DNA from: Mycolicibacterium porcinum | GTDB lineage: Bacteria > Actinomycetota > Actinomycetes > Mycobacteriales > Mycobacteriaceae | Assembly (NCBI GenBank): GCA_002086835.1 | Contig: MVIG01000002.1 | Location: 62,001 to 126,000, forward strand | DNA length: 64,000 nt | Reading direction: 5' to 3' | Part shown: piece after piece, positions 1 through 64,000 of the stretch | Layout: the number at the start of each line of letters is the position of its first letter | Numbering within the stretch: position 1 is the stretch's first letter | The notes under the pieces: model-generated | Database searches by the model: none | Seen by the model: the letters and a program-made list of their open reading frames with translations, nothing else | Told to the model about the DNA's origin: nothing | Position numbers and translations under genes: made by a program

Positions 1-2
1 TC

Positions 3-1433
3 GTGGATGGCGATATTCGGCTGACCACCGAGGGACTCGGTCAACTCGCCGACGGCGGCGCAGGGGTGGTGTCCGCCTCCGGAGCGTCGCATGTCGTCTA
101 TGTCGGCACCGGGGGAGCAATGCTGCCGTTGCTGATGTTCTCCGCGGCACGCGCCAACGTTGCGTTCACCCCGCTGAATTACCGGCTGAGTGCGGAGGGG
201 CTGGGGCAGCTCATCGAGCGGTTGGCCGATCCGTTGATCGTGGTCGATGACGACTACCGCGACATGGTGTCCGGGGCGCGCGTAGTGAGCTCCGCCGAAT
301 TCATCGCCTCCGCTCGATCCGCCGAGCCTGCGGCGGAGTTCGCCGATCCCGATGACGTGGCGGTCGTGTTGTTCACCTCCGGCACCACGTCGCGACCCAA
401 AGCCGTTGAGCTGACGCACAACAATCTCACCAGCTACATCACCGGAACCGTGGAATTCGGCTCGGCCGAACCAACGGACGTTGCCCTGGTATGTGTGCCG
501 CCGTATCACATCGCCGGGGTCATGGCCGCGTTGTCGAACCTCTATGCCGGTCGGACAGTCGTGTACCTACGGCGGTTCGATCCGCGGGAATGGGTGCGCC
601 TCGTGGCCGACGAGGGGGTAACCACCGCGACGGTGGTGCCGACCATGCTCGACCGCATCGTGTCCGTGCTGGAGCAGGACGCGACCGAGCTCCCGACGCT
701 GCGCAGTCTGGCCTACGGCGGGTCGAAGGTCGCGCAGCCACTCGTTCGCAAGGCACTTGATCTGCTTCCGCATGTCGGCTTCGTCAACGCGTACGGGTTG
801 ACCGAGACCAGCTCGACCATCGCGGTGCTGACCCCGGACGATCACCGTCAGGCCCACGGTGCCGACGACGACGTCGTCGCCCGGCGGTTGAGCTCGGTCG
901 GTCGTCCGGTCCCCGATATCGAGGTGCAGATCCGGGGGGAGGACGGCACGGTGTTGGGCCCCGGGGCGACCGGGGAGCTGTTCGTGCGCGGCCCGCAGGT
1001 ATCCGGCCGGTATGCCGAGATCGGGTCGGTACTCGACGGCGAAGGCTGGTTCCCGACCAAGGACATCGCAATGCTCGACGACGAGGGCTACCTGTTCATC
1101 GGCGGCCGGTCCGATGACACCATCATCCGCGGCGGCGAAAACATCGCCCCGTCGGAGATTGAGGATGTGCTCGTCGAGCACCCCGACGTCCGCGAGGTTG
1201 CGGTCGTCGGTCTGGAGGATGCCGAGTGGGGTCAGATCATCGTCGCGGTGATCGTGCGTGAGGCCGGTCGGGATCCGGAACCCGAGCAACTGAGGGAATT
1301 CGCCCGCACGAAACTGCGTGGTTCGCGGACGCCGGACCGTATCGAGTTCCGCGACGAGCTGCCGACCACGCCCACCGGCAAGGTGCTGCGCCGGGAGATC
1401 CTCGACGACCTCAAGCTCGCCTCCGCCGAGTGA
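3..1433 (+). CDS. Acyl/aryl-CoA synthetase (AMP-forming), 5' end outside window
   Basis: Class I adenylate-forming ligase that would turn a carboxylic acid into its CoA thioester through an acyl-AMP. Visible motifs are FTSGTTSRPK (about residues 124-133, nucleotide binding), NAYGLTET (from 262), the hinge region GGRSDDTIIRGGENI, and PTGKVL with the expected catalytic Lys near 460. The first visible in-frame GTG is at the window edge, but about 25-50 residues that normally precede this point are missing, so the true start probably lies upstream. A 34-bp gap leads to the next gene on the same strand. The acid substrate is unknown; by context it is probably an intermediate of the degradation island. 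Confidence 0.9.
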   Translation: MDGDIRLTTEGLGQLADGGAGVVSASGASHVVYVGTGGAMLPLLMFSAARANVAFTPLNYRLSAEGLGQLIERLADPLIVVDDDYRDMVSGARVVSSAEFIASARSAEPAAEFADPDDVAVVLFTSGTTSRPKAVELTHNNLTSYITGTVEFGSAEPTDVALVCVPPYHIAGVMAALSNLYAGRTVVYLRRFDPREWVRLVADEGVTTATVVPTMLDRIVSVLEQDATELPTLRSLAYGGSKVAQPLVRKALDLLPHVGFVNAYGLTETSSTIAVLTPDDHRQAHGADDDVVARRLSSVGRPVPDIEVQIRGEDGTVLGPGATGELFVRGPQVSGRYAEIGSVLDGEGWFPTKDIAMLDDEGYLFIGGRSDDTIIRGGENIAPSEIEDVLVEHPDVREVAVVGLEDAEWGQIIVAVIVREAGRDPEPEQLREFARTKLRGSRTPDRIEFRDELPTTPTGKVLRREILDDLKLASAE

Positions 1434-1467
1434 TCACCAGTAATACCGAAAGAACAAGGAGCACAGC

Positions 1468-1770
1468 ATGATCAAGAATGGCACCCGGTTACAGAGCCAG
1501 GTGTGTGACACTCAGGTCATCGTCGTCAAGACGGCGGACAGTCTCGACGATCTGCGCTGCGGGGGGCAGTCAATGGTTCCCGTGGGTTCGGAACGATCGG
1601 CCGGCGTCTCGCCCGATCCCGCCTTCGCAGACGGCAACGCGATGGGCAAGCGCTACGTCGACGCGGGCGACGCTGAGGTCCTGGTCACCAAGGCCGGAGC
1701 CGGAACTCTGACCGTCGGCACGACCGCACTGGCGCTCAAGGAAGCAAAGCCGCTGCCGGCCAGCGACTGA
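1468..1770 (+). CDS. Conserved small hypothetical protein (100 aa)
   Basis: Starts at ATG with an AAGGAG ribosome site 6 bases upstream. No signal peptide or membrane segment. It has only two cysteines (C13 and C31, the latter in DLRCGG), so a four-Cys zinc ribbon is excluded. The middle is polar and the C-terminal third is beta-rich (VLVTKAGAGTLTVG). I do not recognise a named family, although the opening GTRLQSQVCDTQVIVV looks like a conserved actinobacterial type. It directly follows the CoA synthetase and ends before a strong terminator, so the two are probably co-transcribed. Confidence 0.7.
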   Translation: MIKNGTRLQSQVCDTQVIVVKTADSLDDLRCGGQSMVPVGSERSAGVSPDPAFADGNAMGKRYVDAGDAEVLVTKAGAGTLTVGTTALALKEAKPLPASD

Positions 1771-1778
1771 TCAAGTAT

Positions 1779-1816
1779 CGAGAGAGCGCCCGAGTGTAAG
1801 CCCGGGCGCTCTCTCG
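1779..1816. terminator. Perfect 14-bp hairpin between convergent genes
   Basis: The left arm 1779-1792 (CGAGAGAGCGCCCG) and right arm 1803-1816 are exact reverse complements around a 10-base loop. Only a short T run (TTTC) follows on the plus strand. It lies between the small plus-strand gene and the minus-strand amidohydrolase, so it probably ends transcription in both directions. Confidence 0.8.
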
Positions 1817-1836
1817 TTTCCTGAGTGAGCCGTTAC

Positions 1837-3078
1837 TCAGGCGTTTGCCAGCACCGGCGGCTTCACGGCTTCCGGATCGGGGTTCGCGATGGGAAGACCC
1901 ATGAAGCGCCTTGCGTTGTCGCCCATGAAGTCGTATGTGCGGCGAACGTCCATGCCCTCGGCGTACTTGAAGTAGCCCTTGGGGGTTTCCAGGCCCTCGG
2001 GGTGCGGCCAGTCCGAACCGAACAGCACCTTGTCCCACCCGACGGTCTTGACCACATCGGCCACCGAGCCCTCCCAGAACGGGCTGACCCAGATGTTGCG
2101 GCGGAACACCTCGTGCGGGTGTTCGGGGAAGTTCTGCGGCATCTTCTTGTACGTCAACTGCAGATCGTCGAACAGCGGTTTGATCCAAGCACTTCCGTTC
2201 TCCACGCTGGCGATGCGCAGCTTGGGGAACCGGGTCAGCGTGCCGTGGCAGATCATGCTCGTCAGCATGTCGGCAATCTCGCGGTGGCCCAGCGCGGTCC
2301 ACTTGAACGCCGACATCTCGAACGCATTGCTGGTGTCTGCCGGCTCCCACTTCTCGATGTATTCCTGCAGCGGGGGCTGGCTGGCGTGGAACACGATGGG
2401 CAGGCCGGCGTCCTCGACGTCCTTCCAGAACGGGTCGAACTCGGGCAGCGCGGGCGAGCGCCAGCCCTTGTAGCCGTACACCGGAGCCGGTTTGATCAGG
2501 GCGACCTTGGCGCCGTTGTTCAGGATGTATTCCAGCTCGCGGCGACCCTCATCCAGAATGCCGAGGTTGATCACCGGCGTCGAGTAGATCCGGTCGGCGT
2601 GGCTGAAGCCCCAGTGCTCCAGCATCCACTGATTGAGGGCGTGGACGATCGCCGCCGTCAACTCGGGATCTTCGGCCGAGGAATGCTCGACCAGATTGGC
2701 CAGCGTCGGGTAGTTCAGGCAGGAGTCAACGCCCTGGCGGTCCAGTTCGGCGATCCGGTCTTCGGGATTGCGTGACGCCGGTGGCGCGTCGATACCGCGT
2801 CCGGACATCTCCCGCATGGTCAGGCCCTCAGGATTCTGGCCGGAGTAGAAGCGCTCGTGTGCGCCCGGTGCGGCGACCCGCTCAAAGGTCGGGTTCGGCA
2901 TGTAGTCGGTGATCTTGTTCAGGATCGCGATCCTGGTGTGCCGGCCGATCTGGACGAACTGCACCTTCGACTTGTACTTGTCCGGCAGGAACTTGAGCAG
3001 CGCGTCGGGTGTCTCGTACATGTGTTGGTCGGCATCGAAGATCGGTGCGTCGGTGAACTGGTTGGTGGACTGTGTCAT
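1837..3078 (-). CDS. Amidohydrolase family protein (amidohydrolase-2 fold)
   Basis: Metal-dependent TIM-barrel hydrolase or decarboxylase of the amidohydrolase-2 type (the group that includes ACMSD and gamma-resorcylate decarboxylase). It opens with IFDADQHMYE, where DxD replaces the usual HxH, and ends with the metal-site motif FGSDWPHPEG; VFHASQPPLQEYIE is the central His strand. About 413 aa. An in-frame extension runs 44 codons further upstream, but ATG 3078 has a strong purine-rich ribosome site (GAGGAAGAGGAAG) and matches the family N-terminus. It is transcribed away from the TetR gene at 3213 with two palindromes between them, so that regulator probably controls it. One of five proteins of this family in the window. 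Confidence 0.85.
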   Translation of the reverse strand: MTQSTNQFTDAPIFDADQHMYETPDALLKFLPDKYKSKVQFVQIGRHTRIAILNKITDYMPNPTFERVAAPGAHERFYSGQNPEGLTMREMSGRGIDAPPASRNPEDRIAELDRQGVDSCLNYPTLANLVEHSSAEDPELTAAIVHALNQWMLEHWGFSHADRIYSTPVINLGILDEGRRELEYILNNGAKVALIKPAPVYGYKGWRSPALPEFDPFWKDVEDAGLPIVFHASQPPLQEYIEKWEPADTSNAFEMSAFKWTALGHREIADMLTSMICHGTLTRFPKLRIASVENGSAWIKPLFDDLQLTYKKMPQNFPEHPHEVFRRNIWVSPFWEGSVADVVKTVGWDKVLFGSDWPHPEGLETPKGYFKYAEGMDVRRTYDFMGDNARRFMGLPIANPDPEAVKPPVLANA

Positions 3079-3126
3079 CAGCTTCTTCCTCTTCCTCAAG
3101 CGTGACGTGGTTAGAGCATCACTCAG

Positions 3127-3146
3127 ACTTGACACTAGTGTCAAGT
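3127..3146. promoter_or_regulatory. 20-bp perfect palindrome, probable TetR operator
   Basis: ACTTGACACTAGTGTCAAGT is a perfect 20-bp palindrome in the divergent gap between the amidohydrolase and the TetR gene. Its core TGACA-N4-TGTCA recurs at 20774. Probably bound by the adjacent TetR protein (inference). Confidence 0.75.
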
Positions 3147-3195
3147 AGTCTCGCCGAGCGGATGATAAATAGTCTTGAGCTGTATCAATTGAACT

Positions 3196-3209
3196 TGACG
3201 TATATGTCA
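3196..3209. promoter_or_regulatory. Second TGAC-N6-GTCA box
   Basis: TGACGTATATGTCA repeats the half-sites of the palindrome at 3127, 66 bp away, and ends 4 bases before the chosen TetR start codon. This suits autoregulation of that gene. Confidence 0.55.
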
Positions 3210-3212
3210 TAT

Positions 3213-3827
3213 ATGGTCTGCCTCGTGACGGTCACCTCGGGAGCTGCGGCAGGGTCGCAACTGGACGCGGGCCGCGGTGAGCGGACCCGCTCGGCGATCC
3301 TGGAGGCCAGTCGTCGGTTGTTTCTGGAGCGCGGCTACGCGGGTACCCCGATCAACGCGATCACCGAGGCCTGCGGTATCTCGCGGGCTGGCTTCTATAC
3401 CTACTTCAAGGACAAACGGGAGATCTTCAACGTCCTGGGTAAGAACGCGTACCACGAGGTGCTCGCCGTCATCGATCAATGGGTCGTGGCCGATAAGCCC
3501 TTCGGCGCCAACGACATTCGCTCCTGGGTTGGCCACTACTTCGACTACATGGATCATCACGGCGCGTTCGTGCTGGCCTCGACGCAGTCCGCGCCCGACG
3601 ACGACGACTTCCGAAACTCCCGTAATCGCATGGTGTCTCGCGCGTCGTGGAAGTTGGGCCAGGCCATCGCCGACAACGGCGCGCACTCGCCCGAGGTCAT
3701 CGGTGTCGCGGTGATGGGGCTGCTGGACCGAGCCTGGCATACCGTGCATCGCCAGACGGTCGCCGTCGATCGCGAGGAGATGATCGCGGTGGTAGCCGAG
3801 ATGATTGTTCCAATGGCAGCTCGGTAG
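3213..3827 (+). CDS. TetR-family transcriptional regulator
   Basis: One-component regulator with an N-terminal helix-turn-helix (RSAILEASRRLFLERGYAG, then ITEACGISRAGFYTYFKDK) and a ligand-binding C-terminal domain; about 204 aa. The frame stays open upstream, but those residues are low-complexity Ser-rich and cover the operator. I chose ATG 3213; GTG 3225 (VTVTSGAAAG) is equally possible. Divergent from the amidohydrolase with two TGAC/GTCA boxes between, so probably self-regulating and controlling that gene. Its 3' end faces the next TetR gene 11 bp away. Confidence 0.88.
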   Translation: MVCLVTVTSGAAAGSQLDAGRGERTRSAILEASRRLFLERGYAGTPINAITEACGISRAGFYTYFKDKREIFNVLGKNAYHEVLAVIDQWVVADKPFGANDIRSWVGHYFDYMDHHGAFVLASTQSAPDDDDFRNSRNRMVSRASWKLGQAIADNGAHSPEVIGVAVMGLLDRAWHTVHRQTVAVDREEMIAVVAEMIVPMAAR

Positions 3828-3838
3828 TCTGCGCACCG

Positions 3839-4495
3839 CTATTCCAGGGCGGAGTTATGTCGATCTGGGAATGGTATTCCCAGTGTGGGCTCGGGCCGCG
3901 CGGCGGCCGCCGAGATCCCGGTCAAAATCAGTCGCGTCACCTGATCGCGAACCTCGTCGAAATCGGTGTCCAGGCGTCCTCGGATGCGTGCCTCGAGGTG
4001 ACGTACCGCAATCGCGTGGATGGCGAACGAGTCGAGTTCGGGCCGTGCGTTAGGCAGGCTGCCGTCGGCCAGTCCGTCCCTCAGTGCCGCGGTGAGCACC
4101 TCGCGGTGGCGGGCGTAGGTGGCTTCGAGGCCCGCACCGATACCCGGGGCGCCTGCGACTTCCGTTGACATGAAAGCCAATGCGTCGCGGAACCGGGTTT
4201 CCTGCCAGCCAATGCTCAGATACTGCTCGATCCACGCCGCAATGGCCGCAGTCGGCGTAGTGGCGGCGCCGACGGCCTTCTCAAGGTCGGTCAGAATCAG
4301 CTCGCCTGCCCACTCCTGCATCGCGATGATCAGGTCATCCTTCGAGGCGAAGTGTCGGTAGAAGATGCGCCGGTTCACGCCCGCCGCATGCAGGATCTTC
4401 TCGATCGACGTGCTGGCGGTGGCCGAGGTGCTGCCACGGCTGATCAACCGGTAGGCGGCGCGCATGATCGCGTCGCGTTCGGATTGGTCGCTCAT
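3839..4495 (-). CDS. TetR-family transcriptional regulator
   Basis: 218-aa TetR regulator with the helix-turn-helix IEKILHAAGVNRRIFYRHFASKDDL near residues 33-60 followed by an alpha-helical effector domain. Start ATG 4495 was chosen because the upstream in-frame part overlaps the operators. It is divergent from the Rieske oxygenase operon, with two copies of TGGGAAT-N3-ATTCCCA between them. A third copy lies inside this gene near its 3' end. It probably represses the Rieske operon and itself (inference). Confidence 0.88.
   Translation of the reverse strand: MSDQSERDAIMRAAYRLISRGSTSATASTSIEKILHAAGVNRRIFYRHFASKDDLIIAMQEWAGELILTDLEKAVGAATTPTAAIAAWIEQYLSIGWQETRFRDALAFMSTEVAGAPGIGAGLEATYARHREVLTAALRDGLADGSLPNARPELDSFAIHAIAVRHLEARIRGRLDTDFDEVRDQVTRLILTGISAAAARPEPTLGIPFPDRHNSALE
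3866..3882. promoter_or_regulatory. TGGGAAT-N3-ATTCCCA palindrome inside tetR coding sequence
   Basis: TGGGAATGGTATTCCCA is a perfect 7-3-7 inverted repeat with arms identical to the promoter operator at 4511. It lies in the last codons of the minus-strand tetR gene, about 640 bp from the promoter copies, at a distance that would allow looping or a roadblock. Confidence 0.6.
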
Positions 4496-4510
4496 CGACG
4501 TATTCCTTTC

Positions 4511-4527
4511 TGGGAATCCAATTCCCA
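4511..4527. promoter_or_regulatory. Operator copy 1, TGGGAAT-N3-ATTCCCA
   Basis: Perfect 7-3-7 inverted repeat just upstream of the tetR ATG at 4495. Probable autoregulatory site. Confidence 0.7.
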
Positions 4528-4546
4528 AAATATCATGACTATTGCG

Positions 4547-4563
4547 TGGGAACGCCATTCCCG
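4547..4563. promoter_or_regulatory. Operator copy 2, TGGGAAC-N3-ATTCCCG
   Basis: Same 17-bp layout as the copy at 4511, offset by 36 bp, with one changed base in each arm. Probably controls the Rieske operon starting at 4657. Confidence 0.65.
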
Positions 4564-4656
4564 TTATGGTGGCGGCACCGTATGCCCGACCTGTACGCCG
4601 CGGGCTATCGCCTGCCATCGGTTCCAGTGCCCGGGCGCGGACGTCGAAGGAGAAAC

Positions 4657-5661
4657 ATGAAGGGCCTGCCCAGCATGCAGCCGACCGGATGGTTCCAAGT
4701 CGGTTGGAGCGCCGATATCGGTCGCGGTGATGTCATCGGATTGCGTTATTTTGGTGTCGAACTCGTCGCCTTCCGCGACCTGGACGGCGCGGTGCACGTG
4801 CTGGACGCGCACTGCCAACATCTCGGGGCTAATCTGTCCAAAGGCTGTGTCGTGGAGGACGGTATCCAATGCCCGTTCCACGGCTGGGTGTGGAGCGGGC
4901 AGGGCCGTAATGTGCGGATCCCGTATGAGAAGCGTCCGAACCGTGGGCGCAAGGTGCGCTCCTGGCCGGTAACCGAACTCAACGAATCCATCTACATCTG
5001 GCATGACGCGGACGGACGTGCCCCGACATGGCAGGTGCCCGAGGGGCTGCGGGTGCTCGGGGACCACATCCAGGATCGGGAGTACTTCCCCGTCGGACCG
5101 GAAGCCCGAGTCAAGTTTCCAGGAATCCATGTGCACCCGCAGGTCATCGCCGAGAACGCGGTCGATCCCCATCATTTCCGGTTCGTCCACCACACTCCGG
5201 TCAGTCCGGTTGTGTTGCGGGAGGACAGCGATGATGCCACGTGGACGGCCAAAGTCGGCTTCGGCCGACGGTGGAGCGACGGCGTCGACAACCCGGGGGA
5301 GACGACCAACACCCTGGAGATCTACTGGTCCGGCCTCGGTATCGCCTTCAACGGTGAGCATACCCGCGAGGGGTACCGGGTCATCAATATCTGCGCCACT
5401 CCGGTCGACGACGAGACGTCCGACATCTTCTCCACGTATTGGATCGACGAGGCCAACGGCAACTACGAGGAACGATTGAAGGCCGCACAGGCGGCATTGC
5501 CGGACGATATCGCTATCTGGGACAGTCAGGTCTACATGGACCCGCCGGGACTGACGGCGTCCGAAGCCGCAGGATTCCGCCAGCTTCGCAATTGGGCGCG
5601 CAGCTTCTATCCCGAAACCGATGCGGCCGTTGCCGATCCGGTTCCATCGGGTGCCCGTTGA
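4657..5661 (+). CDS. Rieske non-heme iron oxygenase, KshA-like
   Basis: Terminal oxygenase subunit of a two-component monooxygenase. The Rieske [2Fe-2S] ligands are C53-x-H55 and C72-x2-H75 (IQCPFHGW). The mononuclear-iron motif is N167-x2-D170-x2-H173-x4-H178 in ENAVDPHHFRFVH. At 334 aa it is shorter than 3-ketosteroid 9-alpha-hydroxylase KshA but has the same architecture. ATG 4657 has a GAAGGAG ribosome site. Its stop overlaps the start of a KshB-like reductase (TTGA), so the two should form one electron-transfer pair. A polycyclic or steroid-like substrate is inferred from family and context only. Confidence 0.88.
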   Translation: MKGLPSMQPTGWFQVGWSADIGRGDVIGLRYFGVELVAFRDLDGAVHVLDAHCQHLGANLSKGCVVEDGIQCPFHGWVWSGQGRNVRIPYEKRPNRGRKVRSWPVTELNESIYIWHDADGRAPTWQVPEGLRVLGDHIQDREYFPVGPEARVKFPGIHVHPQVIAENAVDPHHFRFVHHTPVSPVVLREDSDDATWTAKVGFGRRWSDGVDNPGETTNTLEIYWSGLGIAFNGEHTREGYRVINICATPVDDETSDIFSTYWIDEANGNYEERLKAAQAALPDDIAIWDSQVYMDPPGLTASEAAGFRQLRNWARSFYPETDAAVADPVPSGAR

Positions 5662-6755
5662 GCAGCGACGTGGAACTCGCGGCGCGACCCCGCGGCAATG
5701 ATTCGCCGGTGCTCACGTCGATGTGGAGTCTGACCGTATCTGATGTCGTCCCCGAAACCGCGGACGCCGTCACTATCGTGTTCGATCGGCCCAGTGCCGT
5801 CGTCGATGCAGGGTACCGTGCGGGCCAGTTCTTGACGCTGCGCATTCCCAGCGAGCAGACCGGGAGTGTCGCGCGCTGCTACTCGCTGTGCAGTTCGCCG
5901 GCGACCGACAAACATATGGCTGTGACGGTCAAACGAACTGCTACCGGTTACGCCTCGAATTGGTTGTGCGACAACGTACGTCCTGGCGACGAGTTGGGAT
6001 GTCTGCCGCCTGCCGGATTGTTCACCCCGGCCGACCTGGATGCGAACTTGCTGCTGATCGCGGGCGGCAGCGGCATTACACCGATGGTGTCGATCGCCAA
6101 GACCGTCTTGGCCCGCGGCCGCGGTCGGATAGTGCTTCTCTATGCCAACCGCGACCCCGAGTCAGTCATCTTCGCCGCGCAGTTACGGGATCTCGTCGCC
6201 GAGCATTCGTATCGGCTGACGGTTGTTCAATGGCTGGAGAACGTACAAGGGCTACCGAGTGAGGCGACTATCGCCTCGTTGCTCGCGCCCTACGCCGGTT
6301 ACGAGGTGTTCGTTTGCGGTCCAAAACCGTTCATGAAGATGGCACGGCGTTCGGTCGAGGGTCTCGGGGTCTCGCGCGACCGGATCCACATCGAGAACTT
6401 TGTCTCATTATCCGGGGATCCCTTCGCCGACAGGCCAGTTGACGTCGACCACACCGCCGCCCTGGCCCCCGACGCGACGCAGCCGATCGCACAACTGGTC
6501 GTGAGTCTCAATGGTGCCACGCACACACTGACGTGGACGCGTAAAGACACCTTGATCGACCTGCTCGTTGAGCAGGGGATCGATGCGCCGTACTCGTGTC
6601 GTGTAGGTGACTGCGGCACTTGCCAATGTGTCCTGATCGCCGGGGACGTCGATATGGATACCCACGGTGCGCTCGACGATGAAGACACCGCCGACGGCCT
6701 CGTGCTCGGATGCCAGGCCCGTCCGGCCTCTGCACACATCACGATCGAATTCTGA
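5658..6755 (+). CDS. Oxygenase reductase with C-terminal 2Fe-2S ferredoxin, KshB-like
   Basis: FAD- and NAD(P)H-dependent reductase that feeds electrons to the preceding Rieske oxygenase. It has an FAD-binding barrel (RCYSLCSSP near residue 75), a nucleotide-binding domain (LLIAGGSGITPMVS) and a plant-type ferredoxin domain with C314-x4-C319-x2-C322 and C352. About 365 aa, the usual KshB length. The TTG at 5658 overlaps the oxygenase stop; GTG 5670 is an alternative. Overlaps of 1-4 bp join it to flanking genes, marking one transcript from 4657 to 7907. Confidence 0.88.
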   Translation: MSSDVELAARPRGNDSPVLTSMWSLTVSDVVPETADAVTIVFDRPSAVVDAGYRAGQFLTLRIPSEQTGSVARCYSLCSSPATDKHMAVTVKRTATGYASNWLCDNVRPGDELGCLPPAGLFTPADLDANLLLIAGGSGITPMVSIAKTVLARGRGRIVLLYANRDPESVIFAAQLRDLVAEHSYRLTVVQWLENVQGLPSEATIASLLAPYAGYEVFVCGPKPFMKMARRSVEGLGVSRDRIHIENFVSLSGDPFADRPVDVDHTAALAPDATQPIAQLVVSLNGATHTLTWTRKDTLIDLLVEQGIDAPYSCRVGDCGTCQCVLIAGDVDMDTHGALDDEDTADGLVLGCQARPASAHITIEF

Positions 6756-6825
6756 TGAGCACGAGGGCGATCACCGCCGCGAACGAAGCAAAAACTCAAT
6801 GGCGAGGCAGGATCGAGGAAGTACG

Positions 6826-7170
6826 GTGAACGACGAAGAAGTCATAACCACGTGGATTGCCGAGCAGCTGGGTGCGCGAGTTGTCGGGATCCAGCGTCAG
6901 CCCCGATGGCGCGCTGCGTGGCTGGTCGCCAGTGCCGACCTCGACGATCTCGTGCCCTTTCTCGGTTACCGCCTCGCGACATGGCAGGAGGGCGACACGG
7001 CGCTGGAGCAGTTCGTGCTCGCCGACCAGGGGCAGCACGACGAGCAACTGTGTCATCCGTTCTACCGCAGGCAAATTCGGCACAAGGACACCCTGGGTCC
7101 GCCAGGCTCGGCGATGGTCGCTCACCACGCGTGCCAACCGTTCCCTCAACGAGTGAGTGAGAAGTCGTGA
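6826..7170 (+). CDS. Small hypothetical protein (114 aa)
   Basis: GTG start with GAGGAAG four bases upstream. The N-terminal stretch (GIQRQPRWRAAWLVA) weakly recalls the opening of some aminoglycoside-phosphotransferase-like proteins, but no kinase loop follows, so it is either a remnant or an unrelated small protein. Its stop overlaps the next start as GTGA, arguing that the frame is kept. A 24-codon reading frame (6755-6829) overlaps both its own start and the reductase stop and could be a coupling leader. Function unknown. Confidence 0.55.
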   Translation: MNDEEVITTWIAEQLGARVVGIQRQPRWRAAWLVASADLDDLVPFLGYRLATWQEGDTALEQFVLADQGQHDEQLCHPFYRRQIRHKDTLGPPGSAMVAHHACQPFPQRVSEKS

Positions 7171-7907
7171 ACGCCGCAAACTGGTTTGAACTACTCATGG
7201 GCATCGCCTTCGTGGTGCTGGTGGTCTGGGTGGTCATCGACACCCGCCGGCGCGGCGAGCTGGGTCTCGTCGGGCTGCTGGCGATCGCCGGGCTCAGCAT
7301 TTTCTGGCAGGAGTTCTACGCCGACTGGGGTGCGTACCTCCTGTGGTCTTCCGACTACCACATGCTGTGGTGGGGGTCGACGACGTGGACTACGCCCGAC
7401 AAGCCCACGATGAATATCTGGTCCTATCCGGTGTTCATGACCGCAGCCTTCCTCGCGATGCTGGTGCTGCAGAAGTGGGCTCGCGGGCGATGGCCCCGAA
7501 TTCATCCGCTCCTGCTCAGCCTCGTCACCGCGGGCCCGGCGCTGATCGGCTTCAACTTGGTCATGGAATACGTCTCGGTGGAGACGTTCGGGCTGTGGAC
7601 CTACGTCGACACGATGGGACCTGTCCTCCACAGCGATGCAGGCACAATGCCGCTGCTATATCCGAACATTCCGTTCGGGCTTTTCGGGGCGGTGACCGCC
7701 TTCCTCATCGGCTGGACCAACGAAGAAGGACGGCCCCGTTTCGAGGCGCTCTTGGCGAAAGCGGGCCTGCCGCAGGGGCTCAAGCGCGACCTACTGCGTG
7801 CGCTGGCATGGGTCCTGACATTCAACGTGACCTACTGGCTGTTCCTGATCACACCGATGCTCATCATTCGGGAAGTATGGGGCGATCCCTCGTCCCTGGT
7901 GCCCTGA
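7167..7907 (+). CDS. Polytopic membrane protein, possibly AveC spirocyclase-like
   Basis: 246 aa with about six hydrophobic helices: roughly residues 5-23, 33-52, a Trp-rich segment 53-75, 85-103, 113-130 and 165-185, plus a final one near 215-235. The Trp/Tyr-rich segment (WQEFYADWGAYLLWSSDYHM) and size recall AveC-family membrane proteins often annotated as spirocyclases near Rieske oxygenases in mycobacteria; that link is from memory and weak. It is the last gene of the Rieske operon, translationally coupled to the small protein before it. It could assist a membrane-associated oxidation or transport the substrate. Confidence 0.6.
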   Translation: MNAANWFELLMGIAFVVLVVWVVIDTRRRGELGLVGLLAIAGLSIFWQEFYADWGAYLLWSSDYHMLWWGSTTWTTPDKPTMNIWSYPVFMTAAFLAMLVLQKWARGRWPRIHPLLLSLVTAGPALIGFNLVMEYVSVETFGLWTYVDTMGPVLHSDAGTMPLLYPNIPFGLFGAVTAFLIGWTNEEGRPRFEALLAKAGLPQGLKRDLLRALAWVLTFNVTYWLFLITPMLIIREVWGDPSSLVP

Positions 7908-7956
7908 CGCCTCGCACGTGACAATTGCTGTCGCTACTTGTTTAGCGGCGCACTTG

Positions 7957-8979
7957 TCAGTGGTGGTGGCTGCCCCGCACTCGCCCGATCAGCGACTCTG
8001 CGTCGGCCACACTGCGCAGCAGATCGTTGAGATGAGTGCAGGTGCTGGTGCCGAACAGCTCCTGTCGAACTCGAAAATGCAGTTCGGACAAGGTCATTCC
8101 GGTGATGCGCTCGGCGCTGGCAACCGCGCCAGGGCATTCCTGCCACGGCAGCACCCGCGGCGTGGCTTGTGAGTCGACGATGACGTCGTCGGCGTCCACG
8201 GTCGCGGTGAGCGTGTATTCGTGAATGATCGTTTCAACATCGTCACCGCGCATGTAGGTGTCGCGGAACATCGCATCGATCCCGATTCGCTCGGATGCTT
8301 CCTCGAAGACGTCGATGCGGCGCCGGCGGCGCATGCCAAAGCGCGGCAACCGTGAAACCTGGTGCCAGGCATGGGGATCATCGGTGTGATCGAGATCGGG
8401 AGCCTCCGGACCGGTGACGACTACCGGATCGCCGGCCTCGAACGAGGTCATCAGCAGCCCGCCGGTGGCGAAGCCCGCGCATTGATCGGCGACGGGCAGA
8501 TAGCCCGACTTCCCGACGTCCCCGAGCAGACCAGACGCGGACAACGCATGGCCTGAGATCAGTGTTGCGACGGGAACGTCGTCGAGCAGCGCGTAGCGCA
8601 GGTCGCGGGTCCGACGCAATTCTGGGGCTGCCTTGTCGGCGGCGGCGCGGAATCCGCTCATCGCCGGTGCGCCGGCGAGCCGGGTCACCGCCGCGACCGG
8701 TGGCACCACTTCGACGTGGCGCACGACCTGGGCCACCAACTCGATGGTGGCCGATAAACCGGCCGAGCCGATTTCGGTGACCGCGCCCGCGTCGTCGGTC
8801 CAGACATCATGGGCCCGCCCGTTCAGGTACACCGGGTCCAGCGCACCCTCGTCACGGGTCATGTCGATCGACGTGGTCCGGCGCGCGGACCGCGCCCGGC
8901 GCGGCGGGTTACCGGTCGTCGGTTCATGCGGACCGTGCAGGGGATGAAGCCCGAACGACGGGACGCCGAGTTCCGTCAC
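7957..8979 (-). CDS. DUF2889 domain-containing protein
   Basis: 340 aa. The C-terminal third carries the DUF2889 pattern: FRDTYMRGDDVETIIHEYTL, LPWQECPGAVASAERI and the final CTHLNDLLRSVADAE. The first 50 residues are basic and probably disordered. The biochemical role of the domain is not established to my knowledge. GTG 8979 lies 10 bp after the stop of the OB-fold gene, so it is the distal gene of a three-gene operon with that gene and a thiolase, which suggests a role near acyl-CoA metabolism. Confidence 0.75.
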   Translation of the reverse strand: MTELGVPSFGLHPLHGPHEPTTGNPPRRARSARRTTSIDMTRDEGALDPVYLNGRAHDVWTDDAGAVTEIGSAGLSATIELVAQVVRHVEVVPPVAAVTRLAGAPAMSGFRAAADKAAPELRRTRDLRYALLDDVPVATLISGHALSASGLLGDVGKSGYLPVADQCAGFATGGLLMTSFEAGDPVVVTGPEAPDLDHTDDPHAWHQVSRLPRFGMRRRRRIDVFEEASERIGIDAMFRDTYMRGDDVETIIHEYTLTATVDADDVIVDSQATPRVLPWQECPGAVASAERITGMTLSELHFRVRQELFGTSTCTHLNDLLRSVADAESLIGRVRGSHHH

Positions 8980-8989
8980 ATCGTGGATT

Positions 8990-9418
8990 CTACGTGGCCG
9001 GCCGGAACGCGAAGGTCACCAGTGAATCGCCGTCTTCGGTCTCCAGGGTGGTGGTGGTCGACACCAGGGACTGCCCGATCCGCAGCTCGTCCGGTGTCGC
9101 GCCGATGATCAGCGTCTCCACCAGCACGCCCTCGGGCAGTTCGACGAAACCCACCACATAGGGCTTGAACACTTTCGGATCCCGGTTGCCCTTGTACGGC
9201 AAGGGCGGCGGAAACTGCTGCGTGGTGTAGGTGTAAAGGGTGCCCTCGGTGGATAACTCGATGGCTTCGATGTCGCCCTGGATCTCCGGGGCGCCGTCGA
9301 AGAGTTCGGGTCGCTCGGCGGGGAACTTCACCGCACCTGACGAGCGCCTGCGCGACGCATGGAGCACGGCGCGGTCTCCGTCGATCCGGAACAGTCCCTC
9401 GGTGATCAGTGTGGTCAC
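8990..9418 (-). CDS. DUF35-type OB-fold protein without zinc-ribbon cysteines
   Basis: 142 aa. The region from GTLYTYTTQQFPPPLPYKG onward matches the OB-fold of DUF35 proteins, which partner thiolases and Ltp2-type aldolases (for example the ChsH2 DUF35 domain). The N-terminal rubredoxin-like zinc ribbon that normally reads CxxC...CxxC is here ASRRRSSGAVKFPAERP, with no cysteine. GTG 9418 follows the thiolase stop after one base, so the two are expressed together and probably form a complex. Loss of zinc binding does not rule out the scaffold role of the OB-fold. Confidence 0.75.
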   Translation of the reverse strand: MTTLITEGLFRIDGDRAVLHASRRRSSGAVKFPAERPELFDGAPEIQGDIEAIELSTEGTLYTYTTQQFPPPLPYKGNRDPKVFKPYVVGFVELPEGVLVETLIIGATPDELRIGQSLVSTTTTLETEDGDSLVTFAFRPAT

Positions 9419-9419
9419 G

Positions 9420-10610
9420 TCAGCTCACCTCGATAACCATCGCCGCACCCATGCCGCCGCCGGCGCACATAGACAACACACCGAGACCGCCACCGCGCCT
9501 GCGCAGTTCGTAGATCGCCGAGGTGACCATCCGGGCTCCGGTCGCCGCTATCGGGTGGCCCAGGCTGATGCCCGACCCGTACACGTTCACGATGTCTTCG
9601 TCGAGGCCGAGTTCACGGGAGCATGCGACGGCCTGCGCGGCGAACGCCTCGTTGATCTCGAACAGCGCCACGTCCTGTAGCTTGCGGCCGGCCAGGTCCA
9701 GCGCCTTCGGGATCGCGGTGATCGGGCCGCTGCCGGTGCGGTTCGGTGCCACTCCGACCGCCGACCACGACAGCACGTGCGCCAGCACCTCGCCGGAGGT
9801 ATCCGGAGTGGTCAGCGCCACCGCCGCGGCGGCATCGTTGACGCCTGAGGAGTTGCCGGCGGTCACGGTGAAGTTGTCGATCTCCGGATGCAGCACCTTC
9901 AGGCCCGCGAGGGTCTCCAGTGAGCTGTCGCGGCGGGGATGTTCGTCGGTGGCGAAAGTGATGGTGGTGCCGTCGGCCTGTGGCACCCGGATCGGCACGA
10001 TTTCGTCAACGAAGGAGCCGGCGTCGATGGCTTTCACCGCGCGCTGGTGACTGCGCAGCGCCCACTCGTCCTGTGCTTCGCGGGTGATGCCGTACTGCAC
10101 CGCGCAGTTGTGCGCCACGGTGATCGACATGTCCAGGGCTGGGGCATCTTCGGTGGGCGGGTGCGAGAACGGGAACCATGGGTCCTCGTAGTCCTCGGCG
10201 GCCTTGCCGGTGGTGAACGGCTTGCGCTTACGCAGCAGCGGTGTGGTGGAACAGGATTCCATGCCGCCGGCAAGGATGGCCCGACTCATACCCGCTGCGA
10301 TCTGTCCTGCTCCCACCGCGATCGCCGACAGGCTGGAGGCGCACTGGCGGTTCACTGCGAGTCCTGGGACATTGGTCATGCCGAGATCGACCGCGACATA
10401 ACGCGCGCTGTCACCGCCGCCCTGCAGGCTCTCGGCGAGCACCAGGTCGTCGAAGTCTGCCGCGGACAATCCCGATCGTTCCAGGACCGCAGCGACCACC
10501 GGCTTGGCCAGTTCGATCGCCGGCAGGTTGGCCAGCGTGCCTCTGCGTGCTGTTCCGATCGGTGTACGAGCAGCGGCAACGATCGCTGCCCGGGACGTCA
10601 TCGAGCCCAT
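9420..10610 (-). CDS. Thiolase / acetyl-CoA acetyltransferase
   Basis: 396 aa thiolase with the nucleophile C90 (NRQCASSLSAIAVG), H352 in GHPIAATGAR and the second catalytic cysteine C382 in CAGGGMGAAM, all at canonical places, so it should be active in thiolytic cleavage of a 3-oxoacyl-CoA. ATG 10610 has a GGGAG site; ATG 10601 is an alternative. It leads the minus-strand operon with the OB-fold and DUF2889 proteins and is divergent from a MaoC-like hydratase across a palindrome. Confidence 0.9.
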   Translation of the reverse strand: MGSMTSRAAIVAAARTPIGTARRGTLANLPAIELAKPVVAAVLERSGLSAADFDDLVLAESLQGGGDSARYVAVDLGMTNVPGLAVNRQCASSLSAIAVGAGQIAAGMSRAILAGGMESCSTTPLLRKRKPFTTGKAAEDYEDPWFPFSHPPTEDAPALDMSITVAHNCAVQYGITREAQDEWALRSHQRAVKAIDAGSFVDEIVPIRVPQADGTTITFATDEHPRRDSSLETLAGLKVLHPEIDNFTVTAGNSSGVNDAAAAVALTTPDTSGEVLAHVLSWSAVGVAPNRTGSGPITAIPKALDLAGRKLQDVALFEINEAFAAQAVACSRELGLDEDIVNVYGSGISLGHPIAATGARMVTSAIYELRRRGGGLGVLSMCAGGGMGAAMVIEVS

Positions 10611-10667
10611 GTGTCTCCCAAGATCCGCGAATCTCCGGGCCGCTTGCCCGGAGAACGTGGCCAGTCT

Positions 10668-10691
10668 ATACCGTTAAATGAATATCGGTAT
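10668..10691. promoter_or_regulatory. ATACCG-N12-CGGTAT inverted repeat
   Basis: Six-base arms around a 12-base AT-rich spacer in the divergent gap between the thiolase operon and the MaoC-like gene. The spacer holds TTAAATG, similar to AT-rich TTTAAC boxes elsewhere in the window. Candidate operator for both operons. Confidence 0.45.
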
Positions 10692-10717
10692 GGCGGGGCG
10701 GGTTGGAGGTAGCTGAC

Positions 10718-11176
10718 GTGAAGGTAATCGGGTCGGTCGACGAGGCGGTCGCAGCGATCGGTGAGGAGCTCGGAGTCAGCCGGTGGGTGGATATCGACCA
10801 GAACCGGATCGACGCGTTCGCCGACGTGACGATGGATCACCAGTGGATCCACGTGGATGTCGAGAAGGCCGAGGCCGAGAGTCCATACGGCGCCACGATT
10901 GCGCATGGCTTCCTGACGATTTCTCTGATCCCCGGCGTGAGCAAGGACAACTATCTCGTGCAGAACGCGAGAATGGGCATCAACTACGGCCTGAACAAGG
11001 TGCGCTTCCTGTCCCCGGTCGTGGCGGGCAGCCGGATCCGGGTCCGCTCGCAGCTTGTCGATGCCACCCCGTTCGGCGACGACACCGTGAACCTGACCGT
11101 GCGGCACACCGTCGAGATCGACGGCGTCGAGAAACCGGCGGCAGTGGCCGAACTGATCGCGCGGTTCGTGTTCTGA
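10718..11176 (+). CDS. MaoC-like hot-dog (R)-enoyl-CoA hydratase
   Basis: 152 aa single hot-dog domain. FADVTMDHQWIHVD carries the hydratase Asp/His pair (D-x4-H), followed by GATIAHGFLTISL. It would add water across an enoyl-CoA. The start is GTG 10718 with GGAGGT seven bases upstream; an in-frame TTG 15 bp upstream overlaps that site and is unlikely. It is first in a plus-strand run with a lipid-transfer-like protein and a CoA ligase. Confidence 0.85.
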   Translation: MKVIGSVDEAVAAIGEELGVSRWVDIDQNRIDAFADVTMDHQWIHVDVEKAEAESPYGATIAHGFLTISLIPGVSKDNYLVQNARMGINYGLNKVRFLSPVVAGSRIRVRSQLVDATPFGDDTVNLTVRHTVEIDGVEKPAAVAELIARFVF

Positions 11177-11199
11177 TGACTACGGTGCGAGGTGAAAGC

Positions 11200-11213
11200 G
11201 TTAAACAGTTGAC
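11200..11213. promoter_or_regulatory. GTTAAACAGTTGAC box upstream of lipid-transfer gene
   Basis: AT-rich box nearly identical to GTTAAATAGTTAAT at 20878. In reverse complement both read (T/C)AACT(A/G)TTTAAC. Candidate regulator site; part of a small set noted in the findings. Confidence 0.35.
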
Positions 11214-11240
11214 GAGAATCGCTACCGAGGGAGCAATCAG

Positions 11241-12431
11241 ATGAGCGGCCCGTTTGACGGTAAAGCGGTCCTGACCGGGGCGGGCAAGTCGCAGGTCGGC
11301 CGCAGGCTGGGCCGGACCGGGCTGGACCTGACACTCGAGGCGGTATTGAGGGCGATCGAGGACGCTGGTCTCAGCGTCGACGACGTCGACGGCATCGCCA
11401 GCTATCCGGGGCCGGGGGTGCCCGACGCCGGGTTCTCCGGAGCCACCATCCAGGAGGTCCGTAACGCGCTCGGTCTGCGCTCGCGTTGGTACATGTCGGC
11501 GATGGAGACCGCGGGCCAGATCGGCCCGGTGATCGAAGCCTGTATGGCAGTCAGTCTCGGGTTGGCCAACCACGTGGTGGTGTACCGGTCGGTGTGGGAG
11601 TCCACCGCGGCGCAGCAGGCCGGCGGCGGGCGCGCCTCGGTGCTGTTCGGCGGCGGCGAATTGCCTCCGCATCTGGAATGGATGGCGCCCTTCGGTGCGC
11701 TGTCGGCGGCCAACTGGCTGGCGATGCCCGCGCAGCGTTATATGCACGACTTCGGCTTGACCCGTGAGCATCTCGGCCACATCGCGATCAATGCCCGCAC
11801 TAATGCCGGTCTCAACCCCGATGCGGTGTACCGCGATCCCATGACTATGGAGGACTACCTCGGCGCCCGGATGATCTCCGAACCGCTGTGCCTCTACGAC
11901 TGCGACGTGCCGTGCGACGGCGCCACCGCCGTGATCGTGTCGCGCCGCGACGCTGCGGCCGGTCTGCCGCGGCATCCGCTGACGGTGGAGTCCGTCGGGC
12001 CGGGCATGTTCGAACGCGCCACCTGGGACCAACGGGTGGATATCACCACGATGGCCGCCCACGACTCGGCTGCCACGCTGTGGGAGCACACCACGCTGAC
12101 GCCCGCCGATGTGGACATGGCCCAGCTGTATGACGGCTTTTCCTTCCTCACCGTGATGTGGTTGGAAGCGATGGGATTCTGCGATCACGGCAAGGTCGGC
12201 GAGTTTCTGGGGGATGGCTCGCGCATCGCGTTGGACGGTTCGCTGCCGATCAACACCAGTGGCGGGCAGCTCTCCGGCGGGCGGTTGCACGGCATGGGCT
12301 TCCTGCACGAGGCGTGTGTGCAGATGTGGGGCGAGGGCGGCGAACGGCAGGCTCCGAAGACTCCGGAGGTGGTGGCGGTCGGGGTCGGAGGCGGACCGGT
12401 GGCCGGGTCGATGCTGTTGAGCAGTCGGTAA
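11241..12431 (+). CDS. Thiolase-like lipid-transfer protein (Ltp2/SCPx-type)
   Basis: 396 aa thiolase-superfamily protein without the classical nucleophilic Cys motif. It has the Ltp-type landmarks LCLYDCDVPCDG (from 216), QLYDGFSFLTV and NTSGGQLSGGRLHGMGFLHE. Characterised members (Ltp2) act as retro-aldolases that split 17-hydroxy-steroid-CoA thioesters together with a DUF35 partner, so a retro-aldol role is plausible here. The nearest OB-fold partner is encoded divergently at 8990. ATG 11241 has a GAGGGAG site. A close relative is encoded at 57570. Confidence 0.85.
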   Translation: MSGPFDGKAVLTGAGKSQVGRRLGRTGLDLTLEAVLRAIEDAGLSVDDVDGIASYPGPGVPDAGFSGATIQEVRNALGLRSRWYMSAMETAGQIGPVIEACMAVSLGLANHVVVYRSVWESTAAQQAGGGRASVLFGGGELPPHLEWMAPFGALSAANWLAMPAQRYMHDFGLTREHLGHIAINARTNAGLNPDAVYRDPMTMEDYLGARMISEPLCLYDCDVPCDGATAVIVSRRDAAAGLPRHPLTVESVGPGMFERATWDQRVDITTMAAHDSAATLWEHTTLTPADVDMAQLYDGFSFLTVMWLEAMGFCDHGKVGEFLGDGSRIALDGSLPINTSGGQLSGGRLHGMGFLHEACVQMWGEGGERQAPKTPEVVAVGVGGGPVAGSMLLSSR

Positions 12432-12441
12432 TTCCAGGCCG

Positions 12442-13995
12442 ATGGGCACCGCCGAGACCGAAGATATGACGCTCGGTGACATTGTCACTGACAATGCGGT
12501 GCGCTTTCCCGACGTAACCGCATACCGGTACCGCAACCGCACCGTCAGCCACGCGCAGTTGCGTGACCGGGCGGTGCGGCTGGTCTCGGCGATGTCTGCG
12601 GCCGGTGTGCGGCGCCAGGATCGTATCGCGGTGCTCAGCCGCAACAGTATCGAGTTCGGTGAGCTGAACGCGGCCATCCAGCTCAGCGGAATCATCATGG
12701 CGACCATCAACTTCCGGCTTGCCCCGCCGGAAATCCACGATGCATTGCGCCGGGTGGAACCGTCGATCATATTCGTTGCCGATGAGTGGCTCCCGGTGAT
12801 CGCCGGCCAGGTGACAGATCTGCCGTCGCAGCCGCTTGTGGTGGCTATCGGCGGTGAACCGTCGCCGGGAGCCGTTGGCTACGAAGCCTTCCTGGCCACT
12901 GCACCCAGTGCCGCGCTCGAGCTCGTCGCCGAACCCGACGATATCGCCTACCTGTTGTTCACCAGCGGCACCACCGGTGCCTCGAAGTGCTGCATCCTGG
13001 GGCAGCGGGAGATGCGTGCGGTCGCGTACACCATGAACAATGAGATGTGCTGTGGCAGTGCCGATCGCGGGCTGATCACCATGCCGATGTTCCATGTCGG
13101 GGCACTTGCGATCGTCGGCGGTCTGCATGCCCGTGGCGGAACCGTGGTGCTGCAGCAGCAGTTCGACGTCGTCGATGCGGTGCGATTGATTGCCGCGGAG
13201 CGGATCACGGTGTTGCACCTGGCTCCGGTCATGCTCAGCGCGCTACTCGACGCCGTAGGGACGCGCGTCGACATGGAATCCATACGCACAGTGGTGTACT
13301 CGGCTGCACCGATGACAGCGTCCGTTCTGCGACGGGCGATGTCGGCGCTGCCCGGCGCAGGGTTCCTCAACCTGTACGGTCAGACCGAAGTCATCGTGTC
13401 CGGGCTCCCGCGGGAACTGCATGCCCTCGATGGCCCGGACGTCGAGGAGCGTCTGCGCTCAGTGGGTTTCCCGTTTCCTGGCACGCGGGTTCGCATCGTC
13501 GACGAGGACGGAAGGAACGTGCCCGTCGGGCACGCGGGCGAAATTGTCGTGCGGTCGGTCTCGATGTTCCGCGGTTACTGGCAGGACCCGGCGGCAACCG
13601 CGGCGACGCTGGGCGACGGATGGTGTCGCACCGGAGACGTGGGCCGCGTGGACCAACGCGGGCTGCTGTACCTGGTCGACCGCAAGAAGGACGTCATCAT
13701 CAGCGGTGGGGAGAACGTCTACTCGCCGGAGGTCGAGGACGCGCTCGGCGCGCTCGACGGGGTGGCCGCCTGCGCTGTGGTCGGCTTACCCGATTACCGA
13801 TGGGGCGAGACGGTCTGCGCGGTTGTCGTGCCGAGTGCCGGCGCGTCGCCAACCCTGGAGTCGCTACAGGACGGCGTCCGGGGGCGACTGGCCCGCTACA
13901 AGGTTCCGCGTCGGCTGGTGCTGGTCGCCGACCTGCCGGTGTTGGCCAGCGGCAAGGTGGACAAGAAGCGACTCCGCGCCCAGTTCGCGGTCTGA
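12442..13995 (+). CDS. Acyl/aryl-CoA synthetase (AMP-forming)
   Basis: 517 aa ligase with FTSGTTGASK from about 173, LYGQTE near 311, WCRTGDVGRVD, DRKKDVIISGGENVYSPEVE and the catalytic lysine K505 in ASGKVDKKR. All core motifs are intact. It begins 10 bp after the lipid-transfer gene, so CoA activation and carbon-carbon cleavage are co-expressed. ATG 12466 (MTLGDIV) is an alternative start. Its stop nearly touches the convergent CAP-domain gene. Confidence 0.9.
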   Translation: MGTAETEDMTLGDIVTDNAVRFPDVTAYRYRNRTVSHAQLRDRAVRLVSAMSAAGVRRQDRIAVLSRNSIEFGELNAAIQLSGIIMATINFRLAPPEIHDALRRVEPSIIFVADEWLPVIAGQVTDLPSQPLVVAIGGEPSPGAVGYEAFLATAPSAALELVAEPDDIAYLLFTSGTTGASKCCILGQREMRAVAYTMNNEMCCGSADRGLITMPMFHVGALAIVGGLHARGGTVVLQQQFDVVDAVRLIAAERITVLHLAPVMLSALLDAVGTRVDMESIRTVVYSAAPMTASVLRRAMSALPGAGFLNLYGQTEVIVSGLPRELHALDGPDVEERLRSVGFPFPGTRVRIVDEDGRNVPVGHAGEIVVRSVSMFRGYWQDPAATAATLGDGWCRTGDVGRVDQRGLLYLVDRKKDVIISGGENVYSPEVEDALGALDGVAACAVVGLPDYRWGETVCAVVVPSAGASPTLESLQDGVRGRLARYKVPRRLVLVADLPVLASGKVDKKRLRAQFAV

Positions 13996-13996
13996 C

Positions 13997-14494
13997 TTAT
14001 AGGGCGGGCCGCCCATATACCGCGACCACGACGGAGCGGGCCAGGCTGTTCTCCGACCACACGCCGATGGCGGTGTTCGCGCAGTCCTGCATGATGGCGC
14101 GTCGCGGTGGGTCGTACCACCACTGGCCGAGGATCTCGATGCCGCTGATCGCGATGGCCGGGTTGATCGCGACGGTCTCGCTGGCCTTACCGACGAAACC
14201 CTGCGCGTTAGCCCGGTCCTGCGGGGTTGAGCCGTCAGATCCGATGTCGCCGTCGAGATTCGGGTTGTTGAGCACGTCAAGGGTATGAAGCCGGGCTGCC
14301 TCCACCAGTCGACGGTCCAGCTTCGGCTCGGTCGGGCAGTCGTTCTGTTTCTGCGCGGTGTAGATGTTGACGAACACGCTCTCGTTCAGCCTTTTGTTGT
14401 CGGCCTGGGCTGACGGCACCGCGACGGCGGGTGCCACAGCGAACATCAACGCCAGTGTCGACGTACAACACCGGCCAGCACGGGAAAGCGACAT
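13997..14494 (-). CDS. Secreted CAP-domain (SCP/PR1) protein
   Basis: About 165 aa. The N-terminus has a hydrophobic stretch TLALMFAVAPAVAV and a likely signal-peptidase site after SAQA. The mature part has the CAP layout: NESVFVNIYTAQKQ, L..AARLHTLDVLNN, ETVAINPAIAI and WYDPPRRAIMQDCANTAIGVW. Such proteins are common in the mycobacterial exterior and their functions vary. ATG 14494 gives the best signal peptide, although no clear ribosome site precedes it. It is unrelated to the catabolic enzymes around it and divergent from a second secreted protein. Confidence 0.8.
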   Translation of the reverse strand: MSLSRAGRCCTSTLALMFAVAPAVAVPSAQADNKRLNESVFVNIYTAQKQNDCPTEPKLDRRLVEAARLHTLDVLNNPNLDGDIGSDGSTPQDRANAQGFVGKASETVAINPAIAISGIEILGQWWYDPPRRAIMQDCANTAIGVWSENSLARSVVVAVYGRPAL

Positions 14495-14545
14495 GGTTGG
14501 AGAGACTACCGGCAAACCGATATATGAATTACCATTTCGCTACCT

Positions 14546-14896
14546 ATGAAGCGATTCTTCTCATCCGTCGGATTCGCCGCGTTGATCTCGGTCGCCATGG
14601 TGGCCACGCCGGTCGCCAAGGCGGACGACATCGGGTACCTCGTCAACGTGACGGTGCGGCCCGGCTACAACTTCGCCAACGCCGACCAGGCGCTCGCCTA
14701 CGGGCGCGGAGTATGCGACAAGATCGGCGCGGGCAGAACCTATGCCCAGCTGGTCGGTGACATCAAGGCCGATTTCAACACCTCGGACGAATTCCAGGCG
14801 TCGTATCTGATCTCGCAATCGGCGCAGGAGCTGTGCCCGGCCCAAATCTGGCAGTTGCGCAATTCAGCGGCAGGCTACGTCGGCGCGCCGGGCTGA
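14546..14896 (+). CDS. DUF732-type secreted small protein
   Basis: 116 aa with a signal peptide (SSVGFAALISVAMVATPVAKA, cut before DDIGYL) and a short mature domain: FANADQALAYGRGVCDKI..., then ISQSAQELCPAQ. The two cysteines could form one disulfide. The ADQALAYGRGVC pattern is the DUF732 type found mainly in mycobacteria, which supports the taxonomic call. Its 3' end overlaps the convergent tandem-TetR gene by 22 bp. Function unknown; extracellular. Confidence 0.8.
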   Translation: MKRFFSSVGFAALISVAMVATPVAKADDIGYLVNVTVRPGYNFANADQALAYGRGVCDKIGAGRTYAQLVGDIKADFNTSDEFQASYLISQSAQELCPAQIWQLRNSAAGYVGAPG

Positions 14897-16230
14897 CCCC
14901 AGGCCGAACGAAGCAGAGAGCGTCGCAGTAGGTTCACGATGAGGTCGGCGGCGCGCTCGTCATCGTCGGGTTTGTCGGCCGCCGTCGGTTCTGTCATCCG
15001 GCCCAGTACTGCGAGGAACACCGCACCGGCCACCTCGCGGTCGATCGCGTCCGGCAGTTCGATGGTCTCCAGCAACGTGTTGACCGCCTGGTGGATCGCC
15101 CCGATACCGTGTCCCGCCGCAGCGTCGGAGAGCTGATCGGCGACGGTGCCGTCGAGCCACGCCCGGATGACACCGCGGTAGTTGCGGTGGAATCGGACGT
15201 AGCCGTGCATCCACTTCGTCAACATGCCGGTGTCGGCGATCCGAGGCAGGGCGGTGGCGGACTCCTCGATCTCGGCCACCGCCTCGCGGGTGAGTTCGGC
15301 GAGGATTTTGTCCTTGGCGCGGAAGTACCGATACAGGGTGGCGCGGCTGATATCCGCGGCGGCTGCGATGTCCTCCATGCTGACCGCGTAGTAGCCATGC
15401 TCGGCGAACAACGACGAGCTGACCAACAGAACGTCGTGCGCTATCAGTGACTGTTCGCTGGTCACCGTGGCGGCCTCGGGAGCTGTTACTTCTGTGACGT
15501 CAGTTGATGCGTCGGTGAATGTGGGTGGTGTGGCCATGGCCTCGGCCGGGGTGTCGGGGAACAGCATGAGCTGCAAGGCAACGGTCATCGACCACGAGAC
15601 CACCTCGCGGGAGGGCAACGGGAACATCGCACGGTGTCGGTACAGATGGACCATGTGCGGGATACGCATGAGCGTGGCCGCAGCATCGTCGGTGCCCAGC
15701 CCCTGTAGCTGGGCGGCGTGCAGCCGGGCAGTCACGCGCCGGCGGTACTCCTCGGCAACCGGACCGGCATCGATGACCGACAGCTCGGTACCGATACCGG
15801 GGTACTCCGCGAACGCCGCTGCATGGGCGTCATAAATGTCGGCCCATTCGGTGAGCCAGTCGTGCAGCGCGCCGAACCCGTCCACCGTCGGGCCCAGATC
15901 GCCCAGCCGTTCGCCGTGCTCGAGGACTGCCCCTCCGGCGGCCTCGCTGAGTTCGCGGAAGATCTCCTCCTTGCCGGCAAAATACTGGTACACGGTCGCG
16001 CGGGACGAGTTCGCGGCCTTGGCGATGGCGTCCAGCGAGGTGCTGTGGAAGCCGTTGGTCAGGAATACGTCGGCCGCGCAGGCGAGTATCTGTTCGCGTT
16101 TGTGCAGACCACGCCGTCCGACCCCGGTGTTGGCGGCGGGGGCATATCCGGGACGACGTGCCTTGTCCGGAGTTTTCGGCATGAGAGAAGTATCCGGGCA
16201 TCGCGAAACCGACCCGAACGCGGTCTTCAT
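14875..16230 (-). CDS. Tandem TetR-family regulator (two fused TetR units)
   Basis: 451 aa, about twice the TetR length. The first unit has a helix-turn-helix at roughly 45-90 (IAKAANSSRATVYQYFAGK). After an effector domain and a linker rich in Thr, Ala and Pro (about 230-258), a second complete helix-turn-helix sits at 262-310 (IAAAADISRATLYRYFRAK) with its own effector domain. One chain would thus have the symmetry of a TetR dimer. ATG 16230 overlaps the stop of the upstream small-protein gene as ATGA; ATG 16182 is an alternative. It probably regulates the amidohydrolase locus next to it. Confidence 0.88.
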   Translation of the reverse strand: MKTAFGSVSRCPDTSLMPKTPDKARRPGYAPAANTGVGRRGLHKREQILACAADVFLTNGFHSTSLDAIAKAANSSRATVYQYFAGKEEIFRELSEAAGGAVLEHGERLGDLGPTVDGFGALHDWLTEWADIYDAHAAAFAEYPGIGTELSVIDAGPVAEEYRRRVTARLHAAQLQGLGTDDAAATLMRIPHMVHLYRHRAMFPLPSREVVSWSMTVALQLMLFPDTPAEAMATPPTFTDASTDVTEVTAPEAATVTSEQSLIAHDVLLVSSSLFAEHGYYAVSMEDIAAAADISRATLYRYFRAKDKILAELTREAVAEIEESATALPRIADTGMLTKWMHGYVRFHRNYRGVIRAWLDGTVADQLSDAAAGHGIGAIHQAVNTLLETIELPDAIDREVAGAVFLAVLGRMTEPTAADKPDDDERAADLIVNLLRRSLLRSAWGQPGAPT

Positions 16231-16535
16231 GGTGCGGGCGGGGGCCCGGGGAGGTTGCGCTTGGCTTTTCCGGGATAGCCGAAGAACTTCTCGAAGTTGG
16301 CGTCGTTGATGGGCTGGGCGCTGTTCCGCTTCGCGGCGGCGCGCAGCGCGTCCAGCCGGGCGCCGGCCTTCTCCAGGTCCGTCGGGGACGCGGTCTGCCT
16401 GAGTCCCTCGAGGGTGGCCGCGGCCATCGCGATCTCGATGCGCAATCGTTCGCCTGCCTCCCCGAAGGTCAGCAGGTCGTGATCGTCCTCGTCGACCTTC
16501 TCGCGGGCGTCGGCGGCTGGACAGGGATCAGTCAT
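16227..16535 (-). CDS. Small helical protein associated with amidohydrolase (102 aa)
   Basis: Acidic N-terminus, then DDHDLLTFGEAGERLRIEI and a long alanine/leucine-rich helix (AMAAATLEGLRQ, LDALRAAAKR) likely to form a coiled coil. No known domain recognised. A shorter protein at 61817 has the same EHDLLT..EA..R.R..I pattern and is likewise next to an amidohydrolase. ATG 16535 was chosen over an in-frame start 24 codons upstream because the homologous region starts here. Transcribed divergently from the amidohydrolase and upstream of the tandem TetR. Confidence 0.65.
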   Translation of the reverse strand: MTDPCPAADAREKVDEDDHDLLTFGEAGERLRIEIAMAAATLEGLRQTASPTDLEKAGARLDALRAAAKRNSAQPINDANFEKFFGYPGKAKRNLPGPPPAP

Positions 16536-16637
16536 GTCGTGGCTCTCAATCAGTAGACGAACGTGTCCTACGTCATATAGTGTCTGAGATGAACCGTCAG
16601 AAAACAAGACGGAGTGTCAGAAGAGAAGGAGCGTGTT

Positions 16638-17837
16638 TTGCCGCTTCAAGACGACCACCAGATCGTGTCGGTTGACGACCATCTCGTCGAGCATCCGCGG
16701 GTGTGGCAGGACCGACTGCCGGAGAAGTTTCGCGAAGCCGGGCCGCAGATCATCGAGCAGGACGGCAAGCACCTGTGGACCTATGACGGCCAGGTGTTTC
16801 CGACGATCGGCCTCAATGCGGTGGCGGGCAAACCGCCCGAGGAGTGGGGTTTGGACCCGGTCCGTTATGAGGACATGATTCCGGGCTGCTATGACCCGGT
16901 CGCGCGGATCGCCGACATGGATCTCGATGGCGTGCAGGCCGCGTTGTGTTTCCCATCGTTCCCCGGTTTCGCTGGTGGCACCTTCCAGCGTGCGCAGGAC
17001 AAGGAACTCGCGCTGTTGTGTGTAAAGGCGTGGAACGATTTCTACATCGACGAGTGGTGCGCCACCGCGCCGGATCGCTATGTCCCGCTGGCGATCATGC
17101 CGACCTGGGATATCGACGCGTGTGTGGCCGAGGCCGAGCGTACCGCCGCCAAGGGCGCCCGAACCATTTCGTTCCCTGACAGCCCGGTCCCGCTGGGTCT
17201 GCCGTCCTTTCACTCCGACCACTGGAACCCGCTGTGGCAGGTCTGCTCCGAAACGCAGATGCCCGTGTCGCTGCACTTCGGTTCCGGCTCCTATGTCCCT
17301 GGGTTCTCGTTCTCCGGGATGAAGCCGATTCCGGGTCAGATGGTCATCCCGGACGCCCCGTTCGCCGTGGCGACCGCCTTGTTCTCCACAAATCTGATGT
17401 GGTCCACCGTCGACCTGTTGTTCTCCGGCAAGCTGCAGAAGTTCCCGGAGCTGCAGTTCTCGCTGGCCGAGGGCGGTATCGGTTGGGTTCCCTACATCCT
17501 GGAGCGCTCGGACTACGTGTGGGAGCGTCACCGCTACTACCAGAACATCGATTTCGACACCCGGCCCTCTGATCTGTTCAAGAAGCATTTCTGGGGTTGT
17601 TTCATCGATGATGAGCATGGACTGAAGAACCGCCACGAGATCGGTATCGACCGCATCACCCTCGAAATCGACTTCCCGCACAGTGATTCCAACTGGCCCA
17701 ATTCACGCAAGCGGGCCGCCGAAGTGCTCGCCAACGTGCCCGACGACGAGTGCTCCCTGATCGTCGAGCAGAACGCCCGTCGCATGCTCAACTTCCCGCG
17801 GGTGTCCACCGGCGAACGTCAATTGGCCGGCGTCTGA
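16638..17837 (+). CDS. Amidohydrolase family protein
   Basis: 399 aa amidohydrolase-2 protein: IVSVDDHLVEHP at the N-terminus, TISFPDSPVPLGLPSFHSDHW in the middle, SLHFGSGS, FSLAEGGIGWVPYILER, and EIDFPHSDSNWP as the C-terminal metal motif. The start is TTG 16638 with AAGGAG six bases upstream. This gives MPLQDDHQIVSVDDHL, which aligns exactly with the start of its paralog at 62056 (MPLQDYMKLVSVDDHL), so upstream GTG 16614 is less likely. Likely a hydrolase or decarboxylase acting on a ring-cleavage or CoA-pathway intermediate. Confidence 0.88.
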   Translation: MPLQDDHQIVSVDDHLVEHPRVWQDRLPEKFREAGPQIIEQDGKHLWTYDGQVFPTIGLNAVAGKPPEEWGLDPVRYEDMIPGCYDPVARIADMDLDGVQAALCFPSFPGFAGGTFQRAQDKELALLCVKAWNDFYIDEWCATAPDRYVPLAIMPTWDIDACVAEAERTAAKGARTISFPDSPVPLGLPSFHSDHWNPLWQVCSETQMPVSLHFGSGSYVPGFSFSGMKPIPGQMVIPDAPFAVATALFSTNLMWSTVDLLFSGKLQKFPELQFSLAEGGIGWVPYILERSDYVWERHRYYQNIDFDTRPSDLFKKHFWGCFIDDEHGLKNRHEIGIDRITLEIDFPHSDSNWPNSRKRAAEVLANVPDDECSLIVEQNARRMLNFPRVSTGERQLAGV

Positions 17838-17843
17838 GCCGGT

Positions 17844-19448
17844 TCAGGCATTCGCCGCGGACACCATGTCGGTGATGTCGATGAACTTCACGCGGGGCCG
17901 GGACACCTCGGCCCCGCGTTGGCGTTCGGCGGCGTCGATCGCCCGCCAGCCCGCCCATCCGATCGGTGACGATCCACGCTCACTGAAGAGCCGGGCGATG
18001 CCCGCAGGGTCGGCCACATCGGTGGCCAACCTGCCGGCAACGAAGTCGTCCAGCAGGGCGGCAACTGTTTCGTCCGCGCAGTTTCGGTTGGTACCGATGA
18101 CACCACGCGGCCCTCGTTTGATCCACCCGGTCACATAGACGCCACGCACGGGATGACCATCTTCATCGACGACCCGTCCGCTGTCATTGGGCACCACGCC
18201 TCGTGCTGTGTCGAACGGCAGCGGCTCGACTGCCGAGCCTTGATATCCGATGGCCCGCAGAATCAATGGCGCTGTGATCAATTCGCCTTCCGGAGAGCCG
18301 TTGGTCATCACGCGTAGGCCTTCGGCCCGGTCGGATCCGACGACCTCCGCCGGGGATGCCGCAAACCGGAAGACGATCCGCTTGTTTCCGGCAGTCTCCG
18401 GCCGGTCCGCGTACTCGCGGGCGATCCGGAGCTTGAGTTCAGTCTCGGCGTCGTCGTCCGGAGCGGCTGCCAAGTCAGTGCTGTCGATGATGACGTCGAT
18501 CCCGGGTAGGTGACCGAGAGCGAGGAACTCACCCGCGGAGAACGCCGCGTCGCGGGGATCACGTCGCGCGACAATCACGACCTCGCGAACCGTGCTGTCG
18601 GACAAGACGGCCAACGCATGCGGGGCGATGTCGGTGGCCACCAGATGGTCGGCGTCGAGCAACAGCATCCGCGCGACATCCAGCGCGACATTGCCGTTGC
18701 CAACGATCACGGCCCGCTCACCGGACAGGTCAAACGTGTGGTGGGCGTGGTCCGGATGCCCGTTGTACCACCCCACGAAGTCGACCGCTGAATGATTTCC
18801 AGGCAGTTCGTTACCGGGTATATCGAGTTCTCGGCCGCGAGCGGCCCCGACCGCGTAGATGACGGCATGGTGATGAGCGAGCAACTCGTCGTGAGTCAGG
18901 TCCGAGCCGATCTCAACATTCAGATAACACCCAAACCTCTTGTTGCTGAAGACATGTTCGAAGATCCGCACGACAGACTTGGTGTGCTGGTGGTCCGGCG
19001 CCACACCCGCCCTGATCAATCCGAACGGAGTGGGGAGGCGTTCGAAAAGATTCACCTCGACTCCGTCGACACCGATCAGGGCAGCGGATGCGTAGCAGGC
19101 GGCGGGGCCGGCGCCGACGACGGCGACCCGCAGGGCACCTGATTTGACGGCGTGGCGGTCCACCAGCGCAGCCGGGGTGTGCGTCTGCGGTGGGTGACGT
19201 TCGAAGTAGCCGGCGTTGATCTCGCGGAACCGCTCCTGGTCGGCTGGTAGGTCTTCGTCGTAGTAGATGGCGTCGACCGGGCATTCCTCCAGGCAGGCGC
19301 CGCAGTCGATGCAGGCTTCGGGATCGATGTAAAGCATTTCGGTGTCGGTGAATTCACCTGCACCGCTCACCGGGTGGATACAGCTCACCGGGCAGACCGG
19401 AACGCAGCTGGCGTCCTTGCAGCAGTTCTGAGTGATCACGTAGGCCAC
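17844..19448 (-). CDS. fprB: Ferredoxin-NADP reductase with N-terminal 7Fe ferredoxin domain, FprB-like
   Basis: 534 aa. Residues 1-65 are a bacterial ferredoxin with C9-x5-C15-x3-C19-P and C46-x2-C49-x2-C52-x3-C56-P. The rest is an adrenodoxin-reductase-like flavoprotein (FAD motif VVGAGPAACYASAAL near 110, NADP motif VIVGNGNVALDVARML). It would move electrons between NADPH and ferredoxins that serve P450s or oxygenases. GTG 19448 has GAGGGA six bases upstream. It follows an ACAD gene by 28 bp on the same strand. Homologous in layout to mycobacterial FprB. Confidence 0.88.
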   Translation of the reverse strand: MAYVITQNCCKDASCVPVCPVSCIHPVSGAGEFTDTEMLYIDPEACIDCGACLEECPVDAIYYDEDLPADQERFREINAGYFERHPPQTHTPAALVDRHAVKSGALRVAVVGAGPAACYASAALIGVDGVEVNLFERLPTPFGLIRAGVAPDHQHTKSVVRIFEHVFSNKRFGCYLNVEIGSDLTHDELLAHHHAVIYAVGAARGRELDIPGNELPGNHSAVDFVGWYNGHPDHAHHTFDLSGERAVIVGNGNVALDVARMLLLDADHLVATDIAPHALAVLSDSTVREVVIVARRDPRDAAFSAGEFLALGHLPGIDVIIDSTDLAAAPDDDAETELKLRIAREYADRPETAGNKRIVFRFAASPAEVVGSDRAEGLRVMTNGSPEGELITAPLILRAIGYQGSAVEPLPFDTARGVVPNDSGRVVDEDGHPVRGVYVTGWIKRGPRGVIGTNRNCADETVAALLDDFVAGRLATDVADPAGIARLFSERGSSPIGWAGWRAIDAAERQRGAEVSRPRVKFIDITDMVSAANA

Positions 19449-19476
19449 GATCAATCCCTCATTCGTTGTGTGAGGC

Positions 19477-20631
19477 TTACAGAGTGCCGCGGGAGACCAG
19501 TTGCGCGGCGATGACGTTGCGCTGGATCTCGTTGGTGCCTTCACCGACGATCATCAGCGGGGCATCCCGGAAATAGCGCTCGACGTCGTATTCGGTCGAG
19601 TACCCGTAACCTCCGTGGATGCGGACTGCATCCAGGGCGATCTGCATGGCCGTCTCGGAGGCGAACAGCTTGGCCATGCCGGCTTCCATGTCGCAGCGTT
19701 CACCGCTGTCGTAGCGCTCGGCGGCATGCCGGGTGAGCTGTCGGGCGGCGGTGAGTTTGGTCGCCATATCGGCCAGGTAATTACCCACCGACTGGTGTTT
19801 CCAGATCGGCCGGCCGAAGCTCTCGCGTTCCTGTGCGTATTTGAGAGCGTCTTCGAGCGCTGCGGTCGCCACGCCGAGCGCCCGTGACGCGACCTGAATG
19901 CGTCCCGTCTCAAGGCCTTTCATCATCTGTGCGAACCCCTTGCCGGGCTCGCCGCCGAGTATCGCGGATGCCGGGACTCTGCAGTCGTCAAACGAGAGCT
20001 CGCAGCTCTCCACGCCCTTGTACCCGAGCTTCGGCAGGTCGCGTGACACCGTCAACCCCGGCCCGTGTTCGACCAAAACCACGGAGATGCCGTGGTGACG
20101 TGGCGACGCCTGCGGGTCTGTCTTGCACAACAAGGCGATGAGATTGGATCGGCGGGCATTGCTGATCCAAGTCTTCGCACCGTTGATGACGAGCTGGTCC
20201 CCGTCGGCACGCGCCGTAGTTGTCATCGCCTGGAGATCTGAACCGCCACCGGGTTCGGTGAGGGCCATGGTCGCGCGGATTTCACCGCTCGCCATGGCGG
20301 GCAGGTACTTTTGCCGCTGATCGTCGGTTCCGTACAACGAGATCAGCTTCGCGACGACGGTGTGCCCGCCCATCGCGCCGGCCAGGCTCATCCAGCCCCG
20401 CGCAAGTTCTTGTGTCACTTGCACATAGCAGGGCATCGACACCGGTGAACCGCCGTACTCCTCGGGCACCGCCAGGCCGAAGATCCCGATGCGCTTCATC
20501 TGTTCGATCCACGCGTGTGGGTACTCGTTGGCGTGTTCCACCTCACGCACCGTGGGTTTCACGTCGCGGTCGATGAACATCCGCACTGTCTCGACCAGCA
20601 TGGTCTCTTCGTCGTTGAGTTCGGACGTCAT
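19477..20631 (-). CDS. Acyl-CoA dehydrogenase
   Basis: 384 aa ACAD with MALTEPGGGSDLQAM (flavin/substrate loop), GAKTWISNARRSNLIAL, IHGGYGYSTEYDVERYFRD and the catalytic-base segment VGEGTNEIQRNVIA in which the expected Glu is present. It would introduce an alpha,beta double bond using FAD and pass electrons to ETF. First gene of the minus-strand pair with the FprB-like reductase, reading from the regulatory gap 20632-20955. Confidence 0.9.
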   Translation of the reverse strand: MTSELNDEETMLVETVRMFIDRDVKPTVREVEHANEYPHAWIEQMKRIGIFGLAVPEEYGGSPVSMPCYVQVTQELARGWMSLAGAMGGHTVVAKLISLYGTDDQRQKYLPAMASGEIRATMALTEPGGGSDLQAMTTTARADGDQLVINGAKTWISNARRSNLIALLCKTDPQASPRHHGISVVLVEHGPGLTVSRDLPKLGYKGVESCELSFDDCRVPASAILGGEPGKGFAQMMKGLETGRIQVASRALGVATAALEDALKYAQERESFGRPIWKHQSVGNYLADMATKLTAARQLTRHAAERYDSGERCDMEAGMAKLFASETAMQIALDAVRIHGGYGYSTEYDVERYFRDAPLMIVGEGTNEIQRNVIAAQLVSRGTL

Positions 20632-20773
20632 TCGTAGACCTCTCTACAGGCGGGCGACGCCTCATTATTAGCGGATATTGATGTCAGAAGCAAATGGAGT
20701 GAGCGGGCCTCTGATCGCGTAGTAGCGGGCAAATGTGCACTGTAAATGCCATGAAGTCGGCACGGAACTTGCA

Positions 20774-20787
20774 TGACATTAGTGTCA
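20774..20787. promoter_or_regulatory. TGACATTAGTGTCA operator-like box
   Basis: Same TGACA-N4-TGTCA class as the 20-bp palindrome at 3127, differing only in the spacer. It links this promoter to the TetR gene at 3213 (inference). Confidence 0.55.
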
Positions 20788-20877
20788 GATAGCTATAACC
20801 CTCGTAGCGAAACGTGGACGGTCATCTGCGGGCGGGCAGAGCCGTGCCCAACGCGGCCCATGTGGGATCTCGCCAAC

Positions 20878-20891
20878 GTTAAATAGTTAAT
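20878..20891. promoter_or_regulatory. GTTAAATAGTTAAT box
   Basis: AT-rich site 65 bp before the ferredoxin start. In reverse complement it reads ATTAACTATTTAAC, matching boxes near 11200 and 21194. Confidence 0.35.
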
Positions 20892-20898
20892 CCTTTAG

Positions 20899-21150
<252 letters not shown>

Positions 21151-21226
21151 CGAAGGGTTGCCAATCGGCCGCCGGCGCGTCACTATGCTTACATAGTTAA
21201 CCAGGTGATCGTAGTAGTGAGGTGTG

Positions 21227-23530
21227 ATGCAGACAGCTGATTGGCGTGCAGGACTGGAATCGTTACTCGCCGAATTCCGCGATCGCCAGGGTCAGGCAGC
21301 CCGGTCTGGCGTCAAACCGGATCGGATCGAGGCCGCACGCGCGTGGCATGCCGAACTGGTCGACAACGGGTTGGCCGCACCGGGATGGCCCCGTTCGGTC
21401 GGCGGCCTGGAGTTGTCGCTGAACGATCAGCTGGACTACTACCGGATGACCACGGATGCCGGCGCCCCGCCGCATCCCTGCCCGCTGTCGTTCATCCTCG
21501 CTCCCACCCTCATCGCCCATGGCACCCAGCAACAGAAGGACCGCTTCCTCGAGCCGCTGCTGCGGGCGGATGAGTTCTGGTGCCAAGGGTTTTCAGAACC
21601 GGGTGCGGGCAGCGACCTGTCATCGCTGTCCACCCGGGCGGTCCGCGACGGCGACGTGTACCGGGTCACCGGCCAGAAGGTGTGGACCTCGATGGCCGAC
21701 CGGGCCGACTGGATGTTCGCGTTGGTCCGTACCGGAACCGGGCTGAAGCCGAGCGACGGCATCACCTATCTGCTGATCCCGATGAACAGTGCCGGGATCA
21801 CTGTGCGGCCGCTGCGTGACATCAGCGGTGCCGCGCACTTCGCCGAGGTGTTCCTCGACGATGTGGCAGTACCCGTCGAGAACCGGGTGGGCGACGAAGG
21901 TGCCGGTTGGTCGATCATGCGGACCTCGCTGGGCCACGAGCGGGCCACTGCGTTCCTCGCCGACGAATTCAAGTACCGACGCACTGCCGATCGGGTGATC
22001 GAGTTGGTGGCATCTCGACAACTCGACGGTGATCCACTGGTCCGCCAGGAAATCGGCCGGCTGGAATCCGGGGTACGCACCATCGCGGCCAACAGCGCCC
22101 GCGCGCTGGCCGCGGTGCTACGCGGCGAGGACCCCGGTGGGGTGGCCTCGGTGAACCGGTTGGTGAAATCGGAGTTCGAACAGCACCTGCACGCACTGGC
22201 ACTGCGTGCGGTCGGCCCATATGCCGCACTGGGCAGCCGGGCCCCCGATGCCGTCGACAACGGTCGCTGGACATTCGGCTACCTGATGAGCCGCGCCACC
22301 ACGATCGGCGCAGGCACCGCCGAGATCCAGCGCAACACCATCGCCGAAAGCGTGCTCGGCCTACCGTCACACCGCGGCGAGGGCACGCGGACCGCGGCCG
22401 TCATCCCGGGCGCACCGCTGGCTGTGCCCGAAGAGGACGAACGCGAGCTACGTGACGTGCTGGCGAAGACGCTTTCGGCCAAGGTGGACGTGGCGACGCT
22501 GCTCGACCGGAAACGCCCGATCGATGCCACCGATCCTGCCGTGTGGTCGGCCCTTGTCGAGTTCGGCCTGCCCGGCCTGGCTGTAGCGGAGTCGCTGGGC
22601 GGCGCCGGTGCGCGACCGCGGCTGCTCTATGCGGCCATCGAGGAGGCGGGCAAAGCGCTGGCGCCTGCCCCGTTGGTCGCGACGGTGACCGCGCTGGACG
22701 TTGCAGCGCATTGCGCGGCAAAGGATTTGGTGCAGCGGATCACCGCGGGCACACCCGCCGCCTTCGCGGTGCCGTTGAACGATGGCGGCTGGGTGACCAG
22801 CGGACCGGAGCTGCCCGAATGGGACGGTGCCGGTCTGCGCGGAGTGCTGCCGATCGTGGCGGGCGCACCGAGCGCCGAGGTGTTGATCGCGCTGGCGCGC
22901 ACCGCCGAGGGGGAAGTGCTTGTTGCCGTCGACACGGCCGCCGACGGCGTTGAGGTGACAGCACACCAGCCCCTCGATCTGACCGGAACCGTCGGGGCGG
23001 TCACCTTCACGGGTGCGTCGGGTGAAGTGCTGGCTGATGGTGCCGAGGTGCGTAGGATGCTGCGGGTCGCCCGCCGCCAGGCCCTGTTGGCCGTGGCGGC
23101 CGATTCGGTCGGAGTGGCCGCACGAGCGCTGGCGATGGCCGTCGAGTGGGCGGGTGAGCGCCACCAGTTCGGCCGGGCCATCGGAAGTTTCCAGGCGATA
23201 TCGCATCGCTGCGCCGACATCCTGGTTGCGCTGGAAGGCGCCCGCAGCCAGGTCCAGGCGGCCGCAGAGGCCGATCTCGAAGAATCGGAGTACCTCGTGG
23301 ACCTCGCCGCCGCGGCCGCGCTCGACGCTGCCGTCACTGCCACGGAGGGAGCGCTGCAGATCCACGGCGGCATCGGTTTCACCTGGGAGCATCCGATCCA
23401 CCTGCTGCTGCGCCGAGCCCAGGCGAACGCCGTGCTGGTCGGCCGGGCCGATGCGCTGCGCGACCGCGCCGCGGGGGAGTTGCTGCGGCCGTTGCAAGAG
23501 AAGCGCCTTGAACTTGCGCTGACCCGTTGA
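21227..23530 (+). CDS. Fused double-domain acyl-CoA dehydrogenase, FadE34-like
   Basis: 767 aa made of two consecutive ACAD units (about 1-390 and 400-767). The first has WCQGFSEPGAGSDLSSL and ATTIGAGTAEIQRNTIAE; the second has ERHQFGRAIGSFQAISHR and IHGGIGFTWEHPIHLLLRR. This architecture matches FadE34, the fused form of the alpha2beta2 steroid side-chain ACADs, in which the catalytic residues are shared differently from ordinary homotetramers. ATG 21227 was preferred over the in-frame GTG one codon upstream. Followed after 37 bp by a further ACAD whose partner is convergent at 24760. Confidence 0.88.
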   Translation: MQTADWRAGLESLLAEFRDRQGQAARSGVKPDRIEAARAWHAELVDNGLAAPGWPRSVGGLELSLNDQLDYYRMTTDAGAPPHPCPLSFILAPTLIAHGTQQQKDRFLEPLLRADEFWCQGFSEPGAGSDLSSLSTRAVRDGDVYRVTGQKVWTSMADRADWMFALVRTGTGLKPSDGITYLLIPMNSAGITVRPLRDISGAAHFAEVFLDDVAVPVENRVGDEGAGWSIMRTSLGHERATAFLADEFKYRRTADRVIELVASRQLDGDPLVRQEIGRLESGVRTIAANSARALAAVLRGEDPGGVASVNRLVKSEFEQHLHALALRAVGPYAALGSRAPDAVDNGRWTFGYLMSRATTIGAGTAEIQRNTIAESVLGLPSHRGEGTRTAAVIPGAPLAVPEEDERELRDVLAKTLSAKVDVATLLDRKRPIDATDPAVWSALVEFGLPGLAVAESLGGAGARPRLLYAAIEEAGKALAPAPLVATVTALDVAAHCAAKDLVQRITAGTPAAFAVPLNDGGWVTSGPELPEWDGAGLRGVLPIVAGAPSAEVLIALARTAEGEVLVAVDTAADGVEVTAHQPLDLTGTVGAVTFTGASGEVLADGAEVRRMLRVARRQALLAVAADSVGVAARALAMAVEWAGERHQFGRAIGSFQAISHRCADILVALEGARSQVQAAAEADLEESEYLVDLAAAAALDAAVTATEGALQIHGGIGFTWEHPIHLLLRRAQANAVLVGRADALRDRAAGELLRPLQEKRLELALTR

Positions 23531-23567
23531 CCGGCTGACCAAGCCACATCGAACAGAAAGACAGAAC

Positions 23568-24755
23568 GTGGAATACGGTATGGGGCCCGAACTGGAGGCC
23601 TTCCGCGCGCAGGTGCGGGCATTCGTCGCCGAACACGCACCCGCCATCCCGCCTAGGGCCGGCGTGCGCAGCGCCGAGAACGAGGCCGAACTGAAGGCGC
23701 TGAAGGAATGGACCGCGCGGTTGTTCGAAGCGGGCTACGTCGGCGCGGACTGGCCTGCCGAGTACGGCGGCCGCGACGACCGTTCGGCCGAGCACGGAAT
23801 CGTCGTCGGTGAGGAGCTGGCCCGAGCGGCGGTGCCCGGAGTGCAGAGCGGCAGCATCCTCGCCTCCCACGCCCTCATCCACCACGGCACCGACGAGCAG
23901 CGCCGAAGGCATCTGCCCGAGATCCGTGCCGGCCGCCAACTGTGGTGCCAGCTGTTCAGTGAGCCGGGGGCCGGCAGTGATCTGGCGTCACTGCGCACCC
24001 GTGCGGTGCTCGACGGCGATACCTACACCGTCAACGGGCAGAAGGTGTGGACCACCGACGGACACTGGGCCGACTACGGGTATCTGCTGGCCCGCACCGA
24101 CCCAGACGCTCCGAAGCACAAGGGCATCAGTGCGTTCATCGTCGATATGTCCAGCCCGGGTATCACCGTGCGCCCGCTCCGGGAATTGACCGGAACCTCC
24201 GACTTCAACGAGGTGTTCCTCGACAACGTCAAGCTGCCTGCCGAGGCGATGATCGGTGCACCGGGGCAGGGCTGGGCGATCGCGAATGCCACGCTGGCGC
24301 ACGAGCGTACCGGTGTCGGTGCGGCGGTGGTGACGCTGAAGCTGGCTGTTCAGGCGCTCACCGACCTGGCCCGGCGGGTGCGACGCGGCGGTCGCCCCGC
24401 CATCGAGAGCGATCTCGTAAAGGATCGGATCGGCGAGTTCAGCGCCGAGGTCGAAGCGCTCGCGGCGCTGACCTATGCGAACGTGACGCGATGGTCGCGT
24501 AGCACCGAACGTATGCACGACGCCGCAATGGCCAAGCTGATGTTCAGTGAGGTTAACCTCGAAATAGCCCGCTTTGCAGTAGAACTCGGCGGCGAGGACG
24601 GTGTGCTGGTAGAAGGCGACGCGAATGTCCTCGACGCCGGTCGGTGGCAGGACGAGTGGTTGTATGCTCGCGCGTATACCATTGCCGGCGGCAGCTCGGA
24701 GATCATGCGGAACCTGATTGCCGAGCGTGGACTGGGCCTGCCGCGTGGGCGCTAG
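23568..24755 (+). CDS. Acyl-CoA dehydrogenase, large subunit type (FadE29-like)
   Basis: 395 aa. WCQLFSEPGAGSDLASL, VNGQKVWTTDGHWADYGYL and TIAGGSSEIMRNLIAERGLGLPRGR are the landmarks; the C-terminus with GGSSEIMRN is typical of the alpha subunit of heteromeric FadE28/29-type ACADs. These act on bulky side-chain CoA thioesters. A likely beta partner is encoded immediately convergent at 24760 (4 bp between the stops). GTG 23568 start; ATG 23580 is an alternative. Confidence 0.88.
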   Translation: MEYGMGPELEAFRAQVRAFVAEHAPAIPPRAGVRSAENEAELKALKEWTARLFEAGYVGADWPAEYGGRDDRSAEHGIVVGEELARAAVPGVQSGSILASHALIHHGTDEQRRRHLPEIRAGRQLWCQLFSEPGAGSDLASLRTRAVLDGDTYTVNGQKVWTTDGHWADYGYLLARTDPDAPKHKGISAFIVDMSSPGITVRPLRELTGTSDFNEVFLDNVKLPAEAMIGAPGQGWAIANATLAHERTGVGAAVVTLKLAVQALTDLARRVRRGGRPAIESDLVKDRIGEFSAEVEALAALTYANVTRWSRSTERMHDAAMAKLMFSEVNLEIARFAVELGGEDGVLVEGDANVLDAGRWQDEWLYARAYTIAGGSSEIMRNLIAERGLGLPRGR

Positions 24756-24759
24756 GCCC

Positions 24760-25752
24760 TTACGCGGTGACGAGTGCGGCCCGGTGTTCGGCGACTGTGC
24801 CGTCGAATGCCTCGTCGACCTTGATTCGGCGTAGCAGCAGATGCAGGTCGTGCTCCCAGGTGAAGCCGATACCACCGTGCACTTGGAGGGCGTCGCTGGC
24901 GACGCGGGCGGCCGCGGCCTTGGCGTATGCGGCGGCCGCAGAGGCCGCCCGCGACCGGGCCGCGCCGACCGAGGTATCCAGCGCGAGCGCGGCGGCCCAC
25001 AGCGAGGCTCTGGCGGACTCCACCGCAACGACCATGTCGGCGCAGTGATGTTTGACGGCCTGGAACGAGCCGATCGGCACGCCGAATTGCTCGCGCTGCC
25101 CGGCGTATTCGACAGTCATGTCGAGCAACCTGGTCGCGGCGCCAAGCGCGTCGAACGCGCGGTGCACGGCAAGCGCATCCCGCACTGCGGCCAAGGTTCC
25201 GGCGGGCAGTTCGGTTCTCTCGTCGAGGTCGGTGACGTCGGTACCGTCGAGGTTCACTCTCGCCCACGACCGGGTCAGGTCGAGGGTCGACATGGCGACC
25301 AGAGCGGGAGCGGAAACGACCGACAGGTACTCCTTTTCGCCTGCCTCGCCCACCAGCGCGACGGAGGCCATATCGGCGGCCATCGGAACCGGGGTGCTGG
25401 GCCCACGCCGGCCGAGACCGAAGGCCAATCCGGTCAGCGAGCCCTCGCCGGTGCTGATACCTGCTCTGTCGAGAAGCCAGGCGGCAACTGTCAGATCAGC
25501 GATCGGCAAGGCGCTGGCCGCGTAACCGTGGGCCTCGGTGAGAACCGCGAGATCTACATGGGTGCCACCCATTTCGGGATTGAGTAGCGTCAGCAAACCG
25601 GACTCCGTCGCGTGCGCCACTGCTGCCGGGTCAATGGTGACAGGTGCTGAATCCAGTGTCGCGCGGACGCGCACCAGCGGGTCGTTGCGGACCAGCCAGG
25701 CACGCTCGGCTTCTGCGAGTTGGTCCTGCTCGGCGCTCAATCCGAAGTCCAT
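24760..25752 (-). CDS. Short acyl-CoA dehydrogenase-like protein (FadE28-type subunit)
   Basis: 330 aa, shorter than a normal ACAD, with weakly conserved N-terminal domains but a clear C-terminal ACAD domain (REQFGVPIGSFQAVKHHCAD, LQVHGGIGFTWEHDLHLLLRR). This is the pattern of the beta subunit of heterotetrameric FadE28/FadE29 enzymes, so it probably pairs with the product of 23568. Divergent from the CoA ligase at 25845 across a 92-bp gap that contains AT-rich TTTAAC boxes. Confidence 0.85.
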   Translation of the reverse strand: MDFGLSAEQDQLAEAERAWLVRNDPLVRVRATLDSAPVTIDPAAVAHATESGLLTLLNPEMGGTHVDLAVLTEAHGYAASALPIADLTVAAWLLDRAGISTGEGSLTGLAFGLGRRGPSTPVPMAADMASVALVGEAGEKEYLSVVSAPALVAMSTLDLTRSWARVNLDGTDVTDLDERTELPAGTLAAVRDALAVHRAFDALGAATRLLDMTVEYAGQREQFGVPIGSFQAVKHHCADMVVAVESARASLWAAALALDTSVGAARSRAASAAAAYAKAAAARVASDALQVHGGIGFTWEHDLHLLLRRIKVDEAFDGTVAEHRAALVTA

Positions 25753-25799
25753 CGTTCAATTCCCTCCACTACGTTGACCTAGTAAACCATGTCGATTAA

Positions 25800-25813
25800 G
25801 TTAAACAGAATAC
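25800..25813. promoter_or_regulatory. GTTAAACAGAATAC box in divergent gap
   Basis: Shares GTTAAACAG with the site at 11200. It sits between the short ACAD and the CoA ligase. A second AT-rich stretch (TAGTAAACC, from 25780) is close by. Weak evidence alone. Confidence 0.3.
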
Positions 25814-25844
25814 TGATTATAAGAACGGCCTATCCGGAAGTGAA

Positions 25845-27389
25845 ATGACGAGCATCGAAGAAGCGCTGGGAAGGTTGTGGGACGCCAATGACCACGCGCG
25901 CATGCTGCAATGCGACGAGCGTTGGGAGTCCTGGGGTCGCGTCCGCACGCTGACCGAGCGGATCGACAAGGAGTTGACCGCCGCCGGGTGCAGTGAGGGC
26001 GGCCGGGTTGGGGTCGTGCTGGCGAATCGCATGGAGTCGGTGGCCGCCCTCATCGCGATCTTCCGAGGTGGACGCACTCTGGTGACCATCAGTCCGCTGC
26101 AACCACCGGAGCGGTTGAGCGCCGACTTGGCTGCCGCCAATGTGGCCTACGTCCTCGCGCCTCAGACGTTGTGGGCGGAAGCTGTGTTCGGCCGGACGGT
26201 CGGGGATCTCGGCGCCACCGGGTGGAGCCTCGAGGGCGACGATGTGGTCGTGGAGACTAGGGGACGCGCGCAGGCCGACCGCGGCGATTCCGCCGTTGCG
26301 ATCGAGATGCTGACGTCGGGTACGACAGGTCCTCCGAAACGCATCCCCTTGACCCGGGCCCAGTTGGAGGTCGCCCTTGCTGCGGCGCTGCAACACAACG
26401 ACCGGCCCGGATCCCGCTCCAAACCGCCGCTGTCGGGAACCGTCGGCCTGGTGACACTGCCGATCGTTCACATCGGTGGTCTCTGGTCGCTGCTGCAGTC
26501 CCTGGTCGCTGCCCGACCGATTGCGATGCTGGATCGGTTCACGGTGCCTGGCTGGCACTCGGTGGTCAAGGAGCACAGACCCGCCCTTGCCGGCTTGCCG
26601 CCCGCGGCCATCAGATCGGTGCTCGATTCCGACGTTCCGGCCGAGGATCTGGCCAGTATCCGCGCCATCAACGCAGGCACCAGTCCGGTGGACCCCGAAC
26701 TGGTCGACGCCTTCTTCGCGCGTTACGGCATCCCAATCCTGGTGGTATACGGAGCGACCGAGTTCTCGGGCGCCGTGGCCGGGTGGACGGTGAAGGACTT
26801 TCACACGCGGTGGGCCGAGAAGAAGGGCAGCGTGGGACGCGCGTTCCCCGGCGTCCGGCTGCAGATCGTGGATGAGGACGGCACCGCCCTCGGCCCGGAC
26901 GAGAGTGGGAGGTTGCAGGTTGCCACTCCGCAGACCGGGCGTGCGGACGAGTGGGTCACCACCAGCGATCTGGCGCACCTCGATCCCGACGGCTTTCTCT
27001 ACATCGACGGTCGCGCCGACGACGTCATCGTCCGTGGCGGGTTCAAGGTGGCACCGGAGACGGTCGTGCGGGCGCTGCGCGGACATTCGGCCGTAGCCGA
27101 TGCAGCGGTGGCGCCCATCCCCGATCTCCGTTTGGGTCAGATCCCGGTTGCCGCAGTCGAATTACGCTCGGGTGTCGAGGTTGACGGTGAGGCATTGCGT
27201 CAGTACTGCCGTACGGTGCTCACGCCGTACGAGGTGCCCGCCCAGGTGTTCGTGGTCGATGCGCTACCCCGGGGTGCGGCGCTGAAGGTTGACCGTAGGC
27301 GCCTGCTGGCCATGCTGGCGGACCTTGGTGCCGGGCCGGCAGATCCCCACTCAGAAAGCGCCAACAATCCGCAGAAGGAGAATTCATGA
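25845..27389 (+). CDS. Acyl-CoA synthetase (AMP-forming)
   Basis: 514 aa. SGTTGPPKRIPLT near 158, YGATEFSG near 302, YIDGRADDVIVRGGFKV and K481 in GAALKVDRRR. The N-terminus is short and divergent, and the A10 motif lacks the usual Gly-Lys pair, but the Lys is present. First gene of a long plus-strand operon reaching 33990; it overlaps the enoyl-CoA hydratase gene by ATGA. It probably activates the acid whose CoA thioester is processed by the following genes. Confidence 0.88.
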   Translation: MTSIEEALGRLWDANDHARMLQCDERWESWGRVRTLTERIDKELTAAGCSEGGRVGVVLANRMESVAALIAIFRGGRTLVTISPLQPPERLSADLAAANVAYVLAPQTLWAEAVFGRTVGDLGATGWSLEGDDVVVETRGRAQADRGDSAVAIEMLTSGTTGPPKRIPLTRAQLEVALAAALQHNDRPGSRSKPPLSGTVGLVTLPIVHIGGLWSLLQSLVAARPIAMLDRFTVPGWHSVVKEHRPALAGLPPAAIRSVLDSDVPAEDLASIRAINAGTSPVDPELVDAFFARYGIPILVVYGATEFSGAVAGWTVKDFHTRWAEKKGSVGRAFPGVRLQIVDEDGTALGPDESGRLQVATPQTGRADEWVTTSDLAHLDPDGFLYIDGRADDVIVRGGFKVAPETVVRALRGHSAVADAAVAPIPDLRLGQIPVAAVELRSGVEVDGEALRQYCRTVLTPYEVPAQVFVVDALPRGAALKVDRRRLLAMLADLGAGPADPHSESANNPQKENS

Positions 27390-28171
27390 CTGACGCCGCC
27401 ATTGTGGAGCGCAGAGGTAACGTCGCGCTGATCACGATCAACCGGCCGGAGGCCCGTAACGCGGTCAACGGCGCGGTGAGTATTGCCGTCGGCAATGCAT
27501 TGGAGGCCGCGCAGAACGACCCCGAGGTCTGGGCGGTCGTGCTCACCGGGGCCGGAGACAAATCCTTCTGTGCCGGTGCGGATCTGAAAGCGATCTCGCG
27601 CGGGGAAGACCTCTTTCATGACACAAATCCCGAATGGGGTTTCGCCGGTTACGTACACCACTTCATCGACAAGCCCACCATCGCCGCGGTCAACGGCACC
27701 GCGTTGGGCGGCGGTTCGGAGTTGGCGCTGGCCAGTGATCTAGTGGTCGCCGGCGAAACTGCCAGCTTCGGCCTACCCGAGGTCAAGCGCGGCCTGATCG
27801 CCGGCGCGGGCGGGGTATTCCGGATCATCGAACAGTTGCCGCGCAAGGTGGCACTCGAGCTCGTGTTCACCGGAGAGCCGGTCACCGCCCATGAGGCGCT
27901 GCGGTGGGGGCTCATCAATCAAGTGGTTCCCGACGGCACCGTGGTGGAGGCCGCACTGGCGCTCGCCGAGCGGATCACCGTGAACGCACCGCTGTCGGTG
28001 CAGGCCAGCAAGCGGGTCGCCTACGCCGCCGACAACGGCGTGATCGCCCATGAGGAGCCCAAGTGGGCGCGCACTCAGCGCGAGTTCACTGCACTACTGA
28101 AATCCGAAGACGCACAGGAAGGCCCGTTGGCCTTCGCGCAGAAACGTCAACCCGTATGGAAGGCACGCTGA
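27386..28171 (+). CDS. Enoyl-CoA hydratase/isomerase (crotonase)
   Basis: 261 aa crotonase with the oxyanion loop CAGADLKAI (62-70) and both catalytic glutamates, E112 (GGGSEL) and E132 (LPEVKRG), so a functional hydratase is expected. It adds water to a 2-enoyl-CoA. Translationally coupled to the ligase upstream and separated from the SDR downstream by one base. Confidence 0.92.
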   Translation: MTDAAIVERRGNVALITINRPEARNAVNGAVSIAVGNALEAAQNDPEVWAVVLTGAGDKSFCAGADLKAISRGEDLFHDTNPEWGFAGYVHHFIDKPTIAAVNGTALGGGSELALASDLVVAGETASFGLPEVKRGLIAGAGGVFRIIEQLPRKVALELVFTGEPVTAHEALRWGLINQVVPDGTVVEAALALAERITVNAPLSVQASKRVAYAADNGVIAHEEPKWARTQREFTALLKSEDAQEGPLAFAQKRQPVWKAR

Positions 28172-28172
28172 C

Positions 28173-29024
28173 ATGGGACGTGTAGAAGGAAAGGTCATTC
28201 TGGTCACCGGTGGCGCCCGCGGTCAGGGTCGTAGCCACGCGGTCAAACTGGCCGAGGAGGGTGCCGACATCATCCTCTTCGACATCTGCCATGACATCGA
28301 GACCAACGAGTACGCGCTGGCGACCTCGCGGGATCTCGAAGAAGCCGGTCTGGAGGTGGAGAAGACCGGCCGCAAGGCCTACACCGCCGAGGTTGATGTG
28401 CGCGACCGCGCGGCTGTAAACCGCGAACTCGCGAACGCGGTAGCAGAATTCGGCAAGCTCGACGTGGTCGTCGCCAATGCCGGGATCTGTCCGCTGGGTG
28501 CGAATCTCCCGGTTACGGCCTTCGCCGACGCCTTCGACGTGGACTTCGTCGGCGTGGTCAACACGGTGCATGCCGCACTGCCCTATCTGAAGCCCGGAGC
28601 GTCGATCATCACCACGGGTTCGGTCGCCGGTCTCATCGCGGCCAAGATGCCGCCCGGGGCGGCGGGGCCGCAGGGACCGGGCGGGGCGGGCTACAGCTAC
28701 GCCAAACAGCTGGTGGACTCGTACACCCTGCAGCTCGCGGGCCAGCTGGCGCCACAATCCATCCGCGCCAACGTCGTTCATCCCACCAACTGCAACACCG
28801 ACATGCTGAACAGCGATCCGATGTACCGCCAGTTTCGGCCGGACCTCGAAACCCCGACCCGCGATGATGCCCTACTGGCCTTCCCCGCCATGCAGGCGAT
28901 GCCCACGCCGTACGTCGAGCCGTCCGATATCTCGAACGCGGTCTGCTTCCTGGCGTCCGATGAATCCCGATACGTGACAGGCCTGCAGCTCAAGGTCGAC
29001 GCCGGCGCCATGCTGAAGTTTTAG
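28173..29024 (+). CDS. Mycofactocin-type short-chain dehydrogenase
   Basis: 283 aa SDR with TGGARGQGRSHAVKLAEEGA at the N-terminus, a family-specific insertion (CHDIETNEYALATSRDLEE), catalytic Ser in TTGSVAG and Y-x3-K in YSYAKQL, and the HPTNCNTDMLNSD segment. The RGQGRSHA motif and insertion mark the subfamily that keeps NAD(H) bound and needs mycofactocin to recycle it. It would oxidise a hydroxyl group of the substrate. A second member is at 60953. No mycofactocin synthesis genes lie in the window. Confidence 0.88.
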   Translation: MGRVEGKVILVTGGARGQGRSHAVKLAEEGADIILFDICHDIETNEYALATSRDLEEAGLEVEKTGRKAYTAEVDVRDRAAVNRELANAVAEFGKLDVVVANAGICPLGANLPVTAFADAFDVDFVGVVNTVHAALPYLKPGASIITTGSVAGLIAAKMPPGAAGPQGPGGAGYSYAKQLVDSYTLQLAGQLAPQSIRANVVHPTNCNTDMLNSDPMYRQFRPDLETPTRDDALLAFPAMQAMPTPYVEPSDISNAVCFLASDESRYVTGLQLKVDAGAMLKF

Positions 29025-29032
29025 GAGGAACG

Positions 29033-30316
29033 ATGACCACCACTGAGAAGTCGGCCGCCGAAGAGGGCCGGATCACCGATGAGGATATCGAGCGGGCCAG
29101 GGCGCAGATTGGGATTCCGGTCAATCAGCGCGACGAGGCGTGGAACAAGAACCCGTCAGCAGACACCATCACGCAGTTCGCCTTCGGCTGTGGCGACGAC
29201 AACCCCCTGTTCCATGATCCCACTTACGGGTCGACGACGCGTTGGCACGGGCAGATCGCGTCGCCGACCTTCCCGATCACCACAGGGCTGGATCAGACCC
29301 CCAAGTTCACCGATCCAGAGCGAAAGAAGTTGTTTCGCGGACTGTTTCGCGGCACGGGCAAGTACTACTCGGGGGTGAAGTGGACGTGGTACCGCCCGAT
29401 ATACGCAGGACGCCCCGTGCTGGCGGAGAACTACACGCTGGATGTTCAGGTCAAGGAGAGCGAATTCTCCGGAGGGCGTTCGGTCAAGGAGACCTTCCGG
29501 TATCTCTACGTCGACATCGACGGCAATCCCGTCGCTACCCGCGACGAGTCCTATATCAACGCGGAACGACAGGGTTCTAAGAAATCCGGCAAGCTCAAGA
29601 ACATCGAGCGCAAGCACTGGACACCCGAGGAGTTCGCTCAAGTCGAGGCCGAGTACGAGGCCGAGGTGCGCCGTGGCGCCGACCCACAGTGGTGGGAGGA
29701 CGTGGCGGTCGGTGCTGAACTGCCCGGAATCATCAAGGGCCCGTTGACGGTTGTCGATATCATCTCGATGCATATGGGCTGGGGTTGGGGCGGATACGGT
29801 GTCGGCCCACTGAAGTTTGCTCATCAGTTACGCAAGCGGATGCCCGCGTTCTACCAGCCCGACGAGTATGGGGTTCCCGACGTCGTGCAACGGCTGCACT
29901 GGGATGCGGCGCGCGCGCAGGCCCTCGGCATTCCGGCCCCGTACGACTACGGCCAGATGCGGGCCGCATGGGTCAGCCACCTGCTCACCAACTGGATTGG
30001 TGATGACGGCTGGCTGGCCGAGATGGACCTGCAGATGCGCGGTTTCAACTATCACGGTGACGTGCATCGACTGAGCGGCACGGTCACCGCCAAGGGAGAC
30101 AGCGCCGACGACGTGGTATCCCTGGATGTCTTCGCCACCAGTCAGCGTGACGAAGCCACCACCCGCGGGACGGCCAAGGTGCTGTTGCCGTCGAAGGCAA
30201 CCGGCGCAGTGGTGCTGCCGATCCCTGACGCCGATCTGAGACGTCGAGGCGCACAGGTTGTTTCACGGGTATCGGGCAGAGTAGGCGACGAGATGCGCCA
30301 ACTCCATGGAGAGTGA
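29033..30316 (+). CDS. Two-domain acyl dehydratase (FAS1-like hot-dog + MaoC-like)
   Basis: 427 aa. The first domain has FAFGCGDDNPLFHDPTYG (an N-terminal MaoC-like hot-dog with D..N..H), and YYSGVKWTWYRPIYAG. The second half carries a degenerate hot-dog (DVVSLDVFATSQRDE...). This double hot-dog layout is common in actinobacterial dehydratases of bulky acyl-CoAs. Ribosome site AGGAGG at 29023-29028 just before ATG 29033. In the middle of the beta-oxidation operon; likely hydrates or dehydrates an enoyl-CoA for which the crotonases are unsuited. Confidence 0.82.
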   Translation: MTTTEKSAAEEGRITDEDIERARAQIGIPVNQRDEAWNKNPSADTITQFAFGCGDDNPLFHDPTYGSTTRWHGQIASPTFPITTGLDQTPKFTDPERKKLFRGLFRGTGKYYSGVKWTWYRPIYAGRPVLAENYTLDVQVKESEFSGGRSVKETFRYLYVDIDGNPVATRDESYINAERQGSKKSGKLKNIERKHWTPEEFAQVEAEYEAEVRRGADPQWWEDVAVGAELPGIIKGPLTVVDIISMHMGWGWGGYGVGPLKFAHQLRKRMPAFYQPDEYGVPDVVQRLHWDAARAQALGIPAPYDYGQMRAAWVSHLLTNWIGDDGWLAEMDLQMRGFNYHGDVHRLSGTVTAKGDSADDVVSLDVFATSQRDEATTRGTAKVLLPSKATGAVVLPIPDADLRRRGAQVVSRVSGRVGDEMRQLHGE

Positions 30317-30325
30317 ACTGAGATT

Positions 30326-31468
30326 ATGAAGCGACTCGTTTTGGAGGCCGAGCACGAGGCGTTCCGGGACACCGTGCGCCAGTTCATCGAGCGTGAACTT
30401 GTGCCGAATGCCGAGAAGTGGGAGACCGACCGCATCGTCGACCGTAAGGCGTATACGGCCGCAGGCGAGTATGGACTCATCGGGTTCAACATGCCCGAGG
30501 AATTCGGCGGCGGGGGAGTCGACGACTTCAGGTTCAACGCCGTCATCGACGAAGAGATCGCCCGCTACGGCGGTCCGGCACCGTCGTTGAGCCTGCAGAA
30601 CGACGTTGTCGGACCATATTTCTCGTCATTGGCCAACGATGAGCAGAAGAAGCGCTGGCTGCCGGGGATCATCAGCGGTGAGCTGATCGTCGCAGTGGCC
30701 ATGACCGAGCCGGGCGCAGGTAGTGACTTGGCGGGTATTCGTACCTCGGCAGTTCGCGATGGTGACGACTGGATTGTCAACGGCACCAAGACGTTCATCT
30801 CGTCCGGGATCAACTGCGATCTTGTGGTGGTGGTCTGTCGGACCGATCCCGATGCCGGACACAAGGGCTTCACCTTGCTCGTGGTCGAGGACGGCATGGA
30901 GGGTTTCAGCCGCGGGCGCAAGCTGGACAAGATGGGCCTGCACTACCAGGACACCGCCGAACTGGTCTTCGAGGATGTCCGGGTGCCTGCGGCCAACCTG
31001 CTGGGCAAAGAGGGGCGGGGCTTTTATCACCTGATGCACAACCTGCCGTCGGAACGGTTGTCCATCGCTATTTCGGCCATCGGCGGTGCCCGCGAAACGT
31101 GGCGGCAGACGCTGCAATACGCCAAAGACCGCAAGGCTTTCGGGCAACCGATCGGCAGCTTCCAGCACAACCGGTTCCTGCTGGCCGAGATGGACACCGA
31201 GCTCGAGATCGGCGAGCAGTACATCGACCGGTGCCTGCAAGCGGTGGTCGAGGGTGAGTTGACCGCGGTCGAGGCCTCGAAGGCCAAGTGGTGGTGCACC
31301 GAGACCGCCAAGAAGGTGATCGATGGTTGTGTGCAATTGCACGGCGGCTATGGCTACATGACCGAGTACCGGGTGGCCCGCGACTACCTGGACAACCGCA
31401 TCATGACGATCTTCGGCGGTACCACCGAGATCATGAAGGACATCATCGGCCGCGACCTGGGTTTATAA
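30326..31468 (+). CDS. Acyl-CoA dehydrogenase
   Basis: 380 aa ACAD: VAVAMTEPGAGSDLAGIRTS, NGTKTFISSGINCDLVVVV, CVQLHGGYGYMTEYRVARDY and IFGGTTEIMKDIIGRDLGL. At the C-terminal position where MCAD has its Glu base this protein has Gly, as in isovaleryl- and long-chain-type enzymes, whose base is on another helix. Ten bp after the dehydratase and six before the next crotonase. Confidence 0.9.
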   Translation: MKRLVLEAEHEAFRDTVRQFIERELVPNAEKWETDRIVDRKAYTAAGEYGLIGFNMPEEFGGGGVDDFRFNAVIDEEIARYGGPAPSLSLQNDVVGPYFSSLANDEQKKRWLPGIISGELIVAVAMTEPGAGSDLAGIRTSAVRDGDDWIVNGTKTFISSGINCDLVVVVCRTDPDAGHKGFTLLVVEDGMEGFSRGRKLDKMGLHYQDTAELVFEDVRVPAANLLGKEGRGFYHLMHNLPSERLSIAISAIGGARETWRQTLQYAKDRKAFGQPIGSFQHNRFLLAEMDTELEIGEQYIDRCLQAVVEGELTAVEASKAKWWCTETAKKVIDGCVQLHGGYGYMTEYRVARDYLDNRIMTIFGGTTEIMKDIIGRDLGL

Positions 31469-31474
31469 CCGACT

Positions 31475-32233
31475 GTGCCGAAGGGGATTTCAGTCGCTGC
31501 AGATGGCGGAATCCGGCGGATCCAGTTGGATCGTCCGGAGAAACTCAACGCCGTCGACACCCCGATGCTCGACGAGTTGTCGGCCCGGCTTGCCGAAGCC
31601 GCTGCCGACAACTCGGTCCGGGCGGTAGTGCTGACTGGGGCGGGGCGGGCCTTCTGTTCCGGCGGGGACCTGACCGGCACTGATACCGCGGGCGCCGCCG
31701 AAGCGGCGAACCGAGTGGTGCGCGAGATCATCGCGCTGCCCAAGCCGGTTGTCGCGGGCGTGCACGGCGCAGCAGCCGGTTTCGGCTGCCCGCTGGCGGT
31801 TGCGTGCGATCTGGTGGTGGCAGCACCGTCGGCATTCTTCCAGCTGGCCTTCAGCCGGGTGGGCCTGATGCCCGACGGTGGCGCCTCCGCGTTGCTGCCC
31901 GGGCTGATCGGTCGGGCGCGCACCGCACGAATGGCAATGACCGCGGAAAGAGTCTCCGCGGAAACGGCATTCGAGTGGGGAATGATCTCGCATGTAACGT
32001 CGGCAGACGACTACCAGACGGTTCTCGAACAGGTGCTGCAGTCGGTGGCCTGCGGGCCCACCGTGTCACTCGGCTGGACAAAACGTGCGCTGGCCGCTGC
32101 GACGCTTGGAGAACTGGAGCGTGTTCAGGCGATCGAGGCCGAGGGCCAGTCGGCATTGGCCGAGACCGCAGACTTCCGGGAGGGCGCGCGCGCTTTCCGA
32201 GAAAGACGAGCCCCGGATTTCAAGGGCCGGTGA
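31475..32233 (+). CDS. Crotonase-fold enoyl-CoA isomerase-like protein
   Basis: 252 aa with the oxyanion loop CSGGDLTG (61-68). Aligning it to the hydratase at 27386 puts P106 and F126 where the two hydratase glutamates should be, so water addition is unlikely. FSRVGLMPDGGASALLP has an Asp (D134) at the spot used by enoyl-CoA isomerases such as the PaaG group. A double-bond isomerase is the better guess. GTG start at 31475. Confidence 0.85.
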   Translation: MPKGISVAADGGIRRIQLDRPEKLNAVDTPMLDELSARLAEAAADNSVRAVVLTGAGRAFCSGGDLTGTDTAGAAEAANRVVREIIALPKPVVAGVHGAAAGFGCPLAVACDLVVAAPSAFFQLAFSRVGLMPDGGASALLPGLIGRARTARMAMTAERVSAETAFEWGMISHVTSADDYQTVLEQVLQSVACGPTVSLGWTKRALAAATLGELERVQAIEAEGQSALAETADFREGARAFRERRAPDFKGR

Positions 32234-32249
32234 ACGGCAGGAGAATCCC

Positions 32250-33086
32250 ATGACCAGCAAGCGGATACGCATCGACGGCGTCGATATCGACTGCGCGGAC
32301 ACCGGAACCGGTCCGGTCGTCCTGTTCGTGCACGGCGTGTACGTGACCGGCGCCGTGTGGAATGACGTGGTGGCCGAACTCGGCGACGGGTTCCGCTGCA
32401 TCGTGCCGACCTGGCCGTTGGGCGCGCACTCCATGTCGGACGCCGGCGCCGATCTCGGTGTCGCGGCGACCATTCGTCGCATCGTGCAGTTCATCGAGGC
32501 ACTCGACCTGACCGACGTGACCGTGGTGGCCAACGACACCGGTGGTGGACTGGTGCTGGCGTCACTGGGTGATCCCGCGCTCGATACGTCGCGCTACGGC
32601 CGGTTGGTGCTCACCAATTGCGATAGCTACGAACACTTTCCACCTGGTGCCTTCGCACAGATCGTCAAACTGTGCCGGTTCAGCTCCGCCGTCGGCGGAG
32701 CCGTCGTGCGACTGCTGGCCACGGGTGCGGGCCAGAGCTTCTTCCTCAAGGCCGTGTGCAAGCGGCCGCCGACCGCAGAGCGTCAACGCGAGGTCTTCGG
32801 CGCCTTCGCCACCAGCGCGGCGGCCCGGCGTGACGCGGTCACGGTGACCGCTTCGCTGGATCCGGCACTCACCCTGCGCGCTGCACCGGCGATCGAGGCG
32901 TTCGACCGGCCGGTCACCCTGACCTGGGGTACCGCGGACAAGCTGTTTCCGCTTGAGCACGCCCGACGGCTGCGCGACGCGTTCCCGCATGCCACGTTGA
33001 TCGAAGTCCCGGACAGCTCGGCCTTTGTCATGCTCGACGCGCCCGGGGCGATCGCCGCGGCGATTCGTAACTCCTGTCGAACGTGA
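32250..33086 (+). CDS. Alpha/beta-hydrolase fold protein, catalytic His not evident
   Basis: 278 aa. LFVHGVYVTGAVWNDV is the oxyanion region and ANDTGGG places Asp96 as the nucleophile, as in haloalkane dehalogenases and epoxide hydrolases. A late Asp is in WGTADKLFP. The usual GHF histidine near the C-terminus is replaced (VPDSSAFVMLDAP), so ordinary hydrolysis may be lost. ATG 32250 has GGCAGGAG upstream. In the beta-oxidation operon. Confidence 0.8.
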   Translation: MTSKRIRIDGVDIDCADTGTGPVVLFVHGVYVTGAVWNDVVAELGDGFRCIVPTWPLGAHSMSDAGADLGVAATIRRIVQFIEALDLTDVTVVANDTGGGLVLASLGDPALDTSRYGRLVLTNCDSYEHFPPGAFAQIVKLCRFSSAVGGAVVRLLATGAGQSFFLKAVCKRPPTAERQREVFGAFATSAAARRDAVTVTASLDPALTLRAAPAIEAFDRPVTLTWGTADKLFPLEHARRLRDAFPHATLIEVPDSSAFVMLDAPGAIAAAIRNSCRT

Positions 33087-33153
33087 ATATATGGGTCGGG
33101 ACAGCACTGGTGTGCCGGCCCAGATGGCCGGTGCGGGTAGTTTGCGAGTCAGT

Positions 33154-33990
33154 ATGAATCCCGCATCGGACTCCACCATCAGTGTCGTGGTAGGTGCCAC
33201 GTCGGGAATTGGGCGTGAGGTTGCGATCCGTCTTGCACGACGCGGACGGGTCGCGTTCGTCGGGCGTCGACGTGACGTCGCAGACGAACTTGCCCGGGAA
33301 ATCGGACCCGCGGCGGTGGTGGCGACCTGCGACCTGTCCGAGCGCAGTGCCATCGATCAGCTCGCACGGCAGTTCCCACGGCTCGGCGCGCTGGTGGTGA
33401 CGGCAGCGGCGAGTCCGCAGTCGGCGTCTCCCGAGGAGATCATTCAGGTCAACCTCGCCGGCCTGGCCCGGATCGTGGAGGGATTCGGGACCGCTGTCGC
33501 GGATGGTTCGGTCGGCGTCTGCTTCTCCACGATCACTGCCCACCGCGAATCACCGTCGCCCGAGCTGCTGCGAGTCCTTGACGATCCGCTGCGGCCGACC
33601 CTGTTCGACGACCTCGTCGCGCTTTCTCCGGGTCTGGCCTCCGATTCCGGTCTGGCATACCGTATTTCGAAGGTGGGGGCGCGCCGGCTGTGTGACCGAA
33701 AAGCCGTCGAATGGGGTGCCCGGGGTGGTCGGTTCGTCTGTGTCACACCCGGCGTGATCGAGACGCCGATGACCGCCCGCTCGCAGCGTGAACGTCCGGA
33801 GTTCATGGCCGAACTCACCAGGAGTACCCCGCTGGGCCGAATCGGCCGACCGCAGGAGATCGCCGCGGTGGTCGACTTCCTGTGCTCACCGGAAGGGTCC
33901 TACGTCACCGGCAGTGAACTGGTGGTCGACGGTGGTTATCTCGCGCGTCAGCGGTGGAACGCCGACCTCGGCAAGCGGCAGGACGATTAG
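33154..33990 (+). CDS. Short-chain dehydrogenase/reductase
   Basis: About 278 aa SDR: VVGATSGIGREVAIRLA (NAD-binding), catalytic Ser in FSTITAHR, Y-x3-K in LAYRISKVGARRL, then VTPGVIETPMTA and SYVTGSELVVDGGY. Probably a hydroxysteroid/3-hydroxyacyl-CoA-type dehydrogenase. Start uncertain: ATG 33154 fits the family; ATG 33091 and 33124 are in frame but none has a clear ribosome site. Last intact gene of the plus-strand operon that begins at 25845. Confidence 0.85.
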   Translation: MNPASDSTISVVVGATSGIGREVAIRLARRGRVAFVGRRRDVADELAREIGPAAVVATCDLSERSAIDQLARQFPRLGALVVTAAASPQSASPEEIIQVNLAGLARIVEGFGTAVADGSVGVCFSTITAHRESPSPELLRVLDDPLRPTLFDDLVALSPGLASDSGLAYRISKVGARRLCDRKAVEWGARGGRFVCVTPGVIETPMTARSQRERPEFMAELTRSTPLGRIGRPQEIAAVVDFLCSPEGSYVTGSELVVDGGYLARQRWNADLGKRQDD

Positions 33991-34032
33991 CAGTTCATTC
34001 CCCGTGCCCCGCTAGGCGGGAGGGACTGCCCC

Positions 34033-34226
34033 GGCGCTCCTTCGATCGCCTGCCGAATGCGTTGGCGTCAGACAGATCCCCGGATGACCGTGGATACTCC
34101 CGGCATCGCTGATGGTGAGCTTGGCCGGGTTGCGGACATATGCGGTGACCTTGTGGCCGGCGGCAGCAGATCAGTAACGACGAAGCGGCCGATCTGGCCG
34201 GATCCGCCGAAAACACTGATGTTCAT
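34033..34226 (-). pseudogene. Decayed NmrA/SDR-a5-like NAD(P)-binding gene fragment
   Basis: Starts like an intact gene (MNISVFGGSGQIGRFVVTDLL, with a GxxGxxG fold motif). Reading then requires several frame changes: AGHKVTAYVRNPAKLTI in a second frame, VSTVI back in the first, GDLSDANA in a third, and IRQAIEGA in another. Each piece is in the order expected for an NAD(P)H-binding protein, so this is a frameshifted and truncated remnant, not chance. It ends abruptly near 34033 close to the 3' end of the intact SDR operon. Confidence 0.8.
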
Positions 34227-34244
34227 GTCAGCCCCCTATCGTAT

Positions 34245-34271
34245 TGAACACTATCTGTTGATAGTGTCTCA
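34245..34271. promoter_or_regulatory. ACA-N14-TGT operator (TGAACA...TGTCTCA)
   Basis: Contains the perfect inverted repeat ACACTATC-TGTT-GATAGTGT (34248-34267). On the minus strand it reads TGAGACA-N14-TGTTCA, like sites at 47950, 57077 and 58780. It lies 57 bp upstream of the ACAD at 34328 and before the decayed gene. Confidence 0.7.
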
Positions 34272-34327
34272 TTCATCAATTCGAAGAACTACGCGGGTGC
34301 GTGGGCGGACGTGCCGAGAGGTGACTG

Positions 34328-35470
34328 GTGAAACGCTCGCTGTTCAATGAGGATCACGAGGCCTTCCGGGCAACGGTTCGGGCGTTCTACGCCGACCATG
34401 TTGTGCCGGATTACGGCGAGTGGGAACGCGCCGGAGCGCCTCCGAGGCACTTCTGGATCGAGGCCGGCAAGCTGGGCCTGCTCGGCACGCAGGTTCCGGA
34501 GGAGTTCGGCGGGGGAGGGCAGGACAGCTTCCTGTTCAACGCCGTGCTCACCGAGGAGTCTCAACGGGCCGGGATCGCCCTGGGTGGCCTGCGTGTCCAC
34601 ACCGACATCGCGATGCCCTACTTCCTCGACATCGCCACCGCCGAACAGCAGTCGCGGTGGCTCCCACGATTGGTATCCGGTGAGGCCGTCGCTGCGCTGG
34701 CGATGTCGGAACCGGCCGCCGGTTCCGATGTAAAAGCCTTGACGACCAAGGCCGTCCGTAACGGCGACAGCTATATCGTCAACGGCACCAAGACATTCAT
34801 CTCCAACGGCGCCAATGCCGACCTGATCATCACGGCGGTCAAGACCGACCCGGCGGCGGGTCGGAACGGGTTGAGCCTGCTCGTCATCGAGGGTGAGAGT
34901 CCCGGTCTGACGCGCGGACGCAAGCTGGAAAAGCTCGGACTCAAAGCGCAGGATCTGTCCGAGCTGAGCTTCGACGACGTCGTGGTGCCCGCGGAGAACC
35001 TGCTCGGCGAGGAGGGCGCCGGATTCGGCTATCTCACCGGGAATCTGGCCCAGGAACGGTTGTCCATCGCGGTGAACAGTCAGGCCGCTGCGGTCAAGGC
35101 GCTGTCCGACACCGTCGCGTACACCAAGGACCGCAAGGCCTTCGGTACCACGGTGGCCTCGTTCCAGAACACCAAGTTCGAGCTGGCCGCCTGTGCCGCC
35201 GACGTCGAGGCCGGTCAGTCCCTGCTGGACCGGGCGCTGCTGGCGCACGAGACCCGCGAGCTCACCGCGGCGGATGCCGCGATGGTGAAATTGTTCTGCA
35301 CGGAGTTGCAGGGCCGCGTCATCGACCGCTGCCTGCAACTACACGGCGGCTACGGCTACATGCTCGAATACCCGATAGCCAAGGCTTATGCCGATGCCCG
35401 GGTGTCGCGTATCTACGCGGGCTCCAGTGAGGTGATGAAGGTGATCATCGCGAAGTCGCTGGGACTGTGA
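34328..35470 (+). CDS. Acyl-CoA dehydrogenase
   Basis: 380 aa ACAD similar in length and layout to the one at 30326: LAMSEPAAGSDVKAL, NGTKTFISNGANADLII, LQLHGGYGYMLEYPIAKAY, IYAGSSEVMKVIIAKSLGL. GTG 34328 with GAGAGGTG upstream. First gene of an ACAD-thiolase-SDR operon (34328-37413), a self-contained beta-oxidation set under an ACA-N14-TGT box. Confidence 0.9.
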   Translation: MKRSLFNEDHEAFRATVRAFYADHVVPDYGEWERAGAPPRHFWIEAGKLGLLGTQVPEEFGGGGQDSFLFNAVLTEESQRAGIALGGLRVHTDIAMPYFLDIATAEQQSRWLPRLVSGEAVAALAMSEPAAGSDVKALTTKAVRNGDSYIVNGTKTFISNGANADLIITAVKTDPAAGRNGLSLLVIEGESPGLTRGRKLEKLGLKAQDLSELSFDDVVVPAENLLGEEGAGFGYLTGNLAQERLSIAVNSQAAAVKALSDTVAYTKDRKAFGTTVASFQNTKFELAACAADVEAGQSLLDRALLAHETRELTAADAAMVKLFCTELQGRVIDRCLQLHGGYGYMLEYPIAKAYADARVSRIYAGSSEVMKVIIAKSLGL

Positions 35471-36645
35471 TGAAAATGGAATCCGCCGTCATCATCGACG
35501 CCGTCCGCACGCCGATGGGCCGCGGCAAGCCCGGCGGCAGCTTGGCCGAGATCAACGCGGTCGATCTGCTGGCGCAGACGCTGTCCGCGTTGATGGCTCG
35601 AAACGATGTCGACCCGGCGGCCGTCGACGACGTGGTCACCGGCTGTGTGTCGCAAGCCGGTGAACAGGCCGGCACCCCAGGCCGATTCGCATGGCTGGCC
35701 GCAGGCCTTCCGGAACACGTGCCGGGTGTCACCATCGACCGACGGTGCGGATCCGGGCAACAGGCAGTCGACTACGCGGCCTGGGCCATCATGGCGGGCG
35801 CACAGGACATCGTGGTCGCCTGCGGGGTGGAGTCGATGAGCCGGGTCCCGATGGGGGTGGCCCGGATGGGTGTGGATCCCTTTGCGCCGGCTGCACACCG
35901 GTACCCGCCAGGGCTGGTGCCACAGGGCATTTCGGCCGAGCTCATCGCCGCGAAGTGGCGACTGAGCCGTGAGGACCAGGACCGTTACGCGGTCGAGTCG
36001 CACCACCGTGCCGCCGCCGCGGCGACTGCCGGTGCGTTCGACAATGAGATCGTCGCGGTCAAGGACGGCGATCGGGTGGTGAAAACCGACGAGACCATCC
36101 GGCCCGATACGTCGGAAGCCAAGCTCGCCGGCCTGAAGCCGGCCTTCTATGACGACGGCTACGCACAGCGCTTCCCTGACATCGCATGGACAGTGACCGC
36201 GGGTAACTCGTCGCAGATCACCGACGGGGCAGCGGCACTGTTGATCACCTCGGAATCCACCGCCAACCGGCTAGGGCTGACACCGCTGGCCCGGTTGCTC
36301 TCCTTCGCGACCGCCGCCGAGGATCCGGTGACCATGCTCGCCGCACCGATCCCGGCCGCCCGCAAGGCATTACAGCGCGCCGGTTTGGCCATTGACGACA
36401 TCGCACGCTACGAGGTGAACGAGGCCTTCGCCACGGTGCCACTGGCGTGGCAGCAAGAACTGGACGCCGACCCGGACAAACTCAACCCGGTCGGCGGGGC
36501 CATCGCACTTGGCCACCCGCTCGGTGCATCAGGGGCGCGGATCATGACCACTTTGGTGCACGGTCTGCGGCCAGGTGAGTACGGGCTACAGACCATGTGC
36601 GAGAACGGCGGTATGGCCAATGCAACGATCCTGCAACGACTTTGA
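35470..36645 (+). CDS. Thiolase / acetyl-CoA acyltransferase
   Basis: 391 aa thiolase: nucleophile C93 in IDRRCGSGQQAV, NEAFATVP, GGAIALGHPLGASGAR and the final CENGGMANA cysteine. All catalytic elements are intact. ATG 35470 overlaps the ACAD stop (TGATG); ATG 35476 is possible. It would cleave the 3-oxoacyl-CoA made by the SDR downstream. Confidence 0.92.
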   Translation: MKMESAVIIDAVRTPMGRGKPGGSLAEINAVDLLAQTLSALMARNDVDPAAVDDVVTGCVSQAGEQAGTPGRFAWLAAGLPEHVPGVTIDRRCGSGQQAVDYAAWAIMAGAQDIVVACGVESMSRVPMGVARMGVDPFAPAAHRYPPGLVPQGISAELIAAKWRLSREDQDRYAVESHHRAAAAATAGAFDNEIVAVKDGDRVVKTDETIRPDTSEAKLAGLKPAFYDDGYAQRFPDIAWTVTAGNSSQITDGAAALLITSESTANRLGLTPLARLLSFATAAEDPVTMLAAPIPAARKALQRAGLAIDDIARYEVNEAFATVPLAWQQELDADPDKLNPVGGAIALGHPLGASGARIMTTLVHGLRPGEYGLQTMCENGGMANATILQRL

Positions 36646-36657
36646 AAGGTCACATAT

Positions 36658-37413
36658 ATGAAGATCTCCGGTTCGGTCGCAGTCGTCACGGGGGGCGCGT
36701 CGGGTCTCGGGCTGGCTACGGTGCGGAGGTTGGCCAACGCCGGTGCGCGGGTGGTGATCCTCGATCTGCCCACCTCTGCCGGCCAGTCGATCGCCGACTC
36801 CCTGGGTGAAGGTGTGAAATTCGCCGCAGCTGACGTGACGGAAACCGATCAGGTCAGCTCGGCGCTCGACGCTGCGCAGCGGTTCGGCGACCTGCGGATC
36901 CTGGTGCACTGCGCCGGCAAGGGCGGCCCGGTGCGGGTCGTGGATCGCGACGGGAATCCAGGTTCACTGGAGACCTATGAACGCATCGTGCGCATCAACC
37001 TGATCGGCACCTTCAACATGCTGCGATTGTCCGCGGCGCGGATGGCGGCCAACGATGAGGTCGACGGCGAACGGGGTATCTGCGTGCTCACCGCATCCGT
37101 TGCAGCCTGGGAAGGCCAGATCGGTCAGATTCCCTACGCTAGTGCCAAGGGCGGCATCGTGAGCATGACGCTGGTTGCTGCCCGGGATCTCGCCACGAAG
37201 AAGGTTCGCGTCGTCTCCATCGCGCCGGGCTTGTTCGACACACCGATCCTGCCGGCATCGGCGCGTGACACGCTGGCGGCGACGGTTCCGCATCCGGCGC
37301 GCTTGGGAAACCCGGATGAGTACGCTGGATTGGCCGCACACATCATCGAGAATCAGATGCTCAACGGCGAAGTGATCCGGCTCGACGGCGCGTTGCGGAT
37401 GGCGCCGCGTTGA
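36658..37413 (+). CDS. Short-chain 3-hydroxyacyl-CoA dehydrogenase (HSD10-like)
   Basis: 251 aa [36 protein letters not shown], catalytic Ser in [10 protein letters not shown] and Y-x3-K in [10 protein letters not shown], then [12 protein letters not shown]. The N-terminus, DLPTSAG-type second strand and substrate segment match the type II hydroxyacyl-CoA dehydrogenase group (human HSD17B10-like). Completes the ACAD-thiolase-dehydrogenase trio. Convergent with a TetR gene. Confidence 0.88.
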
Positions 37414-37461
37414 CCCCGCGGTCAGCCGCTTGCTGGCTGCTCGCCCGGTCTTGATTTGTGC

Positions 37462-37487
37462 GGCCGGCGTACGCCAGTCAGCCGGCC
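37462..37487. terminator. Hairpin between convergent SDR and TetR genes
   Basis: GGCCGGC and GCCGGCC arms (7 bp) around a 12-base loop that includes the TetR stop codon. No long T run. A shorter CAGCC/GGCTG stem sits just upstream. Plausible but unproven terminator. Confidence 0.4.
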
Positions 37488-38110
37488 TTCGCCTTCGCCT
37501 TCGCCTTGACGTTGCGCCGGCGCTGCGGCTTGGCGACGGCGTCGGTGGTCTCGACCTTGAACAGTGATGCCACCAATGCCGGCACCTCGTCTGATCGGCT
37601 GCCGGGCAGGAACAGCATCGACGTCAGGCTGCGCATGAACAGGTCACCCAATTGGCGCTTGGTCAGTGCACCGCTGGTGACCAGTGGTGATTCCTCGGCT
37701 GCCGGGCCGAGCGCATCGGTGACAACATCGACCAGCTTGGGGAAGGTGTCGCGGATGAATTCCAGGGTGAACTCGGGGGCGACATCCAGCATCTGGTTCC
37801 AGTCACCGCCCGCGGCACGGTAGGCGATGACCGTGTCGAGCACCACCTGCACACGCGCTTCAGGGGCCGGGTTGGCTTCGATCGCGGCCTTGAACGCGGC
37901 CGCGGCGCCGTCCTCGAAGTGCCGGCCGAGCGCGGCCAGCACCTCCTCCTTGCTGTTGAAGTATCGGTAGAAGGTTCCCCGCGCGATCTGCGACGATTCA
38001 CAGATATCACTTACCGAGAGCTTGCTAGCACCCTGCCTGCTCAGCGCTTTCATCGTGCCGGCAAGGATCTTCTGTACAGCCCTCTCCGCCCTTTGGTCGT
38101 CGATTGCCAT
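37478..38110 (-). CDS. TetR-family regulator with basic C-terminal tail
   Basis: 210 aa: helix-turn-helix ICESSQIARGTFYRYFNSKEEVL, typical effector domain, and a lysine/arginine-rich tail (RRRNVKAKAKAKAG) unusual for TetR proteins that may add nonspecific DNA contact. ATG 38110 has GAGGTGG seven bases upstream. Its recognition helix is close to that of the TetR at 58831. A TGAACA-N14-TGTTCT site stands upstream, so it probably regulates itself and shares operators with its paralog. Confidence 0.9.
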   Translation of the reverse strand: MAIDDQRAERAVQKILAGTMKALSRQGASKLSVSDICESSQIARGTFYRYFNSKEEVLAALGRHFEDGAAAAFKAAIEANPAPEARVQVVLDTVIAYRAAGGDWNQMLDVAPEFTLEFIRDTFPKLVDVVTDALGPAAEESPLVTSGALTKRQLGDLFMRSLTSMLFLPGSRSDEVPALVASLFKVETTDAVAKPQRRRNVKAKAKAKAG

Positions 38111-38134
38111 TCGCAAACCACCTCACAGACAACA

Positions 38135-38160
38135 TGAACACTGTGTTCACGTGGTGTTCT
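38135..38160. promoter_or_regulatory. ACA-N14-TGT operator with nested palindrome
   Basis: TGAACA-N14-TGTTCT directly upstream of the TetR gene. TGAACAC-T-GTGTTCA (38135-38149) is a perfect 7-1-7 palindrome nested in it. Confidence 0.65.
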
Positions 38161-38232
38161 ACTTGTCAATTATGTCCCACGGTGCCGCGGTTGTTGGGAT
38201 CCACAAGGGGGTTTTGTGAGGAAACCCACCCA

Positions 38233-39048
38233 TCACGGGGGGTTGCCGACTGTGTTACGCAACGTGCCGATACCTTCGATTTCGGCCTCGACGACGTCGC
38301 CCGGTTGTAGGAACCGGCCATCCTCCAAACCGACACCACAGGTCGTTCCGGTGAAAATGACATCGCCACAGCGTAGTTGGACCCGCTCATCGACGTAGGC
38401 AAGTATTTCCTCTACCGAAAACATCATGGAGCGGGTGTTGTCGGCTTGGCGCTCCTCGCCGTTGACGCGCAGCCTGATGTCGAGACTTGGTTGGCCGGCG
38501 TCACCGAGTTCGGTGGGCGTCACGATCCACGGCCCTACCGGGCAGGTGCCGTCGAGGCATTTCATACTGAACAGATCCAGTCCGCCCAGCCCCTTGGCAT
38601 CGCGTGCGCTCACATCGTTACCGATGGTGAAGCCGAGCAGGGGGTCGGTCGACGAGCCGCCCAAGACGACGACCAGCTCGATTTCGTAGTCGAGTTGGTT
38701 GGTGGTGGGTGGGTAACGAATGGTGCCGCCGGGCAGTGCCAGCGCCGAGTTGGGTTTGAGGAATGCGGTGGGGTGTTCGGGAGGCTCGGTTACGCCCAGC
38801 TTTTGGAGGTGCGCGAGATAATTGGCGCCTACACCAAACACTCGGGCCCCGGGATCGACGGGTGGTAGCTGTGTCAGCGCTCCGGTGTTCTCGGGATCCT
38901 GCAGTCGCAACCCTTCGGTGTCCTCGGCGGCCGCCGCTGCAGCCCATTCTGAGATATCGCCGTCGATGCGGTGCAGCTTCTCGCCTGCCGGGTCGATGAG
39001 CGCCCAGAACCCGGCGCCCGTGGAGTCGGCGAACCTTCCGATACGCAT
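38233..39048 (-). CDS. Fumarylacetoacetate hydrolase-family protein
   Basis: 271 aa. FAH fold with the divalent-metal acids in LDYEIELVVVLG (E, E) and NDVSARDAKG (D), plus a Gly-rich C-terminal FTGTTCGVG. Members hydrolyse or decarboxylate ring-cleavage products or act as isomerases. It ends a minus-strand operon (38233-45486) that begins with the Rieske dioxygenase, which suggests action on a ring-cleavage product. Abuts the amidohydrolase gene without a gap. Confidence 0.88.
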   Translation of the reverse strand: MRIGRFADSTGAGFWALIDPAGEKLHRIDGDISEWAAAAAAEDTEGLRLQDPENTGALTQLPPVDPGARVFGVGANYLAHLQKLGVTEPPEHPTAFLKPNSALALPGGTIRYPPTTNQLDYEIELVVVLGGSSTDPLLGFTIGNDVSARDAKGLGGLDLFSMKCLDGTCPVGPWIVTPTELGDAGQPSLDIRLRVNGEERQADNTRSMMFSVEEILAYVDERVQLRCGDVIFTGTTCGVGLEDGRFLQPGDVVEAEIEGIGTLRNTVGNPP

Positions 39049-40029
39049 TTAATTCCTTTCGAAGAGGTGGCCTACGTTGGCCTTCAGAATTTGGTGCAGG
39101 GCCTCTTCCGGCAGGCCGGCGTGCTGCAGGTAGCCAAAGGTGTCGGAGTAGCTTTCAAAACCGAGAAGCACCGGGTAATCACTGCCGGGAACGATGCGGT
39201 CGGCCCCGAACGCTTCGACCGCACACCGCAACGCGGCCGCCGAACCGTGACCGACCGTGTCGTAGAAGAACCGGCGCGCGGTTGTGCTGGGCTTTTCGGG
39301 CAGACCTGGCGCGCTGAGTGGAAGCTGATTGTCCAACCGGTTCAACAGCATCGGCAGTGCGCCGCCGAGATGGGGCACGATGAACCGGATATCGGGAAAT
39401 CGGTGCGGGATCTGACGCAGGATGAGGTGCAGTGCGATCGTGGTGTCCTCGAATACCGCGCCGGCCGTCGGTGCCAGACCCCACTGCGAGATCAGTGGCG
39501 AGCACAGTCCGTTGACGCACGGATGGAAGAACACCACCGCCTTGCGGCGGTCCAACTCAGCGTAGATCGGCTCGAACCGCTCGTCGGCCAGTGACTCATC
39601 GAAGCAGAAGCACTGCAGCGCGACACCGATCATGCCGAGGTCGTCGAGGCAGCGCCGCAGTTCGTGCAGTGATGCGTCGACGTGCGGCAGGGGTAGGGCG
39701 GCATACGCCGCCAATCGATCGGGCTGCTTGGCGACCATCTCCGCGTGGGCATTGTTCACGCACCGTGCCGCTCCGACCGCTTCGGATTCGCCGCTCAGAT
39801 AGGGCGCGAATATGGCTGAGAGCAACTGTCGCCGGATGCCGGCGTGGTTCATCATCGCGATTCGTCGGGTGATCGCGTGGTCGGTGTCCGTTACTGAGTC
39901 TGCATCGCCGACAAGCCCGGGGCCGTTCGTTCCATATCCGGGAATCGCGACGCCGGCATCGGCCAGGAGTTGATGGTAATGCGGGATGACCGCGTGCGCG
40001 TGGACGTCGACGGGGCCCTGGCTGATCAC
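39049..40029 (-). CDS. Amidohydrolase family protein (ACMSD-like)
   Basis: 326 aa with HxH in VDVHAHAVIPHY, then FFHPCVNG, FIVPHLGGALP and GSDYPVLLGF, the full metal-site series of the amidohydrolase-2/ACMSD group, whose members often decarboxylate. GTG 40029 overlaps the preceding CMD gene stop as GTGA. Among the five amidohydrolases here it keeps the canonical HxH, unlike those at 1837, 16638 and 62056. Confidence 0.85.
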   Translation of the reverse strand: MISQGPVDVHAHAVIPHYHQLLADAGVAIPGYGTNGPGLVGDADSVTDTDHAITRRIAMMNHAGIRRQLLSAIFAPYLSGESEAVGAARCVNNAHAEMVAKQPDRLAAYAALPLPHVDASLHELRRCLDDLGMIGVALQCFCFDESLADERFEPIYAELDRRKAVVFFHPCVNGLCSPLISQWGLAPTAGAVFEDTTIALHLILRQIPHRFPDIRFIVPHLGGALPMLLNRLDNQLPLSAPGLPEKPSTTARRFFYDTVGHGSAAALRCAVEAFGADRIVPGSDYPVLLGFESYSDTFGYLQHAGLPEEALHQILKANVGHLFERN

Positions 40030-40544
40030 TGCTCAACCTCAAACGCGCGAAATGCGTAGGCAAGCCGGCCGCTACCCACCATCAGGGCCGTGAACATGCC
40101 GAGTTCCACAGCCTGCTCGGTACTGAAATGCTCCAGGAGGGAATCGATTTCGTCGGGTCCGATGGACGGGTGATCGACCGCCAGTGCGGTGGCGAAGTTC
40201 AGTGCCGCCTGCTCTGCGGCACCGAACCGGCCATCGTCATCGGACAGGCAGGCGATGTCCTCCTCGGAGACGTCCTCGGACTTGCGCGAGGTCTGGCATA
40301 CCTGGCACTGGTTGAGCGCGGCGATCCGCAGCCTCACCAGTTCGAGCAGTCGGCTGGGCAGGATCGCGCTGTCGTAGAAGCGGCTCTGCAGCGTGATCTG
40401 GGCGTCGGCCAGTTCCGGACGACGCGCCCAGATTCGCGGCAGCACAGTCGAAGACAGCGCACCGCTGCGCTGCGCTCGGCTGATCGCTGCCGCGATATCC
40501 GGGGCAAGGTCCTCGTTGTCGATCGGTGCGATCAACGGCTCCAT
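40026..40544 (-). CDS. Carboxymuconolactone decarboxylase-family protein
   Basis: 172 aa of the AhpD/CMD fold with a CxxC (C80, C83 in NQCQVCQTSR) and the conserved His in the core around ALAVDHPSIG. CxxC members can act as alkylhydroperoxidases; others decarboxylate muconolactones. In this operon, after the VOC protein and a dioxygenase, a ring-fission-product role is possible. ATG 40544, no strong ribosome site, five bases after the previous stop. Confidence 0.85.
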   Translation of the reverse strand: MEPLIAPIDNEDLAPDIAAAISRAQRSGALSSTVLPRIWARRPELADAQITLQSRFYDSAILPSRLLELVRLRIAALNQCQVCQTSRKSEDVSEEDIACLSDDDGRFGAAEQAALNFATALAVDHPSIGPDEIDSLLEHFSTEQAVELGMFTALMVGSGRLAYAFRAFEVEQ

Positions 40545-40549
40545 GGAGA

Positions 40550-41506
40550 TCAGGCTTCGACGAATTCGATATGGGTTCCGTCGAGTTCGTTCGGATCGAC
40601 CTGTAGATAGGAGCCGCCGACCGCCGCACTGTCGTCGATTCGCCGGTACCGGGTCTGGCGAGCGTCGAGGTCGGCGGCCTTGGCGTCCAGGCCGTTGACC
40701 GCGATCCGGATGTAATACGGACCCGGACCCCAGGTAGCCAGATAACGCCCGGTCTCGCAGTCCCAGCGGGTCGGCTCGATCAGATCCAGCGTCGCACTGT
40801 GCCCGACGGTGAACGTGATTCGGGCTCGGCGATAGCCTTCCTGCTCGAACAGCTCGACGGGGCCGGATGCAACGATGTCCAGGTTGGTGTCGAGGCGCCG
40901 CAGCACTTCGTCCAGATCGCGAACAAGGAAGCTGCGGTTGACGATCCGGATCATCTGCCCCGGCTGCGGATCCCTCGGCTGCGGCGTTGTCTCCCCGAAC
41001 GTCTCCGGCGGCATCTGCAGCGGCGCGATCGGATGCCACTCCAGACACAACCCGCCGTCCACTATCGGGCGGTACCGCGGCTGCTCGGGGGTGGTGCCGA
41101 CCCAGAGCCGCTCCCATGCCAACCGGTCATCGATCGGAGCGATCCGGAACGGCAGACGACGCCGGTGCAGCTTCTCGATCAGTTCCTCGATGCTGTCGGT
41201 GGCGATCACGCAGGAGTGCGTCTTGATCGGCCGGAACCGGCCCTGGAACTCGTGCAGGCTGTCCAGGTATTCCGAGAAGATCGGGTCAACGGGCTTCTCG
41301 ACGTCCCAATGGTGCTGTGGCTCAAGGCGGGTGGGCGCGACGGCCAGCGACTTGTGCACACGTAGGAAATGCGCGATGTAGCCGTGGCTGTCGAAACCCT
41401 GCCGCCAGTTCGGGTGTTCCAGGATGCCGAGCCGCTCCACCAGCAGTTTGGTGTGGCCATCCGGGTCGGGAACCATCAGGTCCGCCGACAGAAGGAAATC
41501 AGACAT
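40550..41506 (-). CDS. VOC-superfamily protein, possible dioxygenase or isomerase
   Basis: 318 aa with the paired beta-alpha-beta-beta-beta units of the vicinal-oxygen-chelate fold. The first module includes GYIAHFLRVHKSLAV; the second contains MIRIVNRSFLVRDL, TVGHSATLDLIEPT and DGTHIEFVEA. Metal ligands cannot be assigned with certainty. It is distinct from the extradiol dioxygenase at 42562 in the same operon. Could be an accessory dioxygenase or isomerase. Confidence 0.7.
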   Translation of the reverse strand: MSDFLLSADLMVPDPDGHTKLLVERLGILEHPNWRQGFDSHGYIAHFLRVHKSLAVAPTRLEPQHHWDVEKPVDPIFSEYLDSLHEFQGRFRPIKTHSCVIATDSIEELIEKLHRRRLPFRIAPIDDRLAWERLWVGTTPEQPRYRPIVDGGLCLEWHPIAPLQMPPETFGETTPQPRDPQPGQMIRIVNRSFLVRDLDEVLRRLDTNLDIVASGPVELFEQEGYRRARITFTVGHSATLDLIEPTRWDCETGRYLATWGPGPYYIRIAVNGLDAKAADLDARQTRYRRIDDSAAVGGSYLQVDPNELDGTHIEFVEA

Positions 41507-41515
41507 TGCGCAGCC

Positions 41516-42535
41516 CTAAACCTTGATGTCCAGCAGCTTCGACGCGTTCTCGTAGCAGATTTTGTTGGTGTCGGCGTCGGAGACCTTCATGCCTTCCAAC
41601 AGATAGCCCCGGATCTGATCGCTGCCGTTGAAGTTGGTGCCATACAGAAGCCGATCGGCGCCGATGGAATCGATGACGGCCTGACGCATGTGCGGATCGT
41701 GGATCAGTGGATCGAAGTAGAAGTTCTCCAGGTAGCTCAGGAATGGCTTCTTGTTCAGCCCGTCGGACAGGTTGCCCGCGGTCGCATCGAAGCGTCCGAT
41801 CTGATACGGCACAAACCCGCCGCCGTGCGTGATGCACACGGTCAGATCCGGCACCTTGTCCAGCACACCGCCACAGATCAAGTTCCAGAACGCGACCGTC
41901 TCGTCGTAGCAGAAGCCGACGATCGAGGTGGTCTCGAACTTGTCCTTGGACGGGTCTTCCCAACCGACGGACTGGTTGTAGCCGTGCACGTAGACCGGGA
42001 CGTTCAACTCGGCGCAGCGCTTCCACACCGGAAGCAGTGCTTCGTCGTGGAATTCGTGTCCGCCGAGGTTCACCCCGCCGGTGTTGACTCCGCGGGCGCC
42101 GAGTTTGACGGCACGGTCGAGTTCCCTGAGTGCCTCGTCGGGGTTCTGCAATGGCAGTGGGGCCCACCAGAACAACCGGTCCGGCGCCTGAGCGCAGTAC
42201 TTGGCGAACTCGTCGTTGACCATCCGGCACCACTTGGTGCCGAAGTCGCCGGTGTGGTACATGAAAGCGTGCGCGGGGACGGACATCACGGCCTTGTCGA
42301 TCCCGCGCTCGTCCATCTGTGCCAACCGGTTCGGCGCCTTCATCCACTCCAGCGGTGACGAATCTCCGCCGGCGGCGTGTGCCGCCGCGGCTTCCTTGGT
42401 GCCCAGCGTCAGCTGCCATTTGCCGATGGTCATGCGTTGCATGCCCTCGGCGTCCGGCGCGAACCGCGGGCCCCAGAACGGGTCGAAGTCGAGCATCTTC
42501 GGCTCGATGTGGTGGGCGTGCAGATCGATAATCAC
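41516..42535 (-). CDS. Amidohydrolase family protein
   Basis: 339 aa. The N-terminal IIDLHAHHIEP contains the HxH motif; VYVHGYNQSV, CITHGGGFVPYQIGRF and YGTNFNGSD supply the remaining metal and core motifs. GTG 42535 has AAAGG 12 bases upstream and starts the protein right before the HxH motif; the longer frame upstream is not supported. Probably acts on a ring-cleavage product from the extradiol dioxygenase encoded next to it. Confidence 0.85.
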   Translation of the reverse strand: MIIDLHAHHIEPKMLDFDPFWGPRFAPDAEGMQRMTIGKWQLTLGTKEAAAAHAAGGDSSPLEWMKAPNRLAQMDERGIDKAVMSVPAHAFMYHTGDFGTKWCRMVNDEFAKYCAQAPDRLFWWAPLPLQNPDEALRELDRAVKLGARGVNTGGVNLGGHEFHDEALLPVWKRCAELNVPVYVHGYNQSVGWEDPSKDKFETTSIVGFCYDETVAFWNLICGGVLDKVPDLTVCITHGGGFVPYQIGRFDATAGNLSDGLNKKPFLSYLENFYFDPLIHDPHMRQAVIDSIGADRLLYGTNFNGSDQIRGYLLEGMKVSDADTNKICYENASKLLDIKV

Positions 42536-42561
42536 AATTGGTACAACCTTTCTGAAGATCT

Positions 42562-43482
42562 CTATGCGGGGTCGGTCACGGGCTTGACCGTGGGTGCCCA
42601 GCCCTGGGCGACGAATTTGTGGCCCCACACCTCCGCGCTGGACGGCTTTGTCTGGACGAAGTTCTCGGTGTCGAGCACCACGCCGCCGGCCCCGAACTCG
42701 ATGTCGAAACCGCTGGGGGAGCGCATGTAAAACGACACCAAGGTGTCCATCATGTGGCGACCCAGGGTCATGGTGATCTGCATCTCGCGCTCCTGCACGA
42801 GGTCGTAGGCCTTGCCCACATCGTCGAGGCTGTTGCCTTCGATGGCAATGTGCTGCACGCCCTTCAGGCCCGGGATGGTGACGTAACCGAGCACGTGGCT
42901 GCGCGGATTGCAGCGGAAGAACTGCGGGCCGAAGACGCCCCCGTCGGGGGTGGGGGTGAGGTAGCCGGCAAACAGTTCCATACCGAGGATGCCGGTGACG
43001 AAGTCCTCCATGTCATCGCCCCACTCGGGTACCACCATCACGATATGTCCGACACCGTCGGCGCCGGCGACGAAACCGTGGTGCGGTTTGCCGGGCAGGA
43101 ACGACCCCGCGGTGAACTCCGCAGCGTAGAAGAGTTCATGGACGTAGTCGTGCGGGTCGCGGATGCGCACGAACCCGGTCACGGCCCGGTCGGCGCACTC
43201 CTCGGGGCTACCCAGTTCATATGGGTAGTTCTTGGCTTCCAACTCGGCGATGGCGTCGCGGAGCGCCTTTTTGTCGTGCAGTTCCCAGCCGATGTAGGCA
43301 AGCTTGTCCTCGTTGCCGGGATGCAGGGCGATGCGGTGGTGACGGTCGTCCATCCGCAGATAGACCGTCCCATCGGCGCCCGGCTCGTTCAGTCCGAGTC
43401 CGAATATCTCCGGTCCGAACGACTCCCATTCCTTGTGATTCGGTGATTCGAACCCGAGGTAGCCCAGGGTGTTGATCTTCAC
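42562..43482 (-). CDS. Type I extradiol ring-cleavage dioxygenase (BphC/HsaC-like)
   Basis: 306 aa two-module VOC protein with H146 (GVGHIVMVV), H211 (GVQHIAIEG) and E262 (FDIEFGAG) at almost the same numbers as the Fe(II) ligands of BphC (146, 210, 260). It would split a catechol next to one hydroxyl (meta cleavage). GTG 43482 with AGGAGA upstream. In one operon with the Rieske oxygenase, so the substrate is probably the catechol generated after dihydroxylation and dehydrogenation. Confidence 0.92.
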   Translation of the reverse strand: MKINTLGYLGFESPNHKEWESFGPEIFGLGLNEPGADGTVYLRMDDRHHRIALHPGNEDKLAYIGWELHDKKALRDAIAELEAKNYPYELGSPEECADRAVTGFVRIRDPHDYVHELFYAAEFTAGSFLPGKPHHGFVAGADGVGHIVMVVPEWGDDMEDFVTGILGMELFAGYLTPTPDGGVFGPQFFRCNPRSHVLGYVTIPGLKGVQHIAIEGNSLDDVGKAYDLVQEREMQITMTLGRHMMDTLVSFYMRSPSGFDIEFGAGGVVLDTENFVQTKPSSAEVWGHKFVAQGWAPTVKPVTDPA

Positions 43483-43519
43483 GAGTTGGTCTCCTGTGTC
43501 TGGTCGAAGTTGGGTGCCG

Positions 43520-44086
43520 TCACAGGAAGACCGCAAGGTTCTGTGTGCCCAGTGAGGCCTGGTCGGAGTAAATGACGCGCTTGGCGATCTTCAGCGCACC
43601 GTCCTGCCGCCGCAGGACATCGACGCGGCGTGCCGAGATGATCTCGTAGTTGTGTTCCTGATACCTGTTGCGCAACAGCAACAACGAGCTGGTCACTTCG
43701 TACTCGCCCTCGACGCCGGTGCGGAATACCCGGATGTTGGTGACGTGGCGGCGGGTGCGCGACGGCGGCTTCTCGGCCCATGCGCTCGTGGTCGCCGCCA
43801 GTCGGGTGGCCTTGATGCCGAGAGTCATGATCGTCTCGTCGAACATGAACATGCCCGTGGAGAACTCCGACCCGTCGATCAGGTCTCGGGTGGACCGCAC
43901 CGGCATCTGGTAGCGCACATCGACGGCCATCAGGCCCAACCACTCCATCAACTTTCCCGAATCAAGCAGAGTGGCTTCATCTTCGAGGAATTCGACGATC
44001 TCGAAATGTTCGGGTTCGCCGTAGTGAACCCGTTGCGGCGGCGTCGTTTCCACGGCGGGCGCGGTCGGCTGATCGGTAGTCGTCAC
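43520..44086 (-). CDS. Aromatic-ring-hydroxylating dioxygenase beta subunit
   Basis: 188 aa cystatin-like/NTF2-fold protein of the small Rieske-dioxygenase subunit type: ATLLDSGKLMEWLGLM, VDVRYQMPVRSTRD and RRHVTNIRVFRT. No catalytic residues are expected; it builds the alpha3beta3 hexamer. GTG 44086 with GGGGAG site, and its start overlaps the alpha-subunit stop as GTGA, so the pair is made in equal amounts. Confidence 0.9.
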   Translation of the reverse strand: MTTTDQPTAPAVETTPPQRVHYGEPEHFEIVEFLEDEATLLDSGKLMEWLGLMAVDVRYQMPVRSTRDLIDGSEFSTGMFMFDETIMTLGIKATRLAATTSAWAEKPPSRTRRHVTNIRVFRTGVEGEYEVTSSLLLLRNRYQEHNYEIISARRVDVLRRQDGALKIAKRVIYSDQASLGTQNLAVFL

Positions 44087-45486
44087 GAGGCACTCCCCAG
44101 CATCTTGTCGAAATAGGTCATCCACCAGTTCCACTGGTTGTCGTCCTTGCCGAATCCCTCGTACACGTGCCCACCGCCGGGCCAGTCCTGCGGGACGCGT
44201 TCGCCGGAGACGGCGTGATAGCGGATCTTCTGCTGTGCACCCATGAAGCCCTCGGCCATCCTGGTCATCTGCGGCCAGGTGTCGGCATCGTCGGTCTCGA
44301 CGAATCCACTGGCTCCAAAGGAGAGGTTGGAGGTATTGCTCATCCGCTCGCGCAATTCCGGAGTAGCCCCCTTCTCCACGAGGAACCAGTTGTAGAACTC
44401 GAATTCGCCCGGGCTCAGCGGAACGAAGGCGTGGAAGGAGATCAGCGACGACATACCGTCGGGCATAGGCATATTCAGTGCGAAGCAGCCGACGTTCGGG
44501 AACAGGCCACCGACGCAGGGCGGGCTGTCGGCCAACAGGCGCAGCGCGCCTTCGCTGAACCGCTGCTGCAGATAGGGAATGTGCTCGGCGGTCATGCCCG
44601 GCGGCGGTTGCATCGTCAGCTTCTCGACGACCGACATGTCTTCCAGGCCCTTGTCCTTCATCAGAAGAACGAAGGGCTCGGTCTGGTCGATGCAGCGCAG
44701 GCCATGTCCGTTGGCGCTGACGTTCACCCCGGCCATTGCCACCGGCTTGTCCTCACCGCCGGCCATCATCTCCAACTCCTGCAGCGAGTAGTGCAGGGTC
44801 AGGTTGTGGAAGCCGTCCCCGGAGTGCTGCTCGCCGGCACACTTCCAATTGGCCCGGATGACGAAACGTTGTGGGGGACCGAGGACTTCAAGTCCTCCCT
44901 CGCTCCGATCGAACATCAGGTCGGTGTAGAACTTGATGTCGCCGAGAAACTCGTCGAGGGATTCGGCGTTGTCATCCCAGTTGGCGAAGATCATGCCGGC
45001 GTAGGTCTCGACGCGGGCCTTGCGCAGGCCGAGTTCCGACTTCGGCAGGATGTCGCCGTGCATCTCCTCCTTGGCGATCGGTGCGCCCAGAAAGCGGCCG
45101 TCGTTGCTGAATGACCATCCGTGGTAGGGGCACTTGAACGTTGCGCCCTTACCTCCTTCGGAGCGGCAGATCTGCATACCCCGGTGGGTGCAGACATTGA
45201 GCAGCACGTTGATGCCGCCCTTGCGGTCCCGGGTCACGATCACCGGGTCCAGCCCCATCTGGCGCATGATGTAATCGCCCGGCTCGGGAATCTCGGACTC
45301 GTGGCCCAGCAGGTTCCACGTCTTGCCGAAGAGGTGCTTCATCTCCAATTTGAAGACTTCGGGATCGCTGAGCAACCGCATCGACACTTCGCGCTTCTCG
45401 TAGTCGATCAGGTCGCGTAGTGGGGTGCCGTCGGACAGTACCGGTCCGGTCCGCGTGTTGGAAATACCTTGGTCGAGAAGGGTCAT
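44083..45486 (-). CDS. Aromatic-ring-hydroxylating dioxygenase alpha subunit (Rieske)
   Basis: 467 aa. Rieske cluster ligands C99-x-H101 and C119-x2-H122 (KCPYHGW) and the catalytic-iron motif GDGFHNLTLHY with D224, H227 and H232. Length and beta partner indicate a three-component dioxygenase that makes cis-dihydrodiols. ATG 45486 has GGAGGA four bases upstream. No dedicated reductase gene is adjacent; the ferredoxin at 47696 is a candidate donor. An ACA-N14-TGT box lies 70-90 bp upstream. Confidence 0.92.
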   Translation of the reverse strand: MTLLDQGISNTRTGPVLSDGTPLRDLIDYEKREVSMRLLSDPEVFKLEMKHLFGKTWNLLGHESEIPEPGDYIMRQMGLDPVIVTRDRKGGINVLLNVCTHRGMQICRSEGGKGATFKCPYHGWSFSNDGRFLGAPIAKEEMHGDILPKSELGLRKARVETYAGMIFANWDDNAESLDEFLGDIKFYTDLMFDRSEGGLEVLGPPQRFVIRANWKCAGEQHSGDGFHNLTLHYSLQELEMMAGGEDKPVAMAGVNVSANGHGLRCIDQTEPFVLLMKDKGLEDMSVVEKLTMQPPPGMTAEHIPYLQQRFSEGALRLLADSPPCVGGLFPNVGCFALNMPMPDGMSSLISFHAFVPLSPGEFEFYNWFLVEKGATPELRERMSNTSNLSFGASGFVETDDADTWPQMTRMAEGFMGAQQKIRYHAVSGERVPQDWPGGGHVYEGFGKDDNQWNWWMTYFDKMLGSAS

Positions 45487-45554
45487 CGTTCCTCCGAGGG
45501 GCCTGGCTGAGGGGAAGTGTGAGCTGGGTCTCTTGTGGCATGAATGTACACCTG

Positions 45555-45574
45555 ACACGAAAACTGTTCAATGT
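45555..45574. promoter_or_regulatory. ACA-N14-TGT operator upstream of Rieske alpha gene
   Basis: Core ACA (45555-45557), 14 bases, TGT (45572-45574), with flanks TGACAC... and ...TGTGTC. The inner part contains TGTTCAA. Less perfect than the other members of the set. Confidence 0.5.
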
Positions 45575-45589
45575 GTCTATGGGAGTCGC

Positions 45590-46852
45590 CTAGGTGATGG
45601 CGCCGTTTTCTTTGAGTCGCTCGAGCTCGTCCCAGTCAAACCCGGCCTCCAGCAGTACTTCTTCGGTGTGTTGGCCGTGCGTGGGAGCGCCGGCACGGGG
45701 CATGGCGGCGGTCTCGTTGAACCGCACCGGGTTGGCCGCGACGGCGAGGGTCACGCCTTCGGCGGTGTCGACGGTGGGCAGGTAACCGTTGGCGATCACC
45801 TGCGGGTCGTCGTGCGCCTCCAGCGCGGTACGTACCGGAGACCAGACGCCCTTGAGGGTGCGCAACCGGGTGGTCCAGTCCGCGAGCGTGCGCGCTCCGA
45901 AGATCTCCCGCAGCACGGCGATGCATTCGCGATTGTTCGCGCGTCGTGCATCGGCGTTGTGGAACCGCGGATCGTCGATCAGATCGGGCCGGTCCAGATG
46001 CTCGCACAGATCCGGCCAGAACCGATCGGACTCCAGCATGATCAGCGTCAGGTGTCGTTTGTCGGCGGTTTGGTAGTAGGCGCGTGCGATCGGGTTCGGC
46101 AGGTTGTCCGGATCGTGCGGCGGCATGGTCTTCCCCTCGTAGAGCTTGGCGGCCACCACCGGGAAACCAAGATTCCACAGGCCGAGCCCGAGTAGGGACA
46201 CGTCGACTACGGGCGGTTGTTGGCCACGTTCCCGAGCCAACAGCGCCGCGGCGATCCCGCCGGCCAGTGTCTGGCCACCCATCAGGTCACCGAAACCGGA
46301 CGGCTGATCGACCAGGTGCGGTGAATCGTGTGGTGTCAGTGCGTCGGCGATGCCGGAGCGGGCGAAGTAGGAAGATCCGTCGTATCCGCCCTTGCCGGCC
46401 TCCTCGCCGCGGGTACCCTGCCCGGTACCCAGGGCGTACACCAGATGTGGATGGCGGGTGCGGATGGTGGCCGGGTCCAAACCGAGCTTCTCGCGCACGC
46501 GGGGAAGGAAGCTGGTGACGAAGACATCGGCATGCTCTAGCAGCCGGTCCAGCACGGCGCGGCCGTCCGGCGTTGACAGGTCGATGCCCACGCTGCGTTT
46601 CCCGCGGTTGGGTTGTTCGATGAGGTAATTGGCGCCGCCGGCATCCCCGGTGACCAGGCCGGAGCTGATCAGGCCGCGCTGCGGATCACCGGTCTGCGGG
46701 TGCTCGATCTTGATGACGTCGGCACCCCAATCGGCCAGTACCGCTCCCGACGACGGCACGAACGTCCAGGCGGCGGCCTCCACCACGGTGATGCCGGACA
46801 GTGGAAGCGGTACAGCGTCACTCGCTGCGCTCGCGGCCGCGCCCTCGGTCAC
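45590..46852 (-). CDS. CoA transferase family III (CaiB/BaiF)
   Basis: 420 aa with the family opening LSGITVVEAAAWTFVPSSGAVLADWGADVIKIE, the catalytic Asp at 189 in SGFGDLMGG, and NRGKRSVGIDLSTPDGR. It would move CoA from one acid to another, sparing ATP. GTG 46852 overlaps the stop of the SDR gene (GTGA), and its end is just before the Rieske promoter. Confidence 0.9.
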   Translation of the reverse strand: MTEGAAASAASDAVPLPLSGITVVEAAAWTFVPSSGAVLADWGADVIKIEHPQTGDPQRGLISSGLVTGDAGGANYLIEQPNRGKRSVGIDLSTPDGRAVLDRLLEHADVFVTSFLPRVREKLGLDPATIRTRHPHLVYALGTGQGTRGEEAGKGGYDGSSYFARSGIADALTPHDSPHLVDQPSGFGDLMGGQTLAGGIAAALLARERGQQPPVVDVSLLGLGLWNLGFPVVAAKLYEGKTMPPHDPDNLPNPIARAYYQTADKRHLTLIMLESDRFWPDLCEHLDRPDLIDDPRFHNADARRANNRECIAVLREIFGARTLADWTTRLRTLKGVWSPVRTALEAHDDPQVIANGYLPTVDTAEGVTLAVAANPVRFNETAAMPRAGAPTHGQHTEEVLLEAGFDWDELERLKENGAIT

Positions 46853-47670
46853 TGGGCTGCAGCCTGGGAGAACAGGGTGTTCAATGGGGCCATCGTGGGC
46901 AGATGCGCCAGAATTCCGCCATCGACCTGGAGTAGCTGTCCGGTGATGTAACTGGATCGTTTGGAGGCCAGGAACGCCACCAGTTCCGCCACGTCCTCAG
47001 GCTGGCCGAGACGAGGGATCAGGCAGGCGTCGATAAAGATCTGCTGGATGGCCTCGGGGATCGTCGCAAGCATGGTTTCACTCGAAATCATGCCTGGCGC
47101 AACGGTATTACAGCGAACACCATGCTTGCCGTATGCGGCCGCGATGAAGCGGGTCATCGAGTTGATACCGCCCTTGGAAGTGCCGTAGGCGACGGTCATG
47201 GTGTCGCCCGAGAGGCCCTGATCGCTGGAGATGTTGATGATCGAACCTCCACCTGAGTCGATCATCAGCGGCACGGCGTGCTTGCACATCAGCATGGTGC
47301 CGCGGACGTTGACCGCCTGGATCTCGTCCCACATGGTGACGTCCATGTTGACCACGTCGAAGTCGAACGCCGCCTTGTTGGTGACCCCGGCGTTGTTGTC
47401 GAGCACATCCAACCGGCCGTGGTCGGACCGCACCGCTGCCAGCAGCGCTTGGACACTGGCTTCGGCGCTGATATCGACCTCGCGGGTGTCCAGGCGATCG
47501 GGAGCAGCGACCGAGGCCCGTAGCGGTCCGAAATCGGTGCCGGGCAGATCGGCGGCAATCACCGTCGAGCCCAGCTCCAACAGTGTGCGGACCGTCGCCG
47601 AGCCGATGCCGCCGGCAGCGCCGGTGACAAGCGCTACGGTGCCGGCAAGGTCGCTATCTCTGCTCACCAT
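46849..47670 (-). CDS. Short-chain dehydrogenase/reductase
   Basis: 273 aa: VTGAAGGIGSATVRTLLELG, DNNAGVTNKAAF, catalytic Ser in INISSDQGLSG and Y-x3-K in VAYGTSKGGIN, APGMISSETML, TGQLLQVDGG. The NNAG and C-terminal segments fit hydroxysteroid- or cis-diol-dehydrogenase-type SDRs. In the same transcript as the CoA transferase and 25 bp after the ferredoxin gene. Confidence 0.9.
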   Translation of the reverse strand: MVSRDSDLAGTVALVTGAAGGIGSATVRTLLELGSTVIAADLPGTDFGPLRASVAAPDRLDTREVDISAEASVQALLAAVRSDHGRLDVLDNNAGVTNKAAFDFDVVNMDVTMWDEIQAVNVRGTMLMCKHAVPLMIDSGGGSIINISSDQGLSGDTMTVAYGTSKGGINSMTRFIAAAYGKHGVRCNTVAPGMISSETMLATIPEAIQQIFIDACLIPRLGQPEDVAELVAFLASKRSSYITGQLLQVDGGILAHLPTMAPLNTLFSQAAAQ

Positions 47671-47695
47671 TGAGCCTTTCGTGTTGGGGTGCGGT

Positions 47696-47917
47696 TCAGC
47701 TGTCGACTTTTTGAATGCTGATCACTTCGGCCGGGCATAGATACGCGGCCTCTTCGGCGGACTCGAGCAGGTCCTCGGGGACTTCAGTGATGTTCGCGAC
47801 CACCAGGCCGCCCTCATCCAGCGAGAACGCGGCAGGACAGACTTCTGTGCACATTCCATAGCCGCAGCACTTACTGCGGTCGACCTCAAGCAGGTGGACG
47901 GTGGTGACGTTGCCCAT
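47696..47917 (-). CDS. Small ferredoxin (3Fe-4S/4Fe-4S, P450-type)
   Basis: 73 aa. Cysteines C17/C18, C23, C27 and C61 in the pattern C-x5-C-x3-C-P ... C-P. The extra C18 is not a usual ligand. Candidate electron carrier for the P450 at 55781 or the Rieske oxygenase at 44083. First gene of a ferredoxin-SDR-CoA transferase operon that is divergent from the FAH gene at 48028. Confidence 0.88.
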   Translation of the reverse strand: MGNVTTVHLLEVDRSKCCGYGMCTEVCPAAFSLDEGGLVVANITEVPEDLLESAEEAAYLCPAEVISIQKVDS

Positions 47918-47949
47918 TGGCTACCTGACTACCCTTCTCCGGCGTGACG

Positions 47950-47976
47950 TGAGACACTATAGGCATAATCTGTTCT
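47950..47976. promoter_or_regulatory. TGAGACA-N14-TGTTCT operator
   Basis: In the 110-bp divergent gap between the ferredoxin and the FAH gene. Left arm TGAGACACTAT is identical to that of the site at 34245 (minus strand). Confidence 0.65.
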
Positions 47977-48027
47977 ATTTGCATAGCCCTGTCACCGGGT
48001 TCGCCATGTTCGAAAGGTAAGTCCCAG

Positions 48028-48855
48028 ATGAAGATTGCCCGAGCGCTGGTGGACCACACGCCGATGTGGGGGCTGGTCGACACCGACCGGGGCGTCGTCG
48101 ACCTCATTGCCGGGCCACTGCGTGCCTGGGCGCCCGCGTTGACCGCCGACTTCTCCTCGACGCCGCCGCTTGCCGGGCGCACCGTCGACCTGGAATCGGT
48201 GTCGTTGCTGTTGCCGGTGGATCCGGGCAGCAAGGTGTTGGCCGCCGGTGCCACCTACGCGAAACATATTGCGGGACTGGGTCTGAAGATGCCGGAGAAG
48301 CCGGCGGCCTTCCTCAAGCCCTACGAATCACTGATCGGTCCCTACGACGACATCATCTACCCGCCGATCACCGAACAGCTGGACTACGAGGTCGAACTCG
48401 TCGTCGTCGTGGGCGCACCCACGCGCCGGGGCGATGCCGGCGCGGCGGGCATTCTGGGGTACTGCGTGGGCAACGACGTGTCCGCCCGGGATCTGCAGTT
48501 CGGCGGAGCGGTCACCGGGATGGACATCTTCTCTGCGAAGGGGCTGGACGACACCAGTGGTATTGGTCCGTGGATCGTCACCCGAGATGAGATCGGCGCC
48601 GGGGATCCCGATCTTGCGCTCACGCTCACCGTGGATGGTGAAGTGCGCCAGCATGATCGCACTTCGTCGCTGGTCTGGGGTCCCGCAGAGTTGATCGAGT
48701 ATGTGGCGGCGCGCTCGCGGCTCTCGCCCGGCGACGTGTTGTTCACCGGCACACCTGCGGGCGTGGCACACGAGGACGGCCGGTATCTGCAGAAGGGTCA
48801 GGTGGTCGAGGCGACGGTGGAGGGATTGGGGACGTTGCGCAATACCGTGCGCTGA
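48028..48855 (+). CDS. Fumarylacetoacetate hydrolase-family protein
   Basis: 275 aa FAH protein with LDYEVELVVVVG (metal Glu pair), GNDVSARDLQFGGAV and DVLFTGTPAGVAHEDGRY. Very like the FAH protein at 38233 in length and motifs, suggesting two steps or two related substrates in ring degradation. Single gene, divergent from the ferredoxin operon, convergent with a TetR gene 32 bp away. Confidence 0.9.
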   Translation: MKIARALVDHTPMWGLVDTDRGVVDLIAGPLRAWAPALTADFSSTPPLAGRTVDLESVSLLLPVDPGSKVLAAGATYAKHIAGLGLKMPEKPAAFLKPYESLIGPYDDIIYPPITEQLDYEVELVVVVGAPTRRGDAGAAGILGYCVGNDVSARDLQFGGAVTGMDIFSAKGLDDTSGIGPWIVTRDEIGAGDPDLALTLTVDGEVRQHDRTSSLVWGPAELIEYVAARSRLSPGDVLFTGTPAGVAHEDGRYLQKGQVVEATVEGLGTLRNTVR

Positions 48856-48887
48856 TCTGGCGTGGGCCGGACTCTCTTTCCCCGCGC

Positions 48888-49517
48888 CTATCGCTTCGAG
48901 GGGACGCCCGGTATCCGGGCGCCGATTCCGGTGAGAACGATATCGACGAATGGCCGAACATGCTGGTGTGCATTTGCTTTCGCATGCTGTCGGGCGGCCG
49001 GCGCCAGGTTCATCACGTGCATCAACACACTGCCGAACAGGCATTCCGCGACATCCAGTGACACCACTTCTGTGGAGATTTCACCTCGTTGCAGTGCGCG
49101 CCGGAAGATGGTGGTCGAGGTCTGCGTGATCGGTTCGGTGACTCGCCGGCGGATGCCGTCGAGCGCAGGGGTGCCGTCCACCGCGTCGATGGTGATTCGC
49201 ACCGCGGTCCGGCCGGCCGGACCGAGGAAATATTCGAAAAGGTCAGTGGCCCAGGCCATGACGTCGTCGTAGAGGGAGCCCAGGTCCGCACGCTCGGTGA
49301 GGTGCGCGGCCCCGGCGACGACACTGTCGACCAACAACTGTTCCTTGGAGGGCCACCGCAGATACAACGAGGACTTGCCCACACCCGCCGCTTGGGCGAC
49401 ACCTCGCATCGAGAAACCCGACCACCCGTGCTGGGCATATTCGTCGAGGGCTGCGGCCATGATGCGATCGGTGGCCAGCGGGTCGCGCGGTCTGCCGCGC
49501 GTCTCTGTGCCTCGCAT
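48888..49517 (-). CDS. TetR-family transcriptional regulator
   Basis: 209 aa: GRPRDPLATDRIMAAALDEYA, helix-turn-helix VAQAAGVGKSSLYLRWPSKEQLL. The GRPR and LRWPSKEQL patterns mark the common TetR subgroup with RWP near the recognition helix. ATG 49517 has GGAGAGGA upstream. A 17-bp palindrome lies at 49579 between it and the kinase-like gene at 49641, which it probably controls. Confidence 0.88.
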   Translation of the reverse strand: MRGTETRGRPRDPLATDRIMAAALDEYAQHGWSGFSMRGVAQAAGVGKSSLYLRWPSKEQLLVDSVVAGAAHLTERADLGSLYDDVMAWATDLFEYFLGPAGRTAVRITIDAVDGTPALDGIRRRVTEPITQTSTTIFRRALQRGEISTEVVSLDVAECLFGSVLMHVMNLAPAARQHAKANAHQHVRPFVDIVLTGIGARIPGVPSKR

Positions 49518-49578
49518 CGACAGTCCTCTCCTGGTCCGTTGAACTCTAACCCCGCGCCACCGCCACAACCGATACTTG

Positions 49579-49595
49579 CGGACCACTATGGTCCG
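49579..49595. promoter_or_regulatory. CGGACCA-N3-TGGTCCG palindrome
   Basis: Perfect 7-3-7 inverted repeat in the divergent gap between the TetR gene (start 49517) and the phosphotransferase gene (start 49641). Unrelated in sequence to the ACA-N14-TGT set. Likely TetR operator. Confidence 0.6.
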
Positions 49596-49640
49596 TTATA
49601 GCGTATGGCCTGCGCCGCACTGGCTGAATCGAGGAAACAC

Positions 49641-50789
49641 ATGCATTCCGCAGCGAACCTCCGCGCTCTTGCCCAAGTCGCCGCCGCGGTCTTGCCGTGG
49701 GTGCCGACCCGCGGTCCCTGGAAATCCGCCGACGTCAACGCCACCTGGCTCACCGAGCGCCTGGCGAAGAGGGTGCGGGGTGCCGCCGCCCTGGCGGTGG
49801 CGTCCCTGGACGGAACGACCGGGACGACGGACCGCCAGCGGATCCTGGTCGAGTGGAACGATGCCGGCAAGGAGGCTGGACTGCCGGCCAACCTGTTCAT
49901 CAAGAGCTCACCACTGTCGGCCAAGAACCGGGTGATGGTGGGTGCCCTCGATATGGCCGTGAACGAGGTCCACTTCTACAACGAGGCCGCCGCTTCCCTC
50001 AAGGGCGTGGTGCCCACGGCGTGGTTCGCCCATGCGGGCATCGGTGCCCGTTTTCTGATCGTGCTGGAGGACATCGTCGCCGCCGGCGGCCGACCCTATG
50101 CGCTGGCAGACCGCTGCGAAATCGCGCATGCCCGTGGCGTTGTCGACGCGTTCGCCGATCTGCACTCGCAGTTCTGGGAAAGCCCGCGACTCAACCGCGA
50201 CCTGACGTGGGCGCGGACCTGGAGTACCCGGCCCGGCTACGTCGTGCTGAAAAAATTCTATTCGCGAGGCCGCACCGGGGCGCTCAAACTCGGCCGCCCC
50301 GAGGTGACGCCTGCGGTGCGGGCGGTATCGGCAGCACTGGACCAACATGCGGCGGCGTACTACCGCGAGTTCGAGGCGGGTCCGCTGACTCTGCTGCACG
50401 GTGATTCACACCTGGGTAATACGTTCGCGACCAGTGATGGCCGGGCCGGGTTACTCGACTGGCAGGTTGTTTGGCAGGGTCCGGGCCTGCGCGAGGTGTC
50501 GTACTGGATGACCACCGGTCTGGATCCCGATGTGCGTCGCGCCCACGAGCGGGAACTGCTCGAACGCTATCTCGACGGTCTACGGGCCGGCGGTGTGCCC
50601 GATGTTCCCGACTACGACAAGGCATTTGAGCGTTACCGGTTGTTCTCCGCGGAAGCCTGGGATGCCACCGCGATGACCATCGCCTGGCCCGGACTGCAGG
50701 CCCAGGAGAATGCCGAGGCCGCCTGGCGGCGGGCCTGCGTGGCGGTTGAGGATCTCGACACCGCGGCACTGCTGAATCGGCTCCGTTAG
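49641..50789 (+). CDS. Aminoglycoside-phosphotransferase-fold protein (APH/ChoK-like)
   Basis: 382 aa kinase-fold protein with the catalytic loop LTLLHGDSHLGN and metal site GLLDWQVVWQGPG. Such APH-like proteins phosphorylate small hydroxylated molecules. ATG 49641 has GAGGAAAC upstream and is preferred over ATG 49605, which lies closer to the palindrome. Convergent with, and overlapping by 4 bp, a second APH-family gene. Substrate unknown. Confidence 0.85.
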   Translation: MHSAANLRALAQVAAAVLPWVPTRGPWKSADVNATWLTERLAKRVRGAAALAVASLDGTTGTTDRQRILVEWNDAGKEAGLPANLFIKSSPLSAKNRVMVGALDMAVNEVHFYNEAAASLKGVVPTAWFAHAGIGARFLIVLEDIVAAGGRPYALADRCEIAHARGVVDAFADLHSQFWESPRLNRDLTWARTWSTRPGYVVLKKFYSRGRTGALKLGRPEVTPAVRAVSAALDQHAAAYYREFEAGPLTLLHGDSHLGNTFATSDGRAGLLDWQVVWQGPGLREVSYWMTTGLDPDVRRAHERELLERYLDGLRAGGVPDVPDYDKAFERYRLFSAEAWDATAMTIAWPGLQAQENAEAAWRRACVAVEDLDTAALLNRLR

Positions 50790-51799
50790 CGGCCGATGGC
50801 GCGCAGTCCGGCGGCGATGAACTCCGGTGTCGCCTCGGCGGCACGGATGGCGTCGTTGTCGGCGTTCGCCCCTTCTAGTGCGCGGTGGGTGATGCCCTCG
50901 GCGATGACGCCGAGTTTGAAGTAGGCCAATGCCAGGTAGAAGCTCCAGTGCGCGAGGTCGCGCCCGGACGCCGTGGCGTACATCTGCGTCAGGGTGTCGG
51001 GCGACGGCAACCGCGGGCTGGTCCACGCCGCCTTCATGCCCAGCACGAGGTCGAATACGGGTTCGCGGTATACGCACATCAGCGCGACATCGGTGAGCGG
51101 GTCACCCAACGTCGACATCTCCCAATCGACCACTGCACGAATAGTATTCGAGTCCTCGGCATCCAGAATCGTGTTGTCGACCCGGAAGTCGCCGTGCACG
51201 ATGGATGCCGTCGAGGTAGCTGGGATCGCGTCGGTCAGGGCCGAGTGCAGGGTGGCGATGTCAGGAAGATCCCGGGTCTTGACGCGATCCCACTGCCCGG
51301 CCCAGAGTTTGACCTGCCGGGCCACGAACCCGTCCGGGCGGCCGAACGTTTCCAGTCCGGCTGCCCTGTAGTCGACCGCGTGCAGCTCGGCCAGTGCGGT
51401 GACCAGCGCGGCCGCGTTGGATTCGACCGCGGCGTCGCTGAGCGCAGCCAGGTCCTCCTGGTTCCGGATCACGGTGCCGTCGACGTACTCGACGACGGTC
51501 ATCGGCACACCGAGAGCGGTGCCGTCGGCGTCGAACGCAACAGTCTTGGCCACCGGGACCGGGCTGCCCTGCAGTGCACTGGTGACGGTGTATTCGCGGG
51601 CCATGTCATGTGCGGACGGGGTGAGGCCGCCGGTTGGAGGTCGCCGGATCACCCAGCAGCAGGTGTCGTCATACGCCTTGAACGTCAGATTCGACCGTCC
51701 ACCGCTGATCAACTCGACTCGGAGGTCGCCGGTGACCGCGACGCCGGTACGGACCAGATAGTCGCGCACCGCCGCACTGTCCATACCTGGCAGCGTCAC
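50786..51799 (-). CDS. Phosphotransferase (APH family, ACAD10/11-kinase-like)
   Basis: 337 aa with ISGGRSNLTFKAY, VIRRPPTGGLTPSAHDMAREY, SIVHGDFRVDN (catalytic loop) and VVDWEMSTLGDPLTD. These motifs match the kinase domain of ACAD10/11, which phosphorylates the 4-hydroxyl of 4-hydroxyacyl-CoA before the dehydrogenase domain removes it. The overlap with the ACAD gene upstream (1 bp) supports a two-subunit version of the same pathway (inference). Confidence 0.87.
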   Translation of the reverse strand: MTLPGMDSAAVRDYLVRTGVAVTGDLRVELISGGRSNLTFKAYDDTCCWVIRRPPTGGLTPSAHDMAREYTVTSALQGSPVPVAKTVAFDADGTALGVPMTVVEYVDGTVIRNQEDLAALSDAAVESNAAALVTALAELHAVDYRAAGLETFGRPDGFVARQVKLWAGQWDRVKTRDLPDIATLHSALTDAIPATSTASIVHGDFRVDNTILDAEDSNTIRAVVDWEMSTLGDPLTDVALMCVYREPVFDLVLGMKAAWTSPRLPSPDTLTQMYATASGRDLAHWSFYLALAYFKLGVIAEGITHRALEGANADNDAIRAAEATPEFIAAGLRAIGR

Positions 51800-53004
51800 T
51801 ATGCCTCCTGCGCAGCGCGTTTAGCCGCACCGATGACACGCTTGGCAAGGGCCCACCGGTGTACCTCGGAGGGGCCGTCGTAGATACGGAACGGCCGCAC
51901 CTCGCGGGCGAGTCGGGCCAGGGGCAGGTCATCGGAAACACCCAGGCCACCGCACATCTGGGCACTGCGGTCCACGATGCGGAAGATCGCCTCGGCGGCA
52001 TAGGTTTTGGCGATCGAGGTTGCATTGGAAGCGTGCCCACCTTGATCGAGTTCCCAGCACGCCCGGGTCAACAGCGCACGGGTCGAGGCGATGTCGATCT
52101 CGTTGTCGGCCACCATCTTCTGGATCATCCCGAGATCACCGAGCCGCGTACCGAAGCCTTCCCGGCGTGCCACGTGAGCGACCGCGACGTCGTGTCCGCG
52201 GCGCGCCGCACCGAGCCAGCGCATGACGTGCGTCATCCGGGCGGGCCCGAGCCGCACCTGCGCGTATTTGAACCCCTGGTCGACTTCGCCGAGCACCGCG
52301 GAGTCCGGGACGAACAGGTCCTCGAAGAACACCTCGCAGTGCCCGCCGATCATCGCCTTGTCCGAGGTGGCGATGTGGCGGCCGACCCGCAGGCCCGGAG
52401 CGTCGGCGGGGGACAGGAACATAGTGGCCCCGCCGCGCTGGCCCGGCTCACCGGAGGTGCGGGCGAAGATGATGAAGAACCCGGCGCCGTCGGCCCCGGT
52501 GATGAACCATTTGTGCCCGGAGATACGCCAGCCGCCGTCTGCCCGCACCGCGCGTGTGGTCAGCGCGGAAGGGTCAGATCCCGCGCCCGGGGACGGCTCG
52601 GTCATGGCGAAGGCGGACCGGACCTCGCCGCGCGCCAGGGGTTCGAGGTATTGCTGCTTTTGTTCCTGGCTCGCGATGTGGGCCAGCATGTGGACGTTGC
52701 CCTCATCTGGTGCGGCGATATTGAGTGCGGTCGGACCGAACAGGGAGTAGCCGGCCGCCTCGAAGACCGGCGCGCGGTCGGACATGTTCAGCCCGTGGCC
52801 GCCGTATTCGATCGGTGCGTGTGGCGCGAAGACCCCGGCGTCTTTGGCGGCCTTTTGCAGGACAACTCGGATGTCATCACCGCCGGCCGCGGCGATATCG
52901 CCGTTGTGCTCGTCCTCGATCGGGAGGACGACCTCGCGGGTGAACGTTTCGGTCTTCTCGACGAGTGCCAGCACCTCGGGCGAGTACGACAGATCGATTG
53001 GCAT
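51799..53004 (-). CDS. Acyl-CoA dehydrogenase, ACAD11/FadE36-like
   Basis: 401 aa ACAD with AFAMTEPSPGAGSDPSAL, GHKWFITGADGAGFFIIF, CGGLGVSDDLPLARLAREVRPFRIYDGPSEVH. The IYDGPSEVHR segment, with Asp at the catalytic-base position, is characteristic of the ACAD10/11 group. Probably functions with the APH-family kinase encoded next. Divergent from the XRE-TetR regulator. Confidence 0.9.
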   Translation of the reverse strand: MPIDLSYSPEVLALVEKTETFTREVVLPIEDEHNGDIAAAGGDDIRVVLQKAAKDAGVFAPHAPIEYGGHGLNMSDRAPVFEAAGYSLFGPTALNIAAPDEGNVHMLAHIASQEQKQQYLEPLARGEVRSAFAMTEPSPGAGSDPSALTTRAVRADGGWRISGHKWFITGADGAGFFIIFARTSGEPGQRGGATMFLSPADAPGLRVGRHIATSDKAMIGGHCEVFFEDLFVPDSAVLGEVDQGFKYAQVRLGPARMTHVMRWLGAARRGHDVAVAHVARREGFGTRLGDLGMIQKMVADNEIDIASTRALLTRACWELDQGGHASNATSIAKTYAAEAIFRIVDRSAQMCGGLGVSDDLPLARLAREVRPFRIYDGPSEVHRWALAKRVIGAAKRAAQEA

Positions 53005-53092
53005 CGGGCCTCCTTGCGATGTGACAGCCGGAACGAGCGTTCGCCAATGGTCCCTGAAACGCTGGCATATCCTCGGAAATGGATCAACCGAT

Positions 53093-53109
53093 GTTCAGAA
53101 ATACTGAAC
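53093..53109. promoter_or_regulatory. GTTCAG-N5-CTGAAC inverted repeat
   Basis: Six-base arms in the gap between the ACAD gene and the XRE-TetR gene, 23 bp before the regulator start. A shorter GAACG-AG-CGTTC repeat is at 53031. Likely operators for the regulator. Confidence 0.5.
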
Positions 53110-53131
53110 GCTGAGACCTGGGGGCGATGCG

Positions 53132-53974
53132 GTGGCGGTACACGAGGCGATCCGCGCAGCGCGCGTCGGCGCGCGACTGTCACTACGAACGCTGGCTCGC
53201 CGGATCGGCGTCAGTCCCGCCACGATGAGTGCGATCGAGACAGGTAAGACGCGGGTTTCGGTCGAGCGCGTGCAGGCGATCGCCGAGGCCCTCGACGTGG
53301 ACATCCGCACGCTGATCGGCGGTATGCGCCGACCGCCGTCGCTTCGCAACAACGCACACGGGGCGAGTTCCCCGATTGGCGGCCAGGTGTCGTGGCGTGA
53401 CTTTCCGCCACTGGCGCTCGACCCGGTACTGCGCGCCGCCATCGAGTCGTTCGTGGCGACCGGCTATCACGGTGCCACCATGCGCTCTCTGGCGCAGCGG
53501 GCCGGCGTCAGCGTTCCCTCGGTCTATCACCGCTACCGCGACAAGCAGGATCTGCTGGTGCGCATCTTGGACATCACCATGGGTGAACTGCACTGGCGGG
53601 TACGTGCCGCCCGCGCCGAGGGGGCGACGAGTGTGGACAGGGTGGCATTGATGGTCGAGGCGCTCGCGCTGTACCACACGCACCGGCGTGACCTGGCGTT
53701 CATCGGTGCGAGCGAGATGCGGAGTCTGGCCGGAGCTAACCGCTACCGAATTACCAAATCACGCAGTGATATCCAGTATCTACTGGACGAGCAGATCGCG
53801 GCCGCCGTCGCCGACGGATATCTCGCGACGCAGCACCCCCGCGACGCGGGGCGTGCGATCGCCACGATGTGCACATCGCTGGCCCAATGGTTCCGGTTTG
53901 ACGGTGCGTCCTCCCCGGAACAGATCGCCCGGGAGTACGCCGATTTCGCGCTTGACCTACTGCGCCGCGACTGA
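53132..53974 (+). CDS. XRE-TetR fusion regulator
   Basis: 280 aa with two different DNA-binding modules: an N-terminal XRE helix-turn-helix at about 5-62 (LARRIGVSPATMSAIETGKT) and, after a Pro/Ser-rich linker, a TetR helix-turn-helix at about 100-145 (LAQRAGVSVPSVYHRYRDK), then a TetR effector domain. Such fusions are uncommon. GTG 53132 start. It probably controls the divergent ACAD/kinase operon. Confidence 0.85.
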   Translation: MAVHEAIRAARVGARLSLRTLARRIGVSPATMSAIETGKTRVSVERVQAIAEALDVDIRTLIGGMRRPPSLRNNAHGASSPIGGQVSWRDFPPLALDPVLRAAIESFVATGYHGATMRSLAQRAGVSVPSVYHRYRDKQDLLVRILDITMGELHWRVRAARAEGATSVDRVALMVEALALYHTHRRDLAFIGASEMRSLAGANRYRITKSRSDIQYLLDEQIAAAVADGYLATQHPRDAGRAIATMCTSLAQWFRFDGASSPEQIAREYADFALDLLRRD

Positions 53975-53991
53975 TCGAGGGCCGCGGCTAA

Positions 53992-54777
53992 TCACAGAGC
54001 CGGCGGCTTGCTGTTGTAACGGGGTAAATGCTGGCCGCCGTCGACGTGGATGGTCTCGCCGGTAACGTAGCGGCTGTCGTCGCTGGCCAGGAACACCGCG
54101 ACCGGCGCGATATCGGTCTCCGGATCACCGACCCGGCCCAGCGGATTGGCCGCGGCTGACATCTCGGCGAAGCCCGGAATGGCTTGGGAAAGTTGGTCGA
54201 AGACCGTGCCCTTGGCCGCCGGGGCAATGGCATTGACCAACACGTTGTAGCGTCCCCACTCGGCGGCCGCGGACCGGGTCAGTCCACGGATGGCTTCTTT
54301 GGTCAGGTTGTAATCGGCGTGCAGCCAGGCTGCCGCCTCGGCGTCGATCGAGTAGAAGTTGATCACCCGGCCGCCGCCGTTGGCCTGAAAGTGGGGGAGC
54401 GCGGAGCGCATGGCCCACCACGTCGCCCACAGCCCGGTGCGCAGCAGGCCGTCCAGGTCTTCGTCGCTCTTGTCTTCCAGTGGGACATTGGGGGACAACG
54501 CAATTGCGTTGTTGACCAGTACGTCGAGGCGGCCGAAGACCTCGACTGCGGCGACGATCGCCGACTCGATCTGCGCTTTGTCGCCGACATCGGTCCGGAT
54601 GAAGACTGCCCGTCCACCCGCGCTGTCGATGTCCGCGGCGACCTGCTCACCCTCGGTGGGGTCGAGTTCGGCGACGACGACTGCCGCACCCTCGGCAGCG
54701 AAGCGGCGGGCGATACCCCGGCCGATGCCCTGCCCTGCCCCGGTGACTACCGCGACTTTGCCGTCGAGTCGGCCCAC
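53992..54777 (-). CDS. Short-chain dehydrogenase/reductase
   Basis: 261 aa SDR: VAVVTGAGQGIGRGIARRFA, NNAIALSPNVPLED, catalytic Ser in INFYSIDAEAA and Y-x3-K in ADYNLTKEAIR, VTGETIHVDGGQHLP. NNAIA replaces the usual NNAG. GTG 54777 starts inside the FAH gene, overlapping it by 31 bp on the same strand. Third gene of a P450-FAH-SDR operon. Confidence 0.88.
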   Translation of the reverse strand: MGRLDGKVAVVTGAGQGIGRGIARRFAAEGAAVVVAELDPTEGEQVAADIDSAGGRAVFIRTDVGDKAQIESAIVAAVEVFGRLDVLVNNAIALSPNVPLEDKSDEDLDGLLRTGLWATWWAMRSALPHFQANGGGRVINFYSIDAEAAAWLHADYNLTKEAIRGLTRSAAAEWGRYNVLVNAIAPAAKGTVFDQLSQAIPGFAEMSAAANPLGRVGDPETDIAPVAVFLASDDSRYVTGETIHVDGGQHLPRYNSKPPAL

Positions 54778-55784
54778 GACGCTTCCTCTCCGGCCGCTTC
54801 GGCGGCAACGAAACGGTTGCGCAGCACCCCGAGCCCCTCGATCTCGAGTTCCACCACCTGACCCATCTCGGGAAACCGGCCCAACTCCAGGCCGCAGCCG
54901 CCGCCGACTGTGCCCACGCCGATCACGTCGCCGGCCCGCAGCGTCTCATCACGACTGATGTGACTGATGATCTCGGCGACCGAATAATGCGACGTATCGG
55001 TGCTGCCGCGGCTCCACTCCACGCCGTCGACGCGCGCGACCATCGCGTTCGCCGCTGTCGGGTCGAAGTCTTCCGGCGTGACCAGATACGGACCCAGTAC
55101 GTTGCCGCCGTCGAAATCCTTGCCCTTCGCCGGACCGAGAAAGGCCTTCATCTCCGCCAATTGGATATCGCGACAGGACACGTCGTTGAACACCGTGTAC
55201 CCGGCGATGTGCCGGTCCGCGGTGGCGACCGGGATATCCCGACCAGGCGTGCCGATCACGACGGCGAACTCCAGCTCGTAGTCCATCCGGGTCTCGCCTG
55301 TCGGGCGCCGCACCGGCACACCGCTTCCGACCACGCTGAACGGGTTGCCCTTGTAGTAGGTCGGATGCCGGTACCACTGTTGGGGAACTCCGCGGGGGCC
55401 GGAGCAGTTGGCGACGTGCGTCTCGAAGGCGGAACAGTCCCGCAGTGACGACGGGCGTTCCACCGGCGAGAGTACGCGGACTTCATCGAGCCGATAGGTC
55501 AGCCGCTGATCCAGAACGTTTCGGTCCAGCTGCGCCAGATCGGCTTGCGCGTTGCCGATCTCGTCGAGCACGTGGGTGCGCACCGGGCCGTTGCCTAGGA
55601 ACGCCACCATGTCCGGCGGAACGACCACTTCCGCCATCGGACCGATTCGTTCGGGTGACATCCGGTCGGCGATGAGGTGGGAGTACGCGGCCTTGAGGTC
55701 AATCAACGTGTCGTCACCGGTTGCCAGACCGAGCCGGGTGATCGGTCCGGTCGGTCCGAGGACGCTGAAGGTCGCCAGCTTCAC
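54747..55784 (-). CDS. Fumarylacetoacetate hydrolase-family protein (long form)
   Basis: 345 aa, larger than the two other FAH proteins here. MDYELEFAVVIG and FNDVSCRDIQLAEMKAFLG supply the metal residues; the Cys in NDVSCRD replaces the usual Ala. GTG 55784 overlaps the P450 stop as GTGA. Linked to a P450, so it may act on a product formed after hydroxylation rather than on extradiol fission products. Confidence 0.87.
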   Translation of the reverse strand: MKLATFSVLGPTGPITRLGLATGDDTLIDLKAAYSHLIADRMSPERIGPMAEVVVPPDMVAFLGNGPVRTHVLDEIGNAQADLAQLDRNVLDQRLTYRLDEVRVLSPVERPSSLRDCSAFETHVANCSGPRGVPQQWYRHPTYYKGNPFSVVGSGVPVRRPTGETRMDYELEFAVVIGTPGRDIPVATADRHIAGYTVFNDVSCRDIQLAEMKAFLGPAKGKDFDGGNVLGPYLVTPEDFDPTAANAMVARVDGVEWSRGSTDTSHYSVAEIISHISRDETLRAGDVIGVGTVGGGCGLELGRFPEMGQVVELEIEGLGVLRNRFVAAEAAGEEASWADSTAKSR

Positions 55785-57046
55785 GGGCGGTCCCAGACCA
55801 ACGGCAAAGTCGATATGCCCGCAACCGAACTGGCGTGCCGTGTGACAGTGACGCCATCCTTGATCCGGTACTCCGGGATACGCCGGTGCCAGTGCTCGTA
55901 GGCGATCGCGAGTTCGATACGGGCCAGATGCGATCCGGCGCACCGGTGGGGTCCGACGCCGAACGCGACATGCCTACTGCGGCCGCGGTCGAAGCGGATT
56001 TCATCGGGATTGTCGAACACATCCGGATCACGCCCTGCCGCAACCGTATTGATCAGCACCCGATCGCCCTTGCGGATCAGCTGGCCACCGATCTCGACAT
56101 CCTGGGTGGCGGTGCGCCCGGCCAGGATGAGCGATTCGACGCGCAGCATCTCTTCCACGGCCAGCGGGATGGTTTCCGGGTCGGTCAGTTGACGCCGAAG
56201 GTCAACACGCTGTGCGAAATGCAGGAAGTGCAGGCCGAGCGAGCTGGCGACGGTGTCCAGACCTGCGAGGAACAGCAGGTAGGTCATATCGAGGATTTCC
56301 TCGTCGGTGAGCTTGTCACCGTCGACCTCCGCGCCGTGCAGGGTGCTGATGATGTCCTCGCCCGGTTGCTGCTTGCGTGCCGCGAGCAACTCGGTCAGGT
56401 ACTCGTTGAGTTCCTGTCCGGCGCGGGCGCGAATCTGTCCGTCGGGGTCGTCGTGGTGGCCGTGCAGCAGGATGTTCTTCCAATTATGGAAGCGGGGCGC
56501 CTGGTCCAACGGCAATCCCATCATCTCGGTGAAGATGACGGTTGGCAGTTGCTCGGCGAAATCGGTGACGAAGTCGCACTCGCCATCCTCGATGAACCCG
56601 TCGATCAACGAGTCGGCGACATCTCGGATGCGTCCCTCGATGGCCTTCATCCGTCGCGGGGAGAACACCGGCATCAGCAGCGTCCGATACCGCGACTGGA
56701 CCGGCGGATCGACCTCCATGGGCAGCAGGGGACGCTTCTGACCGAGGCCCGCCGGTATGTTGACCGACGGGGCGGTGGTGAACAGCTCGTAGTGCTGCAT
56801 CGCGTAATGCACTGTCTCGTAACTCGACAACGTCCAGAAGCCACCGTGCTGATCGCTGTGCGCCACGGGGCACTGGGTGCGCATCTGTGCGTACACGGCG
56901 TCGAAGCATTCGCCCAGTCGGGGGTCGTGATGATCGAATTGGTGGACCAGTCGCTCGATGAGTGCGTTGTCGTGGACGCTCAACTCAGAAGGGGTGATTG
57001 CCCCGTCGCTTCGCTCGCCCTGAACATCGTCGACGTGCTGGGTCAT
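55781..57046 (-). CDS. Cytochrome P450
   Basis: 421 aa soluble bacterial P450: I-helix LFLAGLDTVASSL with the acid-alcohol pair DT, E-x2-R in AVEEMLR, and the heme-binding FGVGPHRCAGSHLAR with the axial Cys at 369. It needs ferredoxin electrons; candidates are the small ferredoxins at 20956 and 47696 and the FprB-like reductase at 17844. Leads the P450-FAH-SDR operon and is divergent from the OB-fold/lipid-transfer pair across a TGAGACA-N14-TGTTTA box. Confidence 0.93.
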   Translation of the reverse strand: MTQHVDDVQGERSDGAITPSELSVHDNALIERLVHQFDHHDPRLGECFDAVYAQMRTQCPVAHSDQHGGFWTLSSYETVHYAMQHYELFTTAPSVNIPAGLGQKRPLLPMEVDPPVQSRYRTLLMPVFSPRRMKAIEGRIRDVADSLIDGFIEDGECDFVTDFAEQLPTVIFTEMMGLPLDQAPRFHNWKNILLHGHHDDPDGQIRARAGQELNEYLTELLAARKQQPGEDIISTLHGAEVDGDKLTDEEILDMTYLLFLAGLDTVASSLGLHFLHFAQRVDLRRQLTDPETIPLAVEEMLRVESLILAGRTATQDVEIGGQLIRKGDRVLINTVAAGRDPDVFDNPDEIRFDRGRSRHVAFGVGPHRCAGSHLARIELAIAYEHWHRRIPEYRIKDGVTVTRHASSVAGISTLPLVWDRP

Positions 57047-57076
57047 GCTCTCCCTCTCGGACCGGACGCTTGGTAA

Positions 57077-57103
57077 TGAGACACTTTAGACATAGTTTGT
57101 TTA
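57077..57103. promoter_or_regulatory. TGAGACA-N14-TGTTTA operator
   Basis: In the 107-bp divergent gap between the P450 and the OB-fold gene. Left arm TGAGACACT is shared with the sites at 47950 and 34245. It likely controls both operons. Confidence 0.65.
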
Positions 57104-57153
57104 TAGTGAAGCGGATTGCATCGCCAGTCAACCGTCCGGAGGTAAGACGTATC

Positions 57154-57567
57154 GTGACTCAACCCGCAGGCCCCTTGCCGCGGCTCACCCCGGAATCGCA
57201 GTTCTTCTGGACCGCGCACGATGATGGCGCGCTGTGGATGCTGAGGAACCCTCGCACCGGCGAGTGGATGCATCCCCCGCCGCCTGATGACCCGGCCACC
57301 GGCGAAGAGTTGACGCCGGCTCCCTTGAGTGGCAAGGGCACCGTCTTCACGTTCACGATCAACCATCAGGCATTCCTGCCGGCAGTGCCGGTTCCCTACG
57401 TGGTGGCCATCGTTGAACTCGCTGAACAGCAGGGATTGCAGCTGACCACCCGGATCGTGAACTGCGATCCGGTCGACGTGCGGATCGGTATGCCCGTCTC
57501 GGTGGTCTTCGAGGACCACGACGGGGTACGCCTGCCGTTCTTCGAACCCGATGAAAGCGGTGAATAG
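57154..57567 (+). CDS. DUF35-type OB-fold protein without zinc-ribbon cysteines
   Basis: 137 aa. The OB-fold part is clear (GKGTVFTFTINHQAFLP, VPYVVAIVELAEQQGLQLTT). In place of the CxxC...CxxC zinc ribbon it has LRNPRTGEWMHPPPPDDP, with no Cys. GTG 57154 has CCGGAGG about ten bases upstream. Followed after two bases by a lipid-transfer-type thiolase gene, the same pairing in which DUF35 proteins activate Ltp2 aldolases. Second such cysteine-free OB-fold protein in the window (see 8990). Confidence 0.78.
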   Translation: MTQPAGPLPRLTPESQFFWTAHDDGALWMLRNPRTGEWMHPPPPDDPATGEELTPAPLSGKGTVFTFTINHQAFLPAVPVPYVVAIVELAEQQGLQLTTRIVNCDPVDVRIGMPVSVVFEDHDGVRLPFFEPDESGE

Positions 57568-57569
57568 CG

Positions 57570-58754
57570 TTGCCGATCACCAAGTTCGAACACTCGGCCA
57601 TCATCTCGGGAATTGGCCGCTCGGATATCGGCCGACGACTCGGCCGCTCGGAGTTGTCGCTGACGGTGCAGGCTGCGCGGTCGGCGATCGCTGACGCCGG
57701 GCTGGAGCCGTCCGATATCGACGGCCTGATCGCCTGGCCGGGGGAGTACCCGGCGCCGGCCGGTTTCACCGGCCCGAGCCCTTGGCGGCTCAAGGATGCG
57801 CTCCGGCTGAACCTGAACTGGCATATGGCCGCCCAAGAAGGCCCCGGTCAGTTGGCCGCGGTCATGTCGGCCATCATGGCGGTGCACTCCGGCGTGTGTC
57901 GCCACGTGCTTGTCTACCGAGCCTGCGCCGAATCGACGGGCCAGAGTGGCGGCGGTCGCACCTCGGTCAACCCCATCGACGACGGCGGAATCACCGGCTA
58001 TCTGCAATGGCTACGGCCTTTCGGCGCGGTGTCGGCGGCCAACTGGGTGGCCCTGAACTATCAGCGCTATCTGCAGACAACCGGTACTTCGCGTGCACAA
58101 GTCGCGTGGCTGCCGATCAATCAGCGGCGCAACGCCGCGCTCAATCCTGCCGCGATCTACACCGATCCGCTGACGGTCGAGGAGTACCTGTCGGCCCGAA
58201 TGATCAGCGACCCCGTGTGCCTGTATGACTGCGACGTCCCAGCCGACGGCGCCGTGGCGCTGGTGGTGTCCGCTGTCGAGGTCGCTGGTGATACACCGCG
58301 CCCGGTTCGCATCGAGGCGATCGGCTCGGCGGTCGGACGGCCGTCGGGGTGGGATCAGTGGCGCTCACCGACCGACATGGCCGCCACCGATGCCGCCGCG
58401 CACCTGTGGACCCGCACCGATCTCACCCCCGCCGACGTGGACGTCGCCGCACTCTACGACGGGTTCAGCTTCCTGACCATAGTCTGGCTCGAAGTGCTGG
58501 GTTTCTGTAAGCCCGGAGAGGCCGCTGATTTCGTGGACGGTGGCAAGCGCATCGCATTGGACGGCGAGCTGCCGCTGAACACCGGCGGCGGCCAGTTGTC
58601 GTCGGGCCGTCTGCATGGCTACGGGCATCTGTTCGAGGCCTGCACCCAGCTGCGCGGGGATGCCGAGGAGGCCCGGCAGGTGAGTGCCGCCGAGGTGGCC
58701 GTGGTCGCCGCGGGCGGTGGTCCGCACGGGGGTTGTCTGCTGCTGACCCGCTGA
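57570..58754 (+). CDS. Thiolase-like lipid-transfer protein (Ltp2/SCPx-type)
   Basis: 394 aa. Shares with the protein at 11241 the start GIGRSDIGRRLGRSEL, VCLYDCDVPADG (from 216), ALYDGFSFLTIVWLEVLGF and NTGGGQLSSGRLHGYGHLFEA. Probably a retro-aldolase or thiolase-like cleavage enzyme that works with the OB-fold protein just upstream. The TTG start is close to the previous stop, and the ribosome site is weak (GAAAGCGG), suggesting translational coupling. Confidence 0.86.
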   Translation: MPITKFEHSAIISGIGRSDIGRRLGRSELSLTVQAARSAIADAGLEPSDIDGLIAWPGEYPAPAGFTGPSPWRLKDALRLNLNWHMAAQEGPGQLAAVMSAIMAVHSGVCRHVLVYRACAESTGQSGGGRTSVNPIDDGGITGYLQWLRPFGAVSAANWVALNYQRYLQTTGTSRAQVAWLPINQRRNAALNPAAIYTDPLTVEEYLSARMISDPVCLYDCDVPADGAVALVVSAVEVAGDTPRPVRIEAIGSAVGRPSGWDQWRSPTDMAATDAAAHLWTRTDLTPADVDVAALYDGFSFLTIVWLEVLGFCKPGEAADFVDGGKRIALDGELPLNTGGGQLSSGRLHGYGHLFEACTQLRGDAEEARQVSAAEVAVVAAGGGPHGGCLLLTR

Positions 58755-58779
58755 ATCATCTCGTCCGTTTCTAGGCCAA

Positions 58780-58805
58780 TGAGACAAATGGGCATATATT
58801 GTTCA
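58780..58805. promoter_or_regulatory. TGAGACA-N13-TGTTCA operator-like box
   Basis: Same arms as the 14-spacer sites but the spacer is 13. It stands 26 bp before the TetR gene at 58831, suggesting autoregulation by the protein that binds the other sites. Confidence 0.6.
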
Positions 58806-58830
58806 AATTGACCGATGATTGGGGACTTGA

Positions 58831-59400
58831 ATGGCAGCCAAGGACGACACCCTGTCGCGCATCCTGGACGGCACGCTGCTGGCACTGGCACGCCGCGGGG
58901 TGCGCAAGCTGTCCATGAGTGATGTCGGAATCCAGGCGGGCATCTCCCGGGGAACGTTGTACCGGTACTTCAAGAGCAAAGAAGAACTGCTGGACGCGAT
59001 CGCCCAGCATGTGGAAAAAGGTCTGCTCGACGAGTTGGTGCAGGCCGTTGGCCGTCGCCCGGATCTTCGCGTTCGCGTGCAGGTCGTCGTGGAGGCGATG
59101 GTGTACTTCAGTAAGACCCATCCCGAAGCGATTCAGGTTATCGCCGTTGAGCCGGGGTTCGGGATCGACTTCATCCGGCAGGTGTTCCCCGAATTCGTTT
59201 CGGTGTCAGAGCAATTGCTCAGCCCGGCACTGGAGCTCACCTCGACGGTGCGGTCCGGCGCGATGAGCAGTGCCGAGCTGTCCGAGCTGATTCTGCGGGT
59301 TGCGGCGTCGACGTTCTTCATTCCGGCCGACGATCTCGACGAGATTCCCCGTGCGATCGCCGCGTTGCCGTGTCTGCAGCAGGCGCGGCTCGCAGGCTAG
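58831..59400 (+). CDS. TetR-family regulator, candidate regulator of the ACA-N14-TGT set
   Basis: 189 aa: SMSDVGIQAGISRGTLYRYFKSKEELL helix-turn-helix region, with recognition residues like those of the TetR at 37478 (SISxARGTFYRYFNSKEE pattern). Effector domain from about 60 onward. The TetR gene is preceded by a TGAGACA box and convergently overlaps the aldehyde dehydrogenase gene by 4 bp. Confidence 0.9.
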   Translation: MAAKDDTLSRILDGTLLALARRGVRKLSMSDVGIQAGISRGTLYRYFKSKEELLDAIAQHVEKGLLDELVQAVGRRPDLRVRVQVVVEAMVYFSKTHPEAIQVIAVEPGFGIDFIRQVFPEFVSVSEQLLSPALELTSTVRSGAMSSAELSELILRVAASTFFIPADDLDEIPRAIAALPCLQQARLAG

Positions 59401-60863
59401 GGCTTGGCGGCTCCGGCCGGCCAGTTCACGCTCTTGGTCTCGAAGTACTCGGCGTAGCCGGCCTCGCCCCACTCGCGACCGATGCCGCTGTGCTTGTAGC
59501 CGCCGAACGGGCTGTGCGGATTGGGGCCCCCGCCGCCACCGTTGATGTGCACCATGCCGGTGCGCAACCGGGACGCGATCGAGTAGCCGTGCGCCGGATC
59601 GGCCGCCCATACCGAGCCCGACAAACCGTACGGTGAGTCGTTGGCAATGGTGACCGCCTCATCGTCGGTCCGATAGCCGATCACCACGCCGACCGGACCA
59701 AAAATCTCTTCGCGTGCCACCCGCATCGCGTTATCCGCCTTCACGAAAAGCGCGGGATCGACGTAGTAGCCGCGTGGCTGCCCCTTGGTGCGCCCGCCCC
59801 CGAATGCCAGCTTGGCGCCCTCGGTTTGGCCGAGTTCGACGTACGACAACACCCGGTCCCGTTGACGCGCGCTGATCAGCGGTCCCATCTCGGTGCCCTC
59901 GTCGGACGGATCGCCGACCGAAATCGATTCCAATCGCGCCAGCATCCGCTCGACCAGTTCGTCGTGAATATCGTTGTGCGCCAATATCCGGGTGAATGCA
60001 GCGCAGCCTTGGCCGGAGTGCCGGGTGAAGTTCAGCACCGCATGCGCTGCGGCCGCATCCAGATCTGCATCCGGCGTCACGATGTTCACCGATTTGCCAC
60101 CGAGTTCGAGCACCACCTTCTTCACCGTCGAAGCCGCTTGCGCCAGAATCTGTTTACCCACCATGTCCGATCCCGTGAAGGACACCATGTCCACCCGGGG
60201 ATCGGTGGTCAGCAGATTGGACACGTCGATGTCACCGCTGACGACGTTCAATACGCCGGGTGGCAAGCCGGCTTCCAACGCAGCCTCGCCGAGCACCAGC
60301 GCGGACAGCGGTGTCAGCGGCGAAGGCCGCAGCACCACGGTGCACCCAGCGGCCAGTGCCGGACCGACCTTGAACAGGTTGAGCAGCGTGGGGTAGTTGA
60401 AGGCGGTGATCGCCGAGACCACGCCAACCGGTTCGCGCAGCACCACACCTTGGCCGATACCGAGCCCGAAGGTTGGGGACTGCGGGACTGCGGTGGCAAA
60501 GGTCGGCATCACGCGGTCGACCAGGTCGCGCAGATGAACCAGCGGCACTCCGACTTGGCCGGTGCGGGCGAGCTGCACCGTGGCACCGGCCTCGGCCACC
60601 GCAAGTTCGACAAGGCGATCGGATCTGGCTGTCACCGCGTCGGCGAACGTGGCCATCAATGCCCGTCGTTCGCCCTCCGGTAGCCGTGGCCACGGACCCT
60701 CGTCGAATGCCCGGCGTGCCACCGAAATTGCTTGGTGTGCATCGGCTATCGACGCCTGCTCGGCGTGCGCGAAAATTTCTTCGGTCGCCGGATTCTCGAC
60801 GGCCAACACTGTGCCGTGGCCGCCACTGCGCCACTGGCCGTCGATGAACAGTTCGGTGCGCAT
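59397..60863 (-). CDS. NAD-dependent aldehyde dehydrogenase
   Basis: 488 aa ALDH with the nucleophile C287 in HSGQGCAAF, the general base E253 in VLELGGKS and the nucleotide fold FTGSDMVGKQI. The conserved lysine of the usual KPSP loop is Arg here (LRPSPLTPL, R179), which might alter cofactor binding. ATG 60863 was chosen over an in-frame start ten codons upstream. It oxidises an aldehyde to an acid, perhaps after the P450 or SDR steps. Confidence 0.92.
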   Translation of the reverse strand: MRTELFIDGQWRSGGHGTVLAVENPATEEIFAHAEQASIADAHQAISVARRAFDEGPWPRLPEGERRALMATFADAVTARSDRLVELAVAEAGATVQLARTGQVGVPLVHLRDLVDRVMPTFATAVPQSPTFGLGIGQGVVLREPVGVVSAITAFNYPTLLNLFKVGPALAAGCTVVLRPSPLTPLSALVLGEAALEAGLPPGVLNVVSGDIDVSNLLTTDPRVDMVSFTGSDMVGKQILAQAASTVKKVVLELGGKSVNIVTPDADLDAAAAHAVLNFTRHSGQGCAAFTRILAHNDIHDELVERMLARLESISVGDPSDEGTEMGPLISARQRDRVLSYVELGQTEGAKLAFGGGRTKGQPRGYYVDPALFVKADNAMRVAREEIFGPVGVVIGYRTDDEAVTIANDSPYGLSGSVWAADPAHGYSIASRLRTGMVHINGGGGGPNPHSPFGGYKHSGIGREWGEAGYAEYFETKSVNWPAGAAKP

Positions 60864-60894
60864 GCCGACTCCTCCGCCTACCCGATAGTGCAAT

Positions 60895-60921
60895 TAAGAC
60901 AGAATCTGTCTATTCTGAACA
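60895..60921. promoter_or_regulatory. TAAGACA-N14-TGAACA box with nested palindrome
   Basis: Divergent gap between the aldehyde dehydrogenase and the SDR. AGACAGA-A-TCTGTCT (60897-60911) is a perfect 7-1-7 palindrome inside it. The right arm is TGAACA rather than TGTTCA, so it is the least certain member of the set. Confidence 0.5.
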
Positions 60922-60952
60922 CATCCTATCGGTTCTCGGCAAGGAGTAAACG

Positions 60953-61789
60953 ATGTCAGGACGCTTGGCCGGCAAAGTGGCGCTGGTGACCGGTGCCGGA
61001 CGCGGCCAGGGCCGCAGTCACGCCATACATCTCGCCCGCGAGGGCGCCGACGTGGTGCTGGTCGATCTGTGCGCTGACATCGCCACCAACCGGTATCCGC
61101 TGGCCACGGTCGAGGACCTGGACGAGACCGCACGCACAGTGGAGAAGCTGGAGCGCCGCGCGGTCACCGTGCGCGCCGATGTGCGCGACCGTCAGGCCAT
61201 GGAAAATGCGGTGTCACTGGCTATTTCGGATCTCGGTGGACTGAATGTCGTGGTCGCCAACGCGGGTATCGCCCCGCTCGGTGCGGACGGAACGGCGCAG
61301 ACCTTCGTCGATAGTTTCGACGTCGACTTTGTCGGCGTGGTCAACACCTTCAGCGCCGCGGTACCGCACCTGCCCGAGGGTGCATCGATGATCGCGACCG
61401 GCTCTGTCGCGGCGATCCGCGGTGCGGTGGACAACCCCGCGTCCGGACCGGGTGGCGCGGGCTATGCCCTGGCCAAAACCATGATCGTCCAGTACACCAA
61501 AGCTCTCGCGAAACAGCTCGCCCCGCAGAAGATCCGGGTCAATGCGGTACACCCGACCAATTGCAACACCGACATGCTGCACAACGATGGGATGTACCGG
61601 TTGTTCCGTCCGGATCTGGAGCACCCTGGTAACGCCGACGTGATCGACGCCTTTGCCACCATTCAGGCCATGCCGATTCCGTATGTGGATCCGGCCGATG
61701 TCTCACACGCGGTGGTCTACCTGGCCTCCGACGAATCCCGGTATGTCACTGGGCTGCAGCTGACCGTCGATGCCGGCGCAGCCCTTTGA
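60953..61789 (+). CDS. Mycofactocin-type short-chain dehydrogenase
   Basis: 278 aa SDR with VTGAGRGQGRSHAIHLAREG, the insertion CADIATNRYPLATVEDLDETART, catalytic Ser in ATGSVAAI, Y-x3-K in AGYALAKTM, and HPTNCNTDMLHND. Strongly similar in layout to the protein at 28173 and so also expected to hold NAD(H) tightly and need mycofactocin. Divergent from the aldehyde dehydrogenase, suggesting an alcohol-to-aldehyde-to-acid sequence. Confidence 0.9.
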   Translation: MSGRLAGKVALVTGAGRGQGRSHAIHLAREGADVVLVDLCADIATNRYPLATVEDLDETARTVEKLERRAVTVRADVRDRQAMENAVSLAISDLGGLNVVVANAGIAPLGADGTAQTFVDSFDVDFVGVVNTFSAAVPHLPEGASMIATGSVAAIRGAVDNPASGPGGAGYALAKTMIVQYTKALAKQLAPQKIRVNAVHPTNCNTDMLHNDGMYRLFRPDLEHPGNADVIDAFATIQAMPIPYVDPADVSHAVVYLASDESRYVTGLQLTVDAGAAL

Positions 61790-61801
61790 GGGCGGCCGGC
61801 G

Positions 61802-61831
61802 CCGACCGGCCCTGAATCAAGGGCCGGTCGG
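61802..61831. terminator. 12-bp perfect hairpin with stop codon in the loop
   Basis: Arms CCGACCGGCCCT (61802-61813) and 61820-61831 are exact complements around the 6-base loop GAATCA. The last three loop bases are the TGA stop of the minus-strand gene at 61817. It separates two convergent genes and probably terminates both. Confidence 0.7.
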
Positions 61832-62053
61832 GTAGCGCGAGAGCGCGGCCTCGGCCTGCGTGAGCTTCTCCCGCAGGTGGGCCAGTTCCAGATCGCCCGC
61901 CCCGCCGGCGGCCAACACGGCGATCTCGCGCCGGGTGTCGCGGATCAACTCCCGCACCCGTGCGTTGGCTTCCAGCGTGGTCAGCAGATCGTGCTCCTCG
62001 GCGACGGGGTCATGTTCGATGACCCCGTCATCGGGCGACTGCGCAGCGGACAC
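61817..62053 (-). CDS. Small helical protein associated with amidohydrolase (78 aa)
   Basis: EEHDLLTTLEANARVRELI is followed by a long helical stretch (LELAHLREKLTQAEAALSRY) likely to be coiled coil. Related in pattern to the protein at 16227. GTG 62053 begins two bases after the amidohydrolase stop, so the two are coupled. Not a recognised domain; possible subunit or stabiliser of the amidohydrolase. Confidence 0.65.
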   Translation of the reverse strand: MSAAQSPDDGVIEHDPVAEEHDLLTTLEANARVRELIRDTRREIAVLAAGGAGDLELAHLREKLTQAEAALSRYPTGP

Positions 62054-62055
62054 GA

Positions 62056-63189
62056 CTACGCCGGCTTGAGGTGGAACAGTTCGCGGGCGTTGAGTTCCGC
62101 GATCGCGTGTACCTCGTTGTCCGGCACGTCCCGGACCGCATCGGCCAGGATCTTCCGGCTGTTGGGCCACATCGAGTCCGAGTGCGGGAAATCGCACTCC
62201 CACAGGATGCGGTCCAGGCCGATATCGTGCCGCAAGCCGATGCCGGTGGTGTCGACGATGAAGCAGCCCCAGATGTTGCGGCGGAACAGCTCCGAGGGCC
62301 GTACCTCCTGGTTGATGGGCTGCCAGAAACGCTGCCGCTCCCACGTCATATCCGCTCGCTCCAGCATCCACGGCATCCATCCGATGCCGCCCTCGGCCAG
62401 CACGATCTTGAGGTTCGGGTGGTTGTGGAACACCGGCGAGAAGACGAGATTGATCATCGACTGCATCGAGTTGAGGCCCATCAGCGCGATGAACGTCGCC
62501 TCGGGTGCATCCGGCGCGGTGAACGGGCGGGTGCCCGACGTGCCGAAGTGCATCATCAGCGGGATGTCGATCTCCTCGGCGGCGCTGAAGAACGGATCCC
62601 AGTAGTCGGTGTGGAACGACGGTAGGTCCAGCGGAGTCGGGCTCTCGATGAAGCTCACGCCCTTGGCGCCCTTCGCCGCCGTGCGGTGTAGCTCAGCCAC
62701 GCAGAGGTCGACGTCCCAGACCGGCATGATCACGATGGGTGGCAGCCGATCCGGGTCGGCCGCGGACCATTCGTCGATGTGATAGTCGTTGTACGCCTGG
62801 ACACAGCGCAACGCCAGATCGCGGTCGGCGCCCTCGAGGAACAGGGTGCCCGCGAACTTGGGGAACGACGGGAACGCCATTCCGGTGTGCACGCCGTCGA
62901 GGTCCATGTCGAGCAGGCGGGCGCTCGAGTCGTAGCAGCCGGGCATCATCTGGTCGAATCGCACCGGGTCCCAACCCCATTCGCGCGGGTCCTTGCCCGC
63001 GACGGCGTTGAGCCCGATGTTGGGGTAGACGGTCCCCTGATAGGTCCAGACTTGGCGACCGTCCTCCCGTTCGATGATCCGGGGGCCCATCTCGTGGTCT
63101 GCACTCGGAAGCCGGTCGAGCCATACCCGCGGGTGCTCGATCAGATGGTCGTCGACCGAGACCAGTTTCATATAGTCCTGTAAGGGCAT
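62056..63189 (-). CDS. Amidohydrolase family protein
   Basis: 377 aa, paralogous to the protein at 16638: MPLQDYMKLVSVDDHLIEHP, PSFHTDYWDPFF, MMHFGTSGTRP, LAEGGIGWMPWMLERADMTWERQRF and CDFPHSDSMWP. It probably catalyses a similar hydrolysis or decarboxylation. ATG 63189 start. 27 bp after the Rieske oxygenase gene, so the oxygenase, amidohydrolase and small helical protein form an operon reading toward 61817. Confidence 0.9.
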   Translation of the reverse strand: MPLQDYMKLVSVDDHLIEHPRVWLDRLPSADHEMGPRIIEREDGRQVWTYQGTVYPNIGLNAVAGKDPREWGWDPVRFDQMMPGCYDSSARLLDMDLDGVHTGMAFPSFPKFAGTLFLEGADRDLALRCVQAYNDYHIDEWSAADPDRLPPIVIMPVWDVDLCVAELHRTAAKGAKGVSFIESPTPLDLPSFHTDYWDPFFSAAEEIDIPLMMHFGTSGTRPFTAPDAPEATFIALMGLNSMQSMINLVFSPVFHNHPNLKIVLAEGGIGWMPWMLERADMTWERQRFWQPINQEVRPSELFRRNIWGCFIVDTTGIGLRHDIGLDRILWECDFPHSDSMWPNSRKILADAVRDVPDNEVHAIAELNARELFHLKPA

Positions 63190-63216
63190 TGATGTCTCCT
63201 ACATCGTGATGTGGCG

Positions 63217-64000
63217 TCAGGCCCGGCGATTGAGGCCGAGTGCTTCCGAGATGTCGCGGCCCGGATCGCCGTCGCTCAGATATGAGTAGTCGCCGGACTT
63301 TTGGCGCTCCACCAGCGCCGCGTACAGCTTGCGGTAACGCAGACCGGCCTTGTCGAAGCGTGAACTGAGGTCACGATCGTCGCCGGCTTCCAGGTAGTTC
63401 GCGTTCTGCTTGCGTACCGCCCAGTTGTCCTGCCTTCCGACGATGTGCGCAGTGTGGGAGAACAGCTGCCGCGCGACCCAGGGCAGATGCATCGGGTTGT
63501 ATGTCACCGGGGTGCGAGTCCGGGTGCGGGTTTCCGGATTGCAGGGGTGCAGCATGCGCATTGACATCCCGGGATTGAAATCGCCGTGCAGGATGCAGAG
63601 TCCACTGCGCACATGAGTGACGGTGACCACCCGGATGTTCTGTGTCGTCGCACCCTTCGCCATGGCCTTCTGTGCGTCGGGAATGGGCCTGCCGTGCGCG
63701 GTGCGGATCATGGTGACGACCTCGGAGGTGGACTCCACTTCGACGATGTCGTCCTCGGACAGCGAATCGCCGGTGAGTTTGGAGTGCAGGAAGTCTGCAT
63801 GCGTGAGATCGAGCAGGTTCTCGGCCACCAGTTCGTTGGTGCAGTCGAACACCACGGTCTTCTGGAAGTGCTTCGGCATTCCCTCCAGCGGCAGGTGTGG
63901 GACCTGCGGGATGAGGCCGGGTGAAGCATTGAGGGGGTCTCCGTACCAGACCCAGGTGTATCCGTAGCGCTCGTGGGTGATGTAGTCGCCACTGCCACCG
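63217..64000 (-). CDS. Rieske non-heme iron oxygenase, C-terminal part (continues beyond window)
   Basis: The frame is open to the window edge, so the N-terminal Rieske domain lies beyond it. GYTWVWYGDP is the typical segment after the Rieske domain, and ENLLDLTHADFLH carries the mononuclear iron motif N-x2-D-x2-H-x4-H. This C-terminal form resembles the VanA-type oxygenases that demethylate or hydroxylate without a beta subunit. An internal ATG at 63879 is not the start. First visible gene of the operon with the amidohydrolase pair. Confidence 0.88.
   Translation of the reverse strand, partial: GGSGDYITHERYGYTWVWYGDPLNASPGLIPQVPHLPLEGMPKHFQKTVVFDCTNELVAENLLDLTHADFLHSKLTGDSLSEDDIVEVESTSEVVTMIRTAHGRPIPDAQKAMAKGATTQNIRVVTVTHVRSGLCILHGDFNPGMSMRMLHPCNPETRTRTRTPVTYNPMHLPWVARQLFSHTAHIVGRQDNWAVRKQNANYLEAGDDRDLSSRFDKAGLRYRKLYAALVERQKSGDYSYLSDGDPGRDISEALGLNRRA

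Follow-up and report, generated by a model that had tools for sequence, protein, structure and literature searches.

KstR and KstR2 are TetR repressors of mycobacterial ring and side-chain catabolism with operators of 14 bp, and the operators of KstR2 lie between divergent genes (PMC3068626). Rv3160c of M. tuberculosis is a TetR repressor encoded next to a putative oxygenase gene and requires inner and outer inverted repeats as well as the -10 region (PMC7810876), while EdcR, the estrogen repressor of Caenibius tardaugens, is the TetR protein of a P450/extradiol pathway, with a palindrome over the -10 region (PMC8700777). Longer operators have been described for QacR (28 bp; PMC4482099) and for CprB, which binds 22 bp as a dimer of dimers (PMC4150764). 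Mce3R is a double-TetR chain with nonpalindromic sites (PMC11667970). These descriptions refer to excerpts of the cited papers.

In this study, a group of sites in a 64-kb stretch of DNA (the window) was analyzed, which an earlier note had read as one operator class, ACA-N14-TGT, at seven promoters. Comparison with relatives revealed a 29-bp quasi-palindrome, ACA-N6-ACA-N5-TGT-N6-TGT, with four half-sites. The sites exist, are concentrated in one gene cluster, are conserved relative to their flanks, lie at promoters and recur beside ferredoxin, Rieske and TetR genes in another phylum. From sequence evidence, it is quite probable that they are the operators of a TetR-family repressor over a 47-kb regulon for ring and side-chain degradation, comprising about eleven promoter regions, with TetR2 as the inferred binder. 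A run of hitherto unassigned catabolic genes can thereby be treated as a single regulon that is open to testing, its operator defined and a candidate repressor named. The two TetR proteins concerned are as follows.

58831..59400, plus strand: TetR2, most likely the main repressor; TetR_N (PF00440), 189 aa
37478..38116, minus strand: TetR1, paralogous repressor; TetR_N (PF00440), 212 aa

The 29-bp core with its four half-sites is similar to the long operators of QacR and CprB that are contacted by two dimers, dimer pairing being proposed here by analogy, whereas the half-sites and the genes are different. The inverted repeats of Rv3160c are of 12 and 8 bp and lie upstream of one operon, according to the excerpt. 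None of the 12 sites found here fits the operators of KstR or KstR2 (at least two of eight and at least three of ten letters wrong) or that of EdcR, TnnCnnTACnAnTnGTAnnGnnA (at least four of 12 letters wrong). Furthermore, EdcR has a TetR_C_11 domain, whereas TetR1 and TetR2 matched TetR_N only (E<=1e-5), and unlike Mce3R each contains a single TetR_N stretch. No description of the operator came up among the publications listed by literal string or in the ranked and capped lists by topic.

Structure and positions of the operator

The core ACA-N14-TGT had been expected roughly 16 times per window by chance. This estimate was too high: shuffles gave 8.42, and nine copies were found; by itself the core therefore carries no weight. 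Nor is it common to all seven sites, since it is absent at 60886 and has N13 spacing at 58779. It corresponds to the first and third, or the second and fourth, half-sites of the 29-bp operator. At 45555 a site of the class is indeed present, but the core copy named there is out of register and the in-register copy is at 45548. The arm TGAGACA was confirmed at the four sites for which it had been named but also occurs at 6401 and 61699 (six in the window against 6.61 expected). The grouping of the seven places into one site class was upheld, as all seven positions carry a site in the matrix scan. They are listed below with the score in the full 37-bp matrix; 'footprint' marks a site more conserved than its flanks.

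34235..34271, minus strand: ACAD operator, ahead of the ACAD-thiolase-SDR operon (34328-37413, plus); 31.3
38134..38170, no strand assigned: tetR1 variant operator, ahead of tetR1; 14.7, untrained
45544..45580, no strand assigned: Rieske operator, at the start of the Rieske alpha/beta-extradiol operon; 28.3, untrained; footprint
47950..47986, plus strand: ferredoxin/FAH operator, between ferredoxin (47696-47917, minus) and FAH hydrolase (48028-48855, plus); 35.6; footprint
57077..57113, plus strand: P450/OB-fold operator, between P450 (55781-57046, minus) and the OB-fold/Ltp pair; 38.1; footprint
58779..58815, plus strand: tetR2 operator, ahead of tetR2; 26.9
60886..60922, plus strand: ALDH/SDR operator, between aldehyde dehydrogenase (59397-60893, minus) and SDR (60953-61789, plus); 36.4; footprint

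Across three species, the first and third half-sites are invariant in seven of seven families compared, and the second and fourth are so in most of them; the inner half-sites are frequently TAGACA or TTGAACA. In the tetR2 operator, the outer left half-site is displaced by 1 bp. Symmetry over the whole 37 bp is weak at some sites (shuffle P of 0.32 for ACAD, 0.38 for ferredoxin and 0.34 for tetR2). The half-sites are near-complete in the sphingomonad operators described below, where dyad symmetry is greatest (9 to 14 of 18).

The placement in short intergenic gaps was roughly right: eight of the 12 sites lie between script-called ORFs, but three are inside an ORF, no more than 100 bp from its called start, and the 80640 site overlaps a tetR ORF at its 3' end and precedes a DoxX gene. 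The starts of the three ORFs were probably called too early; the OB-fold ORF (56998-57567, plus) probably starts later than called, and the start call of the Rieske alpha ORF (44083-45558, minus) is uncertain.

Distribution in the genome and in other bacteria

A symmetric 37-bp matrix built from the four TGAGACA sites alone was scanned over 505,964 contig positions; the seven other strong sites ranked 5-11 and the tetR1 site (38134) ranked 25. The full matrix was trained without 45544, 80640 and 38134. Its top 11 contig positions (scores of 23.5-38.1) fall without exception between 34.2 and 80.7 kb in window coordinates, and the tetR1 site, outside the training set, is 12th, the next score below it being 12.7. 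In ten simulated sequences of 506 kb the maximum was 17.8, so the tetR1 score is by itself within the simulated range. When one family at a time was left out, 3-10 contig positions scored at or above the held-out site for eight of the genome's own families, and 11 did so for tetR2.

Two patterns were discarded: the inner palindrome TWRGACA-N5-TGTYYWA lacked specificity at the genome scale, matching 38 times forward and 43 times in reverse while its reversed control matched 96 and 89 times, and the earliest full-palindrome pattern, tuned to one site, gave 23 matches against 19. The longer operator pattern took over from the inner palindrome for the genome scan. With up to two mismatches, it matched eight times in the 6.96-Mb genome, always within one 45-kb stretch of the cluster, whereas the reversed control gave none; the genome scan that the earlier note had proposed as a check of a single regulon was thus passed. 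The sole match with zero mismatches is the 57077 site. With up to three mismatches, 11 of 27 matches were in the cluster and the reversed pattern gave 14. Among 396 genomes of the genus, the source genome and two relatives, G085 and G086, had eight, nine and 13 matches, and the remaining 393 had five or fewer each. At least one match occurred in 228 of the 396, so single matches carry no meaning.

Compared with G086, site identity was 0.70-0.89 and flank identity 0.20-0.47 in all seven families with an orthologue there. Against G085 and G086, footprints were seen at the ACAD operator (site 0.95 and 0.70, flanks 0.78 and 0.30) and the tetR2 operator (site 0.97 and 0.89, flanks 0.42 and 0.35). 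The tetR1 site has no footprint between the source genome and G085 because the flanks there are 0.90 identical. Strong sites are present at a ferredoxin and a tetR2-like gene of another genome, G018, although it has no tetR1 match.

The operator can also be used as a search key: with it, the corresponding promoter is found in bacteria belonging to another phylum. A matrix of the actinobacterial sites had its best match in the ferredoxin/Rieske gap at all nine distinct sphingomonad loci that contain this gap, and a matrix from these nine sites ranked the Rieske site of the source genome (45544) first of 505,964 positions (ADH 14th, ALDH 17th, tetR1 23rd, tetR2 283rd). Of the eight genes mapped at the sphingomonad loci that carry the site, one shared gene, within the Rieske operon, is TetR2-like, and all others shared are for enzymes or a ferredoxin. 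No operator site is present at a Caulobacter locus that has a Rieske relative at 50% and no TetR2-like match. In Massilia, where the TetR relative is at 29%, the sites are only moderate (18.3 and 15.1), and none at the Rieske gene exceeds simulation. Since the same operator stands beside related genes in distant bacteria, one repressor system has probably travelled between them. On balance, we lean slightly towards a fuller history, in which an old TetR-operator pair, conserved while its protein diverged to ~35% identity, would have passed between Actinobacteria and Alphaproteobacteria along with the ferredoxin and the two subunits of a Rieske oxygenase. In the actinobacterial cluster, duplication would have produced a small family of TetR paralogues whose members recognize variants of a single operator with four half-sites and so coordinate the 47-kb regulon. 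A TetR protein and operator kept across phyla also make a good case of how recognition helix and operator remain in step.

Candidate regulators

TetR1 and TetR2 are paralogous, as had been proposed (39% identity over 172 aa), and a third paralogue, TetR3, is encoded outside the window at 66071 (52% to TetR2, PF00440 present); its recognition helix is changed, and no operator site lies within 300 bp upstream. The predicted structure of TetR2 has the all-helical TetR fold (pLDDT 83.9), with 231 PDB matches at E<=0.001, the top one being Rv0078 with DNA; the best PDB match by sequence is Mce3R (E of 2.3e-9). A phylum-wide search with TetR2 (396 genomes drawn) found it in the source genome only. 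A search for related loci with TetR1 in genome contigs was set aside: it gave 53 distant loci with best segments of 24-60% identity, mostly in the HTH region, and records close to the source genome may be absent from that set.

Counting those of the source genome, 12 of 18 tetR2-like genes and seven of 15 tetR1 genes have upstream regions that score above all 423 control upstreams; six and eight, respectively, have no above-control site, some perhaps owing to wrong starts or contig ends. With a matrix from the tetR2-upstream sites, the ten catabolic sites occupy ranks 2-12, whereas with one from the tetR1-upstream sites they spread over ranks 2-681. The tetR1 site is a weaker variant, so the idea of one operator for both TetR proteins is only partly borne out.

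The TetR2 family is the likely binder, to judge from gene neighbourhood. TetR2 and its close relatives would bind the operators, probably with a pair of dimers on each, as in QacR and CprB. Bound TetR2 would cover the promoter and prevent the catabolic genes, and tetR2 as well, from being transcribed, and a pathway intermediate would release the repressor, so that all operons switch on together; such a system is a possible starting point for a ring-compound sensor. TetR1 probably regulates its own gene through the variant site, with some overlap possible at the catabolic sites.

Another regulator of the cluster could instead bind the sites, with TetR1 and TetR2 as targets only. Several are encoded in the region (AsnC-type, 75578; HTH_3-TetR fusion, 53132; TetR, 48888 and 80657; SbtR-like TetR, 71247), and an AsnC-type gene is retained near tetR1 in three genomes (G333, G038 and G241). 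However, the upstream regions of 48888 and 53132 do not exceed the 423 controls, the sphingomonad loci share the TetR2-like gene, and Caulobacter has neither a match to this gene nor the site, which makes such a regulator unlikely. The conserved blocks might also be promoter elements of an alternative sigma factor, as they are AT-rich and immediately ahead of genes, with a conserved TTGAC upstream on the P450 side (by eye). Their dyad symmetry, strongest in sphingomonads, their positions between divergent genes and ahead of tetR genes and their recurrence in another phylum render this markedly less probable still.

The inner ACA-N5-TGT has the letters of the type II NiaR motif of Thermotogales, for which the excerpt of PMC7713382 describes no outer half-sites. 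Binding by a NiaR-type (3H domain) repressor, a protein unrelated and not filed as TetR here, is extremely improbable: it would leave the outer half-sites unexplained, and the source genome has no PF02829 match, although the same search was positive in two of 14 control genomes (Bacillus subtilis and Thermotoga maritima). Equally negligible is the choice by eye of seven chance look-alikes from the window; the core and the TGAGACA arm are both at chance level, but matrix ranks, genome scans, footprints and the sphingomonad tests in both directions refute chance for the extended operator.

Target genes and extent of the regulon

The repressor system favored here would control the following genes in the window, named from Pfam.

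34328..37413, plus strand: acyl-CoA dehydrogenase, thiolase and SDR operon
38233..45558, minus strand: operon of Rieske alpha and beta, extradiol dioxygenase, amidohydrolases and FAH hydrolase
47696..47917, minus strand: [Fe-S] ferredoxin (Fer4_15 and Fer4_13)
48028..48855, plus strand: FAH-family hydrolase
53992..57046, minus strand: P450, FAH-family protein and SDR
56998..58754, plus strand: ChsH2-type OB-fold protein and Ltp-type thiolase (ORFs 56998-57567 and 57570-58754)
59397..61789, both strands: aldehyde dehydrogenase (minus) and SDR (plus)

From their sequences, the cluster genes seem suited to the degradation of a ring-shaped compound, and their content presumably resembles dit-type diterpenoid catabolism (DitA1/DitC). 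NCBIfam gave no above-cutoff name for any of ten proteins. An indolepyruvate-oxidoreductase-like gene at 71938 (POR domain) is the sole pointer to an estrogen-type pathway, with no further support.

The single regulon predicted earlier agrees with the genome scan, but its operator had to be redefined, a third TetR paralogue is present, the tetR1 site is a variant and the regulon is longer. It passes the window end by about 17 kb, to ~80.7 kb, with 11 strong sites and the weaker tetR1 site. The operator thus indicates which genes belong to the pathway, and those beyond the window are Rieske genes at 64243 and 69028, ADH, a second P450 and DoxX.

Architecture of the proposed operator and extent of its sites

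The earlier note had proposed a single regulon on the basis of a palindromic core, ACA-N14-TGT, with a TGAGACA left arm at four sites. As signals, the core (nine in the window against 8.42 expected) and the arm (six against 6.61) both stand at chance level and thus make no case for the sites by themselves. The cluster is present in inverted order in two other genomes of the genus, G085 (TetR2 91% identical) and G086 (TetR2 71%), and in promoter alignments with these genomes blocks are conserved while the flanks have diverged; in all seven families with a G086 orthologue, site identity to G086 is 0.70–0.89 against a flank identity of 0.20–0.47 (ungapped count). Among named plasmid records, a 24-kb query has its best match in one from Mycobacterium branderi, at 78% over 37% of the query. 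Read jointly, the conserved blocks are four half-sites (H1–H4) of a 29-bp quasi-palindrome, ACA-N6-ACA-N5-TGT-N6-TGT. Over three species and seven families, the invariant columns number 7, 7, 7 in H1, 5, 7, 6 in H2, 7, 7, 7 in H3 and 6, 7, 4 in H4. The proposed core survives as H1 with H3, or H2 with H4, of this longer operator and occurs in seven of the 12 sites.

Regulator genes and operators of the cluster (coordinates run on past the window end)
34235, 45544, 47950, 57077, 60886: sites named ACAD, Rieske, ferredoxin, P450 and ALDH
37478–38116 (−): tetR1, site at 38134
58831–59400 (+): tetR2, site at 58779
65458: operator upstream of the Rieske gene 64243–65460
66071–66808 (extracted locus L075:2071–2808): TetR3, third paralogous TetR, 52% to TetR2
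68934: operator upstream of the Rieske gene at 69028
77008: operator upstream of alcohol dehydrogenase (ADH)
79311: operator upstream of a second P450
80640: operator upstream of DoxX and enoyl-CoA hydratase

The recognition helix of TetR3 differs (ISRATLYEYF versus ISRGTLYRYF), and no operator lies within 300 bp upstream of its gene. About 600 bp of unassigned DNA separates this gene from the Rieske gene 64243–65460.

A symmetric 37-bp matrix was trained on the four TGAGACA sites only, in a register picked after footprinting and with seven other sites kept out of training; among 505,964 contig positions, its own four sites rank 1–4, the seven others 5–11 and the tetR1 site 25th. A full matrix from 11 families in three species sets 11 sites, at 23.5–38.1, apart from the rest of the contig, and the sites outside its training set, 45544, 80640 and 38134, score 28.3, 23.5 and 14.7 (12th), respectively. 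The next-best contig score after the tetR1 site is 12.7; since the maximum of ten 506-kb Markov simulations is 17.8, the tetR1 score alone is not significant contig-wide.

The genome scan proposed in the earlier note favoured the cluster: CANWWTNNACANNNNNTGTNNAWWNTG, a pattern built from the cluster's own sites, has eight matches with at most two mismatches in the 6.96-Mb genome, all between C15:96240 and 141342 on the contig whose positions 62001–126000 are the window, and 11 of its 27 matches with at most three mismatches lie inside the cluster. A reversed control matters because the pattern was designed on cluster sites; in this genome it gave 14 matches with at most three mismatches and none with at most two. 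Across the genus (396 genomes), one or more matches with at most two mismatches occur in 228; the counts are eight in this genome, nine in G085, 13 in G086 and at most five in any other. With 13 operator matches, G086 may have a larger regulon. Extra G086 matches off the syntenic stretch lie at C55:8997–9023 and at C222:79482 and 85891.

Candidate regulator

Upstream regions of tetR genes, those of this genome included, were scored against 423 control upstreams using a matrix from which the tetR2 and Rieske-2 families were left out; all controls were beaten by 12 of 18 tetR2-like genes and seven of 15 tetR1 genes. Within 300 bp upstream of tetR2 in G085 and G086, the P450 site scores highest; the tetR2 operator itself reaches 26.6 and 25.0 under the full matrix, whose training included it. 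The cluster tetR genes at 48888 and 53132 have no operator site upstream; the latter (53132–53974) encodes an HTH_3 domain fused to a TetR domain (TetR_C_24).

The ten catabolic sites rank 2–681 with a matrix from six tetR1-upstream sites and 2–12 with one from six tetR2-upstream sites, the latter test being not fully independent because three distant tetR2 sites were located using the catabolic-site matrix; a matrix from the three close tetR2 sites alone ranks them 2–52. In genome G018, where a tetR1 match is absent at 1e-30, strong sites score 30.6 and 24.0 at a ferredoxin gene and 20.3 at a tetR2-like gene.

Operator-class sites in another phylum

Four of the best five plasmid records matched by Rieske-alpha are the four best TetR2 matches: Novosphingobium resinovorum pSA2, two Croceicoccus marinus plasmids and Massilia putida. 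The fifth, Caulobacter, is absent from the eight records matched by TetR2. In pSA2 the TetR gene lies within the Rieske operon and the ferredoxin gene opposite that operon. The actinobacterial-site matrix has a single outstanding match in pSA2 (31.4) and one in Croceicoccus (34.5), and in each the match falls in the gap between ferredoxin and Rieske. In Massilia the TetR side scores 18.3 and 15.1 versus simulations to 12.0, and the best on the Rieske side, 13.5, is within its simulated range, as is the Caulobacter best (10.5; simulated to 14.7).

The TetR is carried by ten of 397 genomes in the family of a Sphingomonas genome. Ten of the 12 sphingomonad loci scanned include the gap, and all ten have their best site there (21.5–37.5); L164 and L185 are one record, leaving nine distinct gap-containing loci. 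One locus, L178, has a second match outside the gap (16.9), exceeding its 20 simulations. In the two loci where the contig stops short of the gap, the scores (9.9, 11.9) do not exceed simulation. Run over the 505,964 positions of this contig, a matrix from the nine sphingomonad sites places Rieske first, ACAD second, DoxX third, ferredoxin fourth, 68934 fifth, 65458 sixth, 79311 eighth, P450 ninth, ADH 14th, ALDH 17th, tetR1 23rd and the tetR2 site no higher than 283rd. Because the actinobacterial matrix had located these nine sites, the forward and reverse tests are not independent; the gap position of the sites is independent evidence.

Known systems, proposed mechanism and neighbouring genes

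TetR repressors usually hold such palindromes in the ligand-free state and are released by ligand. Repression here would act through promoter coverage, the repressor would regulate its own gene, and a pathway intermediate would release the repressor from DNA. The 29 bp with four half-sites would suit two TetR dimers, by analogy with the long operators of QacR and CprB, described as bound by two dimers in passages of PMC4482099 and PMC4150764; a mycobacterial precedent is Rv3160c, for which a passage of PMC7810876 describes both inner and outer repeats as required. The inner core has the same letters as ACA-N5-TGT, described as the NiaR type II operator in part of PMC7713382. A NiaR-type repressor is very unlikely: a search positive in two control genomes found no 3H-domain protein in this one. 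The KstR, KstR2 and EdcR operators fit none of the 12 sites. The system is a putative TetR-controlled catabolic regulon; among the matches listed when open-licence literature was searched by letter strings and by topic, none described an operator with these four half-sites. A polycyclic substrate with a side chain is suggested by the genes present (Rieske, extradiol, FAH hydrolases, CoA-transferase, P450 and OB-fold/Ltp pair).

Two APH/EcKL-type kinase genes (49605–51799) lie inside the catabolic cluster, with no operator site among the contig's top matches. Read by eye, 34095–34226 looks like a disrupted NAD(P)-binding (NmrA-like) gene transcribed away from ACAD; the counterpart position in G085 holds an NmrA-like ORF, 57% to this genome's own NmrA-like gene at 67187. 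At 71938–75426 (L075), a 1162-aa POR/DUF6537 protein, indolepyruvate oxidoreductase-like, is paired with an AsnC-type regulator, and such a pair is also near tetR1 orthologues in three other genomes (G333, G038, G241). The Massilia putida plasmid (L165/L166) has a group of Rieske, ferredoxin, thiolase/OB-fold, FAH, IclR, DUF1302/DUF1329 and MMPL genes, a content reminiscent of diterpenoid (dit) clusters.
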